Shown in pieces: positions 1 to 64,000 of a stretch of 64,000 nucleotides of DNA (positions are counted from its first letter, which is position 1; each line of letters starts with the position of its first letter). Both the position numbers and the translations under genes were made by a program. Source of the DNA: Ruegeria arenilitoris (GTDB taxonomy: Bacteria; Pseudomonadota; Alphaproteobacteria; Rhodobacterales; Rhodobacteraceae); assembly GCF_013030265.1 (NCBI RefSeq), contig NZ_WPZQ01000005.1, forward strand, positions 349,843-413,842, written 5' to 3'. Below the pieces are notes generated by a model that searched no databases, was not told the origin of the DNA, and saw only the letters and a list, made by a program, of their open reading frames with translations.

Positions 1-399
1 TGCCTCGATATAGCTGCAGATGCGGGCATTACGGATAGCATTCATCTGATGGGATTCAGGCAACCGATTGATGGCTATATGGCGGCGATGGATGCCAATC
101 TGGTAACCGCGTTGGACGAACCTTTTGGCCGCACTCTCATCGAAGCGATGTATCTGGGAACACCCGTTGTCGCGACACGCCATGGTGGCAATATCGAAGC
201 GATCAGGGATCGGGAAAACGGCTTTCTGGTTGATCCGTTCGATCCGGCCGCGTTCGTTGAACCCGTCAAGCAACTGCACCAGGACAAGGAGCTGCGCGAT
301 CGCATCTCGGCAACCGCGCAAGCGTATGCAAACGAAAACTTTGGTCTTTCAATTCATGTGAAAGGTGTCTGCGAAATCTATGATCGGTTGCTGTCCTGA
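1..399 (+). CDS. Glycosyltransferase family 4 (GT-B), C-terminal part, 5' end outside window
   Basis: Frame 1 is open from the first base, so this is the C-terminal ~132 residues of a gene that begins upstream of the window. The fragment holds the nucleotide-sugar binding half of a GT-B fold enzyme: the E-x7-E type motif is seen as EPFGRTLIE, followed by AMYLGTPVVAT, a GG-N-x-E segment (HGGNIEAI) and NGFLVDPFDP, the usual order in GT4 retaining transferases. It would transfer a sugar from an activated donor to a polysaccharide, lipid or small-molecule acceptor in the cytoplasm; the acceptor cannot be told from this piece. It converges on a carbamoyltransferase 19 bases away, so the two do not share an operon here. 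Confidence 0.9.
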   Translation, partial: CLDIAADAGITDSIHLMGFRQPIDGYMAAMDANLVTALDEPFGRTLIEAMYLGTPVVATRHGGNIEAIRDRENGFLVDPFDPAAFVEPVKQLHQDKELRDRISATAQAYANENFGLSIHVKGVCEIYDRLLS

Positions 400-418
400 C
401 GATTGACAGAACGTGGTG

Positions 419-1990
419 TCAGGGAGCATCGACTTTATAGTAGGTGTTCCCCGCAACAAACCCATCCAGTCCAACCTGGCGCGCGTAGTGAGCCAAATCG
501 CTGGTCTTGTTGATAAAGCCCGAGTTTTTGAAGTTCAGAGAGGTGTTGCACAGCACACCGACACCGGAGATCGTTTTGAACTCATTCAATAAATCATAGA
601 AGATTGGGTTCTGATCACGCTCGACAGTCTGCACGCGTGCTGACCCGTCGACATGTGTTATTGCGGCAAGATCCGGGTTTTTGACCCGATGAAAATCAAG
701 CATGTAAGGCGAGGAACCGGACAGATCAAAGTGCTGGGCGGCATCTTCCTGCAGCACTGAAGGAGCGACGGGACTGTTCAGTGCTCGCCCTTTGATCCGG
801 TTCAGTTTGACCCGCGTTTCGCTGGAAAATGGCGCAGCCAGAATTGAACGATTTCCAAGGGCACGTGGTCCAATTTCGCAATTCCCGCGCGTCCAGCCGA
901 TGATCTGACCATCCATCAGGGCCTGCGCAACGACTTTGAGGTTGAGCTCTGACATGGTGATTCCATCAGTATCGACCTTGTCGTCACAGAATGACTGACC
1001 GGAATAGACGGACCAATCCAGCTTGGCGCGACCGGTAAAGTGGCGCATTGCGTCGACGGCAGTACCGATTGCGCAACCTGAATCACCGGTGGTCGGGGGA
1101 ATAAACACCTCACGGAACAAACCACTTTCTTTCCAGCGTGTGTTCCAGTGTCCGTTCAACCCGCAGCCGCCAGCGATAAGCAGCGGGTAGCTTTGATTGA
1201 GGTTCTTTTCTGCGAACTGGTGGAACCGGTCAAAAATGGCATCTGAGAGTTTGGTTGCAAGATTCTTCAGCTTTTGGCTGTCAGTGCCAATGTTGAAAAA
1301 GGGCGAATTCACAAAGGAGCTTTTGCGCAACGGATCAGTTGCCGTGTTGATGGACAGAATCTGATCAATCAGCGCTTGTTCGTCTTCGTCCGCTGGGCCG
1401 TTTTCACCAAATGAGCAAGCTGCCATCAACCGCCCGGGATCTTCAGGCCGCAGCTCGCCGCCTGAAATCGGGAAGTCCGGGTCGGCCAGTGCATAAAGAA
1501 AGGCAAATCGTGTGCCCGGAGATGTCATCACCTGACCCAGATGGCGAATATTGAGCCCAGCGTCGATCTCATAGAAATCACCCAAAGCGCCTTCCCAAAG
1601 CAGGACATAACATGGCTCACCCTGCTGGAAAGGCGACAGGGCGTAGCTACACCAGATATGCGCGCGTTCATGAGTGGATGAATAATAGTCCACCGATTTT
1701 CCGAAAAACGTTCGTTTGCCGATACTTTCAGACCCAGGACCTACACCAAAATACCCCGCACCCGACGTGGTGACATGATCCGATCCATTGCTTGACCAGC
1801 CACTGAGGGCCAAAACATCCGGCAGGTCTTTGAACCAAAGCCCCGCGTCTATGAAGGTGTCGGGAGTTACCGGGGTGTATCTGGGAAAACTGTTCTTTTC
1901 GGCCTCGTAGGAAAACAGCAGTTTCTGATCGGTACTGTCGATACCGGCAACCGTGCCGTCATGACCTGATTTAAACGACAGAATATTCAT
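419..1990 (-). CDS. Carbamoyltransferase, NodU/CmcH/TobZ family
   Basis: About 523 residues from the chosen ATG at 1990; the open frame extends to 2068, but the family N-terminus (MNILSFKSGHDG) starts at this internal Met, preceded by a GAGG about nine bases upstream. N-terminal part: the HDG motif and ERAHIW segment of the Kae1/YrdC-like carbamoyl-adenylate forming half. C-terminal part: the family hallmark GPRALGNRSILA followed by a lysine-rich stretch and APSVL, as in NodU. Members carbamoylate hydroxyl groups of sugars or antibiotics using carbamoyl phosphate and ATP. The usual D after ILA (ILADP) is replaced, giving ILAAPF. The convergent glycosyltransferase suggests a role in decorating a saccharide, but the substrate is unknown. 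Confidence 0.85.
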   Translation of the reverse strand: MNILSFKSGHDGTVAGIDSTDQKLLFSYEAEKNSFPRYTPVTPDTFIDAGLWFKDLPDVLALSGWSSNGSDHVTTSGAGYFGVGPGSESIGKRTFFGKSVDYYSSTHERAHIWCSYALSPFQQGEPCYVLLWEGALGDFYEIDAGLNIRHLGQVMTSPGTRFAFLYALADPDFPISGGELRPEDPGRLMAACSFGENGPADEDEQALIDQILSINTATDPLRKSSFVNSPFFNIGTDSQKLKNLATKLSDAIFDRFHQFAEKNLNQSYPLLIAGGCGLNGHWNTRWKESGLFREVFIPPTTGDSGCAIGTAVDAMRHFTGRAKLDWSVYSGQSFCDDKVDTDGITMSELNLKVVAQALMDGQIIGWTRGNCEIGPRALGNRSILAAPFSSETRVKLNRIKGRALNSPVAPSVLQEDAAQHFDLSGSSPYMLDFHRVKNPDLAAITHVDGSARVQTVERDQNPIFYDLLNEFKTISGVGVLCNTSLNFKNSGFINKTSDLAHYARQVGLDGFVAGNTYYKVDAP

Positions 1991-2403
1991 TTCCCGAACC
2001 TCACAACGCTGGCCGAACCACTTACATCCGGATCGCGCCAGAGACCTTGGAGGCACGCCAGAAGACAATCAAAAATTCAAATGCGACCCAACTAAATCAG
2101 CCGCTCAATTACAGCCTAACAGATGGTAGGCAGGGCTTGTAAACTAACTTTGACCACGGTGAGTGAGGCGGGTGGCTTAGGGAGACATTCGTAAACGGAA
2201 AGGTAAATTTTCGGACATTGTTTACCAAAGTAAATGTTGTGCCCGAGCTGTCGGGCGAGCGTTTTTAACGCCGATTGGACCACAAAACTCATTTGTGGAG
2301 AAAGGTCCAGCTGGCAGTTTGGATCAGCCGATTTGGACCCGACCCAGCAACAAAAAAGGGCCGGTCATTTGACCGGCCCAGATTATACAGGTGAACCGAG
2401 GGA
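1991..2403. other. Intergenic region with one terminator
   Basis: About 410 bases without a convincing gene, between two minus-strand genes. It should contain the promoter of the carbamoyltransferase on the minus strand; I cannot place convincing -35/-10 boxes. The only clear element is the terminator at 2352-2379. A 137-codon plus-strand frame starting at 2234 runs antisense into the LysM gene and has no protein-like features. Confidence 0.5.
2352..2379 (-). terminator. Rho-independent terminator of the kinase/phosphatase/LysM operon
   Basis: Inverted repeat GGGCCGGTCA / TGACCGGCCC (2358-2367 and 2370-2379), followed on the minus strand by a run of six T (complement of 2352-2357). It lies 24 bases after the stop of the last gene of the operon. 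Confidence 0.9.
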
Positions 2404-3513
2404 TCAGTTCGACGCTGCCATCAGTTTTTCGTTATGCTCGCGCAGTGTGTCGGAAACGATGGCGTACCACTCACCCGATTCACGCATCTCGTTCAGACCT
2501 TTGTTCAGCATGGCCAGGTACTGCTTGCCGAACGGGTTGCTGCGGTGTGCGATGAAACGCAGCGACGACAGCGAGGTCACGAATGGGTTTTCAATCATGT
2601 CGTTCTGGTTCAGGCCCATTTCCGACATGGTGTCCGAGAACAGCTGAACCTCGAAGGTGGCGATGTCCGCGGTACCGGTCAGAACCGCATCAAGGCACTC
2701 ACGCGCGGTGATCGGCTGCATCAGGGTCATGGATTCGCCGTTGTGCAGGCCTTCTTGTTCCAGATCGTGGATGAACCAACCGTCCATACGGCAGATGGTT
2801 GCGCCTTTCAGCTCGTCGAAGGTTGTTGCGTTGGCGTAGTTGCTCTCTGGCAGGGTGTAGAAGCCGACAACAATGTCATACACCGGAACAGACGAGTCGA
2901 ACTGGGTGCAGCGTACTTCGGTTTCCCAAGACCACTCATACGAACGGTTGGTGCAGTCAGGCATGTTCCATGCCATCGATACATCGAACGCGCCGAGCGG
3001 CAGCAGGGTTTCCAGGTGCGAGTTCCAGTCATCTACGAAGCTGACCGAGTAGTCGCGCGCGTTACCGCCACGCTGCAGCGCTGTGGTACCCAGACGGGTA
3101 ATCGCACCACCGCCGTTCAGCGATTCATCCGCGAAAGGTGCCCAGCCGTTGCCGGTGACCAACTTGATCGGTGGCTGGTAAACGCTCGAACGTTGGACGC
3201 TTGCAGCACGCTGTTCTTCCGCCGCGATGATCTCTTGGGCCGAACGGCCGTTCGGCAGGCTACCGTCTTCACAAGGCAGGGCCAGTACCAAGCCCGGCTC
3301 CAGCGAGTTCGGGTTGGTGATGATGTTACGGTTCGCGTTAAAGATCGGCTGGTAGTTCGATGTGCCGTAAGCCGCGATGGCGATCGTCGCCATCGTGTCA
3401 CCGTCGACAACCGTATAGTTTGTACAAGCTTCCTGTGCAGCGGCTGCACCGGCGCTCAGCGCAGTAACGGCTGCGGCCGACATCACTGCTTTCTTCAGTT
3501 TCAATTCAAACAT
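2404..3513 (-). CDS. Exported LysM domain + type 2 solute-binding domain protein
   Basis: 369 residues from the ATG at 3513, which has GGAGG eight bases upstream; a GTG at 3519 also opens the frame but is too close to that site. A signal peptide (basic start, AAAVTALSAGAAAAQ) should be cleaved near AQEA. A LysM module follows (YTVVDGDTMATIA ... NANRNIITNPNSLEPG), predicted to bind peptidoglycan, then a short linker and a ~240-residue domain resembling SBP_bac_3 amino-acid binding proteins (FADESLNGGGAITRL, TICRMDGW, LNKGLNEMRESGEWYAIV). It is a paralogue of the next gene upstream, 44 bases away, and is last in the kinase/FHA/phosphatase operon. No ABC permease or ATPase gene is near, so a sensory or wall-associated role is more likely than transport. 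Cys pairs in both halves suggest periplasmic disulfides. Confidence 0.8.
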   Translation of the reverse strand: MFELKLKKAVMSAAAVTALSAGAAAAQEACTNYTVVDGDTMATIAIAAYGTSNYQPIFNANRNIITNPNSLEPGLVLALPCEDGSLPNGRSAQEIIAAEEQRAASVQRSSVYQPPIKLVTGNGWAPFADESLNGGGAITRLGTTALQRGGNARDYSVSFVDDWNSHLETLLPLGAFDVSMAWNMPDCTNRSYEWSWETEVRCTQFDSSVPVYDIVVGFYTLPESNYANATTFDELKGATICRMDGWFIHDLEQEGLHNGESMTLMQPITARECLDAVLTGTADIATFEVQLFSDTMSEMGLNQNDMIENPFVTSLSSLRFIAHRSNPFGKQYLAMLNKGLNEMRESGEWYAIVSDTLREHNEKLMAASN

Positions 3514-3557
3514 GTCCACTTCCTCCAGACTTTTGTTTTGTCAGGCCTCTTGGGGCC

Positions 3558-4820
3558 TTAGCCATTTTCCATTTGATGACGCAGGGCGGTCGACACGATG
3601 TCGCGCCATTCACCCGATTGCTGCATGATCGCCAGACCCTGATTAAGCGTCTCAAGGATCGCTTCCCCATCTGGATTATCTTTGTGGGTCATGACGTTAA
3701 GCGACTTTACCGCCGCCAGGTTGGGGTTTTCGATGATCTGATGTTCGTAGCCGAGGCGGCTGATGGCTTCGACCGCGAGATGCGCCTCAATTGCGACGAT
3801 GTCAGCGCGGCCATCCATGACGGCGTGGAAACACTCGTCAGGCTCAACCGGGCGAAGCATCGTGATAGCTGGTTCATAGAGGCCGACCGCATCCATGTGC
3901 GACAGCGACCAGCCTTCAGGACGACAAATCGTGGTGCCAGCAAAGTCGGCATAGGTCAGAGTTTCCTCGTAACCGCTTCCTTCCTTGGCAAAGAAGGTGT
4001 CCACAACTTCATAAAACGGGTTCGAGAAGTTGTAAGTTTCGCATCGCACGCGGTCTTTTTCAGACAGGGCCTCTGCTTCTTCACAGTTCGGTCGCGACCA
4101 AGGGAAGGTGGCGTCAAATGCCAAAGTCGGCATCAGCAGATCCAGATGCGATGACCAGTCGTTGACGAACTGGATCTTATAGGCCTGCTCTGGCGCGGCC
4201 CGGAACATGGCGGTTTCAACCAACTGGGTATACAGACCACGATGTGGCAGGGCCTCGTCGGTGAACGGGGCGTAGTTGCCGCCAGTGATCAGTAGCAGCT
4301 GGCGATCGCGGATCTCGGGGCGTTCGCCGCTTGTGGCATTGCGGATCAGCGCGGCACCTTCGGCGCGGGCTGCCTCAATTTCCTTCTTCGCCTCTGCCTT
4401 GGCCGCAATCACGGCCTCTTCGCTGGTTTTCTTGGCCTCAGCTTCAGCTGCCGCAACACGCGCTTCGGCATCTGCAATGGCTTGCTCGGCGCGTGCTTCG
4501 GCGGCTTTGACCAGCTCAGCAGCCATTTCCGCGGCCATGCGCTCGGCTTCAGTCTCACCCTGAGGTATAGCGCGGCCCACGTCTTCCAGGCAGGGGAATT
4601 CCAGAACGTCGCCGACCCGGATGATGTTCGGGTTGGACCCGATCACGTCGCGGTTTGCATCATAGATGATCCGGTAATCTTCGGTCGAGTAGACCTGGAT
4701 TGCCAGTTCCCGCAGGCTGTCGCCGCGCTGGATTTCATATGTTGAACAAGCCTCTTGCGCCGAGGCTGCCCCCGTCGCGGCAGCAAGTGCCAGGCTGGAT
4801 ATGATCAGGTGTGTTCGCAT
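3558..4820 (-). CDS. Exported LysM + coiled coil + solute-binding domain protein
   Basis: 420 residues, paralogue of the downstream gene. Signal peptide (SSLALAAATGAASAQ), LysM module (EIQRGDSLRELAIQVY ... DANRDVIGSNP) at about residues 27-75, then an Ala/Glu/Lys-rich predicted coiled coil at about 88-165 that its paralogue lacks, then an SBP_bac_3-like domain (YAPFTDEALPHRG, TTICRPEGW, LNQGLAIMQQSGEWRDIV). The coiled coil would hold the ligand-binding domain away from the peptidoglycan-bound LysM or mediate oligomerisation. The ligand is unknown. It starts 27 bases after the PP2C phosphatase gene in the same direction. Family assignment of the C-terminal domain rests on motif recognition only. 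Confidence 0.8.
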   Translation of the reverse strand: MRTHLIISSLALAAATGAASAQEACSTYEIQRGDSLRELAIQVYSTEDYRIIYDANRDVIGSNPNIIRVGDVLEFPCLEDVGRAIPQGETEAERMAAEMAAELVKAAEARAEQAIADAEARVAAAEAEAKKTSEEAVIAAKAEAKKEIEAARAEGAALIRNATSGERPEIRDRQLLLITGGNYAPFTDEALPHRGLYTQLVETAMFRAAPEQAYKIQFVNDWSSHLDLLMPTLAFDATFPWSRPNCEEAEALSEKDRVRCETYNFSNPFYEVVDTFFAKEGSGYEETLTYADFAGTTICRPEGWSLSHMDAVGLYEPAITMLRPVEPDECFHAVMDGRADIVAIEAHLAVEAISRLGYEHQIIENPNLAAVKSLNVMTHKDNPDGEAILETLNQGLAIMQQSGEWRDIVSTALRHQMENG

Positions 4821-4847
4821 GAGTCCTGTTGCTTTGCCTTTTTTTGG

Positions 4848-5633
4848 TTATTGTCCTGCCGGCTTGACGACGGCGATTGAAACGTTGTCCTGGTCGGGAT
4901 CCTCCTTGGCCTGCAGCGCCTGCAGCAGGGTATCGGCGATGTCCTGAGACAAAGACTGCGCATGATCATTCAGGATCGACTGGATCTCGTTATTGCTGAG
5001 ATATTGCAGTCCATCACTGCCCAGGATCAGGATGTCATCCGCATTCAGAACCAGAGGCTCTTCGGGACAATCGACCTTGGGAATGGATGCACCCATGATC
5101 ACCGACGTCAGCTGATTGCGGTCGGGGTGTGACCGCGCCTCGTCAGGGGACAAAATCCCCTTGGCGACCTGCGCATCGATCTCGGGGGCCATTGAATGGT
5201 CTTCGTTGATCTGGGTCAGTGTGCCGTCCCGATACAGGTACATCGGGCTGTCACCGATCGAAATCCAGAACACCCGTTGCCCCAGAAGCAGCATGCCCAA
5301 CAAGGTCGAACCCATGCTGAAACCCTGGCTCTGCTCTTCACCGTGATTGGCGATTGCGGCGTTGGCCTGTATCGCAGCCATGGGCAGTGCATCGATCAAT
5401 GCGCCTTCGGCAGCATCGGGATCTTCCATCTGCGCATCGACCACTTCTCTCCAGGCGGAAAGAACCAGCTCTGATGCAACTTCACCCGCTTCGTGGCCAC
5501 CCATACCATCGGCCACCACAACATAACCCGAGTTCGTAGCATCAAAGACACGAGCGGCGATCGCATCTTCCTGCGTTTCGCGCTGACCCTGGTTCAGGAT
5601 CAGTGCAATGTCATATGCCGGAGTCGCCAGCAT
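4848..5633 (-). CDS. PP2C-type Ser/Thr protein phosphatase
   Basis: 261 residues, a single PP2C catalytic domain of normal bacterial length without membrane segments. Metal-binding motifs are all present: RETQEDA near the N-terminus, VVADGMGGHEAGE, ISIGDSPMYL, ILGSDGL and DNVSIAVV at the C-terminus. It would dephosphorylate Ser/Thr-phosphorylated proteins in the cytoplasm using Mn/Mg. It starts 3 bases after the FHA gene stop and is two genes downstream of the Ser/Thr kinase, so it is the natural antagonist of that kinase. The gene order kinase-FHA-phosphatase is complete for a phospho-Thr signalling circuit. Confidence 0.93.
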   Translation of the reverse strand: MLATPAYDIALILNQGQRETQEDAIAARVFDATNSGYVVVADGMGGHEAGEVASELVLSAWREVVDAQMEDPDAAEGALIDALPMAAIQANAAIANHGEEQSQGFSMGSTLLGMLLLGQRVFWISIGDSPMYLYRDGTLTQINEDHSMAPEIDAQVAKGILSPDEARSHPDRNQLTSVIMGASIPKVDCPEEPLVLNADDILILGSDGLQYLSNNEIQSILNDHAQSLSQDIADTLLQALQAKEDPDQDNVSIAVVKPAGQ

Positions 5634-5636
5634 CTA

Positions 5637-6689
5637 TTATGCGTCCCGCCAATCAAAACCATCGTCGCAGAAGGCTGCAAAACGAAGAGAGGTTTCGCTG
5701 ATACGGATCAGGTCTCCGCTGTTCAGTGCGATGGTACTGAGCACCGGTTTGCCATTCAGGCGCACAAGGTTGGCCTTACCGCCATGTCCCAGATAGCATT
5801 TGCGATCTTCCGGGTCATAAGCAATCACAGCATGGTTGCTGCGCGAGATACCCGTATCACCGAAATCGAGCTGAATGGCTTGATCATCGTTACGACCAAT
5901 CTGCATCAGCCCTTCGGTCAGTGTGACACTGGAGCCGCGGCCCGGACCGCTGGTCACGACCAGCCAACCTACGGGGAAGGTTTCTTGTGCAGCTTCGGTC
6001 TTGGCCACCGGTTCGGCGGTTTCCATCAGATCCTGAACATGCGTGTCAGCGCGTTCGAAGCCCAGGAACGTGGTTTTTACGCGCGACCGGCGATCTTCGG
6101 CGGGTGCTGGCGCTGCAAGCGGTTCTGGCTGTTTCTCTTGCTCAGGTTCTGCTGCGACCTGCTCAGCTTCAACTGGCTCAGCCGGGGCTTCGGGTGCTTC
6201 GGCAACCGGTTCAGGCTCAGCGGTGACAGCTTCTGCCGGTGTTTCAGGTTCTGCCGGGGTCTCTGCTATCTCTTCACTTGTTTCTGCAGATGCCTGCGCG
6301 ACGGCAGCCAACATATCTTCTTCTTCGGTGCTTTCAGCGGCCTCGGTCGGTGCCACGTGTAGGGTGACGACCTGTTCCTCTTCGACAGCTTCTGCCTCGA
6401 CGGCCGGTGCCTCAGCAACAGTTTCTTCAGCTTCGGCAATCTCGCCTTCTTCGGCTTTTTCTTCGCGCTCGGCGAAGTCAGGCATCTTTTCTTCGGGGAT
6501 CAGCTCATCGGATTCTTCGTATGAATCGGATGACAGATTACCACCGGCCAATGCCTGACGCAGTGCATTGAAATCCGCAATTGGTTCCTGCTGATCTGCG
6601 GCTTCTTCTTTGGGCTGCTCGGTTTCGGCTTCTTTGGCTTTGCCGGCACCTTCGAGAAGCCGGCTGAGAGGGCTTTTGTATTTGAACAT
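5637..6689 (-). CDS. FHA-domain phosphothreonine-binding protein with long acidic linker
   Basis: 350 residues from ATG 6689 (AAAAGG about ten bases upstream); the frame is open ten codons further to 6719. Residues ~1-230 are a low-complexity, Glu/Ala/Pro-rich, presumably disordered segment. The C-terminal ~105 residues are a typical FHA fold: LMQIGRNDDQAIQL, the SxxH phospho-peptide signature GISRSNHAVI, and LNGKPV in the last strands. Such domains bind phospho-Thr peptides, so this is the likely reader or adaptor for the neighbouring kinase. The N-terminal start (MFKYKSPLSRLLEG) is short and basic and could itself be a docking peptide. It lies 212 bases downstream of the kinase stop and 3 bases before the phosphatase. 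Confidence 0.88.
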   Translation of the reverse strand: MFKYKSPLSRLLEGAGKAKEAETEQPKEEAADQQEPIADFNALRQALAGGNLSSDSYEESDELIPEEKMPDFAEREEKAEEGEIAEAEETVAEAPAVEAEAVEEEQVVTLHVAPTEAAESTEEEDMLAAVAQASAETSEEIAETPAEPETPAEAVTAEPEPVAEAPEAPAEPVEAEQVAAEPEQEKQPEPLAAPAPAEDRRSRVKTTFLGFERADTHVQDLMETAEPVAKTEAAQETFPVGWLVVTSGPGRGSSVTLTEGLMQIGRNDDQAIQLDFGDTGISRSNHAVIAYDPEDRKCYLGHGGKANLVRLNGKPVLSTIALNSGDLIRISETSLRFAAFCDDGFDWRDA

Positions 6690-6901
6690 GGTGTCGACAC
6701 CTTTTTGAATTCTGGGCATGGGGGTTGAGAACCCACGCGTCTGCTACTGTCCTCTGCGCGCAAGTTGCGCAGTGGTACTGATGATTGAAAAAACCAGAGA
6801 ACTCTTACTTTCCGCGGCGGGCCGGTCCCCGTCAGGATGGCTGTTCAGGCAGCCACCCTCAGCAAAACACACACTGGCGGATTACAATTGAACCGGTCAG
6901 A

Positions 6902-9094
6902 CTACTCCTGCGCTAACTGCATGACAGCAGTTGTCTCGGCCCCGTTGCGCAAAACAGTCAGTCGCGCTTCGGGTTGATCATTGGAAACAAGCTGGGCCAA
7001 CGCCTCATCCAGACTTTCCGGACTATCGATGACCGTGTCGGAGTTGTTTTCCCGCAGCAAGATATCCCCTTGTTGCAGCCCACCGGCATGCGCAGCAGGC
7101 ACATTGGTGACAACGGTCTGCCAACCTGCATCAGAGGTATTGCGCACGGTCAGGCCATACCCGTTCTCAAGACCGAACATGCGGATTGCGGGGAGGGCGA
7201 GCAGACCATTCTTGGCCCGTGTCTCACCGATGGGGCGATACCGCGCCGCGACGCGAATATAACCGTCAGGATCCACCTTGAGGTCGTCCAGTACCTGCGC
7301 AGCAAAGGTTGCATCTGCACGAACCGGTTTTCCGTTCAGCGTATAGATAGCTGCTCCGCGCTTGACCCAGTCACCGATGACGGACATGTCCCGGTTAGGA
7401 TCGACGCCGGTAATCGCGATAGTGCTGCCGGTCGAGGCACGCCGCTTGGCCGTTGCAAATGGGATTTCGACGTCCCAGTGTCCAAAGGCAACCTGGTTCT
7501 CAGCCAGATTCACGGGCGTGGCAGGGGCCGGAGTTTCAGCTGCGGCTGTAGCGGCTTCTTCCGCAGAAGGTTCTGCAGCTGCGGTTGGCGTTTCTTCCGG
7601 CTGAACCTCGACAGGCGTAGTCTGAGGCTGCTCAACAGGTTCGCTTTGTGCCTGCTCGACAGGCTGTTCCTGTGCTGCTGAATTGTTCTGGGCAGTTTCT
7701 GTTTCTTCCGCTGCCGCAGGTGTCGGTTCTGCCGGAGCCTCTGCCGTCTGTTCAGCAGGCTCGGGGGTCGGAGCTTGCGTTTCAGGTGCAGGAGTTACCT
7801 CAGCTGTCTCTGCCGGGGCTTCGGGCTCGGACTTGTCACCCGACAATACGAAAAAGCCACCTGCAGCAAGTGCCACCGCCACAACGGCTGCACCAGCAAT
7901 CATCTTGCCGCTGCCGCCTGATCCACTCTGCACCACCGTATCAACGGCAGCTGGGGTGTCCTCACTGGCAGCAAACTTGGCCTGTTCGTCGTCTTTCTTG
8001 TCTTCGTTGCCCAATGCGAGATCGGAGTTGCCTGCCAAAAGCGCTGTCACGACCGCCTCGGCATTCTCGCTTTCCGCTTTGATGCGGGCCTGTTCGGCCT
8101 CTTCATCCTTGCGATCCATACCAACGATCACCGAAACCGGACGGTAAGCGAACGAGTCGAACATCACGCCGGGGCCGCGGAACATGCGCAGCCAGTCCAG
8201 CGCAGTTTGCAGGCGATCGGTTGCATGAACCTCCATCGCCTTGTCGATAGCTTCAAGGAAACCCTCGGGGTATCCTTCGAAACGACCGACCAGTGGAGTG
8301 TAGGGATCCGGCTGACCATTGTTGAAAGCAGTCAGGCGGGATTGACCGTCAACCGGACGTTCGCCGCTGATGGCGTGATACAATGTGGCGGCAAGTACAT
8401 AGAGGTCACTGCTAGGCCCCTGTTCGGCACCGCGAACATAAAACTCGTGCGGGGAATAGCCGTCCTTGATCACCCGAAGCGTCAAAAGCGCCGCAGTCTT
8501 GTTGGCGGCCTGCTCGCGGGCGGCGCCAAAGTCGATCAGGACAGGCTCACCATTTTCATCGATCAGGATGTTATCGGGCGAAATATCACGATGCAGCATG
8601 CCGCTCTGGTGAATGAACGACACCGCTGACAGCATTTTTTCGGTTACCTGAACAATGAAATCCGGACCGGATTCATTCTCAGGATCGTCCATGTAATCCA
8701 ACAGGTCGCAACCGCGGATCAGATCCATCGCGATATATGCAGTGTTGTTGTCCTCAAAGACCTGATGCACATCGACGATGTTGGGGTGAACCAGGCGTGC
8801 ATGGTTGCGGGCCTCTTGAATAAAGAGGTCAACAATCGCGCTCAGATCTTCTTTGTAGGCCGGATCAGCGGGTTCGACATGATCACCGTCGCGGCGGCAA
8901 AGCGCACCCGGATAGCACTCTTTGATGACGACATCACGCTCTAGGCTATCGCGTGCAAGATAGGTGATCCCAAAGCCGCCATTGCTCAGAAAGCGAAGGA
9001 TCTCATACTGGCCACGCAACAGTTTTGCACCTGGTTGCAGACCTTGAATCTGTGGTTCGTCGTGCGATGCACCGACAGCCTGGTTATGGCTCAT
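6902..9094 (-). CDS. Transmembrane Ser/Thr protein kinase with periplasmic PDZ-like domains
   Basis: 730 residues. The kinase domain spans about 28-305: Gly-rich loop LSNGGFGITYLA, ATP lysine K58 in VVIKE, helix-C Glu E94, catalytic HRD at 168-170 (HRDISPDN) and DFG at 188-190. A charged juxtamembrane segment leads to a single transmembrane helix at about 398-419. The outer part begins with a ~100-residue Pro/Glu/Ala/Thr-rich linker and ends with ~190 residues that look like two PDZ-like units, one around 575-620 (LNGKPVRAD) and one around 655-725 (VTNVPAAHAGGLQQGD). An outside PDZ module on a kinase suggests sensing of envelope proteins or misfolded C-termini. It is the first gene of the kinase operon and follows the GTPase operon terminator. 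All catalytic residues are present, so it should be active. Confidence 0.92.
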   Translation of the reverse strand: MSHNQAVGASHDEPQIQGLQPGAKLLRGQYEILRFLSNGGFGITYLARDSLERDVVIKECYPGALCRRDGDHVEPADPAYKEDLSAIVDLFIQEARNHARLVHPNIVDVHQVFEDNNTAYIAMDLIRGCDLLDYMDDPENESGPDFIVQVTEKMLSAVSFIHQSGMLHRDISPDNILIDENGEPVLIDFGAAREQAANKTAALLTLRVIKDGYSPHEFYVRGAEQGPSSDLYVLAATLYHAISGERPVDGQSRLTAFNNGQPDPYTPLVGRFEGYPEGFLEAIDKAMEVHATDRLQTALDWLRMFRGPGVMFDSFAYRPVSVIVGMDRKDEEAEQARIKAESENAEAVVTALLAGNSDLALGNEDKKDDEQAKFAASEDTPAAVDTVVQSGSGGSGKMIAGAAVVAVALAAGGFFVLSGDKSEPEAPAETAEVTPAPETQAPTPEPAEQTAEAPAEPTPAAAEETETAQNNSAAQEQPVEQAQSEPVEQPQTTPVEVQPEETPTAAAEPSAEEAATAAAETPAPATPVNLAENQVAFGHWDVEIPFATAKRRASTGSTIAITGVDPNRDMSVIGDWVKRGAAIYTLNGKPVRADATFAAQVLDDLKVDPDGYIRVAARYRPIGETRAKNGLLALPAIRMFGLENGYGLTVRNTSDAGWQTVVTNVPAAHAGGLQQGDILLRENNSDTVIDSPESLDEALAQLVSNDQPEARLTVLRNGAETTAVMQLAQE

Positions 9095-9261
9095 TTCTAC
9101 CCGCCCATATTACTCGTTTTGCGGCCTTATTTAACAGGGTTAAAAACCCGCGAACTCATAACCAGACACAACCGCAGGACACTTGAGAACGGTTAGACGT
9201 TTCAAATTTGACTTTATTGGGGCCGCCTCATGGCTTCACTAAGGATCGTTTTTTGCGAACA

Positions 9262-9304
9262 TCTATATGTTGTTTTTATGGTGGGTGTAAAAACCATATA
9301 TAGA
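9262..9304. repeat. Imperfect 17-bp inverted repeat
   Basis: Arms 9262-9278 (TCTATATGTTGTTTTTA) and 9288-9304 (TAAAAACCATATATAGA) pair at 15 of 17 positions around a 9-base loop. It is AT-rich, lies just beyond the GTPase operon terminator and about 170 bases upstream of the kinase start, and could be a regulator site or an mRNA hairpin. Confidence 0.5.
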
Positions 9305-9315
9305 TATGATGGGCC

Positions 9316-9339
9316 AAAAAAATGGGGGCAGTTGCCCCC
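9316..9339 (-). terminator. Rho-independent terminator of the GTPase operon
   Basis: Stem GGGGGCA / TGCCCCC (9324-9330 and 9333-9339) followed on the minus strand, after CA, by seven T (complement of 9316-9322). It lies about 95 bases after the last GTPase gene stop. Confidence 0.85.
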
Positions 9340-9434
9340 GATATGTTCGTTTGGTCTACGAATTCGAAACAATGCGAATCTGATTCCGATGGATTCGATT
9401 CGCCGCACTGCGGCTCAATCAATGCGTGAACTTA

Positions 9435-10721
9435 TCATGTCCCGGTTTTTGTCTGCGCAGATTCGACTGTGCTTCCGGCCCATGCAAGGTTGTCGCTGAG
9501 CTGAGCGAGTATGCCGATTGCATCTTTGAGCGGGGCATCACCACTCTCGAACTGAAGCAAAAGCAGCAGGTCTGTGGCCTTTTCGAATTCGCCGGGAATC
9601 CAATCTGCTTCCGGGTCAATTTCAGCACCACTTTCCAGGCGTTCAGCGAAGTCCTCAACAATTTCCTGACAGCTTTGGAGGAAGGCTGCCGGTTCGATAT
9701 CCGAGGAATCGCGAAGATCTTCGTAGATGCTGGCGATGGCGGCCAGCCAATCCTCTAGGATAGGATTGTTCAGAGGCGGAAGGGCCGAGCCAAGGCTCGA
9801 CTGAATGGAACGATTGTCGGGTTCAGGTTCTTCAGATTTGTCGCCGGTCAGTTCATCCAGATATGGCATGAAATGTTCCGACAGATCTTTGCGGGCTGCA
9901 TCCAGATCACTTTGACGACGATCCGATGCGGCCTCGAGAACCTGCTCAGCCAGATTCTGACCGCCACAGGTTTCCCAAAGTGCAAAATCGGGTTCAGGCT
10001 CCTTCGCCATGGCGCGCACGGCAACCGGCGTACCAATCGGAACGACAGATCGGAACATGCCGGCCTTTTCTTTCTCAAGGCGCGAAAGAACCCGGTCCAA
10101 GGCATCGCTGACATGAGGAAGGTCGGCATGGGTGACGGCCAACAGGCTGTTGGCTCGCAGTTCTTCCGGAACCTGCGCCCAAAGGTGCCGTTCCGTTTCG
10201 CGCCATGCGTTTGCACCGTTGGTACACCAGATCGCGCAATCGACGAATTTCAACAGGTCCAGGGTTGGCTTGTATGTCTCGTCCAAGGCGCCGGTACCCG
10301 GCAGATCAAACAATGAGATTTCGCGCAGGGCAGGGGTATTCAACCCTACGGAAATAAAGTCGGGATTGTCAGCGGCTGCCTTCTCAAGCGCGATACCAGA
10401 GTAGACTTTGGGTTCTTTGTCCCACCAGCCAACCGTGGTTTCCGGGGTATCGGCATAAGCGACGATCACCAGCGGCAGTTTCAGATGCTGAGGCCCGGTC
10501 GGCAGGATGTCTGCGCCAGCCAGCATATTTGCCAGGCTGGATTTACCTGCACCAAACTCGCCGGCAAAACCGATAGAGACGGCGTTCGACAACCGCTCGG
10601 CATGGGCCAGCGCCCGTGTGCGCATATCATCCAATTCGGGCGTGGACGGCTGCTTTTCGGTCGCGTTGAGAAAACGCTCCAGCTGCCGCACCTCCTGCTC
10701 GGTTCCGGGAAATTCGATCAC
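9435..10721 (-). CDS. Dynamin-like GTPase, short type (second pair)
   Basis: 428 residues starting at a GTG that overlaps the stop of the preceding gene by four bases, implying translational coupling. G1/P-loop GEFGAGKSS at 54-62, G3 DLPG at 139-142, G4 THAD at 197-200. The segment CTNGANAWRETER between G3 and G4 is nearly the same as in the short GTPase at 14275-16068 (CTHSTQAWRETER), so the two are paralogues. Beyond the G domain (to about 280) is an acidic linker and a helical C-terminal region without transmembrane segments. It probably hydrolyses GTP and works with the adjacent long GTPase. The assignment to the dynamin superfamily rests on the G-motif pattern and pairing. Its cellular role is unknown. 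Confidence 0.8.
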   Translation of the reverse strand: MIEFPGTEQEVRQLERFLNATEKQPSTPELDDMRTRALAHAERLSNAVSIGFAGEFGAGKSSLANMLAGADILPTGPQHLKLPLVIVAYADTPETTVGWWDKEPKVYSGIALEKAAADNPDFISVGLNTPALREISLFDLPGTGALDETYKPTLDLLKFVDCAIWCTNGANAWRETERHLWAQVPEELRANSLLAVTHADLPHVSDALDRVLSRLEKEKAGMFRSVVPIGTPVAVRAMAKEPEPDFALWETCGGQNLAEQVLEAASDRRQSDLDAARKDLSEHFMPYLDELTGDKSEEPEPDNRSIQSSLGSALPPLNNPILEDWLAAIASIYEDLRDSSDIEPAAFLQSCQEIVEDFAERLESGAEIDPEADWIPGEFEKATDLLLLLQFESGDAPLKDAIGILAQLSDNLAWAGSTVESAQTKTGT

Positions 10722-12760
10722 TCGGCAGCCTCCGCTTGTATATCTTCCGCGTGTTCTGATCCAAATGCCGATCCCAGCTCATCTGCGATGCGGCGCGCAC
10801 GGTCGAAATCGGCCTGCGCTTCGGTTCGGGCGCATGTTTCGCCCGAGCCGGTGCGGTTTTCAAGATGGCCTGCAAGCAGAGCCAGAAAATGATCCAGAAC
10901 CGTGTTCAAACGCTCCATCAGATCACCGCGTGCAGTATCGACCAGATCGTCCCCAATCATCTCGAATTCCTGCACAATCATCTTTTCAGCGCGCGAAACC
11001 ACGCTATTGCGCGAGATCAGCCGGGACAGCCAATTGACGCGCAGTTCCACCGTAATGCCGCGGGTCAGAGCGGTCGTGTCCGGGCGGAACCACCGCACAG
11101 CACTGGTGTTCATGCGGTTGTCAGCCGGTTCCTGCCAGCCGGGCAGGGCGCGCAGTGCAGCATTGCTCTGCATATCGATCGCATAAAGCTCGCTCAGCAT
11201 CCGCTGGCGCACCACTTGTGTCGCACCCTGTACCAGCTCACGCATCCGTTCCCGCAGAGGGGTGAAGTTCAGTTCGGTCGCGCCACCTTTGGCAAGCAGG
11301 GGCGATTGCCCATCTGGTCCACGAACAACGTTAGAAACCGCCTCGGACACGGTGTCGTCCATAACGCCGCGCAAGTTGGCAAGGACATCGTCCATATCCT
11401 TGGTTATCTCGTTTGTTTTGTCAGCTACCAGTTCGCGCAACGAGGCAAGGGTCTTGTCATTCTCATCTGCATTCTGAGCAGTCGAGTCATCCTCGCTCTC
11501 CAGCACGCGCAGCCGTGCAGTGCTGCGCTCGAGTTCACCCTGAGCAAAGCTGTTGAGATGTTGCCATGCCATCCGCAACTGTTCACTGCGCGGGCCATCC
11601 GTCAGAGCGGTTGTCACATGTCGACGTAAATCAGGCAGGCCCGAAGCGATCATTGCTGCAAAGCGCAGAACCGCCTCGCGGCTGATAGGGCCGGGGCCTT
11701 GTTTGATCTCTTCGACCCCATCCAGATACTGCTTCATCTGTTCTGGATGCGCGCGCAGCCAGGCCAGAACTGCATCGTGATTGATGCCTGTCTCATCGCC
11801 GGTCAACGCATAGTGCGCCCACTGAGCACTGCCCATCAATACATCGATGTTCGAGTTCCCCAGCGCCTTTTCCAAGCCATCAAGCACATCTGCACGGACT
11901 TTACCTGCATCTTCTGCACCGCCGCCAAGCTCATCCACGCGGTTGATGAAAACGACGATCTGGCCCAACTCCAGCGCTTGCATTAGCCGGAACAGCTTCA
12001 AGTCAGCACGCGAGAGGGCCTGATGCGCAGAAAGGACGACGACGAAGAAATCAGATTCCTTGAGGTACTGCCGCGAGATTTCTTCGCGGATCAGCAAGGG
12101 GTCGTTAACGCCGGGCGTGTCGGTAACGGTCAGGGGGTAGGGGAAGTGACCAATGTCAAAATAGACCTCGGCCTTCCGCGTGATGTCGCTATAGAGCCCG
12201 CGATCCGAACCCGGATCGTGCTCTTCCTCATCTGAGGGGTCATCACCGGCGCACACATAGCGGGCCAGATCGTCCGAAGTCAGCTCTTCCAGGTCGTGTT
12301 GCTGGCCTAACAGCTGCTCGTAACTGTCACCAAGACGCAGGCGGGCGCGCGTTTTCATCGCCTCGACCTGTTCTTCGATCATCTCGCGCTTATAGCTGTC
12401 CTCATCATCGGGGAACATGTTGCGCAGCTCTTCGCCTTCGGCGATGAGGGCTTGCCATTGGCGGTTGTCAAAGAAATGGAACTCGGCCCCCGCCTTGCGT
12501 CCTGAGGGATGACCGAAATGCATGTCGGTAATGACTGTGGTCCAAGGGTTCACATCAGAAGGCAGGAATTCTGCCTGACCGGTGAAGCCGTTGATAAGTC
12601 GGGATTTCCCGGCCTTGATCTGACCGACGAAGGCGATCGATGGTTTCAGATTTGATAGGTCATCAACGATGCGCGAAATGAACTGACGGGTTTCGTCATT
12701 GCTCACTTCATTCATGTCGTTTGCGATGCGTATTAACTCACGACGATCAGATTCACTCAT
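10718..12760 (-). CDS. Dynamin-like GTPase, long type (second pair)
   Basis: 680 residues from ATG 12760 (GGGG about ten bases upstream); a GTG six codons earlier is possible. G1 GQIKAGKS at 46-53, the switch-region motif FLPSDVNPWTTV, G3 DTPGVND and G4 NRVDEL. The rest is mostly helical, as in dynamin stalks. Around residues 560-585 is a stretch with exposed hydrophobics (NWLSRLIS) aligned with an aromatic/basic patch of its paralogue at 16077-18089, a possible membrane-binding tip. The two long GTPases share FLPSDVNPWT/LLPSDVNPWT and DTPGVND. Bacterial dynamin-like proteins bind and remodel membranes in a GTP-dependent way, often as pairs. It is coupled to the short GTPase downstream. Confidence 0.85.
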   Translation of the reverse strand: MSESDRRELIRIANDMNEVSNDETRQFISRIVDDLSNLKPSIAFVGQIKAGKSRLINGFTGQAEFLPSDVNPWTTVITDMHFGHPSGRKAGAEFHFFDNRQWQALIAEGEELRNMFPDDEDSYKREMIEEQVEAMKTRARLRLGDSYEQLLGQQHDLEELTSDDLARYVCAGDDPSDEEEHDPGSDRGLYSDITRKAEVYFDIGHFPYPLTVTDTPGVNDPLLIREEISRQYLKESDFFVVVLSAHQALSRADLKLFRLMQALELGQIVVFINRVDELGGGAEDAGKVRADVLDGLEKALGNSNIDVLMGSAQWAHYALTGDETGINHDAVLAWLRAHPEQMKQYLDGVEEIKQGPGPISREAVLRFAAMIASGLPDLRRHVTTALTDGPRSEQLRMAWQHLNSFAQGELERSTARLRVLESEDDSTAQNADENDKTLASLRELVADKTNEITKDMDDVLANLRGVMDDTVSEAVSNVVRGPDGQSPLLAKGGATELNFTPLRERMRELVQGATQVVRQRMLSELYAIDMQSNAALRALPGWQEPADNRMNTSAVRWFRPDTTALTRGITVELRVNWLSRLISRNSVVSRAEKMIVQEFEMIGDDLVDTARGDLMERLNTVLDHFLALLAGHLENRTGSGETCARTEAQADFDRARRIADELGSAFGSEHAEDIQAEAAE

Positions 12761-12832
12761 AACATTTACCCCAAGCACTCGTATTCAAGGATCGACTCAA
12801 CAGAAATAATGAATGTTTTGGGGAGACGGTCA

Positions 12833-13723
12833 TTAGGCCGTCTCCCGTATGGATTTCCACAGACTAACTACAGCACCCAGCTTGCGCGCCTCATGTACGG
12901 CAGCAGCAACGTTCTTGCCGTCGCGCAGCAGGGCAAGTCCGGCACCTTGTCCGCCTGCCGGGCGCATCACGATCAACTGCGGATGCGTGAGGGTTGTTGC
13001 GCTGTCAGCGTCCCAACCGGCAAGATCCTTGGCAAAGTTCTGCAACAATGCCTGATCCGGATGCAGGGGTTGTCCCTCGGTACATGCGCCGTCCAGTTGC
13101 GTGGCGCTGCTATCGCTGGCAGAAAGGAAACGGCCCAAGGCAAAACGCTCGGCACCGTCAAAGAAGCGTTGCGCCATACCCAAACCTTCAGGAACAGCGG
13201 CTTGTTCAATCGCCGAGGGTTCTTGCTCGGAATCTGGCGCGTCTAATGCCACGTCCTCGATATCCGGAACGATCGAAACCCGAGGTTCCGCAGGCAATTC
13301 AATCTGAGCACAGGCGCTTTCGATCTCTGAATAGGTGATGCCCACATCATCTGCTTCCAGCGCAGTATCCGGGCGTACAGACACCAGTTGGAGCGGGCCA
13401 GGCGCGGCGGCGATATTTGAAACAAGCTGGGCCAGCTTTTCCGTCAAAGCCTCGCGCGGCTCGGTTTCGAAATCCGGTACGGAACCGGTGCTGGCACCAA
13501 ATACGTCGGTCACTCGAGAGCTGTTGACCTCAACCGCGAGGCAGTTGCCATTTGGCGATGTAAACTCAAGTCGACGCGGCAGAATAGTGCCGCGTATCAC
13601 ACGAAGCACATCTGACCGGCGGGCATCAGCCGTTTCCCCCGGCAGCTGAATCGCGGGCGACAAACGAGGTCGCGCTGACCGCCCGATGTCTTCGAGCATG
13701 TCGAGTATTTCTGTATCCATCAT
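12833..13723 (-). CDS. Unrecognised protein of the GTPase operon
   Basis: 296 residues, starting at the first of two consecutive ATGs with GAGGGGG seven bases upstream. I do not recognise a family. Visible features: no signal peptide or membrane helix; an N-terminal part with a beta-rich look (RRLEFTSPNGNCLAVEV), an acidic middle, and a C-terminal ~70 residues (HPQLIVMRPAGGQGAGLALL) with an alternating strand/helix pattern. It lies between the roadblock-like gene (23 bases upstream) and the second long GTPase (72 bases downstream), so it is probably a cytoplasmic partner or regulator of the GTPases. Confidence 0.75.
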   Translation of the reverse strand: MMDTEILDMLEDIGRSARPRLSPAIQLPGETADARRSDVLRVIRGTILPRRLEFTSPNGNCLAVEVNSSRVTDVFGASTGSVPDFETEPREALTEKLAQLVSNIAAAPGPLQLVSVRPDTALEADDVGITYSEIESACAQIELPAEPRVSIVPDIEDVALDAPDSEQEPSAIEQAAVPEGLGMAQRFFDGAERFALGRFLSASDSSATQLDGACTEGQPLHPDQALLQNFAKDLAGWDADSATTLTHPQLIVMRPAGGQGAGLALLRDGKNVAAAVHEARKLGAVVSLWKSIRETA

Positions 13724-13746
13724 CCCGTGACCCCCTCTGGTCCCGT

Positions 13747-14148
13747 CTAAACTGCGGCCGCAACCGGCCCCAGGCTGAGATGTGATTTCGTAAGCGCCAG
13801 CCCGATATTTGCGCTGTCGCGGCAGATGTAGCAGACCACATGTTCAGGATATTCCTTGGTCCGCAGAAAGATGTGCAGCCGGTCATTCGAAAACACGGCG
13901 ATTTCCCCAAATCCCGGATTTTCCGAATCCTGAACACCTGCTGCACGCAGAAGTTTTTCGAATGCTTTCACACCCTGACCCTGAAACAGATTGGCCACCG
14001 CAACTGCCAGAGTATCCAGAACTTCCTCACTCTCTGGCTCTGTGGTTTTGGTTCCCAACAGCATTCCGGTTTCCATATCTACATATCCGGCTGCGATGCA
14101 GTCGGGGATGGTTTCCATTGCTGTTGTCAACGCAGCTTCGATTGTCAT
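13747..14148 (-). CDS. Roadblock/LC7-like small protein
   Basis: 133 residues, cytoplasmic. The N-terminal pattern (helix, then AAGYVDMETGMLLG, then helix VLDTLAVAVANLF) and the central strands (EIAVFSNDRLHIFLR, VVCYICRD) match the roadblock/LC7 arrangement in which a helix is followed by a strand ending in D-x-x-x-G-x-x-L. Roadblock proteins such as MglB act as dimeric regulators or platforms for small GTPases. Its location inside an operon of four GTPases fits a GAP, GEF or scaffold role, which is inference. Profile-level confirmation is needed because the fold is weakly conserved in sequence. Confidence 0.65.
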   Translation of the reverse strand: MTIEAALTTAMETIPDCIAAGYVDMETGMLLGTKTTEPESEEVLDTLAVAVANLFQGQGVKAFEKLLRAAGVQDSENPGFGEIAVFSNDRLHIFLRTKEYPEHVVCYICRDSANIGLALTKSHLSLGPVAAAV

Positions 14149-14180
14149 CTAAAAACCTGCAACCCTATAAAAATCCTTCA

Positions 14181-14207
14181 GGCGCAACGGGTTATAACCG
14201 TCGCGCC
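14181..14207 (-). other. Intercistronic hairpin in GTPase operon
   Basis: GGCGC-A-ACGG / CCGT-C-GCGCC arms (14181-14190 and 14198-14207) form a 9-bp stem with one mismatch in the 126-base gap between the short GTPase and the roadblock-like gene. A TTTTT run follows seven bases later on the minus strand. It may be a partial terminator or RNA-processing site that sets relative expression of the two halves of the operon. Confidence 0.35.
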
Positions 14208-14274
14208 GCTGATTAACATCATTATCCGACACCGCAAATGAAAATCGACATGCGGCCGGAAAGGAGGCGGACGG

Positions 14275-16068
14275 TCACAAGACATGCCACTCCGCCCCAC
14301 TGTTCTTGTTGGCATTCGGAAGCGCCCGAAGGGCCTCCTTCGTCTGCTTTGCGTTGTGCTCCAGAGCGATCTGGTCGAACTCTTCCAGAAATGCCTTGAA
14401 CACGGTTTTCAGTCCCTGAGAGTCCTCAGGCAGATCTTCGTTGGCTGCAATCTCGCGCCACATGGCCGCCGCGCTTAGCGGTGTTCCTGCAGGCACGTTC
14501 AGAAGCTCTTCCAGCGCGGTTTCGGTTTTGCTGGTTTCGGCCAGAGTTTCCGGTTTTTCAGCTTCGGGTGTCACGTCAGGCATCGACACGACTTCAGCCC
14601 CATTCAGTGCGTTTGACACTGGCTCCGGCTCATACTCATCATTGTTTTCGGATTGCTCGCTGAGCAATGCCGTAATTGAGGAAACCGATACTTCGATTTC
14701 GGAAACAGGCGTTTCCTCAGCTTCAGTCTCTTCTGCAATCGCTATTGGCTGATCAGCAAGTTTGCTGGCCAACGACTCCAGCAGGTCATCCGACTCCGTC
14801 TCATTCGTCTGTTCGGACAGCGCTGGGGCATCTTCAGCCTCAAGAAGCACTTCCTCGTCCTGATCGTCATCGTCGTCGATGTAATCGAGATCGAATTCGT
14901 CACTATCAGACATGGATTGTCCGAGATTGGACAATTCCAACGGATCGTTCGCTGTATCCTTGAAGAAAGCTCGCAGCTCATCTTCGGATGTGCCCGTTGC
15001 AGCGTCTTCCTCGAGGTTGGTTTCAGGAGCCATTTCTGCACGCAGCCGTTCAGCCTCATCCGAGTCAATACGGGTACGTTCGGGTTCTTCGCTTCTCCGC
15101 TCGACCCGGGCTGGGCGTACTGGGAAGCTGGTGATGACATCATCTTCGTCAGTCGGACTGATGGGGGTCTCAGTATCCTCAAGTGGGTTCATCAGTTTCA
15201 GCGGAGCGCTCTGATCTGCTTCGACCGACGCTGGTGCTGCCTGATCCATTTGTTGTTTTGGCCGCAAAGGTTGAACCTTGGGCGCTTCGGACAGGCTCTT
15301 GTCGATCTGGTACCGGGCTAGCTGATCGGCGCGGTTGTCCATGATCTGCTCGGTGATCTCGAGGAAACTGTCGATCATTTTGCCGCCGCCGCTGCGCGAC
15401 CAAAGTTCGGCATCACCTGTCTGGTCACGCGCGGTAATCGCATCACGCGCCGAAAACAGGATCGATCTATTGAACAGATGACCTGCTTCGCGATTCACGC
15501 GGCGCAGTACCTTCTGGCGGTCTTTCGGTCCCAAAGCATCCGCACGTGTGACCAGAAGCAGCGAATTGTGCTGCAGCCGTTCGGGTAACGACACCCAGGT
15601 TGCACGTTCGGTTTCGCGCCATGCCTGCGTCGAGTGGGTGCACCACAATACCCCGTTTGCCTGGCCAACCGCTCGGCGCCACACATCAGTCGAAATCTTG
15701 GGATCCGAGATGCCAGGAGTGTCGATCAGGTCAACAGCTTCAAGAATGTCGGCCTCGAGATAGATTCGGATGAACTGTGCATCGTTGACGCCGATTTCAT
15801 CCAGCTGATCCAGTTCAATATTGCGAGTGCTGCCATCGTGGCCTTTGACATACGCGGACTGATTGCCCCAACTGAACCAAACGGGCGGCAATTGCGTTGC
15901 CGTAACCTGCGTTGGCAGGGCCTGCGTGCGCAACAGGAAGTTCATCAGCGTGGATTTACCAGCGCTGAATTCTCCCATAAGCGCGAAAACGGGCTTGCGG
16001 CGGGACCACTGCTCGATACGCTCCCATGCCCGAGGAGAGACGAAGCGGGTTGTAGAATCTTTTACCAT
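14275..16068 (-). CDS. Dynamin-like GTPase, short G-domain type with long acidic tail (first pair)
   Basis: 597 residues. G1 GEFSAGKS at 32-39, G3 DTPG at 116-119, G4 TRAD at 174-177, and the paralogue-defining CTHSTQAWRETER segment at about 143-155. The G domain ends near residue 270. Residues ~280-520 are strongly acidic and low complexity (for instance DYIDDDDDQDEE), presumably disordered, rich in Ser/Thr that could serve as kinase targets. A short helical C-terminal unit follows (SAAAMWREIAANEDLPE ...). It is paralogous to the GTPase at 9435-10721 but about 170 residues longer because of the acidic tail. It starts 8 bases after the long GTPase stop. Confidence 0.8.
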   Translation of the reverse strand: MVKDSTTRFVSPRAWERIEQWSRRKPVFALMGEFSAGKSTLMNFLLRTQALPTQVTATQLPPVWFSWGNQSAYVKGHDGSTRNIELDQLDEIGVNDAQFIRIYLEADILEAVDLIDTPGISDPKISTDVWRRAVGQANGVLWCTHSTQAWRETERATWVSLPERLQHNSLLLVTRADALGPKDRQKVLRRVNREAGHLFNRSILFSARDAITARDQTGDAELWSRSGGGKMIDSFLEITEQIMDNRADQLARYQIDKSLSEAPKVQPLRPKQQMDQAAPASVEADQSAPLKLMNPLEDTETPISPTDEDDVITSFPVRPARVERRSEEPERTRIDSDEAERLRAEMAPETNLEEDAATGTSEDELRAFFKDTANDPLELSNLGQSMSDSDEFDLDYIDDDDDQDEEVLLEAEDAPALSEQTNETESDDLLESLASKLADQPIAIAEETEAEETPVSEIEVSVSSITALLSEQSENNDEYEPEPVSNALNGAEVVSMPDVTPEAEKPETLAETSKTETALEELLNVPAGTPLSAAAMWREIAANEDLPEDSQGLKTVFKAFLEEFDQIALEHNAKQTKEALRALPNANKNSGAEWHVL

Positions 16069-16076
16069 AACTCTTC

Positions 16077-18089
16077 TTATGCTGCTTCGTTACTAAGGTC
16101 TTTGAGGATGTCACCCAGGATCTCATCACGTGATTTCGTGGGCTGCATCCCTGCCATCAACTCGGCATTGCGTGCGGGATCCTTTTCTGCCGAATGCGAG
16201 ATGCTCAGCAGTGTCTCCTTCTGTTCACGCATGAAGTCCGAGAGAATGGCGCGTACATTTTCAAGTACGGCTGCGATTTGGTTTTCCTCGATGTCCTTGG
16301 TGATCGAATTCGCCTCGGACGCGATCAGGCGCTTGTAATCAGCGGCATATGCTTCAAAGCCCTTGCGTTTTTGCCACCAGCGGCGCCACCAGGTGCTTTG
16401 AAGATCCAGCGCGATTGTACGCCCGATCCCCAGTGGCGGCGGCACGCGCGGAACGATCGGCGCTTCGATGCTGAACTCACCCAGGTGGTTGCCCAACAGC
16501 TTGTGATACAGCGCTTCAACGTCACCTGCGGCAGAAGAATACAGCGCACCTGCGTCTTTGCGCATTGACCGTGCAAAGCTGAAATATGCGGCCTTTTGAA
16601 GGGTGCGAAGTCCGGCCGGATCATATTGCCAAGTGCCCTGTTCGCCGTTCTGCTCGAGATGTGCAATCAGCGAGTCTGTAGCGCGTTTGACAAAGTTTGC
16701 TTCAGCCGAAGCGAGCCGTTCGAGCACTTTGTCGCGCAACGCTGTCGTCAGTTCGGCTACTTTCTTTTCATATTCAGCGGAAACTGCCGAAATCGCGTCT
16801 TCGGGAGATACGCCATCCAGATCGCGTACGACGCCCTCACCACTCGAGAGGTTCTTGGCAACAGCCGTGGCACGAATCTGGCTCGCGATGTTACGCGCGC
16901 GATGACGCACACGATCCAGCAAGCGATTGCCCGCTCCTTCGGCGATTCGTTCATTCATCGCGAGCAATAGATCGGGCAGACCCGATAGCGCCCAGATCTT
17001 GTCCAGCGAAGCCGCCTGTTCACCAAACCCGGCCGCCAGATAGAAAGTGTTCAACGCCTGACGCGATTCCTCGTTCAGAACATCAGGATTACCAGTCAGA
17101 GCGGCCTCGGCCCAAAGGGCACTTCCGAACACGATGCTGGTGTTGGCATCGATATTATTCTGCTTGAGCGTGTCCTGAATGCGATCACGGATCTCCGGGA
17201 CCTGATTAACCGGGTCTGACAGTTCATCAATGCGGTTTACGAACAGGATGATCTGGCGGTTTTCAAACTGCGCGATGATCCGCATCAGAGCCATGTCCAT
17301 GGTGGTCAGTGCCTGGCTGGCCGCCAGAACCACGATACATACTTCTGATCCGCGCAGGCTGCGCAGTGTGATCTGCTCGCGTACCATGAAGGTATCGTTC
17401 ACGCCGGGCGTGTCGCAGAGTTTCAGCGAAATAGGATATTGCGGAATATCCATGTACAGTTCCGCAGATTTTGTCACATCTGCAAAGCGACCGGTCTTGG
17501 GGTCGATGTCCGGGTCGTCTTCATCACCCAGGCAGACATAGCGCTGGATCAGTTCTTCATCGAAATAGTCGTATTGGTGGCTTTGGCCCAACACGAGGTC
17601 GAAATGCTTGCCTAGCCGTTCTTCGGACTTGGCCTTCATCTCACCGATCTGACGCCGGATATCGTCCATTTCGTCATCGGCGCCGGCGCGGTTGGCCAAC
17701 TCGCCCAAGCGGCCGCCGCCGACCATCAGGTTGTCCCATTCTTCCTGCTCAAAGAAGGTAAACTTGGACTTGGTATCACCCGGTGTGCGGGTGTTGATGT
17801 TCAGCGTGGTAACGACCGAGGTCCACGGGTTTACGTCCGATGGCAGCAAGCCCGGGCGACCCGCGAGGATGTTCACAATCGAGGATTTTCCGGCTTTGAC
17901 CTGCCCCACCATCGTGACGCTGGCAGTGAAATTCTCCATCCGCGTCTTGAGCGTTGCAAGTCGGGCCGAGGAGCGCGCATCCGCCACCTCTGTCAATTGG
18001 TCGATCTGCGTCGTCAGCGAAGACATGGCCGATGTCATCGGCGCAAGTGTTTCGTTCCCTACAGACAGAAGGTGATCGTTACGCGCCAT
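16077..18089 (-). CDS. Dynamin-like GTPase, long type (first pair)
   Basis: 670 residues. G1 GQVKAGKSS at 62-70, switch motif LLPSDVNPWTSV, G3 DTPGVND, G4 NRIDEL. A long helical region follows. Around residues 560-580 it has STWWRRWWQKRKGF, an unusual cluster of Trp and basic residues at the place where membrane-binding paddles sit in dynamin-like proteins. No transmembrane helix is evident. It is paralogous to the GTPase at 10718-12760. It is the second gene of the operon, 2 bases after the first gene, and is followed directly by its short partner. GTP-driven membrane binding or remodelling is the family expectation; the actual membrane target is unknown. Confidence 0.87.
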   Translation of the reverse strand: MARNDHLLSVGNETLAPMTSAMSSLTTQIDQLTEVADARSSARLATLKTRMENFTASVTMVGQVKAGKSSIVNILAGRPGLLPSDVNPWTSVVTTLNINTRTPGDTKSKFTFFEQEEWDNLMVGGGRLGELANRAGADDEMDDIRRQIGEMKAKSEERLGKHFDLVLGQSHQYDYFDEELIQRYVCLGDEDDPDIDPKTGRFADVTKSAELYMDIPQYPISLKLCDTPGVNDTFMVREQITLRSLRGSEVCIVVLAASQALTTMDMALMRIIAQFENRQIILFVNRIDELSDPVNQVPEIRDRIQDTLKQNNIDANTSIVFGSALWAEAALTGNPDVLNEESRQALNTFYLAAGFGEQAASLDKIWALSGLPDLLLAMNERIAEGAGNRLLDRVRHRARNIASQIRATAVAKNLSSGEGVVRDLDGVSPEDAISAVSAEYEKKVAELTTALRDKVLERLASAEANFVKRATDSLIAHLEQNGEQGTWQYDPAGLRTLQKAAYFSFARSMRKDAGALYSSAAGDVEALYHKLLGNHLGEFSIEAPIVPRVPPPLGIGRTIALDLQSTWWRRWWQKRKGFEAYAADYKRLIASEANSITKDIEENQIAAVLENVRAILSDFMREQKETLLSISHSAEKDPARNAELMAGMQPTKSRDEILGDILKDLSNEAA

Positions 18090-18091
18090 GT

Positions 18092-18586
18092 TTAGCCTCC
18101 GGTGCCAGTAGCGGGAATCTGTGCCTCTGCAACGTCAGACAGACGTCCAGCCGGAATACTGGTAAGTGTGTCGATCCGCGCGATCAGATCCAGAGCGTTA
18201 CCCAAGATCGCAGCTTCTTTGCGCGGAGAGATCGATTCGTAGGCCTGTGAGTCAGCCAGAACTTCGATCGAGCTGAACCGGTCGCCATTCTCAAGGCAGG
18301 CTACGCGCCGACCTGTCGGGAAGCCATCGGATTTGCTGGATGGCAGCGGCATCCGGGTATTGGCCAGCAGATACTGTTCGCCTGAATGCGTCTTGAGCGC
18401 GATACCAAAGCCCGTATCAGGGTGTTGTTTGTTCAGAGTTTTGAGCTCGCCGATAAAGCTCTCACGTGCAAGAAAGACAGCGTCTTGCTCGGCGGCAGCG
18501 GAGTTGATCTGTTCGGTCACGACGGAGACCCTTGTGTTGGAGTTGAGCAGGAACTCGTAACAATGCCTCGCGGCGAAAAGACTCAT
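18092..18586 (-). CDS. Unrecognised first gene of the GTPase operon
   Basis: 164 residues from ATG 18586, preceded by AAGGAG three bases upstream (short spacing but a strong site); the frame is open back to 18682, where the extra residues look non-coding. I do not recognise the family. It is a soluble protein with mixed strands and helices: the start MSLFAARHCYEFLLNSN, a central FGIALKTHSGEQYLLANT strand pair, and a C-terminal helix (ISPRKEAAILGNALDLIARI). It starts the operon and ends 2 bases before the first long GTPase, so tight coupling and a shared function are likely. Confidence 0.7.
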   Translation of the reverse strand: MSLFAARHCYEFLLNSNTRVSVVTEQINSAAAEQDAVFLARESFIGELKTLNKQHPDTGFGIALKTHSGEQYLLANTRMPLPSSKSDGFPTGRRVACLENGDRFSSIEVLADSQAYESISPRKEAAILGNALDLIARIDTLTSIPAGRLSDVAEAQIPATGTGG

Positions 18587-18600
18587 TAACTCCTTGCTAG

Positions 18601-18629
18601 AAATAACAACCTTTAAGGCGGTGTTATTT
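18601..18629. promoter_or_regulatory. Inverted repeat in 5' leader of the GTPase operon
   Basis: AAATAACAACC (18601-18611) and GGTGTTATTT (18620-18629) form an inverted repeat with a one-base indel, enclosing the 9-base palindrome CCTTTAAGG. It is centred about 30 bases upstream of the first start codon, just beyond the ribosome binding site. It could be an operator or a leader hairpin. Confidence 0.35.
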
Positions 18630-19279
18630 TGACGTGAATAAGATTTTTTGGCGGTTGAATTGTGGCGCAATTGTGTTTGCACTTGCTTATTAATGCCTCA
18701 ACCAATGGGAGAGTGTTCGACAATGTCGGCATCGATTGGACGAGCGCCTGACCTTTTGTGCGTCGGTTGCGCAATGCAGCTCATATTCCACCTAAATACA
18801 TGATAATAAACATTAATAATACATAATCGACACCAATGCGACTCTCCCTTTAGTTGTTTTAGAGTGCATTTTGATCTGGAGTGAAACTTTTGAGGGTCTT
18901 GAAGGGCATTGTGCGGAACGTTGTTGATTCAGCATTACTCAACGTAAGCGAGCTAAAAGAATCTGGCGGATAAATTTTAATGTCTCGTAATTGGCAACAA
19001 TAGAGGCAATTTGTGGCAGACCCTTCCTAATAAGATTTTGACAGGTTTTTTAGGATATGAGAGTGCCTAAATTCTAATGAATCATGGAGCTTTTTTCGAT
19101 GCAGTTCGAGAGAGAGCTTGCTGCTGTTCGCTGGTTCGAGCCAGAAGTTTCCTGATCGGTTGCGATGTATTGTTGCGATGTGGGGGTCAATAAACTCCAT
19201 CACACCGCAATTTACCTCTCGCACTTGTCTGGAAGCTTTGTTATGCAGCGCCACATTCCGGGGTCATTGGCGCCGGGTT
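18630..19279. other. Long intergenic region, AT-rich
   Basis: About 650 bases without a convincing gene. The part around 18790-18840 is markedly AT-rich (AATAAACATTAATAATAC). It separates the GTPase operon from the tRNA-Leu gene and should contain the promoters of both, but I cannot assign boxes. A 75-codon minus-strand frame at 19027-19254 has no protein-like features. Confidence 0.5.
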
Positions 19280-19364
19280 GCGGGTGTGGCGAAATTGGTA
19301 GACGCACCAGATTTAGGTTCTGGCGCCGCAAGGCGTGGGGGTTCAAGTCCCTCCACCCGCACCA
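19280..19364 (+). tRNA. tRNA-Leu (anticodon UAG)
   Basis: 85 bases including encoded CCA. The acceptor stem GCGGGTG pairs with CACCCGC; the anticodon stem CCAGA/TCTGG encloses loop TTTAGGT with anticodon TAG; an extended variable arm (GCGCCGCAAGGCG) marks a class II tRNA; the T arm contains GTTCAAGTC. It reads CUA/CUN leucine codons. Confidence 0.97.
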
Positions 19365-19376
19365 AAGATTTGTATG

Positions 19377-19994
19377 TCAGGTCCCGTAACGGGCCATGAA
19401 CATGTCCACCGCCTGCAGGGCGACCTCATCGATTTCTTCCTGCGAAAAGCTTGACTGGATGCCAAAAGCTGCTCTGCCCCACAGTCGGACTTTGCAAAGT
19501 TCAGAAAACTGTTCCGCCGCGATGTAAATGTCTTCGATGACCAGTTCGCCGTTGGCGACGGCCTTTTCCAGATACTCTGCGAGCTGTCGTTGACCGTTCT
19601 CGGGACCAGCCTGATAAAAAGCCTTACCAAGCTCAGGAAACCGATCCCTTTCGGCTACGCAGATCCGGAACACCTGTTGTGCGAAATCCGACACCAGAAA
19701 GGCAGTCAGCTGAGTCGCTGCGATTGTCAGGACCTCACGCGCTGGTTTGGTCTCGTCGATCATCGAGATGATACGTTCAGCCATCAGGCTGCATTCGGTC
19801 TGAGCCACTTCCATAAACAACAGCCGTTTGTCGGGGAAGTAGCTATAGAGCGTTGCCTTTGAGACGCCTGCAGCGCGGGCGATATCGTCCACGCTGGCAC
19901 CTTCGAAGCCATCCGCCATGAAAACCTCGCGGGCTCCGCGCAAGACCTGATCGAATTTTCGGCCTGTACGCAGAATGGTGGCGGCTTGGGTCAT
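19377..19994 (-). CDS. TetR/AcrR family transcriptional regulator
   Basis: 205 residues. N-terminal HTH typical of TetR: GASVDDIARAAGVSKATLY followed by YFPDKRLLF. The C-terminal ligand domain is helical and resembles those of AcrR-like regulators of efflux or stress genes. AAGGAG lies five bases upstream of the ATG. It is divergent from mbfA; a perfect 7-2-7 palindrome (20028-20043) 33 bases upstream of its own start is the probable operator, so the gene is likely autoregulated and may also act on mbfA. The ligand is unknown. Confidence 0.9.
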   Translation of the reverse strand: MTQAATILRTGRKFDQVLRGAREVFMADGFEGASVDDIARAAGVSKATLYSYFPDKRLLFMEVAQTECSLMAERIISMIDETKPAREVLTIAATQLTAFLVSDFAQQVFRICVAERDRFPELGKAFYQAGPENGQRQLAEYLEKAVANGELVIEDIYIAAEQFSELCKVRLWGRAAFGIQSSFSQEEIDEVALQAVDMFMARYGT

Positions 19995-20027
19995 GTTGTC
20001 TCCTTGGCTTGACGTATTCCAAATCTA

Positions 20028-20043
20028 TAAACCGTTCGGTTTA
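20028..20043. promoter_or_regulatory. Probable TetR-family operator
   Basis: Perfect palindrome TAAACCGTTCGGTTTA in the divergent tetR-mbfA intergenic region. Size, symmetry and position match operators of AcrR-like TetR proteins. Confidence 0.75.
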
Positions 20044-20091
20044 GTTTCAACGATTTTCGGTTCTGGTTGAAAGCTTCGTTACGTTCGGTAA

Positions 20092-20108
20092 ATTGGAATC
20101 GTTCTAAT
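20092..20108. promoter_or_regulatory. Iron control element (ICE), probable Irr binding site
   Basis: ATTGGAATCGTTCTAAT matches the arrangement of the ICE (TTTAGAA-N3-TTCTAAA type) bound by the haem-responsive Fur-family regulator Irr of alphaproteobacteria. It ends 14 bases before the mbfA start codon, a position expected for repression in low iron. Confidence 0.7.
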
Positions 20109-20122
20109 ATAGTGAGGCGCTG

Positions 20123-21097
20123 ATGCGTTTTTTCACCCAGCGAAAACACTTCCGCGACCTGACCGAACAGGAGATCATTGCGCTTGCCATCTCGTCCGAA
20201 GAAGACGATGCGCGCATCTATCGGTCTTATGCTGAAATGCTGCGAAGTGACTATCCCGCGAGTGCAAAGGTGTTCGACGGCATGGCTGCTGAAGAGGATC
20301 AGCACAGGTCCCTTCTGATCGGGTTGCATGAGCAGCGGTTCGGATCAGTGATCCCATTGATCCGTCGCGAGCATGTCGCAGGATATTATGCGCGACGGCC
20401 CATTTGGCTGATCGAAAATTTGGGCATCGAACGTATCCGCGAAGAAGCCGAAATGATGGAGCGCGATGCCGAAAGGTTTTATCTGACCGCCGCTGAGCGC
20501 AGCACCGATACCGCAACCCGCAAGCTGCTCGGCGATCTCGCCGTGGCCGAGGCAGGCCATCAGGCCACAGCGGCCGAATTGGAGCAAACCTATTTGGATC
20601 CGGACAGTCAGGAATCCGAACAGGCGGTCTCGCGTCGTCAGTTTGTGCTGACATGGGTTCAGCCAGGACTGGCCGGGCTGATGGATGGGTCCGTTTCCAC
20701 ACTGGCACCGATCTTTGCCACCGCTTTTGCGACGCAGGATACCTGGACCACGTTTCTTGTTGGTCTTGCAGCCTCAGTCGGTGCCGGGATTTCCATGGGG
20801 TTTACCGAGGCGGCGTCAGATGATGGAGAGTTGTCCGGGCGGGGTTCTCCTGTAAAGCGCGGTCTGGCATCGGGGGTCATGACTACAGTCGGAGGACTGG
20901 GGCATGCCCTGCCCTACCTCATCCCAGAATTCTGGACGGCCACCAGCATCGCCTTCCTGATCGTATTCTGCGAGCTCTGGGCGATCGCGTGGATTCAGAA
21001 TCGCTTCATGGACACTCCGTTCTTTCGCGCAGCATTCCAGGTTGTGCTGGGTGGCTCACTGGTGCTGGCTGCAGGTATTCTGATCGGCAGTGGCTGA
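20123..21097 (+). CDS. mbfA: Membrane-bound ferritin-like iron exporter MbfA
   Basis: 324 residues. The N-terminal ~165 residues are a ferritin-like (rubrerythrin/erythrin) di-iron domain with the E-x-x-H signatures AAEEDQH and AEAGH. The C-terminal half is a VIT1/CCC1-type membrane domain with about five helices (VQPGLAGLMDGSVSTLAPIF, GISMGFTEAASD). This architecture is that of MbfA, which exports Fe(II) across the inner membrane and protects against iron and peroxide stress in rhizobia and relatives. The ICE-like box just upstream supports Irr control (repressed when iron is low), and the palindrome near 20035 may add control by the divergent TetR protein. Confidence 0.92.
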   Translation: MRFFTQRKHFRDLTEQEIIALAISSEEDDARIYRSYAEMLRSDYPASAKVFDGMAAEEDQHRSLLIGLHEQRFGSVIPLIRREHVAGYYARRPIWLIENLGIERIREEAEMMERDAERFYLTAAERSTDTATRKLLGDLAVAEAGHQATAAELEQTYLDPDSQESEQAVSRRQFVLTWVQPGLAGLMDGSVSTLAPIFATAFATQDTWTTFLVGLAASVGAGISMGFTEAASDDGELSGRGSPVKRGLASGVMTTVGGLGHALPYLIPEFWTATSIAFLIVFCELWAIAWIQNRFMDTPFFRAAFQVVLGGSLVLAAGILIGSG

Positions 21098-21140
21098 TGT
21101 CCTGCTTGCGGTGCGGTAAATTCATGTTACCAATTCGCCC

Positions 21141-22070
21141 ATGGTCGATATCTTTCTGCGCACCCTGCCTTTTTTCGCGATCATCGGCCTTGGATACTGG
21201 GCCGGTCGCAGTCGTTTTTTCAGTGAAGAAGCCACTGCCTACCTGACCAAATTCGTGTTCTACTTTGCACTGTCCGCAATGCTGTTTCGTTTTGCGGCAA
21301 CCCTGCCCTTTGCCGATATCTTCAATGGAAGACTGGTGATCGGTTATCTGATCGGAACGCTTTGCGTTTATGGTTTGGCGACGCTTGTTGCTTACCTTCG
21401 TGGCCTCGACATCCCGACGGCTGCGGTTGAGGCGCAATGTGCGGCTATCGGCAATGTTGGTTTTCTTGGCCTGCCAATGTTGGCCCTGCTGTTCTCTGAG
21501 GCGGCAATTGGTCCGGTTATGTTGGTGCTTGCCGTCGATCTGGTGGTGTTTTCGTCCTTGATCGTGATCCTGATCAACGGCGGTCGCGATGGTCGGCTAA
21601 CGCTGCGCACGATGCGACTGATCGGTGTTGGCCTGCTGAAGAACCCGATGATTGTATCGATTTCGTCGGGTCTGATCTGGTCAGCCCTGCGGTTGCCTGT
21701 ACCCGCGCCTCTCAATGATTTTCTGACCATTCTTGGCGGGGCGGCAACACCGGGTGCATTGTTCGCTATCGGCGCCTCGCTGGCCACCAAGTCTGCTGAA
21801 AGGGTGCAGATTGCCGCCTGGCTGAGCTTTTGCAAATTGATTGTTCATCCGGTTTGCGTGGCGATCGTTCTGATCTGGATTATTCCGATTGAACCCTTCC
21901 CCGCGTCCGTTGCCATCGCTGCTGCCGCGCTACCGGTTGCGGGCAACGTATACATGCTGGCGGCGCATTATGGGATCGCACCGCATCGCGCTTCGGCTGC
22001 AATTTTGTTGTCCACCATCGCCAGCATCATCACTTTACCGTTTGTGATCGCCTGGGTGAGTGCAAACTAG
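21141..22070 (+). CDS. AEC family transporter (auxin efflux carrier type)
   Basis: 309 residues, about ten hydrophobic helices without signal peptide. The start VDIFLRTLPFFAIIGLGYWA and the symmetrical gaps around the centre are typical of the AEC/MdcF family, secondary carriers for carboxylates or other anions. It begins 43 bases after mbfA, probably on the same transcript or with its own promoter. The substrate cannot be predicted. Confidence 0.85.
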   Translation: MVDIFLRTLPFFAIIGLGYWAGRSRFFSEEATAYLTKFVFYFALSAMLFRFAATLPFADIFNGRLVIGYLIGTLCVYGLATLVAYLRGLDIPTAAVEAQCAAIGNVGFLGLPMLALLFSEAAIGPVMLVLAVDLVVFSSLIVILINGGRDGRLTLRTMRLIGVGLLKNPMIVSISSGLIWSALRLPVPAPLNDFLTILGGAATPGALFAIGASLATKSAERVQIAAWLSFCKLIVHPVCVAIVLIWIIPIEPFPASVAIAAAALPVAGNVYMLAAHYGIAPHRASAAILLSTIASIITLPFVIAWVSAN

Positions 22071-22172
22071 GGTGTCACACTCGAAAAAAGCCGCCGTAAC
22101 AAACCCGCGCACTTTACGCCGGGACCGCGGACCGTTAGCCATGGGCCAGACCTAACGCAAGGACAATGCCAG

Positions 22173-23006
22173 ATGGAAACCCTATCGGAAAATGCATGTT
22201 TCGGCGGTGTGCAGGGCGTTTATCGCCATGCTTCGTCGGCCTGCCAATGTGACATGACTTTCGGCCTGTTCCTGCCGCCCGAGGCCAAGGATGGCCCGGT
22301 TCCAGTGCTGTGGTACCTGTCCGGGCTGACCTGCACACATGAGAACGCGATGACCAAGGCCGGTGCGCAAAGCTGGGCCGCCGAGCAAGGGATTGCACTG
22401 GTGTTTCCCGATACCTCTCCGCGTGGGGCTGATGTGGCAGATGATGATGATTATGATCTTGGCCAGGGTGCCGGTTTTTATGTGAACGCAACACAAAAGC
22501 CATGGGCGCCGCATTTCAATATGTGGGACTACGTGGCAGATGAGCTGCCCGCCTTGCTGACCGAGAAATTCGCCATAGATGGTGAGCGCCAGTCAATCAC
22601 GGGTCATTCGATGGGTGGTCATGGAGCCCTGACACTCGCCATGAACCTGCCGGGCAGGTTCCGCTCCGTCTCGGCCTTTGCTCCGATCTCGAACCCGACA
22701 GGTTCCGATTGGGGCCGCAAGCAGCTGTCTGCCTATCTGGGTGATGACGAGGCTGCATGGGCCAAGCACGATTCAACGCTGATGATGAAGGAAAAAGGTT
22801 TTGACGGGCCGATCCTGATCGATACTGGCACCAATGATCAGTTCATCGATCTGTTGCGCCCCGAAGCACTCGCGCAGGCCATCGCCGAGCGTCGCCAGCA
22901 AGCAACAAATCGTCTGCAACCTGGCTATGATCATTCCTATTTCTTTGTCTCGACCTTCATGGAAGACCACGTGTCCTTCCACGCAGAAGCTCTTTACGGA
23001 GACTGA
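22173..23006 (+). CDS. fghA: S-formylglutathione hydrolase
   Basis: 277 residues, full length for the esterase D family. Oxyanion/loop motif WYLSGLTCTHEN, nucleophile S146 in GHSMGGHG, acidic residue in DTGTNDQF and His in GYDHSYFF complete the triad. It hydrolyses S-formylglutathione to formate and glutathione in the formaldehyde oxidation pathway, which in marine Rhodobacterales also handles formaldehyde from demethylation of methylated compounds. No alcohol dehydrogenase class III gene is adjacent. It is followed after 3 bases by sthA, so they form an operon. Confidence 0.95.
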   Translation: METLSENACFGGVQGVYRHASSACQCDMTFGLFLPPEAKDGPVPVLWYLSGLTCTHENAMTKAGAQSWAAEQGIALVFPDTSPRGADVADDDDYDLGQGAGFYVNATQKPWAPHFNMWDYVADELPALLTEKFAIDGERQSITGHSMGGHGALTLAMNLPGRFRSVSAFAPISNPTGSDWGRKQLSAYLGDDEAAWAKHDSTLMMKEKGFDGPILIDTGTNDQFIDLLRPEALAQAIAERRQQATNRLQPGYDHSYFFVSTFMEDHVSFHAEALYGD

Positions 23007-23009
23007 TGC

Positions 23010-24488
23010 ATGAGCAAATACGACTATGATCTGATCATCATCGGTTCCGGCCCTTCGGGACGGTCCGCTGCGATTCAGGCGGGTAAACTCAAGCGTCGGG
23101 TACTTGTCATTGATCGCAAGGACAAATTGGGCGGTGTTTCGGTACATACCGGTACGATCCCGTCCAAGACCTTGCGTGAGACCGTTCTCAACCTGTCGGG
23201 CTGGCGTGAGCGCAGCTTTTACGGCCGGTCCTACCGTGTCAAAGATCAGATCCGAGCAGAGGACCTCAAGGCGCGTCTGCATATGACCCTCGATTATGAG
23301 GTCGATGTGCTGGAGCACCAATTCAACCGTAACCACGTTGAAACGTTGGAAGGGCTGGCCAAATTCGTTGGTCCGCACGAGGTTGAGGTGGCTACCGATT
23401 CAGGTGAGACGACGCGCCTGACGGGCGCAAAGTTCCTGATCGCCACCGGGACCAAAACCTATCGGCCGGAATATGTTCCCTTCAACGGCAAAACCATTGT
23501 GGATGGTGATGATTTCCTTGAGATGGCGGAAATCCCTCGTTCGTTGTGTGTGGTCGGTGCGGGTGTGATCGGCGTTGAATATGCGACGATGTTTTCGGCC
23601 CTCGATGTCCGGGTGACCCTGATAGAACCACGCGACTCGTTTCTTGATTTCATCGACAACACGATCATCCACGAATTCACGCACCAGATCCGTGAAAATG
23701 GCGTGGATTTGCGGCTGGGCTCGGCCGTTGAAAAGATCGAAGACGCAGGAAGTCACGTCGAGATCACATTGGAAAACGGGCGTCACGTTCGGTCTGAGAT
23801 GCTGCTGTTTGCAGCCGGGCGTATGGGCGCGACCTCGGCTCTCAATCTGGATGCAGTGGGTATTGAGACGGATCACCGAAATCGCATCAGTGTGGATCGG
23901 AAGACCTATCAGACCTCGGTGCCGCATATCTATGCAACGGGTGACGTGATCGGCCACCCCTCGCTGGCCTCGACCTCGCTGCAGCAAGGCCGGGTTGCTG
24001 CTTGTCACGCCCTTGAGACCCCCACATTGCCCGAGAGCCCTTGGTACCCTTACGGTATCTATTCCGTTCCTGAAATCTCGACCTGCGGCATGTCCGAGGA
24101 AGAACTGCAGGAACGTGGCATCCCTTACGAAGTTGGTGTGGCGCGATTCCGCGAAACTTCGCGCGGCCACATAATGGGGTTGGAGCATGGCATGCTGAAG
24201 ATGCTGTTCTCGTTGAAAACCCGCAGGGTCCTGGGTGTGCAGATCGTTGGTGAAGGCGCGACTGAACTGATCCATATTGCTCAGGCGGTGCTGAACCTCA
24301 AAGGTACGGTCGATTATTTCGTTCAGAACACCTTCAATTATCCGACATTGGCCGAGGCTTATAAAATCGCCGGATTGGATGCCTTCAACCGGATGCCGAT
24401 CCCGGACGAGTTCAAGGTGCGCAAAAAAGAAGCTAAGCCTGCTGAGGCTAAAGTCGAACCCGCCAAGAAAGAGGCGAAGAAAGCGTGA
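23010..24488 (+). CDS. sthA: Soluble pyridine nucleotide transhydrogenase (FAD-dependent)
   Basis: 492 residues of the flavin disulfide reductase fold: [13 protein letters not shown] site, second Rossmann [10 protein letters not shown], and ATGDVIG. Where lipoamide dehydrogenases have a redox-active Cys pair this protein has [12 protein letters not shown], the SthA/UdhA signature without the Cys pair, so it moves hydride between NADPH and NAD. A Lys/Ala/Glu-rich tail of about 25 residues extends the C-terminus. With fghA upstream it may balance NADH/NADPH during C1 oxidation. Confidence 0.92.
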
Positions 24489-24940
24489 CGACCCTGTATG
24501 TCGATGGTGATGCCTGCCCGGTCAAGGCCGAGGCTGAACGGGTCGCTACGCGACATAAGGTGCCCATGGCTCTGGTCTCGAACGGCGGGTTGCGGCCATC
24601 CGCGAACCCGCTGGTACAGGTCATCATGGTGGCTGAAGGCGCAGATGAAGCGGATAAGTGGATAGCCGAGCGCTGTGGTCCTGAAGATGTGGTCGTGACC
24701 TCCGACATACCATTGGCGGCAAAGTGCGTTGAAGCTGGCGCGCGAGTCCTGCGCCCCAATGGCGAGGCCTTCACAGCCGCCAACATCGGGCAGCAGCTCG
24801 CAATGCGCGATCTGATGGCGGACCTGCGCGCCGCAAATCCGCTGGGTGCGGGCGGCGGTGGAAAACCCTTTGGTAAAGCGGACAGGTCACGCTTTCTGGA
24901 TGCCCTGGAACGGGAAATCCGCGCCGCAATGCGAAGCTGA
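24485..24940 (+). CDS. YaiI/YqxD family (DUF188, UPF0178) protein
   Basis: 151 residues from a GTG that overlaps the sthA stop by four bases. Start [13 protein letters not shown] is the family hallmark, followed by VVTSDIPLA and [21 protein letters not shown]. The family has a PIN-like fold with conserved Asp residues; a nuclease role is suspected but unproven. Translational coupling to sthA. Confidence 0.9.
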
Positions 24941-24993
24941 GGCTCCCGCCAGCGCAGGAGGCATCAATGATGCCCCCTTTCCTGTTGGGCATG

Positions 24994-25022
24994 GCACCGC
25001 CCGGGCAAAGCCCGCTCGGTGC
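24994..25022. repeat. Structured extragenic palindrome
   Basis: GCACCG-CC-CGGGC-AAA-GCCCG-CT-CGGTGC forms a hairpin with 5+6 paired bases and a small internal loop. Another short hairpin (GGCATC/GATGCC around 24959) precedes it and CCGCC/GGCGG (around 25030-25045) follows. Together they look like a REP-type extragenic element between two genes; I see no T-run. Confidence 0.45.
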
Positions 25023-25094
25023 GGTTCCGCCTTGAATATGGCGGCAGAGCTTGCTTCAGTTATTGCAATCAAACCCGAGCAGACAGGAATGCCC

Positions 25095-25715
25095 ATGCCC
25101 GTTGAAGCCGTGATTTTTGATATCGGAAATGTTCTGATCGAATGGCAACCCGAACGCTATTATGATCGTGTGATTGGAGAAGACCGCCGCCGGGCCATGT
25201 TCTCGGAGGTTGACTTGCACGGTATGAACGATCTGGTCGATCAGGGTCATCATTTCACTGACACAATTTACAACTGGGCGGACAAGTACCCGGAATGGCG
25301 TGATGAAATCCGTATGTGGCATGACGATTGGATCAAGCTGGCTTCGCCCGAGATTCCGCATTCAGTCCGTTTGCAACGTGCCCTGCGCGAAAAGGGCGTT
25401 CCGGTGTTTGCCCTGACCAATTTCGGTGTGCAGAATTTTGACTATGCGACGACCGTCTACCCGTTTTTGAATGAATTTGACCGTCTTTATGTTTCGGGAC
25501 GGATGAAGAACGTAAAGCCTCATTCTCCAATCTACGAGATGGTCGAGGCGGATTGCGGGCATTCACCTGAAACACTGCTGTTTGCAGATGACCGTATCGA
25601 CAATATCGAAACGGCCAGAGCGCGTGGCTGGCAGACCCATCACTTTAATGGGCCACAGGGGTGGGCGGACCGGTTGGTCGCCGAAGGGTTGTTGAGCCCT
25701 GAAGAAGCCGCCTGA
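25095..25715 (+). CDS. HAD-superfamily hydrolase
   Basis: 206 residues from ATG 25095, which has AGGA eight bases upstream. The frame is open back to 24846, but the upstream part is intergenic repeat sequence. HAD motifs: FDIGNV (motif I, with the two Asp replaced by the usual D-x-G pattern seen in YihX-like members), TNF (II), lysine in VKPHS (III) and ADDRIDN (IV). The cap segment is small and helical, like alpha-glucose-1-phosphatase/haloacid dehalogenase-like subfamilies. Substrate: a phosphorylated metabolite, not further defined. It converges with the MFS gene one base away. Confidence 0.85.
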   Translation: MPVEAVIFDIGNVLIEWQPERYYDRVIGEDRRRAMFSEVDLHGMNDLVDQGHHFTDTIYNWADKYPEWRDEIRMWHDDWIKLASPEIPHSVRLQRALREKGVPVFALTNFGVQNFDYATTVYPFLNEFDRLYVSGRMKNVKPHSPIYEMVEADCGHSPETLLFADDRIDNIETARARGWQTHHFNGPQGWADRLVAEGLLSPEEAA

Positions 25716-25716
25716 C

Positions 25717-26958
25717 TCAGGCGGCAACAGGCTCAGCCGTACGGTTCTCGCGGATTGGCAGATGGACGATGGCGCTGAAGGCGCCTACTGCTACGCCGAT
25801 CCACCATACCATGGTGTAATCCCCGTACAGATCATACATCCGACCACCCAGCCAAACGCCGAGGAACCCGCCAATCTGGTGGCTGAGAAATACGAAGCCA
25901 TAGAGCGTTCCCATGTAGCGAAGGCCATAAAGATGGGCGACCAGACCGGAGGTTAGCGGAACGGTCGCAAGCCAGAGCGAACCCATGACAATCGAGAATA
26001 CGATGACCGACATGGGTGTGATCGGCATCATAATGAACGCGGCTGCTGCAATCGTTCGGGCTGTGTAGATGGCCGCCAACAGATACTTCTTTGGGAAGTG
26101 ATTACCTGCCCAGCCCGCCAGCAGAGTGCCCCCGATATTGGCGAGCCCAACCAATGAAATTGCAACTGCCCCTAGAGCGGACGTGGTCGTGATGCCCAGT
26201 GAGTGTAGAACGCCACCGGGCTGGATCGGACCACACATTTCAGTCACGAAAGCCGGAAAATGCGCGGTGATGAATGCGAGCTGATAGCCACAGCTGAAGA
26301 AACCAAGAAAAATCAGCGCATAGGATGGATCGCGGAACGCCTTGCCCAGTATCTGGCTCATGCTTTCTTCCAGCTCAGCTTTGCTGATCGGCGTAGGTGC
26401 ACGCATGAAAGGTAGCGTCAGCACGAGTGCGAGGATCGATACGGCAAAGACAACAAAAACCTGCTGCCACGGCAGGAAGGACAGCAGCCATTCCGCCGTT
26501 GGTGCGCCGATCACCTGACCGAAACTGCCAGCGGCGGTGACAATTGCCAGAGACATGGATCGGTTTTTGTCCGATGACGCGCGCCCAACCACGGCCAGTA
26601 CGACACCAAATCCGGTACCTGCGATGCCAAATCCAACCAGCCATGCATACATCTGATGGCCAAATGGCGTGACCGACCAGGCAGACAGAACCATCCCTGC
26701 GGCATAGGTCAATGCGCCCAGAACCACTGCGCGTCTGTCGCCGACCTTTTCGGCGATGGCTGCAAATATCGGCTGCCCGATACCCCAGGCGAGATTTTGA
26801 ATCGCGATTGCCAGAGAGAAATCGGTTCGCAACCAACCAAACTCATCCGCAATCGGAATCTGAAATACCCCAAAAGAGGCACGCACGGCAAAGCTGACCG
26901 TGATGATGATACATCCAACGATCAGAACAGGGTTCAGCAAGCGGGCTGATTGCGGCAT
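25717..26958 (-). CDS. MFS transporter
   Basis: 413 residues from ATG 26958 (GGAGG five bases upstream); the frame is open further to 27075 but without hydrophobic or conserved content. Twelve predicted helices, with GDRRAVVLGAL resembling the MFS loop 2-3 motif. N-terminal sequence (VSFAVRASFGVFQIPIADEFGW) resembles monocarboxylate/oxalate-formate antiporter-like members. The substrate is unknown. It is divergent from zapE. Confidence 0.88.
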   Translation of the reverse strand: MPQSARLLNPVLIVGCIIITVSFAVRASFGVFQIPIADEFGWLRTDFSLAIAIQNLAWGIGQPIFAAIAEKVGDRRAVVLGALTYAAGMVLSAWSVTPFGHQMYAWLVGFGIAGTGFGVVLAVVGRASSDKNRSMSLAIVTAAGSFGQVIGAPTAEWLLSFLPWQQVFVVFAVSILALVLTLPFMRAPTPISKAELEESMSQILGKAFRDPSYALIFLGFFSCGYQLAFITAHFPAFVTEMCGPIQPGGVLHSLGITTTSALGAVAISLVGLANIGGTLLAGWAGNHFPKKYLLAAIYTARTIAAAAFIMMPITPMSVIVFSIVMGSLWLATVPLTSGLVAHLYGLRYMGTLYGFVFLSHQIGGFLGVWLGGRMYDLYGDYTMVWWIGVAVGAFSAIVHLPIRENRTAEPVAA

Positions 26959-27103
26959 GGGGCCTCCGTTACATATCGGGACAGAAATTATCCGGAATGC
27001 TGATCGCGTCAATTCAGGAGTTTTGCGGTTACGCTTAACCATTTTTGATGCGTGCCGAAATTGTCTGCTTTTCAAGGCGCTGAGCTAGCGCTATGGCTCG
27101 GTT

Positions 27104-28162
27104 ATGACGGATTTGATTTCGCTCTATGAAGCCCGCATTGCAGATGGCACCCTGACGCGGGACGACGCGCAAGAGGCTGTTCTTCCTGAATTCGAACGCA
27201 TTCGCTCGGCTCTGGCCACACCGGTAAAGCGTGGATTGTTCCGCAAGCCACCCCCGCCACCAAAAGGGTTGTATTTGTGGGGCGGTGTGGGGCGCGGCAA
27301 GTCGATGTTGATGGACATGTTCGTCGAGACGATGGGTGACATCCCTGCCCGGCGTGTTCATTTCCACGCCTTCATGCAGGAAATCCATGCCGGAATGCAC
27401 AAGGCGCGAGAAGATGGCGTTCAGGACGCGCTCGCCCCGGTTGCTGAAAAGGTGATCAAAACCGTTCGGTTGCTGGCCTTTGACGAAATGCAGATCACCG
27501 ATATCACCGATGCGATGATAGTCGGTCGCCTGTTTGATATGCTGCATGATGGCGGTGTCGTGATTGTCACGACCTCAAACCGGCATCCTGATGACCTCTA
27601 CAAGAACGGTCTGAACCGCCAACTGTTCCTGCCCTTTATCCATCACATCAAAGAGCAGTTGGTGATATGGGAGCTGACTTCTCCCACCGATTATCGGCAA
27701 AACCGTCTGGAGGGATCGCCGGTCTACTTCACCCCAATCGGACCCGAAGCCAGAGAGAAGATCCGGTCTGTCTGGAATGATCTGTCTGGCGGGCCCGCAG
27801 AACCGCTCAGCTTGCAGGTCAAGGGTCGCGAAGTGGTGCTGCCGGCATTCAGGAATGGGGTCGCTCGGGCATCATTCTATGACTTGTGTGGGCGTATGTT
27901 GGGGCCGGGCGACTATCTGGCGATCGCAGACGCACTGAAGGTTCTGGTACTTGAAGATGTTCCTCGCCTATCACGGAACAACTTCAATGAAGCCAAGCGT
28001 TTCGTGACGCTGATCGATGCGCTGTATGAGGCCAAAGTTCGGCTGATCTGTTCCGCCGCCGCAGAACCGGAAATGCTCTATGTCGAAGGTGAGGGAACTT
28101 TTGAGTTTGAACGTACCGCCTCGCGCCTGCGTGAGATGCAGGATAAGGATTGGGGCAAGTAA
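27104..28162 (+). CDS. zapE: Cell division protein ZapE / AFG1-like ATPase
   Basis: 352 residues. Walker A GGVGRGKS at 60-67, Walker B LLAFDEMQ at about 123-130, followed by TTSNRHPDDLYKNGLNR, the sensor/arginine region typical of AFG1/LACE1/ZapE. ZapE interacts with FtsZ during constriction in other proteobacteria. The length is normal for the family. The convergent folC gene ends 53 bases downstream; a weak TGCCCA-GTCA-TGGGCA hairpin (28169-28184) may terminate transcription. Confidence 0.93.
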   Translation: MTDLISLYEARIADGTLTRDDAQEAVLPEFERIRSALATPVKRGLFRKPPPPPKGLYLWGGVGRGKSMLMDMFVETMGDIPARRVHFHAFMQEIHAGMHKAREDGVQDALAPVAEKVIKTVRLLAFDEMQITDITDAMIVGRLFDMLHDGGVVIVTTSNRHPDDLYKNGLNRQLFLPFIHHIKEQLVIWELTSPTDYRQNRLEGSPVYFTPIGPEAREKIRSVWNDLSGGPAEPLSLQVKGREVVLPAFRNGVARASFYDLCGRMLGPGDYLAIADALKVLVLEDVPRLSRNNFNEAKRFVTLIDALYEAKVRLICSAAAEPEMLYVEGEGTFEFERTASRLREMQDKDWGK

Positions 28163-28215
28163 AGGCACTGCCCAGTCATGGGCAACGCTTCAGAACCCAT
28201 CCAGCAGGAGGCAGT

Positions 28216-29490
28216 CTATCCGTTTTCGCGCAGAATGTTGCCCGCCAGATAAAGCGAGCCGCAAATCAGAACACGTGCTTGCGGATCCTTGGCAGTGATC
28301 GCCGCTAAAGCATCTGCAACACTGTCAGCCGTATCAGAAGGCAAGTTGACTCGGTTTGCGGCAGCGGATGTGTCTTCTGCGCTGAGCGTATTGGCCTCAC
28401 CCGGAATTGACACTGCCGTCAGGCTTTCTGCCTGTGCAGCGAGCGGTGCCAGATAACCCGTGACATCTTTGGTGTTCAGCATACCGCAGATCATATGGGT
28501 CGGACGTTTGGGCAGTTTCGACAGCACGTCCGCAAGGGCGATCCCGGCAGCCGCATTGTGCCCCCCATCCAACCAAAGCTCGGCCTGAGGTGCCTGTTCG
28601 ACCAAGGGACCGGTTTTCAGCCGTTGCATCCGTGCGGGCCATTCGGCTTTGCTCACGGCTGCTTCGTAGGCGTCATCGCCCAGTTTAAGATGGCGCAGAA
28701 CAGCGACAGCTGCGCCTGCGTTCTGAATCTGGTGGGTACCCAACAGGTTGGGAAGCGGCAGATCGCGCAGACCAGTTTCGTCCTGATAAATCAGACGTCC
28801 GTTTTCTTCGTGAACGTGCCAATGTTGACCATGCACAAGCAGCGGCGCACCCAATCGTGCGGCCGTGTACTCGATGACTTCCAGTGCCTCATCCTGTTGC
28901 GGCCCGACGATGCATGGAACACCAGGTTTGATGATGCCAGCTTTTTCTGCCGCGATTTTTCCAAGTGTATCGCCCAGAAACTGCTCATGATCGATCGAGA
29001 TGGGCGTGATGACCGTCACCGCAGGCTGTTCAATGACGTTGGTTGCATCCAGACGTCCGCCCAGACCAACCTCAAGCAACGTGTAATCTGCCTTTGTACG
29101 GGCAAAGGCCAGCAACGCTGCGCAGGTTGTGATCTCGAAATAGGTGATGTTCTCACCGCAATTGGCGGCATAGCACTCATCCAGAACCGCAGTCAGGTCG
29201 GTTTCGGAAATCAGTTCGCCCGCCAAACGGATACGTTCATGGAAACGCGCCAGATGGGGTGAAGTATAGGCATGTGCCGACAGACCGGCGCCTTCCAGAC
29301 CCGCCCGGATCATCGCTTGCGTTGACCCCTTGCCATTGGTCCCGGCAATGTGGATCACCGGAGGCAGCTTGGTTTGCGGATTGTCGAGCGTGGCCAGCAA
29401 ACGCCACACACGATCCAAGGTCAGATCAATGATCTTGGGGTGCAGCGCCATCATCCGATCAAGGATGACGTCCGAAGTCTGAGTGGTCAT
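28216..29490 (-). CDS. folC: Bifunctional folylpolyglutamate synthase / dihydrofolate synthase
   Basis: 424 residues. P-loop AGTNGKGST, the Mur-ligase-like [28 protein letters not shown] and the C-terminal [12 protein letters not shown] are all present. It adds glutamate to dihydropteroate and to reduced folates using ATP. It overlaps accD by four bases (ATGA), the common accD-folC arrangement. Confidence 0.96.
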
Positions 29491-30419
29491 TTCTCGCCTG
29501 CGTCTTCAGCAGCGGTCTCGGCCGGGGTTTCTTCGGCTGCGGGTGCAGGCAGATCGCCTTTGACCGCAGGGGACATCCCCATCAGCATTCGGGTGATGGT
29601 AATCAGTTCATCCCGCATCTCGGTCCGCTTGGTCACACGGTCCAGCATGCCATGATCCAGCAGATACTCGGCGCGCTGGAAACCTTCGGGCAGTTTTTCA
29701 CGGATGGTCTGTTCGATCACGCGAGGACCGGCAAAACAGATCAGGGCGTTTGGCTCTGAAATATGAACATCGCCCAGCATCGCATAAGAAGCGGTCACAC
29801 CACCCGTGGTCGGGTGGGTCAGAACAACGATGTAAGGCAGGTTCGCTTCTTTCAGCATCTCCACCGCAACAGTGGTGCGTGGCATCTGCATCAGGCTGAG
29901 GATGCCTTCCTGCATCCGGGCACCGCCTGCGGCAGAAAACAGGATCAGCGGGCGCTTGAGCTTCACCGCTTCTTGCGCAGCCGCGATGATGGCGTTGCCG
30001 ACATACATGCCCATCGATCCGCCCATGAACGAGAAATCCTGAGCTGCTGCCACGATGGGTGTCCGCCCGATTTCGCCGGTTGCCACCAGCATCGCCTCTT
30101 TCTCGCCCGTTTTTTTCTGGGCCGCTTTCATACGGTCGGGGTATTTCTTCTGGTCGCGAAATTGCAGCGGATCATCTTTGGGGGCCGGAACCGCAACTTC
30201 GGTAAATATGCCGCCATCAAACAAATGCTTGAAGCGATCGCGCGGGGTGATCGCCATGTGGTGATCGCACTGGGTGCAGACATTCTGGTTTTCCGCCAAT
30301 TCACGATGGAACAGCATCGTTCCGCACTCATCGCACTTATGCCATAAGTTTTCAGGCACTTCCCGGCGCGAGAAGATCGAGTTGATCCGGGGGCGGACGT
30401 AGTTTGTGATCCAGTTCAT
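29487..30419 (-). CDS. accD: Acetyl-CoA carboxylase carboxyltransferase subunit beta
   Basis: 310 residues. N-terminal zinc ribbon with C29, C32, C48 and C51 (CDECGT ... CTQCDHH), then the crotonase-like carboxyltransferase core ([42 protein letters not shown]). The C-terminal ~25 residues are Ala/Glu/Pro-rich. It catalyses carboxyl transfer from biotin to acetyl-CoA in the first step of fatty acid synthesis, with AccA encoded elsewhere. Confidence 0.97.
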
Positions 30420-30477
30420 GTCGGAACCTTGTTATGCGGCGTTGACGTCAAATAAGACGCAACGGAAGGAAATGCAA

Positions 30478-31377
30478 TCAACGCCTGAGTGCAAGACGTA
30501 CTGTCAGCCAGCTGACAATCATCACCGCGAAATCAACGATGAGCCATTGTCTTAGAACCCCAGTGTCCGTCATGTCATATGGGAGGTGATAGAGCGCAAG
30601 GCCGCTGAGGCTATCTGGCAGTGAAACAACCAGAAGAGCCACCGCATTGTTAAAGAAATGCAGTGCTATAGCGGGTGCTAACGTCCCTGCCCTTGCAGTC
30701 AAATCAGCCGTCAATAGTCCAAATATGAAGGCCCAAACCGCAACCAGCATTGCGTTGTCGCCTGCAGCTGCGGGTGCGTAGTGACCAATTGCAAACAGCA
30801 AGGACGGAAGGCCCATCCAAATCAGCGGAGACCGGAAACGGGCGGCAAGGCTTTGTTGAAGATAGCCGCGAAACAGAATCTCCTCGGCACTCGTCTGGAT
30901 GAGAACCACCAGCACTGACAGCGGGAGCAGCGCCAGCCAGGTAAAAAACGCCAGGTTCGGCACTAGAGGAGCGCCGTAGTCATAGGGTGGTAAAACAAAA
31001 ATAACCGCGCCCAGAATCAACAAGGCTCGCAAAACGACACGAAATTGCGGAATCGTCGCTGACCACCGGCCGATTACTGAGGTCAGGGTACGGTGCTGCA
31101 TCCATTTGGCAGCGAGTGTGACACCAAAGGTCACAAATCCAAAACTTGCCAGCAATACCAGCATAGCCAGCGGTGATGAGCCATTCTGCAGGCCTGTCTG
31201 CCACCCGCTTGGCCCCAGCCCGGCGGCAAGCCCAAACAAAATCAGGTTCAGGATAGTATAGGTTGCAACAACAATCGCCAGACCAACCAACAGGCGCCAG
31301 AGTTCCGGATATGGACGGGCCTTTGCCACCAGCTGTTCATGGCTGGCATAAGCGCCTATCGATCGCTCATCCTTCAT
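30478..31377 (-). CDS. CPBP family intramembrane metalloprotease
   Basis: 299 residues with about eight hydrophobic helices. The CPBP/Abi signature EE-x3-R is seen as AEEILFRGYLQ around residue 164, followed by the His motif FAIGHY and a later HFFNNA. These are Rce1-like proteases; in bacteria functions include processing of prenylated or small peptides and self-protection, here unknown. Its start overlaps the end of the ABC-like gene by eleven bases, so the two are probably co-translated. Confidence 0.88.
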   Translation of the reverse strand: MKDERSIGAYASHEQLVAKARPYPELWRLLVGLAIVVATYTILNLILFGLAAGLGPSGWQTGLQNGSSPLAMLVLLASFGFVTFGVTLAAKWMQHRTLTSVIGRWSATIPQFRVVLRALLILGAVIFVLPPYDYGAPLVPNLAFFTWLALLPLSVLVVLIQTSAEEILFRGYLQQSLAARFRSPLIWMGLPSLLFAIGHYAPAAAGDNAMLVAVWAFIFGLLTADLTARAGTLAPAIALHFFNNAVALLVVSLPDSLSGLALYHLPYDMTDTGVLRQWLIVDFAVMIVSWLTVRLALRR

Positions 31378-34300
31378 TGACTTGCTCGGTGGTTGCAGTG
31401 ACCGAATCCGTAGGTATCAGCGTGTTGGATTCCCGCATGATTTCAGCAAGTTCTGTCAGGTATCCCGCCACGGTTTCCAGCAGCTTTACCGCCACCGTTG
31501 CATCACTTTCGACCACGGCACGCAGTTCCTCGGCTCCGATTCTGAGGAACGAACAATCGGTCAACGCGACAAGATCCAGCTGTCTCGGGTCTCCGGTGAT
31601 GATGGACAGATCACCAATCAGCCGACCTGGTTCGACGATCGAGATTGAGCCTTTTTCTCCGTCACCTTGTGTCCAGTTCAGACTGGCCTGACCTGAGATA
31701 CACAGATAGGCGGCGTCCGGGTTTTGACCGCGTGCGAAAATAGTCTGACCTGCCGCAGCATCGTACCATTGGGCTGAAAAAGCCAACAGTCGCTGGTTCT
31801 TTGCGTCGATGCGCGAAAACAGCTCGGTCGAAGATATGATTTTGAGCTTGCGGCTCAGGTCGTCTGAGGTTTCCTCTTCGGTTTCGAGCTGTGTACGTGA
31901 AATGCCATCAATGCGGCCATCTTTGACTTCGACAAACAGATCATATGCCTCGGGATGCGCGAAATGATCCTCCATGAAGATCATGATCGAATCCGGCAGC
32001 AGCTCGCGCAGTCTGAGGCGGGTTCTCAGACGGCTCTCGGAATCGTGGCTGGCCAGAGCTTTGTCCAGTATCAGAATGTCAGGACGCTTGATCCCCGCGC
32101 GCGAGAACGCTGCCCGTTCTTGGAACACTGTCGGGAGGTTGTTCCCGCCTAAGCCCGATGGAAGGTCATAGATAATAGCGGCCGCGCGACGTCTCAGGCC
32201 GGCTTCGTTCAGGACTTCGGCCACGACCTCTTCAATCTCATCCGCGTGGGCACCGGCCATGATTGAAATCCGACCATATAGAGCGTTTTCAATGACAGTC
32301 AGCCGCGGCACGTAGACGTCAGGTGTGACAGGAATGAACAGCCCGTTAAGAGACGCATGGAGCTTTTCAGCCTGACTTTTCCGGATTGAGAGGATTTTTT
32401 CTTTGTATTCCTCTGGGAAACTCGGACCGATTTGTTCAGCAGTCAGAAGGAAGGGTACTGTCAGCAGTAAAGCACGTTCCTGATCGCTCAGGTCTGCATC
32501 CCCTTTGGACTTGCGCCGCTCTTCAATATCCAGAAGCCGGTGGAACATATCCTTGGCCATGCCCAGCCGTAAAAACAGCGGGTGATCGGTGCCATCACGC
32601 CCAAATGTCTTGTGAAGCGTGTCGAGAACCGCATTCGCGATTCCCATCGCATCCTCATCCAGATCATGCGCCTTGAGCATCGCCATAAACCGGCCATCAC
32701 CGGCCAGAATGTCAGGCGAAATATCCCGCGAAGGCGAAGCGAACAACAGATTTCCACCCAAAGGTACGGCCGGGTTGAACTGGTCCGGATCAAATCGGTA
32801 GACGTATTGGTCCAGATCGCGCTCTTGCAGCCGCTCGGCAACCGTATTTCGTAATCTTACGATTTCACCTGCCAGATCCGGATGCAGTTCAGGGTCAAAT
32901 TGCGAGCGCAAAGTGCGCCGGAACATGAACTCGTCAATGCCCATCGCTTCAACCAGCTGGAACCACCAGTCGCGAATTTCGTCAATATCATCCAGCCCGG
33001 CAAGGCCCGGATCGACCCATTCATCCGATAGCGAGTCCGGTGGATTGCCCGCACGAACGGCCTCGATCTGGCGGCGCGTGGGCGCTTTGATTGCATCGCT
33101 TTCGTGCTGCGGGTGCGTGCGAAGTGGCATCATCAGGTTATCGCCCAATGTGCCGTCGAACAGATAGGGTCTGGAATATGCGTAGCCGATCCGCGCGGCT
33201 ATCACTGCCTGATGCAATTCTCTGAGATTATGTCCGGCCAAAACGACTTCGCCCTGAGTCGGCAAAAGCTCACGGGTCAGCAACTGAGCCAGTGCATTGC
33301 GTTCCGCAGCGTGGGTCGATTGAATCGCGACGCGCGCACCGCTGGGTATGGTCAGGTCGATATCTTCCAGAACGGTCTTGCCGTCATCGTCGCGGACAGT
33401 CACGTTCCGCAGTTCAATATCGCCTTTCAGATGCGGGATCGTCTCGGGCTCATTCTCGAACAGATCTTCGGGGATCATGTTTGACGGGGCAAACCGCTCG
33501 GTCACGATTTGCCAGCGCAGAGACATGTCCTGTACCTGGTTGTAATAGGTCAGCAGATCTTTCCAGGGCCCGCTCAGGTCTTTGTAGGCTCCAAGTGCGG
33601 CGACCAGCGCACCGACCGTTACCTCACCTGTGATCGCCAGATAGCCGCCGACCGAATAAAACAGAAACGGCGTCATCTGAGTGATCAGATTGTTGAGGAA
33701 CTTCATAAAGAACTTCTTGTTGTAGATCCGGAACCGAATCTCGAACAAAGTCCCTAGCCGATGGCTGAATTGCGCCAGACGATACCGCCAGCCACCGTTT
33801 GTGCGCAGATCACTGATCCCGGCCGCGCTTTCACCAATTTCCGAACTAAGCTGGCGGACTTCCTGAATACGTTCCTTGTTCAGCAGGTTAATTTGCCGCT
33901 GCAGCTTGGGGATCAGCCAAGCTTGTAGCGGGATCAGCGCGATACTTGCCAGCCCGAACCAAACGCTCTGCATGAACAGGAAGGTAACGATGGTCATCAT
34001 CTGTCCGAACTGAAACACCGGCTGTGCAATGGCATCACCCATGAGCCCGCCCATGGGTTCGGCCTCGGACGTGATCATCGACACCAGCTCACCCTGGCTG
34101 GTGGTGGCAAAATATGACTTTGGAAACCGCATGGACCTGCTAATCAGCGTGAATCGCAACCGGCGCAGCATCCGTTCGGCCAGAATGCCCTTCATGGTGT
34201 TGATGCGCATTTTCATCAGGCCGCTGGCAATCACTGTCGCCAGAAATGCGAAACACAAGACCAGCAGATACTGTATCTGGGTGACCGTTATGCCAAATTT

Positions 34301-34462
34301 GGTGACGGTATCACCCGGCGCACCGATTGCGTCATTGATGATCTGCTTCGGCAGTTCAAGCGAGGCGTACAGAAACGGAAACGACAATACAGTCAGCAAC
34401 AGCAGGATTAACTGCTGCTTTTTTGAGTGTTTCCAGATGAACGCGAATAGAGTGGGTTCCAT
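31367..34462 (-). CDS. ABC transporter-like membrane protein with degenerate ATPase and cyclic-nucleotide-binding domain
   Basis: 1031 residues from ATG 34462 (GAGG eleven bases upstream). Domain order: ABC exporter type transmembrane domain (1-~310); start of a nucleotide-binding domain at ~350 (GDIELRNVTVRDDDGKTVLEDIDLTI, written in part); an inserted ~280-residue region; the second half of the NBD at ~730-860; a cNMP/Crp-type domain at ~885-1010 (AAYLCISGQASL, GRLIGDLSIITGDPRQ). Catalytic motifs are degenerate: Walker A reads IQSTHAAERNA without the lysine, the Q-loop reads YAYSRPYLF, the signature reads GLGGNNLP, and Walker B reads ILILDKA, with Lys in place of the catalytic Glu. It is therefore unlikely to be an ordinary exporter; it might be a sensor or regulated channel. 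It overlaps the CPBP protease gene. Confidence 0.85.
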   Translation of the reverse strand: MEPTLFAFIWKHSKKQQLILLLLTVLSFPFLYASLELPKQIINDAIGAPGDTVTKFGITVTQIQYLLVLCFAFLATVIASGLMKMRINTMKGILAERMLRRLRFTLISRSMRFPKSYFATTSQGELVSMITSEAEPMGGLMGDAIAQPVFQFGQMMTIVTFLFMQSVWFGLASIALIPLQAWLIPKLQRQINLLNKERIQEVRQLSSEIGESAAGISDLRTNGGWRYRLAQFSHRLGTLFEIRFRIYNKKFFMKFLNNLITQMTPFLFYSVGGYLAITGEVTVGALVAALGAYKDLSGPWKDLLTYYNQVQDMSLRWQIVTERFAPSNMIPEDLFENEPETIPHLKGDIELRNVTVRDDDGKTVLEDIDLTIPSGARVAIQSTHAAERNALAQLLTRELLPTQGEVVLAGHNLRELHQAVIAARIGYAYSRPYLFDGTLGDNLMMPLRTHPQHESDAIKAPTRRQIEAVRAGNPPDSLSDEWVDPGLAGLDDIDEIRDWWFQLVEAMGIDEFMFRRTLRSQFDPELHPDLAGEIVRLRNTVAERLQERDLDQYVYRFDPDQFNPAVPLGGNLLFASPSRDISPDILAGDGRFMAMLKAHDLDEDAMGIANAVLDTLHKTFGRDGTDHPLFLRLGMAKDMFHRLLDIEERRKSKGDADLSDQERALLLTVPFLLTAEQIGPSFPEEYKEKILSIRKSQAEKLHASLNGLFIPVTPDVYVPRLTVIENALYGRISIMAGAHADEIEEVVAEVLNEAGLRRRAAAIIYDLPSGLGGNNLPTVFQERAAFSRAGIKRPDILILDKALASHDSESRLRTRLRLRELLPDSIMIFMEDHFAHPEAYDLFVEVKDGRIDGISRTQLETEEETSDDLSRKLKIISSTELFSRIDAKNQRLLAFSAQWYDAAAGQTIFARGQNPDAAYLCISGQASLNWTQGDGEKGSISIVEPGRLIGDLSIITGDPRQLDLVALTDCSFLRIGAEELRAVVESDATVAVKLLETVAGYLTELAEIMRESNTLIPTDSVTATTEQVNEG

Positions 34463-34709
34463 ACCCCGGCCTCGCCATGAACTTGAGTGATCTTCGGCAC
34501 GTTGCGGGGGATCCACTGCGACCGGGTGCCTGACGGTAAGCTCTGGGTTCGACTATTTCAAGAATGGCAGAAGCTACAAATTTCGAATAAGAGCTCGCCC
34601 TCTGGTCGTGACCTTAACAAATCACAAAATTCTGAAGTCGGAGTCGAAACATGGGTTTATCCCACCTGTTATCTTTGACTAAACAGATGCAGTTTCAAAC
34701 GTTGGAGCC

Positions 34710-35471
34710 ATGGGCAAGATTCTGGATCAATATGTGAGCCGCAAGGTATTGGGGCGTTGGCGCAAAGCAGCGCAGTCGGCGCCATTTACCGCGCTGCATT
34801 TGTTGCGACGGCAGAGAGATGAAGCCCGTCAATTCAGATTGCATCTGGAGCGGTTGATCCAAGTTGCCGATGGGAGACTAACCCGCCCCCTGATCGGATC
34901 GACGAGTTTTCCCAAACCGCTCGGTACCGACTGGGCGTGGCGACCAGATCTATGGCGCGGACCTTTGGCAAAGCATGGCCACGCATCACTTTCGCGCAAA
35001 ACGTCAATGGATAAGCAGGTTACCCTGTTTCATGACTGCGATCTTGGCGAAATCGCCATCCGGCAAACCCGAAACACGGCGGACAAGGATCTGGCACCAT
35101 TCAGTCTTGCACTGGAGATTTTTGAATTCACCGGTTCGTTCCTGTCTCTGTCCATCGAACTGCCTGCCGAAGCCACTATTGGCTTAACACGGCAGCATCT
35201 GATACGCGCCAGTGCCCAGATCGAGTGTGAAAGACCAACAGGCATGTTCGCACGCCTCAACATTCAGCACGGGCCCAACACTGAACAAGTGCTGCGTGAA
35301 CTGAGCCACTCTGATTCTTCTATGTCGGTAGATTTCGATCTGGCTCATCTCCATCTGAATGAACGCCGGGTCGAGAAAATCTGGTTGGATCTCATCATAA
35401 ACGATCCGAGAATGAACCGGATCGTTCTGCGCGACCTGACCCTGTGCCGCCATCATCGGGCTGATTTGTGA
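34710..35471 (+). CDS. Conserved protein resembling DUF6478
   Basis: 253 residues, soluble, no signal peptide. N-terminal helical, basic part (QYVSRKVLGRWRKAA, HLLRRQRDEARQF), then WAWRPDLWRGPL and a beta-rich C-terminal half. I link it to a family found mostly in Rhodobacterales (DUF6478) from memory of its WAWRP-type segment; function unknown. It is divergent from the ABC-like gene and 11 bases upstream of another small gene. Confidence 0.7.
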   Translation: MGKILDQYVSRKVLGRWRKAAQSAPFTALHLLRRQRDEARQFRLHLERLIQVADGRLTRPLIGSTSFPKPLGTDWAWRPDLWRGPLAKHGHASLSRKTSMDKQVTLFHDCDLGEIAIRQTRNTADKDLAPFSLALEIFEFTGSFLSLSIELPAEATIGLTRQHLIRASAQIECERPTGMFARLNIQHGPNTEQVLRELSHSDSSMSVDFDLAHLHLNERRVEKIWLDLIINDPRMNRIVLRDLTLCRHHRADL

Positions 35472-35482
35472 GAGTTCAATAA

Positions 35483-35845
35483 ATGACACAAACGAATTTG
35501 ACCCCCATTCGCTTTGAAAATGCCATCTGGGAAGGGCATCTGGCCTCGGAAGATACGCCTGAGATTGAAGTGCGCTATCGGGATCAAACCTTGCCGGATG
35601 TTGAATTGGTAGAGGCCGAAGGTGGATGGACGCTGCGCGTCCCGGTCCCCTCGAGCCTGTTATCCGAAGGTGTACATAGCGTTGTTATTTGGGATCAGCG
35701 TTCCAACCACAAACTAGGTGATTTCACAGTTATCTCTGGCTCACCAGTCGCAGAAGACATGCGGGCTGAATTGTCTCTGCTACGTGCTGAACTGGATATG
35801 TTGAAACGCGCGTTTCGCCGGCTTCACGGCGAAAACAACCCCTGA
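35483..35845 (+). CDS. Small hypothetical protein with C-terminal helix
   Basis: 120 residues. Residues ~1-85 are beta-rich (FENAIWEGHL, GWTLRVPVPSS, HSVVIWDQRS); the last ~30 residues form a heptad-patterned amphipathic helix (MRAELSLLRAELDMLKRAF), likely an oligomerisation coil. Family not recognised. It is in an operon with the DUF6478-like gene. Confidence 0.65.
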   Translation: MTQTNLTPIRFENAIWEGHLASEDTPEIEVRYRDQTLPDVELVEAEGGWTLRVPVPSSLLSEGVHSVVIWDQRSNHKLGDFTVISGSPVAEDMRAELSLLRAELDMLKRAFRRLHGENNP

Positions 35846-35954
35846 TCCGGGTTGGGCATGACACTAGGTAGAAAGCGGTAATTGACCGATTTTTCTATCT
35901 TTTTAGCCGGAACAATGCATCATAACGGGCATCCAGCACATTTCGGGTGACCCC

Positions 35955-37481
35955 ATGGAACGCAGCAGCATTGTAAAGGTCATCGCCCTGATGGTGACTG
36001 CCTTTGGTATCGGTATCGATTTCACGGGCGCGCTTATGCTGGTTCCGGCCATCGAAAACACATTCGACGCAGACATCACCAGCACGCAGTGGGTTTTGAA
36101 TATTTACGCCCTGTTCTTTGCCATGACCATGGTTGCTGGTGGTCGGTTGGGTGACATGTTCGGTCACCGGAAGATGATGATCATCGGCCTTTCGATATTC
36201 CTGTTTTCGTCCATTATGTGTTTTGTTGCGCCCAGTCTGGATTTTCTGGTTGGGGCACGTGCACTGCAAGGCATCGGTGCCGGATGCGTCTGGCCCTGCA
36301 CCTTGGCCTTTGGTGCAACAAAAGTATCCCGAGAGGAACACCGCGCCATGGTCATGGGGTTGATCCTTGCGGGTGTTACCACCGGAAACGTCTTTGGGCC
36401 CATGATCAGTGGGTTTGTCGTCAATCTCGGAGATTGGCGCCTGTTCTTCCTGGCCAACGTTGTGTTTTCGTGCATTTCGATGGCGACCGCCCTTATACTT
36501 ATGGAGCGCGAGAAGACCCACAAACAAGGTGAACACATCGACTTTGCCGGAATGGGCATCCTGTCTTTTGCGGTTCTGCTGTTGCTTTATGGGCTGGATG
36601 TGGGCGCGGACTGGGGCTGGACTTCGGTTCCGCTGCTTTTGTTGTTTTTCGTGAGTGCTGTGCTGTTCCTGCTATTCCCGAGGGTCGAAAAACGGGTGAA
36701 GGAACCGCTACTGCTGCCCCAAATGATGCAGAACCGAGAGTTTCTGATCACCCTTGGTCTGAATATGTTCAATGTGTCAGCTGCGTTTGTTGGCCTGCTG
36801 TACTTCCCCCAATACATGCAAAAGGTTCTGGGCTGGTCGGTTTTTCAATCTGCGCTTGGATTGGCTCCACTTACGGTATTGCTGGCGGTCGGATCGATTA
36901 TTTCTGGCACTCTCTACAACGACTTTGGTCCTAAGCGGTTGTTGTTTTGGGGCTATATGTGCGCAACGCTCGGAGCGGCCAGCGTGGTGATCTTACCCGC
37001 CGGGTTAGGGTATTTTCAGATATTGCCCGGAATGGCGATGATTGGCCTTGGAGCGACGCTTACCGTTGGTCCTTCCGGGACTGCAGCAGTGTGTGCCGTC
37101 AAACCTGAGCGCGCGGGGTTGGTTGGCGGCCTCAGCTTCATGACTCATCTGGTCTATGGTGCCATCTCTGTCGCCTGTGCGACTGCGATTATGTATGTCA
37201 CCAGTCTTTCATCACTGCGCGAACGACTGAGTGCCGCGGGCATTAGCATGTCCGAGGCTGATCAACGCGCGATCAATGGGGGTACACTTTCGACAGCTTC
37301 TGCTCAGGACGTTTTAAACAAGCTTAGTACCACTGAGGCAGAACAGGTTCGAAACGCGATAAATGCAGCCTTCGACAGCGGTATGAATATGGCGTTTATC
37401 TTTGCGACTGTATCCGTATCTATCGGCGTTTTGCTGGCCCTGATGCTGGACGAGAACAAGCTGCACAAAGTCGAAAGCTGA
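35955..37481 (+). CDS. MFS transporter, DHA2 (EmrB/QacA-like) family
   Basis: 508 residues with about 14 predicted helices. Motifs: GRLGDMFGHRKMM in loop 2-3, LQGIGAGCVWPCTLA in helix 4, and WRLFFLANV in helix 5, all as in drug:H+ antiporters of the DHA2 group. There is no membrane-fusion protein gene next to it, so it may export into the periplasm only. A terminator follows. Confidence 0.9.
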   Translation: MERSSIVKVIALMVTAFGIGIDFTGALMLVPAIENTFDADITSTQWVLNIYALFFAMTMVAGGRLGDMFGHRKMMIIGLSIFLFSSIMCFVAPSLDFLVGARALQGIGAGCVWPCTLAFGATKVSREEHRAMVMGLILAGVTTGNVFGPMISGFVVNLGDWRLFFLANVVFSCISMATALILMEREKTHKQGEHIDFAGMGILSFAVLLLLYGLDVGADWGWTSVPLLLLFFVSAVLFLLFPRVEKRVKEPLLLPQMMQNREFLITLGLNMFNVSAAFVGLLYFPQYMQKVLGWSVFQSALGLAPLTVLLAVGSIISGTLYNDFGPKRLLFWGYMCATLGAASVVILPAGLGYFQILPGMAMIGLGATLTVGPSGTAAVCAVKPERAGLVGGLSFMTHLVYGAISVACATAIMYVTSLSSLRERLSAAGISMSEADQRAINGGTLSTASAQDVLNKLSTTEAEQVRNAINAAFDSGMNMAFIFATVSVSIGVLLALMLDENKLHKVES

Positions 37482-37491
37482 CCTGGAAATG

Positions 37492-37522
37492 AAAAGGGCC
37501 GCGACAGTGGCGCGACCCTTTT
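37492..37522. terminator. Bidirectional terminator
   Basis: Arms AAAAGGGCCGCG (37492-37503) and CGCGACCCTTTT (37511-37522) pair at 11 of 12 positions with a 7-base loop, with A-run on one side and T-run on the other, exactly between two converging genes. Confidence 0.9.
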
Positions 37523-37525
37523 GTC

Positions 37526-38866
37526 TTACTGCGATGGCCCGTTCGGGTTGAAGGCGGACAGACCTTTTAGAATATCGATGGCGTAAGCCAGCTGATAATC
37601 CTCTTCCCGCAGTTCAGCCGTTGCTTCGGCTTTGGCACGGTCTTCTTCGATCTGACGAATTTCGTCTTCACTTAAGCTGTCATTGTTCAGGCTGCCGCGC
37701 AGATCGGCCTCAGAGCGTGAGAACGTGTTGGTCTCTTCCTCTTCGGTTTCCGGCGTCGGGCGCGGTTGCTCAACGATGATGTCGGGGCTGACACCAAGCG
37801 CCTGGATCGAGCGACCCGAAGGGGTGTAATAGCGCGAGGTCGTCAGGCGCATAGCTCCATCACCACGCAGTGGCATGACAGTCTGCACCGATCCCTTGCC
37901 GAAGCTCTTGGTGCCGACAACAATCGCGCGGTGGTGATCCTGCAGAGCACCGGCAACAATTTCGGACGCTGACGCAGAACCGCCGTTGATCAGAACCACA
38001 ATCGGTTTGCCCTCGGCCAGGTCACCTGGTGTCGCGTTGAAACGCTCGCCCTCTTCGGGGTTGCGGCCACGGGTCGAGACGATTTCGCCTTCGTTCAGAA
38101 ACGCGTCAGACACCTTGATTGCCTGTGTCAGCAAACCGCCGGGGTTGTTGCGCAGGTCCAGAACGAAACCGTTGACTTTGTCGATGCCACCAGCTTCTTC
38201 AATTTGCTCTTCCAGCCCGGCCTGAAGGTTCGGATAGGTCTGATCGTTGAAGGTGGTCACGCGCAGAACAACGCTGGTGCCTTCGGTACGGGCGCGCACC
38301 GCGGTCAGCTTAATCGTGTCACGGATGATGGTGACATCGAATGGCTCCTGCTCGCCTTCACGAACCACCGTGATGACGATTTCGGACCCAACTGGTCCAC
38401 GCATCAGGTCAACCGCTTTGTCGAGCGTCAGGCCAAGAATGCTCTCACCATCGACATGGGTGATGAAATCGCCGGCTTCGATCCCGGCCTCATCCGCTGG
38501 TGTGTCGTCAATGGGCGAAACCACTTTGACGAAACCTTCTTCTTGCGTGACCTCGATGCCCAGACCGCCGAACTCTCCGCGAGTCTGAACGCGCATCTGC
38601 TCAGCGTCATCAGGCGACAAGTAGCTGGAGTGCGGGTCAAGCGACGTCAGCATGCCATCGATTGCCGCTTCGATCAGTTCGTCAGATTCGACTTCTTCGA
38701 CATATTGTGCACGGATCCGTTCAAAGATGTCACCGAACAGGTCCAGTTGCTCATAGACACTGGCCTTGTTTTCAGCCTCTTGCGCCAGCAGTGGTCCGGC
38801 GATTTGTGTCGTGGCAACAATCCCTGCCACGGTTCCGGCCAGACCGGCCATAATAAATTTCTTCAT
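37526..38866 (-). CDS. ctpA: S41 family carboxyl-terminal processing peptidase
   Basis: 446 residues. Signal or anchor sequence at the N-terminus (MAGLAGTVAGIVATTQ), N-terminal helices, PDZ domain (GLGIEVTQEEGFVKVVSPI), catalytic Ser in GGSASASEIVAGAL at about residue 300 and catalytic Lys in GTKSFGKGSVQ about 26 residues later. The C-terminal ~60 residues are charged. It is a periplasmic protease acting on cell-envelope proteins. Order gpmI-envC-ctpA is a conserved operon in alphaproteobacteria. It starts 6 bases after the envC-like gene. Confidence 0.95.
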   Translation of the reverse strand: MKKFIMAGLAGTVAGIVATTQIAGPLLAQEAENKASVYEQLDLFGDIFERIRAQYVEEVESDELIEAAIDGMLTSLDPHSSYLSPDDAEQMRVQTRGEFGGLGIEVTQEEGFVKVVSPIDDTPADEAGIEAGDFITHVDGESILGLTLDKAVDLMRGPVGSEIVITVVREGEQEPFDVTIIRDTIKLTAVRARTEGTSVVLRVTTFNDQTYPNLQAGLEEQIEEAGGIDKVNGFVLDLRNNPGGLLTQAIKVSDAFLNEGEIVSTRGRNPEEGERFNATPGDLAEGKPIVVLINGGSASASEIVAGALQDHHRAIVVGTKSFGKGSVQTVMPLRGDGAMRLTTSRYYTPSGRSIQALGVSPDIIVEQPRPTPETEEEETNTFSRSEADLRGSLNNDSLSEDEIRQIEEDRAKAEATAELREEDYQLAYAIDILKGLSAFNPNGPSQ

Positions 38867-38872
38867 ACTCGT

Positions 38873-40006
38873 TTATCCATCCTTGTCTGTCCGAAACCAC
38901 GATTCCGGATTCACGGGCGTATTTTCTTCTCTTACTTCTATATAGAGCGTTTCTGACCGGTCAGTTCCAGTGCCATCACCGGATGTTGACAAAATCGCGC
39001 CTATTTCTGGCGTACCGCCGGGCATCAATCCGACCGGAGTGCCCTCGGGGATCACCTGTCCGGGTTCACCGTAAACTTCCTGCAAGCCTGAGAACACAAA
39101 CAATAATCCGGGCTGAGGCTCCAGAATTATGAGGTTACCGAGATCCAGTAATGGCCCTCGATAACGGATTGTTGCAGCTGTGGGAGAAACTACCAACGAA
39201 CGGGGACGGGTACCCATGACAAGCCCAGGGCGTGTCACTCCGGCCGCGTCCGTCTCGCCCGCCTTGTGCAGGAGAACCCCCTGAACGGGCAATGCGATCT
39301 GCCCCTTCAGATCCGTTACATCGGCATTGGTTTCCACGATCTCACCCTCGGAGATTTCGGAAAGCCCGCTGGCAAAACCGTCCAGAGTTTCGGTTGACGA
39401 AATCAGGATTGCCGTGCGCACCGGATCTTCGACAAACCGGCGCGGCAGATCAGTTCTGTCGGCAATCGCCTCGCTGAGCCGCGTGCGCGCATCCTGAACA
39501 CCAATCAGGCCCTCTGTCAGGGTCTCAGCTGCACTTTGCTGCAACTGTCGCAAGGTTTGCACTTCTTGCAGGTCGTGCGCCAAAGCCTGCGCCTTGGCGT
39601 TCAGGCCCGGTGTGACTTCGGACAACATCATTCCCGTGCGTGCGGCACCCAATGGGCCTGATGGGTGCAGCATCAACACCGGCGGCGCAGTGGTTTCGAT
39701 AGTCTGAAGAACGCCCAACAGCTGCGCGATATCCTTTTCCCGTGCGCGCAGTTCTGCGGTCAGCTGGGCTTCACGCGTAGCAGCCTTGCGCAGCCCGTCA
39801 CGCATGGCGGTCAGACCTGCCTCATAGGCCTGCAATGTTTCGGTCAGTGCACGCACCCGATCACGGGCGCTATCCGCCTCGGTCAGAGAGATTGAAGCTT
39901 GTTCCAGCATCTGCGCTGCTTCCAACGCCGCCTGAGCAGGATCTGTCTGCGCGTATGCGGGCGCAGATCCCAAAGCAGTTGCAAACAGAAGCGCAAGAAA
40001 CCTCAT
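38873..40006 (-). CDS. envC: EnvC-like murein hydrolase activator (LytM/M23 domain)
   Basis: 377 residues. Signal peptide (ALLFATALGSAPAYA), long coiled coil at about 25-200, then a C-terminal LytM fold (GLVMGTRPRSLVVSPTAATIRY, NLIILEPQPGLLFVFSGLQEVYGEPGQ written in part). The HxxxD and HxH zinc ligands of active M23 peptidases are missing (LIILEPQPG, LFVFSG), as in EnvC, so it should activate amidases rather than cut peptidoglycan itself. The gpmI stop overlaps its start by four bases, and ctpA follows. Confidence 0.88.
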   Translation of the reverse strand: MRFLALLFATALGSAPAYAQTDPAQAALEAAQMLEQASISLTEADSARDRVRALTETLQAYEAGLTAMRDGLRKAATREAQLTAELRAREKDIAQLLGVLQTIETTAPPVLMLHPSGPLGAARTGMMLSEVTPGLNAKAQALAHDLQEVQTLRQLQQSAAETLTEGLIGVQDARTRLSEAIADRTDLPRRFVEDPVRTAILISSTETLDGFASGLSEISEGEIVETNADVTDLKGQIALPVQGVLLHKAGETDAAGVTRPGLVMGTRPRSLVVSPTAATIRYRGPLLDLGNLIILEPQPGLLFVFSGLQEVYGEPGQVIPEGTPVGLMPGGTPEIGAILSTSGDGTGTDRSETLYIEVREENTPVNPESWFRTDKDG

Positions 40007-41520
40007 GACAGCAAGCTTTCTCCGGTCATCTCGGGTGGTTTAGGCAGCTCCATCAACTCTAATAGGGTCGGTGCCAGATCGGACAAACGACCATTCCGCA
40101 GTTTAACCCCCTCTGGTCCACCAACCAGAGCCACAGGAACCGGGTTCAAGGTATGTGCTGTATGTGGGCCACCCGTTTCGGGATCGACCATCATCTCACA
40201 ATTCCCGTGATCAGCAGTCACGATCATCGCACCACCCACCTTCTCCAGCGCTGCGACGACCTGAGCCAATCCCTGATCCACTGCTTCACAGGCCTTGATC
40301 GCGGCCTGCAAATCTCCGGTATGTCCAACCATGTCGGGGTTGGCATAGTTGGTGACGATCAGGTCGTAGCCCGCTTCAATTGCTTTGACAAATTTGGCTG
40401 TGACTTCGGCCGAAGACATCTCGGGCTGTAGATCGTAGGTGGCCACTTTGGGTGAATTGGGCATGAAGCGATCCTCGCCCTCCTCCGGCTGCTCTTTGCC
40501 GCCGTTGAGGAAGAAGGTCACATGCGGGTACTTTTCGGTCTCGGCTAGCCGGAACTGCCGTAGCCCTTGCTTTGCCACCCATTCGCCCAGAGTATTCACG
40601 ATATCGCGCTTGGGAAAAACGGTTGTCATATAGGCGTTGTGGCCATCTGAGTATTCGACCATACCTAGCAACGCAGACAAGTGTGGCCGCTGGCCGGTAT
40701 CGAAATCTGCAAATCCAGGCTCACCAATGGCACGCAGGATTTCACGGGCGCGGTCGGCCCGGAAATTGAGGCAGAAGACACCGTCCCCATCCTTAACACC
40801 CTCATAGCCTGCTAGCACCGTTGGCGTGATGAACTCGTCTGTTTCCGACTGATTATACGCATGGTCCACTGCAGAGTGAGCGGTCCTACCCTCGCGCCCT
40901 TTTGCGTTGATCATCGCGTCATAGGCTTCGCTTACGCGTTCCCATCTGTTGTCGCGGTCCATGGCAAAGTAGCGCCCGCTGACAGTGACAATCTTTGCAC
41001 CTTTGGGCAGGTGTTCTTCAAGCTGGGCAACGTATGTGAAGGCCGATTTGGGCGATACATCGCGCCCATCTGTCATGGCGTGCAATGCCACAGGGACACC
41101 TGCATCGGTGATGGCCTTTGCAGCGGCGATGATATGATTCAAATGACCATGTACCCCGCCATCCGAGATTAAACCCATCAGATGCGCAGTACCATTGGCA
41201 GCCTTGACCTTGCTAATGAAATCCTGAAGCGCCGCGTTATCTAAAAACGATCCATCTTCGATCGCCAGATCAATCTGTCCCAAATCCATCGCGACGATCC
41301 GGCCCGCGCCGATATTGGTGTGACCGACCTCGGAATTACCCATCTGACCGCTCGGCAGCCCTACATCCGGGCCATGCGTGATCAGCGTTGCATGCGGTCC
41401 CTTGGACATGATCGCGTCAATGGTTGGCGTCTCGGCAAGAAAAGGCGCGTTGGCCCGTGTGTCATTCGACAGACCCCATCCATCGAGAATGCACAGGACA
41501 ACGGGCTTGGGGGCGGTCAT
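40003..41520 (-). CDS. gpmI: 2,3-bisphosphoglycerate-independent phosphoglycerate mutase
   Basis: 505 residues, normal length. Metal ligand in ILDGWGLS, nucleophile S63 in GQMGNSEVGHTN, and ADHGNCE in the C-terminal phosphatase half. It interconverts 3- and 2-phosphoglycerate in glycolysis/gluconeogenesis in a Mn-dependent way. It is first gene of the gpmI-envC-ctpA operon. Confidence 0.97.
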   Translation of the reverse strand: MTAPKPVVLCILDGWGLSNDTRANAPFLAETPTIDAIMSKGPHATLITHGPDVGLPSGQMGNSEVGHTNIGAGRIVAMDLGQIDLAIEDGSFLDNAALQDFISKVKAANGTAHLMGLISDGGVHGHLNHIIAAAKAITDAGVPVALHAMTDGRDVSPKSAFTYVAQLEEHLPKGAKIVTVSGRYFAMDRDNRWERVSEAYDAMINAKGREGRTAHSAVDHAYNQSETDEFITPTVLAGYEGVKDGDGVFCLNFRADRAREILRAIGEPGFADFDTGQRPHLSALLGMVEYSDGHNAYMTTVFPKRDIVNTLGEWVAKQGLRQFRLAETEKYPHVTFFLNGGKEQPEEGEDRFMPNSPKVATYDLQPEMSSAEVTAKFVKAIEAGYDLIVTNYANPDMVGHTGDLQAAIKACEAVDQGLAQVVAALEKVGGAMIVTADHGNCEMMVDPETGGPHTAHTLNPVPVALVGGPEGVKLRNGRLSDLAPTLLELMELPKPPEMTGESLLS

Positions 41521-41621
41521 AGAGGATCTCCGGTTACTGCTCTTGCGCAGTCTTCTACCCCCTGCCCGCGCGGGCGTGAACCGTCTTTTATGTCCGGGTT
41601 GCCAGAATTAATTCTGCCGCC

Positions 41622-43295
41622 CTAACCCTTATCGATGAGATCGCGATACGGCTTGGCCTTTCTGTCACGATACTTGACCGTCAGATCCAGCGGCGCATCG
41701 TTTTCATCATAGATACCCAATACCACGCCAGTTCCCCGGCTTTTTGTGCGCATTTCGATCAGCTGCTGTTCCGAACGCGTGGTGCGTTGCGACGGTCTGC
41801 GAGCCCACGCGAACAGATGATCATACATCTCTGCAATCACATCCGCATGTTCAGCACTGGTGCCCAGATCAACCAATTCGTCCGGGTCATTTTCCAGGTC
41901 AAACAGGATCGGTCTGTATCCGCCTTCGCAATGGATCAGCTTCCATTTCCTGTTCGCCACCATGAACATCACCGCGTCCCGAACCGAAACCCCCAGAATG
42001 TCGGCGATGGGTGAGGCAGAGTAGTCGTATTCGCAGATCACATATTCCCGGGCTGTGGCCTCGGCTTGGCCGTGCAGGATGGGCAGCAAGGAATGACCTT
42101 CGAGGATGTGATCTGCCACTTGACCACCTGCCACATCCAAAAAGGTTGGTGCCAGATCAATCGACTCGACCAGCGCGTCGCTGACAGTCCCGCGCGTAGC
42201 ATCCGCTTCGGCTGATGGATCGTAGATGATCAGCGGCATTTTAGTCGACGCGTCGTGGAAGAATGTCTTTTCCCCCATCCAGTGATCACCCAGAAAGTCG
42301 CCGTGGTCCGAGGTCAGTACGATCATCGTATCGTCCATCCGACCCGTTTCTTCCATCCAGTCGAGCAGACGCCCGATCTGATCATCGGCTTGTTTGATCA
42401 GCCCCATATAAGCTGGAATGACGGCATCCCGCACATCGTCACGCGAAAAGGTCTGCCCGATCTTGGTGTTCATGAAAGCGGCAAGCACGGGATGTGCATT
42501 CTGTCGCTCGGATTCAGATCGAACCACCGGCAGTACGTGTTCGGGTCCATACATTGACGCATAAGGCTCCGGCACGATGTAGGGCCAATGAGGTTTGATA
42601 TAGCTGAGATGACAGCACCACGGGCCATCGTGGGTTTCCATGAACTCCATTCCGCGCGTGGTCAGATATGGGGTTTCACTGTCCTCTTCGGCGATGTTTG
42701 CAGCCTCGGGAGAGTTTTTCAGGAACCAACCCGAAAGAACGTTCCCGTCCGCGTCGAGGCCGGAATTGGCAAAGTCGTGCCATGGATTGTCGCTCTCATA
42801 CCCCTTCGCGTTCAGGTATTTGTTGTATTCTCGAGAGCCTTCAGGATCATAAAAGCCATCCGGCCCCTCGGGCCGCATGCCGTCATCGCGTTCAAAAACA
42901 TCAAAACCACATTCAGCCACTCGGGCACCGATCAGACTGTCTGGCTCCAGACCCAGCCGTTCCATACCCTCGGCATCCGCGCGCATATGCGTTTTGCCAA
43001 CCAGCCAGCAATCCATCCCCGCCTTGCGCAGGTGATCGCCCATGGTCACCTCACCCACCTTCAGGGGGATACCATTCCACGATGCACCATGAGAATGGAC
43101 ATACCGCCCGGTATAAGTGGACATGCGGGAGCTACCGCAGATCGGAGATTGGATATAGGCGCGATCAAAGCGGACACCGCGCGCCGCCAGACGGTCAATA
43201 TTCGGTGTTTGCAGATGTGGATGGCCGTAGCAGCTCAGATAATCCCAGCGGAGCTGGTCGAACATGATGAACAGAATGTTCCTGGCTTTGGCCAT
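41622..43295 (-). CDS. Sulfatase / phosphonate monoester hydrolase-like enzyme
   Basis: 557 residues from ATG 43295 (a GTG immediately before it is possible). Alkaline-phosphatase-superfamily fold: MFDQLRWDYLSCYGHP with the first metal Asp, TPNIDRLAARGVRF, the formylglycine site at C53 in PICGSSRMST, and the second metal site TSDHGDFLGDHW. The active-site core is C-G-S-S-R rather than the classic C-x-P-x-R, so the modifiable Cys is kept but the Pro is replaced. No signal peptide is evident, suggesting cytoplasmic action, as for phosphonate monoester hydrolases and choline sulfatases. No neighbour defines the substrate. Confidence 0.88.
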   Translation of the reverse strand: MAKARNILFIMFDQLRWDYLSCYGHPHLQTPNIDRLAARGVRFDRAYIQSPICGSSRMSTYTGRYVHSHGASWNGIPLKVGEVTMGDHLRKAGMDCWLVGKTHMRADAEGMERLGLEPDSLIGARVAECGFDVFERDDGMRPEGPDGFYDPEGSREYNKYLNAKGYESDNPWHDFANSGLDADGNVLSGWFLKNSPEAANIAEEDSETPYLTTRGMEFMETHDGPWCCHLSYIKPHWPYIVPEPYASMYGPEHVLPVVRSESERQNAHPVLAAFMNTKIGQTFSRDDVRDAVIPAYMGLIKQADDQIGRLLDWMEETGRMDDTMIVLTSDHGDFLGDHWMGEKTFFHDASTKMPLIIYDPSAEADATRGTVSDALVESIDLAPTFLDVAGGQVADHILEGHSLLPILHGQAEATAREYVICEYDYSASPIADILGVSVRDAVMFMVANRKWKLIHCEGGYRPILFDLENDPDELVDLGTSAEHADVIAEMYDHLFAWARRPSQRTTRSEQQLIEMRTKSRGTGVVLGIYDENDAPLDLTVKYRDRKAKPYRDLIDKG

Positions 43296-43385
43296 CACGA
43301 TGGGTGTCCCTGAAATTTACTTCACATGCTAACTTAACCGGTCACGGCCAGACAGCGAAGACAAAATTTCAGGGTTGTCCAAAAT

Positions 43386-43622
43386 TCAGGTCTGGCTTTC
43401 CATCTGCTGCAGCATCTTTTTCGCGCGCTTGCATTGCAACTGATCACGCAGAGGGCTGTTCGGATCGACATCTTTCTTGCAGACGACACATTTGTCGGCA
43501 CCGGATATCGCGTTCAGACCGCCACAGCTGCCTTTGATTGTCTTGCCCATCAGCATGACACCCAGAGACATGCCCACCATGATGATCAGTAAAAGCACGA
43601 AAGCTAGAATAAAGGTGCTCAT
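43386..43622 (-). CDS. nqrM: NQR maturation protein NqrM
   Basis: 78 residues. One N-terminal membrane helix (FILAFVLLLIIMVGMSLGVML, about 4-25) and four Cys, C33, C45, C48 and C64 (GSCGGL, CVVC, QCKRA), the pattern of NqrM (DUF539), which supports delivery of iron to Na+-NQR. It lies 15 bases after apbE, and the nqrA-F operon is about 6 kb away on the same strand. Confidence 0.92.
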   Translation of the reverse strand: MSTFILAFVLLLIIMVGMSLGVMLMGKTIKGSCGGLNAISGADKCVVCKKDVDPNSPLRDQLQCKRAKKMLQQMESQT

Positions 43623-43637
43623 CCCGGTTCCTACCTG

Positions 43638-44663
43638 TCAGTTGGTTCCCAGCGCGTCTTTGAACGCACTGCTTTGTACCGTGATATAAGCATCTTCGCC
43701 AGCGGCAACATCCCGAGAGATGAAGAACACGGCAAGTTGATGCTCCTCGGCTAGTCTCAAGCCTTCTTCCTGACCCAAGGCCAGCATTGCCGTTGCCCAC
43801 GCATCAGCCATCATCGCATTCTCAGCCAGTACAGTGACCGAGGTTGTGCGGTGCGTAATCGGGCGCCCGGTCGTCGGGTCAATGATGTGTGAATAGCGCA
43901 CACCATCCTGTTCGAAGAAGTTCTTGTAATCACCGGATGTTGCCATGCCCAGATTGTCTACAGGGACGATCAGTTGAATGAGCTGGCTACCGGTTTCCGG
44001 CTTTTCCACGCCGATCTGCCAGCTTTCACCTTTATCATTCTGACCTTTGGCGACCAGATCGCCGCCGATCTCGACCATATAGTTCTCAAGACCCGCATCG
44101 CTGAGGCTCTGAGCTACAGCATCGATTCCGTAACCTTTGGCAATGGCGGACAGGTTGATGCCAACATCCGCGTTGGATTTCGCCAGCGTTCCAGCCGCGC
44201 TATCCAGTTTCAGCAAGCGCGCCTGGCCTACCCCATTCAGCGCGGCCTGAATGTCGGCGTCAGCTGGTACAGGATCCTCTGGTTTGCGCGGGCCAAAGCC
44301 CCACAGCTCGATCAGCGGGCCCAAGGTCACATCAAAGGTACCGTTGCTTTTCTCGTGAACCTCATTTGCGGCAGCAATCACATACGCGAATTCTTCGGAT
44401 ACATCAGCAGGAGCTGTGCTGTCCGAGGCCGAGAAAGTCGAAACCTCGGAATTCGGATCCCAGTTGGACATCTTGGCATTGACCTGCGCGAGCGTTTCTT
44501 CAACGGACGCAGCAAGCGCTGTTTCGTCGATATCCTCACCAATCGCAGTGATGTTGAACGTGGTTCCCATCGTCTCACCCGACAGACGAACCACCTCGGG
44601 TTCTTTGTCGAACAGACAGCCGGAAACGAAAAGCATCAGGGCCAGTGCAGTCAAACGGCGCAT
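43638..44663 (-). CDS. apbE: FAD:protein FMN transferase
   Basis: 341 residues. Lipoprotein-type signal peptide (LALMLFVSGC), then the ApbE core: SGETMGTTFNIT, NVGINLSAIAKGYG written here as DVGINLSAIAKGYGID, YMVEIGGDLVAKG, and THRTTSVTVLAENAMMADAW. It transfers FMN from FAD to threonines of NqrB and NqrC outside the cytoplasmic membrane. Operon apbE-nqrM. Confidence 0.95.
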   Translation of the reverse strand: MRRLTALALMLFVSGCLFDKEPEVVRLSGETMGTTFNITAIGEDIDETALAASVEETLAQVNAKMSNWDPNSEVSTFSASDSTAPADVSEEFAYVIAAANEVHEKSNGTFDVTLGPLIELWGFGPRKPEDPVPADADIQAALNGVGQARLLKLDSAAGTLAKSNADVGINLSAIAKGYGIDAVAQSLSDAGLENYMVEIGGDLVAKGQNDKGESWQIGVEKPETGSQLIQLIVPVDNLGMATSGDYKNFFEQDGVRYSHIIDPTTGRPITHRTTSVTVLAENAMMADAWATAMLALGQEEGLRLAEEHQLAVFFISRDVAAGEDAYITVQSSAFKDALGTN

Positions 44664-44729
44664 TAGGCGACCTCCTGGGAAAACTGTGACCGGCGTATGC
44701 CAGCGGTCCCCAACAGAGTCAAACCGGCT

Positions 44730-44915
44730 TCAGATTTTCAGCGGCAGAAAGCCCAATGCCAATAACCCAACGGCGGCAGGCACCCCGAACAGCCACGCGC
44801 GCTTTTGCCAGCCCGCTTCTTGCTGTTTCCAGGTTTTCCGGAAGTTGTGACCGCACACCACCACAAAGAAAAAGATCAGCGCCGCAACGGGAGGGGTAAG
44901 ATACAGCTGGTCCAA
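44730..44915 (-). CDS. Small two-helix membrane protein
   Basis: 61 residues from a TTG (AAGGA about twelve bases upstream, weak). Two hydrophobic segments: PVAALIFFFVVVCGHNF and LFGVPAAVGLLALGFLPL, separated by a basic linker (RKTWKQQEAGWQKR). Family not recognised. It precedes apbE by 66 bases on the same strand, so it may belong to the apbE-nqrM transcript. A real gene is likely but not certain. Confidence 0.5.
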   Translation of the reverse strand: MDQLYLTPPVAALIFFFVVVCGHNFRKTWKQQEAGWQKRAWLFGVPAAVGLLALGFLPLKI

Positions 44916-45038
44916 GAAGCCAATTTTCCTTGCGAAGTGGCGGAGTTACGCCAGTTTGTGAAATTGCACCCTATACAGGTTCTGTCCCTGCGCTAAGGTG
45001 GAGGTATAAGCCAAATCCGGTAAAGGAGGAGACCGCCC

Positions 45039-45563
45039 ATGGCCCCAAGCTCTTACCAGCCCCCGACGCGTGGCGACAAGGCCGAGTCCAGTACTTACAG
45101 CCAATCCGTCGAGTCGAACCTGTCACATACTCAGACGACGGTGGCGAAATTGCTGGAAGGCAAGGGAAATGCGGTGATCGCGGTACGTCCAAACGATACG
45201 ATCCATTCGGTCGTGGACATCCTGAAGGAAAAACGCATCGGTGCCGTCGTCGTCACAGATCAGAACGGTGCGCTGCAGGGTATCCTGTCCGAGCGGGATA
45301 TCGTTCGGCGCATGGCCGATACACCCGGTCAGACGCTGCCGCAATCTGTCCAAGATCTGATGACGCGAGAGGTGAAAAGCTGCGCTCCGGATGATCTGCT
45401 GATGGATGTGCTGAAAACCATGACCGAAGGACGGTTCCGTCACATGCCAGTGATCAGCGATGGCAACCTCAAAGGTGTCATCACCATTGGAGATGTCGTA
45501 CATTTCCGGCTTAAAGAGCTGGAATATGAAGCCTTGCGCATGAAACAGATGATTGTCGGCTGA
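45039..45563 (+). CDS. CBS-domain pair protein
   Basis: 174 residues, with AAAGGAGG well spaced upstream of ATG 45039. A non-conserved ~35-residue N-terminus is followed by two CBS motifs (AVRPNDTIHSVVDILKEKRIG ..., and CAPDDLLMDVLKTMTEGRFRH, quoted in part), each ending in a typical GILSERDI / GVITIGDV segment. Stand-alone CBS proteins bind adenine nucleotides and often act as energy sensors. The partner is unknown. Confidence 0.9.
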   Translation: MAPSSYQPPTRGDKAESSTYSQSVESNLSHTQTTVAKLLEGKGNAVIAVRPNDTIHSVVDILKEKRIGAVVVTDQNGALQGILSERDIVRRMADTPGQTLPQSVQDLMTREVKSCAPDDLLMDVLKTMTEGRFRHMPVISDGNLKGVITIGDVVHFRLKELEYEALRMKQMIVG

Positions 45564-45579
45564 CAGATAAACCTCGTCG

Positions 45580-45612
45580 CAACGGGCAAGGACCTCACGG
45601 ACCTGCCCGTTG
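45580..45612. terminator. Possible terminator hairpin without T-run
   Basis: CAACGGGCA (45580-45588) and TGCCCGTTG (45604-45612) form a perfect 9-bp stem with a 15-base loop shortly after the CBS gene stop. No U-tract follows, so termination is uncertain. Confidence 0.35.
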
Positions 45613-45724
45613 GTCGGTGTAGCCAATTGTGCAGATTATTGCTGACGACCTCATGGGGTGGCCTTTTGGGTGTGCAGCTGCACCGACTTGCCAGTTATGA
45701 GAAAGTCATCAGATACCGTTTCGG

Positions 45725-46495
45725 TTACTTCTGATCAGCTGAAATAAATCGGATTTCGCCTGCCGAGATTTCAGCCGCGGTCAATCGACCGGTCGCAAAA
45801 GCGCCCGTGTCGATCGATACAATCTTATGTTTGATGCGTGGCTCGGAAACGATTGTGTGACCGTGCACAACCCATTGATCATCAGTGCGACGATCCAGAC
45901 GAAATCGTGGATGCCCCCACAAACATACTTGTCGGGGCTGATCATCGAGCGGAAAGGCGGGATCCAAAGCGGCGTGAACCACGGTCACGTTTCCGCTGCT
46001 CCAGGTCAGAGGCAACCCTCGCAGCCAGTCGAGAACCCGGTCGCCAATTCTGGCCCGCAATCGCCCTGCAACCTCTACCGCATCCTTGCCGATAACGGCT
46101 TCGGTGACATTGCCAAGCCCAAAAGAAGCCAATGTCTGCAGGCCACCATTTTGCAGCCACAGTCGCCCCATCCGCTTGGGGTCATCGACAAATTTCAACA
46201 GCATTTCTTCGTGATTGCCCAGCAGACACACGACCTGACGGTTGGTGTCTTCGCTGAGGTGTTTCAGATGATGCAAGACTTGTGCGCTGTACTCTCCCCG
46301 ATCGATGTAGTCGCCAACAAAGACCAAAGGGTATCGGCGGTCCAAACGGGGAAGCAACGCCTGCAGCAGATCAAGTCGACCATGGATGTCACCAACCGCA
46401 TAAAACCGCTGATCCGGTGCGAGTTCGGCAAGCGAAGCTCCCATATCCTGGGCAGCTGACTGCTTAACGAGTTTTCTGATCCATTCCTTAATCAT
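45725..46495 (-). CDS. PPP-family metallophosphoesterase
   Basis: 256 residues. Metallophosphatase motifs in order: AVGDIHGR, FVGDYIDRGE, LLGNHEEML, and HAALDPAF / VHGHT in the second half. This is the bacterial PPP phosphatase pattern (Ser/Thr phosphatase or ApaH-like diadenosine tetraphosphatase). The protein is close in length to PrpA/ApaH-type enzymes. It is convergent with the CBS gene and stands alone. Confidence 0.88.
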   Translation of the reverse strand: MIKEWIRKLVKQSAAQDMGASLAELAPDQRFYAVGDIHGRLDLLQALLPRLDRRYPLVFVGDYIDRGEYSAQVLHHLKHLSEDTNRQVVCLLGNHEEMLLKFVDDPKRMGRLWLQNGGLQTLASFGLGNVTEAVIGKDAVEVAGRLRARIGDRVLDWLRGLPLTWSSGNVTVVHAALDPAFPLDDQPRQVCLWGHPRFRLDRRTDDQWVVHGHTIVSEPRIKHKIVSIDTGAFATGRLTAAEISAGEIRFISADQK

Positions 46496-46854
46496 CTCTG
46501 AAGTTCAGTACCCTGCCCGGTCGTTATCGGCAATTCCCAACTGCCAAAGGTTACTTAGGAGCCTTCAACACATCAACAAGCGCTGGACCTGATTTGCGGT
46601 CAACGACAAGCAGTCTCGATCAGATATCGCGCATCGACTGTTTCGCTTCCATCCGAACGCAATCCACCACCAATGAGGTCGCGTGCTGGATTAGCTTCTG
46701 CCTGTTCAGGTCAATCTCCTCCTGATAAGCCAACTGGTTGACGCTGACCTCTGCCCGGCTGATATGACGGTCGCCGACAGGGAAATCCTCTTGACCTCAC
46801 CGGATGGAAAGGGTCCCTGATGGTCACAGTGTTTGGATAACGTTCGAGGGTTTC
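46496..46854. other. Intergenic region, divergent promoters expected
   Basis: 359 bases between divergent genes. No credible gene, repeat or clear promoter box seen; a short open frame reading into the epimerase is only its upstream extension. Confidence 0.5.
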
Positions 46855-47868
46855 ATGAAACGGGTTCTGGTTACGGGTACAGCGGGGTTCATTGGGTTCC
46901 ATCTGGCAAAGCTGTTGCTGTCAGAGGGGTTTCAGGTCCATGGCTATGACGGGATGACCGACTATTACGATGTCAGCCTCAAGCAACGCCGTCACCAGAT
47001 GCTGCTGCAGACACCCGGTTTCTCCGCCACCGAAGACCTGTTGGAAAACCACGAACGCCTGATGCAGGTCGCGGACGAGTTTGAACCCGATGTCATTGTC
47101 CATCTCGCCGGGCAGGCCGGAGTTCGGTACAGTCTGGAACAACCACGAAGCTACATAGATTCCAACATTGTTGGTACGTTCAACGTGATGGAGGCCGCCC
47201 GTCAGCATAAGGTGGATCACCTGCTGATGGCATCCACTTCGTCGGTTTACGGCGCAAACGATGAGATGCCCTTTACCGAGGTCGAAAAGGCGGACACCCA
47301 GCTGACCATCTACTCGGCGACCAAAAAAGCAAATGAGGCGATGGGGCACTCTTATGCTCACCTCTGGGACCTGCCGACCACAATGTTCCGGTTCTTCACC
47401 GTATATGGCACCTGGGGTCGCCCTGATCTGGCACTTTATAAATTCGTCGATGCGATTCTGGACGGTCGCCCGATCGATATCTACAACCATGGTGACATGC
47501 ATCGTGACTTTACCAACGTCAACGATCTGGTCCGGGGCATTCGATTGTTGATTGATACCCCCCCAATCCGACCTGCGAGTCCTGACGATATCGAAGAAGG
47601 CGACAGCCTGTCGCCGGTTGCTCCGTATCGGGTCGTGAACATCGGAAACGGTGACAAGGTGCGCTTGCTGGATTTTGTAGAAGCCATCGAAGAAGCCGTC
47701 GGAAAAAAGGCGATCCGCAACTACATGCCCATGCAGATGGGTGATGTCCCTGCTACATGGGCCAATACGGACCTGTTGCAGCGACTGACTGGATACCGTC
47801 CGCAAACGGATTTCAAGGATGGCATCGCGCAATTTGTAGAATGGTTCCGTGATTACCACGGAAAATGA
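46855..47868 (+). CDS. NAD-dependent epimerase, probable UDP-glucuronate 4-epimerase
   Basis: 337 residues from ATG 46855 (GAGGG five bases upstream); the open frame starts 17 codons earlier. Extended short-chain dehydrogenase: [11 protein letters not shown]ossmann motif, catalytic Y-x3-K in [24 protein letters not shown] and HGDMHRDFT, the latter two typical of UDP-glucuronate epimerases (CapI/LspL). It would convert UDP-glucuronate to UDP-galacturonate for envelope polysaccharide. It overlaps the next gene by four bases. Confidence 0.88.
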
Positions 47869-49166
47869 CCCAAGAGATCTGGATGCTGGAAACGAACCCC
47901 AATTCCCGAAAAATCGCAGTCATCGGCCTTGGCTATGTCGGGCTGCCACTGGCTGTGGCGTTTGGAAAACTAGGATCGGTAATTGGGTTTGATATCAATC
48001 AGGCACGTATCGAGGAACTGCAGCGTGGTGAGGATTCAACGCTTGAGGTTGAGCCGGAAGACCTTGCCACCGCCACAGGCCTGAATTTCACCACCAACGC
48101 TGCGGATCTGGCAGATTGCGATACTTACATTGTTACTGTCCCAACACCGATCACTGCAGGGAAGCAGCCTGATCTGAGCCCGCTGCTAAGTGCGTCTAAA
48201 ACAGTAGGCGGTGTACTTAAACCCGGTGACCTCGTGATCTATGAATCCACGGTCTATCCCGGCGCAACCGAAGAGGATTGTGTTCCGGTATTGGAGCGTG
48301 TCTCGGGCTTGCGCTTCAATCAGGACTTCTTTGCGGGATACAGCCCCGAACGGATCAATCCCGGGGATAAAACCCATCGGATTTCCGATATCTGCAAGGT
48401 AACCTCTGGATCTACCCCCGAAGTCGCTGAACTGGTGGATGCCCTCTATGCTAGGATAATCTCGGCGGGTACACACAAGGCCGAAAGCATCCGTGTGGCC
48501 GAAGCGGCTAAGGTCATCGAGAACACACAGCGGGACCTGAACATCGCTTTGGTGAATGAACTGGCCATGATCTTTGGCCGGATGGATATCGACACTGACG
48601 CCGTTCTGCGTGCCGCAGGAACCAAGTGGAATTTCCTGCCATTCCGCCCCGGTTTGGTGGGCGGACACTGCATCGGTGTCGACCCCTACTACCTCACACA
48701 CAAGGCCGAAGCGGTTGGGCATCATCCGCAGATCATTCTCGCCGGGCGACGGTTGAATGACGGGATGGGCAGCTATGTGGTTTCGCAACTAGTCAAACGC
48801 ATGACGCGCGATGGGATCAACGTAGGGTCAGCACGGGTGTTGGTCATGGGGCTGACCTTTAAGGAGAATTGCCCCGATCTGCGCAACACCCGCGTGGTCG
48901 ATATTGTCCATGAACTGCAGGATTACGGTGTCACGGTGGATGTTCATGATCCTCACGCCGATGCGCAGGCCGCGCTGGACGAACATGGTATCACGCTCGT
49001 GTCAGAACCTCAGCGAGACAGCTATGACGGGATCGTATTGGCAGTCGCGCATCGAGAGTTCCTTACGCTGTCTCCGGAAGAAATCCGATCCTATGGCAAA
49101 GCAAAGAACATCCTGTTCGACGTAAAGTCTTGCCTGCCGCGAGAAGCCAGCGATCTGAGGTTGTAA
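47865..49166 (+). CDS. UDP-sugar dehydrogenase, TviB/WbpO-like family
   Basis: 433 residues. Rossmann [32 protein letters not shown], the catalytic Cys in [12 protein letters not shown], and [15 protein letters not shown] (seen as [15 protein letters not shown]). The family oxidises UDP-N-acetylgalactosamine/-glucosamine or UDP-glucose to the uronic acid. With the coupled epimerase it makes a uronic acid nucleotide sugar, probably for a capsule or exopolysaccharide. No glycosyltransferases are adjacent. Confidence 0.9.
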
Positions 49167-49287
49167 CAGTCAGAAACCGCTCACGAAAAGACGCCAACCT
49201 GTCATTCAGTAGTTTGCAACACACCGCAGTTTGTGTGGGATACAGGTGCTAACATAGCTACAGATTTGTTTCGGGAGAACGAGATTG

Positions 49288-49869
49288 ATGAGCAGTGCGA
49301 CAGGCGATCACGTTAGTGAGGGCGCAACGAAAATCATCGATAGAATACCGAAGGCTGGTCAGGAGCAGCAGCTTGAAGCTGCGATCAGTGATATAATCGA
49401 TGCAATGTGTAGCGCTTATGGGCTCAACAGTGTTCATGTCGTTCGTCCCTCCCTGCCGCATCAGCCTGCATACCGAGTAATTTGCACCTTCGACAGCGAT
49501 GAGCATCTGAAGGCCTGGGAGGCGTCTGATGACCATGTGCGCCTCGTCACAGCTGCTGACGAGTTTACGGCAGGTGAGCCTCAGCGGACCTGGCTGACCG
49601 GGTTGGAGACTTGGTTTACCTTGCCGGTCTCGGCTAACGCAGCAGCAAGGCCACCGGCTTATAAGATGGCCATCACAACTTACATTGCGCTTTTTCCGAC
49701 GATCCTGCTGGTCCATGCCGCCTTAGCATACGTTCCTGAATTCGAAGCGCTTCCAACGATTCTAGGAAATGGAATTGCGGTGGCCATCGTAGTGGTCCTG
49801 ATGACATACGTCATAATGCCGAGATTTACACGCCTCATGGCGTTTTGGCTTTATCCACCGAAACAGTGA
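49288..49869 (+). CDS. ABM-like domain protein with C-terminal membrane helices
   Basis: 193 residues from ATG 49288 (a TTG one codon earlier is possible). Residues ~20-110 resemble an antibiotic-biosynthesis-monooxygenase/ferredoxin-like dimeric fold (VHVVRPSLPHQPAYRVICTF, HLKAWEASDD), and residues ~125-190 hold two hydrophobic helices (ITTYIALFPTILLVHAAL, GIAVAIVVVLMTYVIMP). This combination is known in Rhodobacterales and other proteobacteria without a defined function. A strong terminator follows. Confidence 0.75.
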   Translation: MSSATGDHVSEGATKIIDRIPKAGQEQQLEAAISDIIDAMCSAYGLNSVHVVRPSLPHQPAYRVICTFDSDEHLKAWEASDDHVRLVTAADEFTAGEPQRTWLTGLETWFTLPVSANAAARPPAYKMAITTYIALFPTILLVHAALAYVPEFEALPTILGNGIAVAIVVVLMTYVIMPRFTRLMAFWLYPPKQ

Positions 49870-49900
49870 CACTGCTCTGCTCAAGCACTGCCTGAAAAAC

Positions 49901-49928
49901 AAAACCGGCGCCATTAGCGCCGGTTTTT
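49901..49928. terminator. Bidirectional terminator
   Basis: Perfect 11-bp stem AAAACCGGCGC / GCGCCGGTTTT with a 5-base loop (49901-49911 and 49917-49927) and flanking A- and T-runs, between the ABM-like gene and nqrF which converge here. Confidence 0.93.
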
Positions 49929-49934
49929 CGTTTC

Positions 49935-51158
49935 TTACCCGCCGAAATCGTCGAGCATGATGTCTTCGCGGTCCACTCCCAGGTCCAGCAGCATGTTGAT
50001 GACCGACTGGTTCATGATTGGCGGGCCACACATGTAGAACTCACAGTCCTCTGGTGCCGGATGGTTCTTGAGGTACTCTTCAAACAGGACATTGTGGATG
50101 AAGCCGGTATAGCCTTTCCAATCGTCCTCAGGCTGCGCATCCGACAGGGCTACGTGCCATTCAAAGTTATCGAACTCTGCGGCCAGCGTGTCGAAATCCT
50201 CGACAAAGAACATCTCTTTCTTTGAACGCGCGCCGTACCAGAAGCTGATCTTGCGGTTGCGGTTCTCAAGACGTTTGAGCTGGTCAAAAATGTGGCTGCG
50301 CATCGGTGCCATACCAGCACCACCGCCGATGAAGACCATCTCTTTCTCGGTTTCGCGGGCAAAGAATTCACCGAACGGACCCGAGATTGTCACTTTGTCA
50401 CCCGGCTTCAGGTTGAAGATGTAAGACGACATCTGACCGGCCGGGATGCCTTCTGACCCCGGAGGTGGCGAAGCAACCCGAACGTTGAGCATGATCATGC
50501 CTTTTTCGTCCGGATAGTTGGCCATCGAATAGGCACGTTCGATCGGTTCGTTCACAACCGACTCATACTGCCACAGATTGAAGCGATCCCAGTCCTCGCG
50601 GTACTCTTCTTCAATATCGAAATCGGTGTATTTCAGAGCGTGCGCAGGGGCTTCGATCTGGATGTATCCACCGGCGCGGAAGTTCACATCCTCACCTTCG
50701 GGCAAGTCCAGCGTCAGCGCCTTGATGAAGGTCGCCACGTTTTCGTTAGAACGAACTGTACATTCCCATTTCTTGACGCCGAAGACCTCTTCGGGAACTT
50801 CGATATCCATGTCCTGCTTGACCGCAACCTGACAGGACAGGCGGTCGCCGCAGGCAGCTTCACGCTTGGTGATATGGCTCTCTTCGGTCGGTAGGATAGA
50901 TCCGCCACCCGAATGCACACGCACGCGGCACTGCGCACAGGTACCACCGCCACCACAGGCCGACGGGACGAACAGCTTCTCGGCCGCCAGTGTTTGCAGC
51001 AGTTTGCCACCCGCTGGAACCGAGATGGTTTTCTCGCCGTTAATCGTGATGTTCACATCACCGGTCGACACCAGTTTCGAACGGGCAGCCATAATGATGG
51101 CCACCAGTGCGATAACAATCAGGGTGAAAAGGACGACGCCCAGGCTAAAAGTTTCCAT
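49935..51158 (-). CDS. nqrF: Na+-NQR subunit F (NADH dehydrogenase / ferredoxin-like)
   Basis: 407 residues. N-terminal membrane helix, then a [2Fe-2S] domain with C68, C74, C77 and C109 ([12 protein letters not shown] ... SCQ), an FAD domain (RAYSMANYP) and an NADH domain ([24 protein letters not shown]). It is the electron entry point of the complex. 12 bases after nqrE, last gene of the operon. Confidence 0.98.
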
Positions 51159-51170
51159 GCGAGCCTCTCC

Positions 51171-51779
51171 TTACAGCTTCACGCCCGAGAAGGACATGAA
51201 GGCCATCGCCATCAGTCCCGCGGTGATGAAGGTAATACCAAGACCCTGCAGACCATCCGGAATGTCCGAGTACTTCAACTTTTCGCGCACACCCGCCATT
51301 GCAGTAATCGCCAGCGCCCAGCCAAAGCCCGAAGACAGACCATAGGTCGCTGCCTCAGCAAAGTTATAGTCACGCTCAACCATGAAAAGAGAGCCGCCAA
51401 GGATGGCGCAGTTCACGGTGATCAACGGCAGGAAGATCCCCAACGCATTGTAGAGCGGCGGGAAGTATTTATCCAAGACCATCTCAAGGATCTGAACCAT
51501 CGCCGCGATCACGCCGATGTAGGAAATCAGGCCAAGGAAGGTCAGATCCACATCGGGGAAGCCAGCCCAAGCCAGCGCGCCCGGCTTCAGCAGATAGCTA
51601 AGCAGCAGGTTGTTCGTCGGTACGGTGATCGCCTGAACAACCATCACCGAGATACCTAGTCCCAGCGCCGTCGAGATCTTCTTGGACACGGCGATGAAGG
51701 TACACATGCCGAGGAAGAAGCTGAGCGCGAGGTTTTCAACAAAGATGGCCTTTACGGCCAGTGAAATCAGACCTTCCAT
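51171..51779 (-). CDS. nqrE: Na+-NQR subunit E
   Basis: 202 residues, six membrane helices; [12 protein letters not shown] carries a Cys of the conserved NqrD/NqrE inner Fe site. It overlaps the nqrD stop by one base. Confidence 0.97.
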
Positions 51780-52432
51780 CAGTGGGCCTCTACCTGCTGA
51801 ATTTTGTATTCACGTTCTTCGACCTGGTTCGGCTTCCATGTGCGGAAGGCCCAGATGATCAGACCGATGATAAAGAACGCCGATGGCGGAAGCAGCAACA
51901 TGCCGTTGGGTACATACCAGCCGCCGTTGTTGACAGTCTCAAGGATGGTGACGCCGAACAGCGATCCGTTCCCGAAAAGCTCGCGGATGAAACCGACCAG
52001 CAGCAGGATCAGGCCGTAGCCCATACCGTTACCCAGACCATCAATGAAGGACGCGACCGGCGGGTTCTTCATTGCAAACGCTTCGGCGCGGCCCATCACG
52101 ATACAGTTGGTGATGATCAGGCCGACGAAGACCGACAGGGTTTTCGAAATCTCAAAGGCGTAGGCCTTGAGAACCTGATCCACCAGGATCACCAGCGAGG
52201 CGATGATCACCATCTGAACGATGATCCGGATCGAACCCGGGATCTGGTTGCGCAGGCACGAGATGAAGAAGGACGAGAACGAGGTCACGAACGTTACCGC
52301 CAGCGCCATCACGAAGGACACCTGCAGCGAAGAGGTCACCGCCAGCGCCGAACAGATGCCAAGCACCTGCAGGGTAATCGGGTTGTTGTCGACAAGCGGG
52401 TCGACCAGCATCTCTTTCTTGGTCTGGGACAT
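51779..52432 (-). CDS. nqrD: Na+-NQR subunit D
   Basis: 217 residues from ATG 52432, overlapping the nqrC stop by one base; a TTG lies just before. Six membrane helices, with [13 protein letters not shown] and [14 protein letters not shown] holding the conserved Cys residues that bind iron together with NqrE. Homologous to NqrE. Confidence 0.97.
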
Positions 52433-53247
52433 CAAATCTCTCCTGCTTGCAGTTTGGCCAGGAACGGAGCGTAGCCCGCATCACCCATCCAGAATTTCAC
52501 CAGGTTATCGACACCAACCGAAGTCAGCGTGGCACCGGCCAGCGCGTCAACATAGAACTCAGGGCCGGCGGCGGGTTGTGACTTGGACACGGTGATCTGC
52601 AGATCGCCAGCCTCATCCCGCAGTTTCTTGCCGTTCCACAGTGCTTTCCAGCGCGGGTTATCCACCTCGGCGCCAAGGCCGGGGGTTTCACCATGCTGGT
52701 AGAACTGCAGACCAAAGATATCGTTGCCGTTGTTTTCCAGCGCGATAAAGCCATAGAGCGTTGACCACAGTCCGTAACCGTGCAGCGGGAGGATGACTTT
52801 ATCCAGGTCACCGGCGTCGTCGCGCAGCAGATAGATCACACGGTATTTGGACTTGCGCCCAATACCCGCCGGGTCATTGTCCAATGCAACGCTCAACTCG
52901 GGATCGCTGGCGGCAGCGATGTCGTCAAAGGTCGCCGGATCGAACTGATCGTCAACGAATTCGCCAGTAGCCAATTCCAGTACGTGAGGTTCAAACGCGG
53001 CGAAGGCTTCGCTCACGTTGATGCCCGGCTCGTAAACACCGGCAACCTGCAAAACGTTGACCTGCTTGTCCTTCAGCGCGTTTGCTTCCTGCACCGGGCG
53101 CAGGCTGACTGCAGCGGCCGAAACGACCATCGATGCAACCAGACAGACGGCGACGGCAACAAAGATCGTCTTGCCAATGGAATCCGGCGAGGCCGCCAGG
53201 AACCGGGCAATCGCCCCTTTGGGTTCTTGGGGTTGCGTATCAGACAT
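52432..53247 (-). CDS. nqrC: Na+-NQR subunit C (covalent FMN)
   Basis: 271 residues. One N-terminal membrane helix (about 28-49) and a periplasmic FMN domain. The FMN acceptor is T240 in [10 protein letters not shown], where the usual SGAT is AGAT. It overlaps the nqrB end by eight bases. Target of ApbE. Confidence 0.97.
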
Positions 53248-54448
53248 GGCGACGCGCCCTCCGTTTGATGTTTGCCTGAACGACGAAGTAGTCGATCAGC
53301 GGTGCAAAGACGTTACCGAACAGGATTGCCAGCATCATGCCTTCCGGGAAAGCCGGGTTAACCACACGGATCAACACAACCATGACACCGATCAAAGCGC
53401 CGTAGATGTAGCGTCCCATGTTAGTGTGGCTGGCCGAAACGGGCTCGGTCACCATGAAGGCCAGACCGAAGGCATAGCCACCAACAACGATGTGCCAGTA
53501 CCAGGGCATCGCAAACATCGGGTTGGTATCCGACCCAATCAAGTTGAATAGCAGAGTAAGACCGATAGTCCCAGCCAGACAGCCGACAATCAGGCGGAAA
53601 TTGGCGATGCGGGTCATCAGCAGGAATGCCAGACCAATCATGCAGGCCAGCGTTGAGGTTTCACCAAAACTACCCTGCATCTGACCCAGAAACGCGTTCC
53701 ACCAGGTCAAACCTTCAGTAGCCAGAGCCTGATACCCTTCTGAGGCAGAAACCGACAGCGCCGTCGCGCCCGAGAAACCATCAACAGGTGTCCAGACAGT
53801 GTCGCCCGACATGTTCGCGGGATAAGCGAAATACAGGAAGGCGCGGCCGACAAGTGCCGGGTTGAGGAAGTTTTTGCCTGTACCGCCAAACACTTCTTTG
53901 CCGATCACAACGCCGAATATAATGCCCAACGCGACCTGCCAGAGAGGTGCGGATGCGGGCATGATCAGCGTATAAAGCATTGAGGTCACAAGGAAACCTT
54001 CGTTAACCTCGTGTCCGCGGACGGTCGCAAAGATGACCTCGAAGATACCGCCAGCGACCAGAGTGACGATGTAAATCGGCAGGAAATACATCAACCCGTG
54101 CATCACATTGGCAAAAATACTGTCGGGGTTCAGTGAGATGCCGAACATCTGCAGGATGGCAATCCGCCAACCTATCGCGGAATCCGGACCAAGCGCGGCT
54201 ATGGCCAAGTTCGCCTGGTACCCGGTATTGTACATCCCCCAAAGGATACAGGGGATTGTTGCGATCACGACGTAAGTCATGATCCGCTTCATATCCACAT
54301 AAGACCGCGCATGGGGTGCAACAGTGGTTACGGTTTTCGGAGTGTAGATGAAGCTTTCGACCATCTCGTAGATGGGGAAATACTTCTCGTACTTGCCGCC
54401 CTTGGTAAAGTTCGGCTCGATCCGGTCAAAGAAGTTTCGCAAACCCAT
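53240..54448 (-). CDS. nqrB: Na+-NQR subunit B (covalent FMN, Na+ channel)
   Basis: 402 residues with about ten membrane helices. The FMN acceptor threonine is T229 in GFSGATALS; GGTGKNFLNPALVGRAF and the C-terminal GMMLAILFGNVFAPL are conserved. It starts 5 bases after nqrA. Confidence 0.98.
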   Translation of the reverse strand: MGLRNFFDRIEPNFTKGGKYEKYFPIYEMVESFIYTPKTVTTVAPHARSYVDMKRIMTYVVIATIPCILWGMYNTGYQANLAIAALGPDSAIGWRIAILQMFGISLNPDSIFANVMHGLMYFLPIYIVTLVAGGIFEVIFATVRGHEVNEGFLVTSMLYTLIMPASAPLWQVALGIIFGVVIGKEVFGGTGKNFLNPALVGRAFLYFAYPANMSGDTVWTPVDGFSGATALSVSASEGYQALATEGLTWWNAFLGQMQGSFGETSTLACMIGLAFLLMTRIANFRLIVGCLAGTIGLTLLFNLIGSDTNPMFAMPWYWHIVVGGYAFGLAFMVTEPVSASHTNMGRYIYGALIGVMVVLIRVVNPAFPEGMMLAILFGNVFAPLIDYFVVQANIKRRARRHV

Positions 54449-54453
54449 TCGGA

Positions 54454-55797
54454 TCAGCCCTCCTTTTCAATCTTGGAAAGGCAGTCGCGCAGCGCCAGCC
54501 CATATTCATACTTCGCCGGACAGGCAAAGCCGACAAGGCCCAGATCCTCTTCGTCCAGCTCCAGCGCACCCAGCGCCTGTGCGGTATCTGTGTCCATCAC
54601 CAGCAATGCGCGCAGCAATTGCGTGGGCAGATAATCCTGCGGCATCAACTGCTCGAACGTGCCGGTCGGCACCATCGCGCGGCGACCACCGTTCAGGTTC
54701 GAGGTAAATGCGAACAGCTTCTTGGCAAATGCCGATCCCAGAACCGGCTGCACCGCGTATTTCGAGGGCATCGGAAGGATCCAGCCCAGAGTGTGCTGAT
54801 CATGATCTTCACGAATGATGGTGATCTGACGCGCGAAACGGCTCAGATACGCGTGCGGACCTTCGGCATGACCGCCAGACAAGATCGAACCCGAGATGAT
54901 ACGCGCCACACCATCGACATTGACCTCGTCGCGGGTCAGATCGTCGGTTGAGGCGCCCATGACGGTCCGGATCAGGCGCGGTTGCCGTGCCCCGGGTCCA
55001 CTCAGCGCGATGACTACGCTGGGGTCCAGATGTCCGGTCTGCATCAGACGGCCGATGGCAATCACATCCTGATAGCCGATGGTCCAGACCTGTTTGTCTC
55101 CGGCCAGCGGCTCAAGGAAATGGATGTGCGTACCGGCCAGTCCCGACGGATGCGGTCCTGAGAAAGCCGCCGCTTCTACACCCGGCAGATCAGCGCCCGG
55201 GATCGAGTCGCCGTCTTTCTGACACAGGTAGGTCTTGCCTTCAGTCAGTTTTGCGACCGCCTCAAGGCCTTTGGCAAAAGCTTCGCCGGCGTCTGCAATG
55301 ATCAGCGCAGCGTCACCTGCCAGAGGGTCGCTGTCCATCGCCGTAACAAAGATAGCGGCAGGCTTGGTGCCCGGCTCGGGCATTTTCGAATATGGCCGTG
55401 TCCGGAATGCGGTCCACAGACCAGCGGCGCAAAGCTTGGCGGTCACGCCCTCGGCTGTGTCGGCATCGCCGATACCTGAGAAATCCACACCGTTGTCGTT
55501 GGCGTCCGAAACCTCGATCACCACGCTTTGCAAAACGCGGCGTGCGCCCCGGTTGAGGGCAACCACTTTACCGCTCAGCGGCGCGACCATCATCGCGTCT
55601 GGCGCATCCTTGTGGCAGAACAGCGGAGTGCCGCGCTGAACCTGATCACCTTCCTGCACCAGCATACGTGGTTTGAGACCGATATAGTCCCCGCCCAATA
55701 CGCCAACACTCGAGTATTCTGGCCCCGGTTGGATTTTCTGTTCGGGTGCACCTTCTACCGGTAGGTCCAACCCTTTCTTCAGTTTGAAAGTTTGCAT
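54454..55797 (-). CDS. nqrA: Na+-NQR subunit A
   Basis: 447 residues from ATG 55797. A TTG six codons earlier has the better AGGA/GAGG site, but the family N-terminus (TFKLKKGLDLPVEG) matches the ATG. Soluble cytoplasmic subunit related to RnfC. First gene of nqrABCDEF, which couples NADH oxidation by ubiquinone to Na+ export. Confidence 0.97.
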   Translation of the reverse strand: MQTFKLKKGLDLPVEGAPEQKIQPGPEYSSVGVLGGDYIGLKPRMLVQEGDQVQRGTPLFCHKDAPDAMMVAPLSGKVVALNRGARRVLQSVVIEVSDANDNGVDFSGIGDADTAEGVTAKLCAAGLWTAFRTRPYSKMPEPGTKPAAIFVTAMDSDPLAGDAALIIADAGEAFAKGLEAVAKLTEGKTYLCQKDGDSIPGADLPGVEAAAFSGPHPSGLAGTHIHFLEPLAGDKQVWTIGYQDVIAIGRLMQTGHLDPSVVIALSGPGARQPRLIRTVMGASTDDLTRDEVNVDGVARIISGSILSGGHAEGPHAYLSRFARQITIIREDHDQHTLGWILPMPSKYAVQPVLGSAFAKKLFAFTSNLNGGRRAMVPTGTFEQLMPQDYLPTQLLRALLVMDTDTAQALGALELDEEDLGLVGFACPAKYEYGLALRDCLSKIEKEG

Positions 55798-56099
55798 GTC
55801 GCTACGTTCTTCCAAGCCTCTTTCCTGTGCCTGCTATCCCTGACCGATCGAAGGTCGGCACCAGATAGCGCGAATCTTTCAGCCGGGGTGGTCGCGATTG
55901 CGTCATAAACCGACTGGAATCCGCTAGCGTAATTCCGATCACGGCCCCTTTACGCGGGGATGACACTAAACGCAAACCCGTTCCCGCTCAATTCTGGGAA
56001 TTGGGTTCACTTTAAACTGAATTGATCGATCAGGTGTCCAAAATCTCACAACCCAATTTGCGTATCGCGCCTTCTCTCCATCCGGTGTAAGCAACCGGA
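55798..56099. other. Divergent intergenic region upstream of nqrA
   Basis: 302 bases between divergent nqrA and the methyltransferase gene. It should contain the nqr operon promoter. No box, repeat or small gene that I can support. Confidence 0.5.
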
Positions 56100-57212
56100 A
56101 TGGAAAAAACTGACCTCGAAATATTTCTGGTGGCAACACCCGGGCTGGAAGCGCCTTTGTGTGCCGAAGCAATCGAACATGGGTTTGCGGATGCCAAGGC
56201 AGTGCCAGGCGGCGTATCTTGTCGAGGTAACTGGGCCGAAGTCTGGCGCGCCAATCTGCAACTTCGGGGTGCGAACAAGGTACTTGTGCGTCTGGGTTCA
56301 TTTCCAGCAGTTCACCTTGCACAATTGGACAAACGAGCTCGCAAGTTTCCGTGGCCTGAATTTTTGCGGCCCGATGTCCCGGTAAAGGTCGAGGCGACCA
56401 GTCGCAAATCGCGAATCTATCATGCAGGGGCGGCCCGTCAGCGTATTGAAACAGCGATTGCAGAAACTCTTGGCGCTCCGATCTCGTCGGATGCCAATGT
56501 GCGGGTGATGCTGCGCATCGAAAAAGACCTCTGCACCTTCTCGGTCGATACGTCTGGTGATCCACTCCACAAACGCGGGCACAAAACCGCGGTCGCCAAG
56601 GCGCCAATGCGCGAGACCATGGCGGCGATGTTTCTACGTGAATGTGGATTCGACGGAACCCAGCCCGTGCTGGATCCCATGTGCGGCTCTGGCACCTTCG
56701 TGATCGAGGCCGCCGAGATCGCACTGGGGCTGCTTCCCGGTCGAACACGCCGATTTGCTTTTGAGGAGCTTGCAACCTTCGACAGCGCCGCATGGCAAGA
56801 CATGCGCAGCGATGCGCAGCCCGACACAACAGATCTGCTGTTTCTGGGGTCCGATCGAAACGCGGGCGCTATCGAGGCTGCATCAGCCAATGCCGAACAG
56901 GCCGGGGTCGGCGCTCTCACCAAATTCCAGCACCGCTCGATCAGTGACATCAAGCCGCCCGAAGGACCTGCCGGTATCGTGATAATGAATCCGCCATACG
57001 GCGCGCGTATCGGAGATGAGAAGCGGCTGCGGTCTCTGTACGGTAGTCTTGGTAAGATTTTGATGTCCCGACTCCACGGTTGGCAGGTCGGAATAGTGAC
57101 CAGCAACCAATCCCTCGCCCGCGCGACCCGACTGCCTTTGTTGCCCGCTGGCCCGGTGGTCGATCACGGTGGCACCAAAATACGACTATATCGCACAGAA
57201 GCCTTGCCATAG
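56100..57212 (+). CDS. THUMP-domain class I methyltransferase (RlmL/YpsC-like)
   Basis: 370 residues. N-terminal THUMP-like RNA-binding part (ATPGLEAPLCAEAIE, then KVEATSRKSRIYHAGA), then a Rossmann methyltransferase: DPMCGSGTFVIEAAE (motif I) and MNPPYGARIG (motif IV, NPPY for N2-guanine). It probably methylates guanine in 23S rRNA in the position handled by RlmL, but the exact target is inferred. Confidence 0.9.
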   Translation: MEKTDLEIFLVATPGLEAPLCAEAIEHGFADAKAVPGGVSCRGNWAEVWRANLQLRGANKVLVRLGSFPAVHLAQLDKRARKFPWPEFLRPDVPVKVEATSRKSRIYHAGAARQRIETAIAETLGAPISSDANVRVMLRIEKDLCTFSVDTSGDPLHKRGHKTAVAKAPMRETMAAMFLRECGFDGTQPVLDPMCGSGTFVIEAAEIALGLLPGRTRRFAFEELATFDSAAWQDMRSDAQPDTTDLLFLGSDRNAGAIEAASANAEQAGVGALTKFQHRSISDIKPPEGPAGIVIMNPPYGARIGDEKRLRSLYGSLGKILMSRLHGWQVGIVTSNQSLARATRLPLLPAGPVVDHGGTKIRLYRTEALP

Positions 57213-57358
57213 TGGCCTAGAATGCCGCCAATCGCGCGACTTTTCAGCTGCAATTTTATGGTCAATCACAGTTTTCTTTGACGGCATCAATTCGTGCAAA
57301 CCTAGAGAAAATCCCCCTTGCGCATCAGCATCACCGGGTATAGATCACGCGCCACGGT

Positions 57359-57435
57359 CGGAGTGTAGCTCAGCCTGGTAGAGCACTGTCTTCGGGAGGC
57401 AGGGGTCGGAGGTTCGAATCCTCTCACTCCGACCA
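57359..57435 (+). tRNA. tRNA-Pro (anticodon CGG)
   Basis: 77 bases including encoded CCA. Acceptor CGGAGTG pairs with CACTCCG; anticodon stem CTGTC/GGCAG encloses loop TTCGGGA with anticodon CGG; the T arm has GGTTCGAATCC. The integrase gene that follows suggests this tRNA 3' end is the attachment site of the island to its right. Confidence 0.97.
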
Positions 57436-57442
57436 ATAAAAC

Positions 57443-57470
57443 AAGGCGCCCAAGGGCGCCTTTGTTGTTT
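57443..57470. terminator. Terminator after tRNA-Pro, probably bidirectional
   Basis: AAGGCGCCC (57443-57451) and GGGCGCCTT (57454-57462) form a perfect stem with a 2-base gap, flanked by A-rich and T-rich sequence on both sides; it can serve the tRNA and the integrase. Confidence 0.8.
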
Positions 57471-57506
57471 CTATGACAGTGATCCGAAGTTCGTTGAACC
57501 TGAGGG

Positions 57507-58490
57507 TTAGTCGAACTCCAACGCACTGGCAGCCTTTCGTAGATGCTCCGGGCTGTAGCGCGCGTAGACGGACGCGGTGATCCTGGAGTCTGAATGGCCT
57601 AGAAACTGCGCAATCTCCTCCATCGAGATACTTGCTTCAGCCATATGAACAGCTGCGGTGTGCCGCAAGACGTGCGGTGACACGTCAGGCAGGCCCGCCG
57701 CGACTGCGGCCGCCTTGAAGCCTTTCTTGATCGACTTTACCGATCCGCCGGCCCACTCCACGACATAGTCAGATAATGCGGCCTTTCGGGCGTTCAAAAG
57801 CGCAGCATACAGGCTCTCGGTCATGGGGACGATGGCCCTGCCCTTCCTCTGCCCGTCGCCAGTGCGGAGATTGATTTGGCGGCGTTCGAAGTCGACCCGA
57901 TCCCATGTGAGTTCTAACACAGCCGTTACCCTGGCCGCCGTCGACAGCATCAGCCATATAGCCAGCTTAATATGCGGTGCGCAGTCGACCGCCAAAAGCT
58001 GTGAAATCTCCTGGCGCGTCAGATACCTCTCCTTGGGGGCCGGTTTGCTGGGGCGCTCGATGTAGGGTGCCCTATCAATCAGCCCGGTCTTCTCAGCCCA
58101 ATTCAAACAGGTCCTTAGCTTGCCAAGCTGTGTCCAGATCGTGCCGTCCTGAATACCTGCCTGCCGTCGATCGGCGATGTAGGCTTTACAGTCTTGCACG
58201 CTTATCTGATCCGGGCGAAAGGCGCCAAACCAAGGCAGCACTGAACGGCCAGTGTATTGCATGCTTTCATGCACCGGCCGACCCTCGACTGTCACGCTGT
58301 AAGCATTCCAAATCGCTGCAACGGTCAGTTCATCCTTTCCTGCTGTCTGAGCGAGGAGGACGTCACGGGCCTCGGCCTCCGCGCTTTCGAGGGTGTCCGC
58401 GTCAAGACGATACCTGCGTCTGCGTCCATCTTCCTCATACCAGACAACGACGAAGCGGTTTTTGAGTCGACCGATGCTGTATTCCTGCAC
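57507..58490 (-). CDS. Tyrosine recombinase / integrase of the island
   Basis: 327 residues. N-terminal arm- and core-binding domain, then the catalytic domain with Arg in TAARVTAVLELTW, the Lys region in NLRTGDGQRKGR, HVLRHTA (H-x-x-R), LGHSDSRIT and the nucleophile Tyr in VYARYSPEHL. It ends 71 bases after tRNA-Pro and points towards it, as expected of integrases adjacent to their own attachment site. The upstream excisionase-like gene overlaps its start. Confidence 0.95.
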   Translation of the reverse strand: MQEYSIGRLKNRFVVVWYEEDGRRRRYRLDADTLESAEAEARDVLLAQTAGKDELTVAAIWNAYSVTVEGRPVHESMQYTGRSVLPWFGAFRPDQISVQDCKAYIADRRQAGIQDGTIWTQLGKLRTCLNWAEKTGLIDRAPYIERPSKPAPKERYLTRQEISQLLAVDCAPHIKLAIWLMLSTAARVTAVLELTWDRVDFERRQINLRTGDGQRKGRAIVPMTESLYAALLNARKAALSDYVVEWAGGSVKSIKKGFKAAAVAAGLPDVSPHVLRHTAAVHMAEASISMEEIAQFLGHSDSRITASVYARYSPEHLRKAASALEFD

Positions 58491-58642
58491 TGCTCATATT
58501 CCTCTACTTTGTGTGCGGGGATGCGAAACTGACGGCGAACCCTGAAGTATTCGAGCTGGCCGGACTTGCAGAGCTGACGCACAGTTTCAGAACTGCAGCT
58601 CCAGCGCTCTGCGAGAGACTTGGGTGTGTAAGGCGGTGACAA
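58325..58642 (-). CDS. Excisionase-like HTH protein overlapping the integrase
   Basis: 105 residues. Residues ~5-55 are an AlpA/Xis-type winged HTH (YTPKSLAERWSCSSETVRQL, then YFRVRRQFRIPAHKVEEYE, each within 20 residues). The last ~55 residues lie in the 166-base overlap with the integrase gene and have low complexity. It probably controls excision or integrase expression. The C-terminal extension may be unconserved or a shorter protein may be used. Confidence 0.7.
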   Translation of the reverse strand: MSPPYTPKSLAERWSCSSETVRQLCKSGQLEYFRVRRQFRIPAHKVEEYEQCRNTASVDSKTASSLSGMRKMDADAGIVLTRTPSKARRPRPVTSSSLRQQERMN

Positions 58643-59003
58643 AGTGCGCTCCTCTATTTTGGCAAAATCGCTTACTCTATAGCGTTCTAGACTTCGGATG
58701 CGCTTGGGATTTTTGAAAAACTTTTAACTCACTGAAAATAAACAAAAGAAAGTTCATCTCTGTGCTTCAAATCTCCAACTTCAGTATAGGCTTGACCAAT
58801 CCGCTGAATGATCAATCTTGCTTGGTCTTGCGCCATTTTCTTGTGACTTTCTGCCAATTGCAGGCGACCCACTTGTATCCTTTTCTACTGCGTCAAAATT
58901 GAAGTTTAGGACCCGGTCGAAACAGCAGATTCCATTTCGATCTACCATTCACTTTTGATCTCGCTATCCTGCGCCCAACTGAAAACAAGAAGACGATTGC
59001 AAC
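58643..59003. other. Intergenic region of the island
   Basis: 361 bases between divergent excisionase-like and hsdM genes, noticeably AT-rich around 58710-58770. Promoters in both directions are expected, but I cannot place them. No gene, repeat or palindrome stands out. Confidence 0.5.
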
Positions 59004-60536
59004 ATGCTCACAGGCCCCATCCGTTCCCAAGTCGATCAAATCTGGAATGCCTTCTGGTCGGGAGGTGTTTCCAATCCGCTCTCGGTGATCGAACAGATCA
59101 CTTACCTACTGTTCATCAAGCGGCTGGACGATCTGCACACTGTTGAGGAAAGCAAGGCCGAAATGCTCGACGTCGAGATGGAGCGTCGTATCTTTCCGGC
59201 CGGGAACGACCCCAAGGGTGAACCATACGAGAACCTCCGCTGGTCGCGCTTCAAGAACTTTGAATCGCGGGAGATGATGCGCATCGTCGATGAGCATGTG
59301 TTCCCATTCTTGCGTGAGCTTGGCGAGGAAGGCTCAACTTACGGCACACATATGAAGGATGCCCGCCTTGGCTTCTCGAACCCGAGTTTGCTAGCTAAAG
59401 TGGTTCAGCAGCTCGATGACATCCCGATGGATGACCGAGACACCAAAGGCGATGTCTACGAATACATGCTCGGCAAGATCGCCAGCGCCGGGCAGAACGG
59501 CCAATTTCGCACGCCACGCCACATTATCCAGCTCATGGTCAACCTGATGGCTCCCACGCCGAAGGATGTCATATGCGATCCAGCCGCAGGCACATGCGGT
59601 TTCATTGTGGAGGCCGGAGAGTATTTGCGCAGCAATCATCCCAAGATGCTGATGGACAAAGACAGCCGCCAGCATTTCCATTCCGGTATGTTCCACGGCT
59701 TCGATTTCGACAGCACGATGTTGCGGATTGGCGCGATGAATATGACGTTGCACGGAGTCGAAAACCCTGATGTCTCCTATCGCGACAGCTTGGCCGAGGA
59801 GCACGGCGAGGATGAGGGGCGATATTCTTTAATCCTTGCCAATCCGCCCTTTGCTGGGTCCCTCGACTACGACACCACCGCCAAGGATCTTCTGAAGGTG
59901 GTGAAAACCAAGAAGACCGAACTACTCTTCGTCGCCCTCTTCCTGCGGCTGCTGCGCACCGGCGGGCGGGCTGCGGTCATCGTGCCTGACGGGGTGCTGT
60001 TCGGTTCATCCAAGGCGCACAAGGATATCCGGCGGATGCTGGTGGAGGATCACAAGCTCGAGGCAATCGTTAAGCTGCCTTCGGGCGTCTTCCGCCCATA
60101 TGCCGGCGTGTCTTGCGCCATCGTCGTCTTTACCAAGACTGGTGTCGGTGGGACCGAAGACGTCTGGTTTTATGACATGACAGCGGACGGCTATTCACTG
60201 GACGATAAGCGAACGCCGCTCCTAGACGCAGACAAGCTGGATCCGTTGGCCGAGCTGAGCGAAGAAGAACACGCTAAGAACAACCTGCCAGACATTCTGA
60301 CTCGCTGGAACGCGCTGGCTAGCGAGGCCGACCGTCCGCGCACAGCGCAGAGTTTTATGGTGCCTGCTTCGGATATTGCCGCCACTGGCAGCTGGGACCT
60401 GTCGCTGAATCGCTACAAGGATATCGAGCACGAAGAGGTCGAGCATCAGGCCCCAGCCGAGATCATCGCGGAGCTCCGAGAGATTGAGAAGGAGATTGTC
60501 CAAGGGCTGCACCGACTCGAGGAAATGTTAGGATGA
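59004..60536 (+). CDS. hsdM: Type I restriction-modification, methyltransferase subunit
   Basis: 510 residues. N-terminal HsdM helical domain (GVSNPLSVIEQITYLLFIKR), then N6-adenine methylase: FRTPRHIIQLMV, AdoMet motif I DPAAGTCGF at about 192-200 and motif IV NPPF (LILANPPFAGS). With HsdS it forms the sequence-specific adenine methylase. First gene of the hsd operon; hsdS overlaps its stop by four bases. Confidence 0.97.
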   Translation: MLTGPIRSQVDQIWNAFWSGGVSNPLSVIEQITYLLFIKRLDDLHTVEESKAEMLDVEMERRIFPAGNDPKGEPYENLRWSRFKNFESREMMRIVDEHVFPFLRELGEEGSTYGTHMKDARLGFSNPSLLAKVVQQLDDIPMDDRDTKGDVYEYMLGKIASAGQNGQFRTPRHIIQLMVNLMAPTPKDVICDPAAGTCGFIVEAGEYLRSNHPKMLMDKDSRQHFHSGMFHGFDFDSTMLRIGAMNMTLHGVENPDVSYRDSLAEEHGEDEGRYSLILANPPFAGSLDYDTTAKDLLKVVKTKKTELLFVALFLRLLRTGGRAAVIVPDGVLFGSSKAHKDIRRMLVEDHKLEAIVKLPSGVFRPYAGVSCAIVVFTKTGVGGTEDVWFYDMTADGYSLDDKRTPLLDADKLDPLAELSEEEHAKNNLPDILTRWNALASEADRPRTAQSFMVPASDIAATGSWDLSLNRYKDIEHEEVEHQAPAEIIAELREIEKEIVQGLHRLEEMLG

Positions 60537-61687
60537 GCGTTTCTATGCTTAGACCGCTTGGGGACGTTGCTGATTTCCTGTCCGGATTTGCATGGAAAGC
60601 CAAGCAGTTTTCCAATGACCCCATCGGAATGCCAATTATTCGGATTCAAAACGTGGGAGCAGATGCGTCCACCGATTTCAAATACTGGCCTGAATCATAC
60701 GCCGATAGGTTCGTGATCTCTCGCGGCGATCTATTGTTGACGCTGTCAGGCAGCTTCAGAACCGTTGTTTGGACTGGCCCAAACGCTCTGCTAAACCAGA
60801 GAATTGTCAAAGTCTCGGCCCACGCTGACACAGACACGAGATGGCTTTTCTATGCCTTAGAAGAAGCAATGGCCCGAATCGCAAGCATGGGAAGGCATGC
60901 TTTGGTGAGCAATGTAGCCCTTAGTGACTTGAAGGAGTTGCAGATCAATGTCCCGCCACTTGAGGAGCAGAAGCGGATTGCGGGGATACTGGATCAGGCG
61001 GATGCCCTGCGCCGCCTCCGCTCCCGCGCGCTGGACAAACTCAACACCCTCGGCCAGTCGATCTTTCATGAGATGTTTGGGGATCCAGTCTCAAACAGCA
61101 AGGGCTTTGAAGTAACATCTCTTTCATCGGTAGCCACGTTTCGGTCGGGCGCTACACCTGCTAAAAGCAATGCCGATTTTTGGGGGGGCGAAACTCCTTG
61201 GGTGACACCCAAAGACATGAAAGTCACCTGGATAAATGGAGCCAAGGACAACATATCTGACAAGGCACTATCTGAGGGGAACATGAAACTGGTTGCCGCG
61301 GGGACGCCATTGATTGTGGTTCGAGGAATGATCTTAGCTCACACCGTGCCGCTCGCCCTTACGAGTGTAAACTGCACAATCAACCAAGATATGAAGGCGA
61401 TAGATTTTGATCGGCGCATCATCCCAACCTTTGGCCTTTTTAATTTAAAGTGCCAGCATGATAGCCTTCTTAGTCGCGTATCCACTGCCGCGCACGGGAC
61501 AAAACGTTTCGATATGGCGGAGTTGGGAAGAGTGCAAATTCTGCTTCCCGACTTGGCAAAGCAAAAGGCTTTTGTTGATGCCATCAATCAAGCGGAAAGT
61601 ATTACCAGAAACGCCAAGGTTGGCCTGCAAAAACAGGACGCCCTCTTCGCCTCCCTTCAACACCGCGCGTTTCGGGGAGAGCTCTGA
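60533..61687 (+). CDS. hsdS: Type I restriction-modification, specificity subunit
   Basis: 384 residues with two target-recognition halves, each followed by a helical spacer that begins PLEEQKRIAGILDQADALRR (first) and LAKQKAFVDAINQAE (second). A glycine-containing WGGETPWVTPKDM segment opens the second half. The two variable halves define a bipartite target. It starts with an ATG that overlaps the hsdM stop. Confidence 0.95.
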   Translation: MSVSMLRPLGDVADFLSGFAWKAKQFSNDPIGMPIIRIQNVGADASTDFKYWPESYADRFVISRGDLLLTLSGSFRTVVWTGPNALLNQRIVKVSAHADTDTRWLFYALEEAMARIASMGRHALVSNVALSDLKELQINVPPLEEQKRIAGILDQADALRRLRSRALDKLNTLGQSIFHEMFGDPVSNSKGFEVTSLSSVATFRSGATPAKSNADFWGGETPWVTPKDMKVTWINGAKDNISDKALSEGNMKLVAAGTPLIVVRGMILAHTVPLALTSVNCTINQDMKAIDFDRRIIPTFGLFNLKCQHDSLLSRVSTAAHGTKRFDMAELGRVQILLPDLAKQKAFVDAINQAESITRNAKVGLQKQDALFASLQHRAFRGEL

Positions 61688-61688
61688 T

Positions 61689-62192
61689 ATGAACGCCGCG
61701 CTCCATTCTTTCAGCCTACCGGGCGCGATGCTGGAGCGGGGATTTTGGCTTTATGTCTGGCGGGTCGGCACGATAAAAGGCGATCTTCACTATGTCGGTC
61801 GCACCGGCGACAACTCTAGCCCGCATGCCACCGCTCCCTATACACGAATGGGACAGCATCTGGGGTTTGCCCCGAACCAAAATGCGTTGCGTAAGCACCT
61901 CACGGTGCGAGGTGTCACTCCGGAAAGATGCCGCAGTTTTGATCTGATTTCTCATGGGCCGATTTATCCTGAAGTTCCAAAGGAAACGGATGATCGCGAC
62001 ACCCTGATGAAACTTCACAAACCTGTGCGCGACCAAGTCGGCGCGATGGAAAAACTCTTGTGTGATGGCCTAAAGGCAGCGGGATACGATGTGATGAACA
62101 CTGTCAACTGTCGGTGGCAGTTGGACAATATTGGGGCAGAAAAGTGGGAGAACGCGAAGGCAGCCTTCCGCGAGGAGTTCCCACTGCTATGA
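61689..62192 (+). CDS. GIY-YIG-like protein in the hsd operon
   Basis: 167 residues from ATG 61689, one base after hsdS stop; the frame is open further upstream inside hsdS, but without protein-like conservation. Residues ~20-62 have the spacing of a GIY-YIG nuclease core: LYVWRV (21-26), YVGRTG (35-40), then an Arg at 53 (YTRMGQH). The rest is helical. Nuclease activity is inferred from the motif, and the first motif is divergent. Placement between hsdS and hsdR makes it an accessory defence gene or a DNA-end processing factor. Confidence 0.65.
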   Translation: MNAALHSFSLPGAMLERGFWLYVWRVGTIKGDLHYVGRTGDNSSPHATAPYTRMGQHLGFAPNQNALRKHLTVRGVTPERCRSFDLISHGPIYPEVPKETDDRDTLMKLHKPVRDQVGAMEKLLCDGLKAAGYDVMNTVNCRWQLDNIGAEKWENAKAAFREEFPLL

Positions 62193-62229
62193 GTTGTCAT
62201 AAGCCAATTGCTGAGCAGGTGCTTGAAGC

Positions 62230-63102
62230 ATGAACGTGTTCTTTACCTATATCTACACTCCGGGCGGGAAAGACTACGAATACGGTTCCGAGGGCAACGT
62301 TGGCTGGCCGTTGACGTTCAGCAACAAAGGCGCAAGATCAACAGCTCAAAACCTGCTAACCGAAGGTGATCTCGTTTTCGGCGTTGTGAGCCGCAACCCC
62401 GGACACGGTGCCACTGTTCCAGAGGAATGGAAGGGCCGCGTTTTGCAAGTTTGGCAGATGACCAAACACAACGCACTTCTTACAGACTACAAGGTAGAAG
62501 TTACCAACTGGGACCTACAATGGCCGTATGCGTTACAACCGATCCGAACCTGGGAAATCCCAAACGCGCCTGAGTTTCGAGACTTGGAGGGATACGATGC
62601 GTCCACCCATACACTCCAATCTGTAAGTTCCATCGAGCGCGTCAGCGACACTCTCGCAGCTAGCCTTTTGAAGGTTCTAAAGGAAAATGCGCGGGAAGTG
62701 AAAATGGCAGAATTTGAGTTTGCCACAATGCAACAGCGCAACGAGCAGCTGCGTCAGCAGCACCCTATTCGTATTGATGGCTACGAAGTCGCCCCAATCC
62801 AGTCTGATGAATTGAATTACGTCTACATTGCAACGCTCGGAAAAGGGTCAAAGGTTCTAAAAATCGGGCATTCAACGGATCCAGACGCGCGCGTGGAAAG
62901 CTTCAATAAATTTCGCCTGTCCAATGAACCTCAATGGGTCATCCACACGCGGCAACCCATCGGAACAGTTCAACAAGCAGTTAAGGCTGAGGCTGCGCTA
63001 GGCGTGGCATTTGCACAGTTCAGAACCGAAGAGAACAACAACGAAATTTACATAGACCTGCCCGCTATTGACGTGTTGGCAAAACTTGCGACGATAAAGT
63101 AA
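62230..63102 (+). CDS. EVE/PUA-like domain fused to T5orf172 GIY-YIG domain
   Basis: 290 residues. N-terminal ~120 residues resemble an EVE/PUA-like fold (EGDLVFGVVSRNPG, EEWKGRVLQVWQM), a fold that in relatives reads modified bases. After a helical linker (about 140-180), the C-terminal ~95 residues match the T5orf172 class of GIY-YIG: YVYIA (197-201), KIGHS (211-215), R221, E254, and EIYIDLP. It may therefore be a modification-sensing nuclease. Domain naming of the N-terminus is tentative. Its stop overlaps the hsdR start by one base. Confidence 0.7.
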   Translation: MNVFFTYIYTPGGKDYEYGSEGNVGWPLTFSNKGARSTAQNLLTEGDLVFGVVSRNPGHGATVPEEWKGRVLQVWQMTKHNALLTDYKVEVTNWDLQWPYALQPIRTWEIPNAPEFRDLEGYDASTHTLQSVSSIERVSDTLAASLLKVLKENAREVKMAEFEFATMQQRNEQLRQQHPIRIDGYEVAPIQSDELNYVYIATLGKGSKVLKIGHSTDPDARVESFNKFRLSNEPQWVIHTRQPIGTVQQAVKAEAALGVAFAQFRTEENNNEIYIDLPAIDVLAKLATIK

Positions 63103-64000
63103 TGGAAAAAACCCAATTTGATTTCCTTTCCGAAGATTTTCCGGACCTTCTGAAGCACGCCAAGATGGCAGAGGCGGCAGCTTTGTCTGATCCGCGCGGT
63201 TCTTGCTTCTATGCCCGATTGACGTTGGAAACGGCTTTAAAATGGCTTTATAGCCGTGATCCGGCATTGAAGGATCCATATTCGGACAACTTGAATGCAT
63301 TGATCGCGGAGCCTTCATTAGCCAAGCTCACCGGCCCGGCAATCGTCGCCAAGGCTGACTTTATCCGCGTGCAAGGCAACCGGGCAGCGCATGAAGGTGG
63401 TAAAAGGATCAGTGCCAACCATGCTGCAGCGACTGTGCGCGAGCTGTTTCATGTCTGCTACTGGATCGCTCGCACTTATTCCCAAAATGGTAAGTTAGAT
63501 CCTGCCTTAAAGTTCGACGCCGGAAAGCTGGAAAAGACGCTGACCATCACAGCAAGCACAGTCGAACAGATCAAAGCGCTAAGCGACAAACACGCGATCG
63601 CTCAGGAAGCGCTCAAGAAGGCTGAGGAAGAGCGCAAAACGTCTGAAGAAGGCAGGAAGGCGCTGGAAGAGGAGCTGGCTCGCCTGCGCGCTGAGGTGGC
63701 CGCCGCGCGCGCCGCCAACCAGTCCCGACCCGATGAGCATGACTACGACGAGGCGACCACTCGGGACGCCTTTATCGACTTGCTCTTGTCAGAAGCTGGT
63801 TGGCCTCTGGACTCGTCGCGTGACCGCGAGTTTCCGGTGGAGGGCATGCCGAACCAAACCGGAGAGGGGTTCGTCGACTATGTCTTATGGGGGGACGACG
63901 GCAAACCTCTGGCCGTCGTGGAAGCAAAGAGGACCAAGAAGGACGCACGCGTCGGTCAGCAGCAAGCGAAGCTGTATGCCGATTGTCTCGAAAAAATGTA
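63102..64000 (+). CDS. hsdR: Type I restriction endonuclease subunit, N-terminal part (runs off window)
   Basis: The frame is open from ATG 63102 to the last base, so only the first ~299 residues are present. Residues ~1-130 resemble the DUF4145 domain found at the N-terminus of many HsdR proteins. A charged coiled coil follows at about 160-215. The nuclease domain starts at ~225, with the PD-(D/E)xK residues D259 and E274-x-K276 (VDYVLW ... VVEAKR). The helicase motor domains lie beyond the window. It is the last seen gene of the hsdM-hsdS-x-x-hsdR operon. Confidence 0.93.
   Translation, partial: MEKTQFDFLSEDFPDLLKHAKMAEAAALSDPRGSCFYARLTLETALKWLYSRDPALKDPYSDNLNALIAEPSLAKLTGPAIVAKADFIRVQGNRAAHEGGKRISANHAAATVRELFHVCYWIARTYSQNGKLDPALKFDAGKLEKTLTITASTVEQIKALSDKHAIAQEALKKAEEERKTSEEGRKALEEELARLRAEVAAARAANQSRPDEHDYDEATTRDAFIDLLLSEAGWPLDSSRDREFPVEGMPNQTGEGFVDYVLWGDDGKPLAVVEAKRTKKDARVGQQQAKLYADCLEKM

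What the first reader, a model, noticed from the sequence alone, without database searches (positions are those of the whole stretch)
2352..18629. Candidate undescribed system: kinase/FHA/phosphatase, LysM sensors and four dynamin-like GTPases
Seen: two adjacent minus-strand operons with their own terminators. One encodes two long/short pairs of dynamin-like GTPases with a roadblock-like protein and two unrecognised proteins. The other encodes a transmembrane Ser/Thr kinase with an outside PDZ-like tail, an FHA protein, a PP2C phosphatase and two exported LysM + solute-binding proteins. Known: PP2C/STPK/FHA circuits often govern envelope or secretion machines, and bacterial dynamins remodel membranes. 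Inferred: cell-wall or ligand signals read by the LysM/SBP proteins reach the kinase and tune GTPase-driven membrane remodelling. I know of no described system with this gene set.
Basis: partly seen in the sequence, partly recalled or inferred. Interest (0 to 1): 0.9.

Follow-up and report, generated by a model that had tools for sequence, protein, structure and literature searches.

The report
Kinase-linked bacterial dynamin gene system
Many bacteria of one family, the Rhodobacteraceae, carry a conserved gene cluster for a protein kinase, its phosphatase, a phospho-binding protein and dynamin-like GTPases, which likely lets the cell read signals at its envelope and would switch membrane-acting GTPases through phosphorylation, a wiring that our literature searches did not find described.

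The parts
18092..18682 (-). unkA, 196 aa, no recognised domain (start codon uncertain; relatives are 134-209 aa)
   Evidence: ORF; no Pfam hit; found next to dynA in Ruegeria, Aliiroseovarius, two Roseovarius loci and one Defluviimonas locus; lengths
16077..18089 (-). dynA, 670 aa dynamin-like GTPase (long)
   Evidence: Dynamin_N 43.4 bits; profile of relatives matches BDLP 2j68 (1.9e-9) and 5owv (4.7e-9) best among solved structures; 84-94% identical in 53 other genus members
16365..16460 (-). dynA residues about 544-575: Trp-rich basic stretch, invariant W567 W568 (candidate membrane-binding tip, inferred)
   Evidence: invariant columns of the 17-row alignment A2
14275..16068 (-). dynB, 597 aa: dynamin-like G domain plus long acidic, low-complexity tail (250-340 aa in many relatives)
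   Evidence: Dynamin_N 40.0 bits; sequence
13747..14148 (-). rob, 133 aa, predicted roadblock/LC7 fold
12833..13723 (-). unkB, 296 aa, two predicted domains
   Evidence: AF2 pLDDT 86.9, pTM 0.57
12836..13192 (-). unkB residues 178-296: second predicted roadblock-fold domain
10718..12778 (-). dynC, 686 aa dynamin-like GTPase (long, second copy; Ruegeria-type clusters)
   Evidence: Dynamin_N 54.8 bits
9435..10721 (-). dynD, 428 aa dynamin-like GTPase (short), G1 and G3 present
   Evidence: Dynamin_N 37.8 bits; sequence
9324..9339 (-). intrinsic-terminator-like hairpin between the two operons
6902..9094 (-). kin, 730 aa Hanks-type Ser/Thr kinase with a membrane span and a PDZ-like tail predicted to lie outside
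   Evidence: Pkinase 96.5 bits, PDZ 20.8 bits (below cut-off)
7835..7900 (-). kinase membrane span, residues about 399-420
   Evidence: hydropathy maximum 2.42 at residue 399
6950..7165 (-). kinase PDZ-like domain, residues about 644-715
   Evidence: PF00595 and PF17820 sub-threshold
5637..6719 (-). fha, 360 aa, acidic low-complexity N-terminal part and C-terminal FHA domain
   Evidence: FHA 32.1 bits; sequence
6057..6077 (-). conserved KTTFLGF motif ahead of the FHA domain, predicted phospho-threonine site
   Evidence: alignment; pattern in 97 of 103 FHA ORFs, in 1 of 15 SBP-OmpA ORFs and in no other protein family of the cluster
4848..5633 (-). pp2c, 261 aa PP2C phosphatase
   Evidence: PP2C_2 56.3 bits; NCBIfam Stp1 146.8 bits (cut-off 230)
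3558..4820 (-). lysmB, 420 aa LysM + solute-binding protein, predicted exported
   Evidence: SBP_bac_3 21.0 bits (below cut-off); NCBIfam LysM model 1.8e-6 (below cut-off)
2404..3519 (-). lysmA, 371 aa LysM + solute-binding protein, predicted exported
   Evidence: LysM 15.8 bits (below cut-off); NCBIfam LysM model 2.7e-10 (below cut-off)
2358..2379 (-). intrinsic-terminator-like hairpin after lysmA

Best explanation
A conserved Rhodobacteraceae gene cluster encodes a Hanks-type kinase, a PP2C phosphatase, an FHA protein, dynamin-like GTPases and two proteins with predicted roadblock folds, and it likely works as an envelope-sensing phospho-switch that would control the GTPases at the inner membrane. 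Shown by sequence and calls: the gene set, its linkage in several arrangements, a hydrophobic span in the long form of the kinase, solute-binding-protein genes with LysM or OmpA domains beside part of the long kinases, the conserved Thr motif of the FHA protein. Predicted: the roadblock folds. Inferred, step by step: wall-anchored SBPs (LysM-SBP or SBP-OmpA) bind a solute or wall fragment and engage the kinase's outer PDZ-like tail; the kinase phosphorylates the Thr of [KR]T[RT]x[LI]GF in the FHA protein; an FHA domain binds that phospho-Thr in cis or in a neighbouring molecule, which changes its partner; the FHA protein then acts on the rob/unkB roadblock proteins, which serve as GAP or scaffold for DynA/DynB (and DynC/DynD); PP2C resets the switch. 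Output: assembly of the long GTPase on the membrane, which reshapes or tethers it.
For: Linkage: 54 of 54 genus members; in the order sample 38 genomes have both, 3 dynA only, 3 kinase only, 57 neither (Fisher p 1e-20, not corrected for kinship); 36 of 46 fetched dynA loci of that sample and 64 of 80 named loci, most of them Ruegeria, contain kinase-block genes. Rearranged yet adjacent: (1) window order; (2) kin-fha-pp2c-dynD-dynA-dynB-rob-unkB; (3) divergent (L141); (4) convergent (L142, L143, L147, L150); (5) kinase block with LysM upstream (L159); (6) codirectional without dynC (L149, L151); (7) Leisingera plasmid with the LysM-SBP genes inside the kinase operon; (1)-(6). Flanking genes do not recur like this: apart from the system's own families only one other (F7, not identified; 16 loci) was seen in more than 10 of 43 dynA loci. 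Roadblock folds. FHA motif. Sensors: in the order sample, among clusters with GTPase genes, 8 of 14 with a long membrane kinase have LysM-SBP or SBP-OmpA/PilJ genes in the fetched stretch, 0 of 21 with a short kinase (one truncated kinase set aside); the other 6 long ones, all of genus g4, have LysM-SBP elsewhere in the genome, and the g4 genome whose only match is the LysM part, G083, has SBP-OmpA at the cluster. GTPase motifs: dynA G1 and G3 in 129 of 134 ORFs, dynC in 62 of 62 (near-copies and overlapping stretches included).
Against: No experiment. Long/short kinase changes only twice on the kinase tree, so the sensor correlation is one or two independent events, sign test p = 1. Exceptions to it: a 382-aa kinase in G052 lies in the same stretch as SBP-OmpA and PilJ genes (L189); two large kinases in L190 have none; one 'short' kinase, L061, has a hydrophobic segment near its end; the short-kinase genome G096 has a LysM-SBP pair about 10 kb beyond its cluster, and G043 and G073 have LysM-SBP elsewhere. 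The kinase subfamily also occurs without GTPases: 29 of 67 kinase hits (some are pieces of one gene) are not within 12 kb of a dynA hit, and some stand alone (L181-L183, L186, L187). 10 of 46 dynA loci show no kinase block, among them tandem A-B-A-B clusters. Ligand and PDZ contact have no support beyond gene neighbourhood. In kinase-linked clusters without dynC the DxPG pattern is found in 0 of 31 dynD and 22 of 40 dynB with a readable G1. No dynamin has a clear membrane span (dynA's hydropathy maximum, 1.73, lies within the G domain).
Confidence: 0.5

Rival explanations
1. The same circuit, but the GTPases are signalling relays rather than membrane-remodelling machines: like RdcA (YjdA), which with RdcB switches a membrane diguanylate cyclase, they would dock on a further enzyme or transporter encoded elsewhere.
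For: RdcA is a soluble dynamin-like GTPase whose GTP hydrolysis controls DgcE (PMC6510439, passages). dynC matches the CrfC/YjdA model weakly (22.2 bits, cut-off 1146). In the form seen most often only one long GTPase exists, dynB can be little more than a G domain (from 250 aa) and dynD shows no DxPG motif. Conservons pair a kinase, an MglB homologue and a GTPase as a signalling unit (PMC4316618, passages).
Against: DynA's profile matches the membrane-binding dynamins 2j68 and 5owv best (5owv is labelled 'GTP-binding protein', its identity as Cj-DLP is recalled), long and short genes are paired as in a liposome-tethering DLP pair (PMC6104087, passages), and a conserved Trp-rich stretch is present. 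No output enzyme was seen to recur beside the cluster.
Confidence: 0.3
2. An anti-phage or envelope-damage defence system, in which the kinase senses attack and the dynamins seal or kill the cell.
For: Some bacterial dynamins are defence proteins (recalled); PADLOC LeoA/LeoBC models match the four GTPases at 16-37 bits (given 10 of the 12 proteins). Plasmid-borne copies in Leisingera; present in 41 of 101 order genomes; sensors are swapped.
Against: 54 of 54 genus members carry it, with dynA 84-94% identical, which is unlike patchy defence islands (recalled). No match in 50,697 phage records. The PADLOC kinase matches cover the kinase domain that many kinases share. Flanks hold metabolic, transport and regulatory genes.
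Confidence: 0.1
3. A threonine-phosphorylation pathway of the type VI secretion kind (PpkA-PppA-Fha) whose machine lies elsewhere; the dynamins are neighbours only.
For: Same trio of kinase, PP2C and FHA; Fha binds phospho-Thr of TssL in Agrobacterium (PMC3953482, title and abstract start in the listing).
Against: No VipB/TssC match in the window's genome, while E. coli among the 14 controls rings. The GTPase genes stay with the trio through seven arrangements. Other genomes were not searched for T6SS.
Confidence: 0.03
4. Two independent operons that happen to be neighbours.
For: A terminator-like hairpin separates them in the window; kinase-only and dynA-only loci exist.
Against: Co-occurrence 38/3/3/57 and adjacency in several orders and orientations; in the form seen most often all genes form one codirectional run.
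Confidence: 0.05

Closest known systems
Actinobacterial conservons (CvnA histidine kinase, CvnB roadblock, CvnC, CvnD small GTPase)
   Same: Membrane kinase, MglB-fold protein and GTPase encoded together as one switch (PMC4316618, passages)
   Different: Hanks kinase with PP2C and FHA instead of histidine kinase; dynamin-like instead of small Ras-like GTPases; two roadblock proteins; SBP sensor genes
Type VI secretion threonine phosphorylation pathway (PpkA, PppA, Fha)
   Same: Ser/Thr kinase, PP2C and FHA trio acting at the envelope (listing)
   Different: No T6SS marker VipB in this genome; partner genes are dynamin-like GTPases
Bacterial dynamin-like proteins and pairs (BDLP, Cj-DLP1/2, LeoABC)
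   Same: Dynamin_N G domains; long GTPase nearest to 2j68 and 5owv by profile; genes in pairs
   Different: Short partners nearly G domain only, or without DxPG, in many clusters; phospho-signalling and roadblock genes in the cluster
E. coli RdcA-RdcB (YjdA/CrfC-YjcZ)
   Same: Dynamin-like GTPase used in signalling at a membrane protein (PMC6510439, passages)
   Different: The passages seen name one partner, RdcB, and no kinase, FHA, PP2C or roadblock partner
MglA-MglB polarity module; eukaryotic Rag-Ragulator
   Same: Roadblock-fold partners for GTPases; in Ragulator nutrient input (recalled)
   Different: Small Ras/Rag GTPases; no FHA, PP2C or dynamin (recalled)

Membership tests
Bacterial dynamin-like proteins | Dynamin_N G domain above the curated cut-off | tested here: met
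   four window proteins 37.8-54.8 bits against 27
Bacterial dynamin-like proteins | G1 and G3 motifs present | tested here: met
   window dynA-D all have them by eye. In relatives: dynA 129 of 134, dynC 62 of 62; but in kinase-linked clusters without dynC, DxPG in 0 of 31 dynD and 22 of 40 dynB with a readable G1
Bacterial dynamin-like proteins | helical trunk with lipid-binding tip; membrane binding | not testable with these tools
   length fits in dynA and dynC; the profile match to 5owv reaches beyond the G domain (profile 234-479)
Roadblock/LC7 (MglB) | roadblock fold | tested here: met
Roadblock/LC7 (MglB) | match to the family's sequence model | tested here: not met
   no Pfam family up to E 0.1 for rob or unkB, nor for a distant rob and unkB (L045); so a relative by fold, not a Pfam member
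Roadblock/LC7 (MglB) | GAP or scaffold activity on the GTPases | not testable with these tools
   needs biochemistry
T6SS threonine phosphorylation pathway | T6SS core genes in the genome | tested here: not met
   VipB PF05943: 0 matches in the own genome
Actinobacterial conservon | histidine kinase and small Ras-like GTPase | tested here: not met
   kinase is Pkinase; GTPases are Dynamin_N
PASTA kinases (PrkC/PknB/Stk1) | external PASTA repeats; NCBIfam NF033483 cut-off | tested here: not met
   132.5 bits against 450; no PASTA family in the Pfam list
LeoABC / dynamin-type defence | match to PADLOC models with the system's gene set | tested here: inconclusive
   LeoA 19.8-36.5 bits and LeoBC 16.2-33.3 bits over the four GTPases; no curated cut-off shown
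LysM domain | Pfam LysM above cut-off | tested here: inconclusive
   window lysmA 15.8 bits, below 20.9; lysmB no hit; 3 of 6 relatives scanned pass

The most novel reading that the evidence does not exclude
A bacterial counterpart in logic of nutrient-sensing GTPase switches: wall-anchored solute-binding proteins report to a membrane Ser/Thr kinase, whose FHA/PP2C relay acts through two roadblock proteins on dynamin-like GTPases, making it the first dynamin machinery under Hanks-kinase control and a modular one whose sensors are swapped between LysM-SBP and SBP-OmpA types.
Probability: 0.35. Interest if true: 0.92.

Novelty: categorically new. Interest (0 to 1): 0.8.

Why it matters
Kinase, FHA and PP2C trios in Gram-negatives are best known from secretion machines, and what controls bacterial dynamins is an open question (both recalled). 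This cluster puts both in one conserved unit, adds predicted roadblock proteins, a fold that elsewhere regulates GTPases, and names a conserved Thr to test. It was found in 54 of 54 genomes of the window's genus, most of whose named relatives are marine Ruegeria, so it can be studied in ordinary laboratory strains of that genus.

Tried and rejected
Defence and T6SS readings: see rivals. Sequence-profile link between rob and unkB: none (hhalign probability 0.8%), so the second roadblock rests on the predicted fold alone. lysmB against solved structures: only weak LptE matches at E 0.07-0.09, not used. The Thr motif was sought in all other cluster proteins: 1 of 15 SBP-OmpA ORFs, otherwise none. 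The long-kinase/sensor correlation looked strong by raw counts but shrinks to one or two contrasts on the tree. unkA and the N-terminal part of unkB were not resolved: the two structure jobs went to rob and unkB, and the fold list for unkB is filled by its C-terminal domain, so nothing is claimed of the rest. The promoter scan gave no more sites than shuffles (7 against 8.7). Search outside the family with the dynA profile: class sample 1 of 240 genomes, the own one; phylum sample 4 of 299 strong, all of this family, plus two weak partial hits at 1.8e-7 and 1.6e-6. At most 3 or 4 candidates per genome were scored in those two searches, so weak relatives can be missed. Remote plasmid matches in Pseudomonas (2) and Calditerrivibrio (1), E about 1e-6, cover 35% of dynA and were not followed.

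Rows dropped: one search left out L012, L063 and L173-L176 (overlaps or no kinase in view) and the search loci L167 and L168, and marked 4 kinases as truncated; my count of 14 long and 21 short kinases takes only order-sample loci with GTPase genes on the dynA-type clusters (L028-L086, L169-L172), without truncated L034. Outside that count, the order-sample stretches fetched for other kinase hits gave 5 long kinases with SBP-OmpA (L177-L180, L185), two large ones without (L190), and short ones without (L181-L184, L186-L188). One search used a chosen subset (66 rows), with most Ruegeria left out as near-copies. One search left out L063 (its cluster is counted as L172), does not list L031 (no dynA on that contig; its genome's dynA is L012, counted as without kinase block), and sees only stretches fetched, some cut by contig ends. 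One search kept the best 80 of 553 relatives. and one search count ORFs, near-copies and overlapping stretches included; G3 was sought only where G1 was found. Kinase hits away from dynA were fetched for a selection, not all. PADLOC and NCBIfam were given 10 of the 12 proteins each.

Full report
What is there. The minus strand of window 2404-18682 encodes twelve genes in two runs. Upstream run: unkA (196 aa), dynA (670), dynB (597), rob (133), unkB (296), dynC (686), dynD (428), followed by a hairpin with a T-run at 9339-9324. Downstream run: kin (730), fha (360), pp2c (261), lysmB (420), lysmA (371), followed by a hairpin at 2379-2358 (the scan as a whole is not above shuffles). Pfam supports four Dynamin_N GTPases, Pkinase, FHA and PP2C above cut-off; PDZ, LysM and SBP_bac_3 fall below it in the window itself, although LysM passes it in 3 of 6 relatives scanned. 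The 4.62-Mb genome is a Ruegeria or close relative: nearly every named unkB homologue is Ruegeria, and so are the closest named loci.

The two runs are one unit. In the window's genus 54 of 54 genomes have both kinase and dynA on one contig with a gap of 6,681-7,011 bases. In an even sample of 101 genomes of the order, 41 have dynA, 41 the kinase at E 1e-25 and 38 both; 34 have the two within 12 kb. These counts are not corrected for kinship. Of 46 fetched dynA loci of that sample, 36 include kinase, FHA or PP2C genes; of 80 named loci, most of them Ruegeria, 64 do, and 6 of the other 16 are contigs under 7 kb. The order of genes differs: window type (Ruegeria, Aliiroseovarius, Roseovarius albus); kin-fha-pp2c-dynD-dynA-dynB-rob-unkB, the form seen most often in the order sample; divergent (Actibacterium, L141); convergent (Defluviimonas L142, L143, L147; L150 without LysM); kinase block with LysM-SBP upstream (Roseovarius aestuarii, L159); codirectional without dynC (Frigidibacter L149, L151). 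A Leisingera plasmid has dynA-dynB-rob-unkB facing kin-LysM-LysM-fha-pp2c-dynD (gene identities from position, annotation), and another plasmid of the same strain the common form with a 438-aa kinase. Rearrangement without separation is the strongest evidence that the parts work together. Exceptions: 10 of 46 dynA loci show no kinase block, among them tandem A-B-A-B clusters; kinase blocks also occur without dynA in view (L177, L178, L185) and kinases stand alone (L181-L183, L186, L187).

Range. A dynA profile found only the own genome among 240 sampled from the class, and four genomes of this family plus two weak partial hits among 299 of the phylum. No phage record matched. Plasmid matches were Leisingera (12), Ruegeria (5) and Rhodobacter (1), plus three remote ones.

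A conserved Thr. Ahead of the FHA domain, in an otherwise variable region, the FHA protein keeps [KR]T[RT]x[LI]GF: in the 40 aligned rows the Thr is there every time, and three rows (L031, L054, L061) depart elsewhere in the motif. A slightly wider pattern, [KR]T[RTKSQ]x[LIVM]GF, occurs in 97 of 103 FHA ORFs (near-copies included), in 1 of 15 SBP-OmpA ORFs and in no other protein family of the cluster. With L or I at Thr+3 it resembles FHA ligands (recalled). I infer that it is the kinase's site and is read by an FHA domain, as phospho-Thr of TssL is read by Fha in Agrobacterium (PMC3953482, title and abstract start in the listing).

Sensors. Kinases fall into long forms with a membrane span and tail and short ones, nearly all without a span. 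Among order-sample clusters with GTPase genes, 8 of 14 with a long kinase have LysM-SBP or SBP-OmpA genes (some with PilJ-domain proteins) in the fetched stretch, against 0 of 21 with a short one; one of the 21, L061, has a hydrophobic segment near its end, and G096 (L172) has a LysM-SBP pair about 10 kb beyond its cluster, outside the stretch. Among other kinase loci, L177-L180 and L185 are long with SBP-OmpA, L190's two large kinases have none, and a 382-aa kinase in G052 sits by SBP-OmpA and PilJ genes (L189). SBP-OmpA has another SBP family (PBP_like_2 rather than SBP_bac_3) and another wall-binding domain (OmpA rather than LysM), so two differently built proteins with the same plan occupy the place. 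The six long-kinase loci without either are of genus g4, whose genomes have LysM-SBP elsewhere. On the kinase tree the long form changes twice only, so this is one or two events and not statistically independent support.

GTPases. dynA and dynC keep G1 and G3 nearly always (129 of 134; 62 of 62 ORFs). dynD keeps DxPG in 60 of 61 ORFs of clusters that have dynC, and in none of the 31 with a readable G1 in kinase-linked clusters without dynC, where 12 more have no G1 match; dynB there keeps it in 22 of 40. The pattern is narrow, so I take this as a hint of degenerate, perhaps regulatory, short GTPases. The dynA profile matches 2j68 (bacterial dynamin-like protein) and 5owv (labelled GTP-binding protein; Cj-DLP by recall) first, and its second half has an invariant Trp pair in a basic stretch. 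The Cj-DLP pair tethers liposomes (PMC6104087, passages); RdcA is a soluble dynamin-like GTPase used in signalling (PMC6510439, passages). Both outputs are open.

How it likely works. See best explanation: the linkage, the motif and the domain make-up are shown, the folds predicted, the flow of signal inferred. Novelty: eight answered searches of the held open-access library (18, 19, 52, 56, 78, 87, 90, 91; listings seen, passages of three papers read) returned no paper on this gene set; subscription papers are mostly not held. The record annotates the genes one by one, three of them as hypothetical. Each recognised part belongs to a known family or fold; the assembly does not meet the defining features of conservons, T6SS phosphorylation pathways or PASTA kinases, and I therefore rate the system, not its parts, as new.

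Noticed in passing
L060, L065, L066, L082, L201 (Rhodobacter sp. CZR27 plasmid, 817-7665): Tandem clusters of four dynamin-like genes (A-B-A-B) without the kinase block in view; in L201 followed by a sensor histidine kinase and a DUF6781 protein.
   Followed up: partly
L067-L081: LysM-SBP genes also occur away from the cluster, in four loci as pairs (L067-L070) and in three beside an SBP-OmpA-like gene (L071, L072, L080); they may be a general envelope-sensor family.
   Followed up: partly
L190 (G009): Two large kinases (816 and 1218 aa) of the same subfamily side by side, near a 759-aa ORF with a PP2C match; no dynamin-like gene in the stretch.
   Followed up: no
L177, L178, L185: Kinase-FHA clusters with dynD, and in two of them rob and unkB-like genes, beside SBP-OmpA but with no dynA in view.
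   Followed up: partly
window 20123-21097: Rubrerythrin fused to a VIT1-type domain, near a tRNA-Leu gene (19280-19364).
   Followed up: no
L199 12628-13863: The dynD-position gene of a Leisingera plasmid is annotated 'zeta toxin family protein'; it has weak P-loop hits only (Zeta_toxin 19.6 against 22.3 bits), probably a mislabel.
   Followed up: partly
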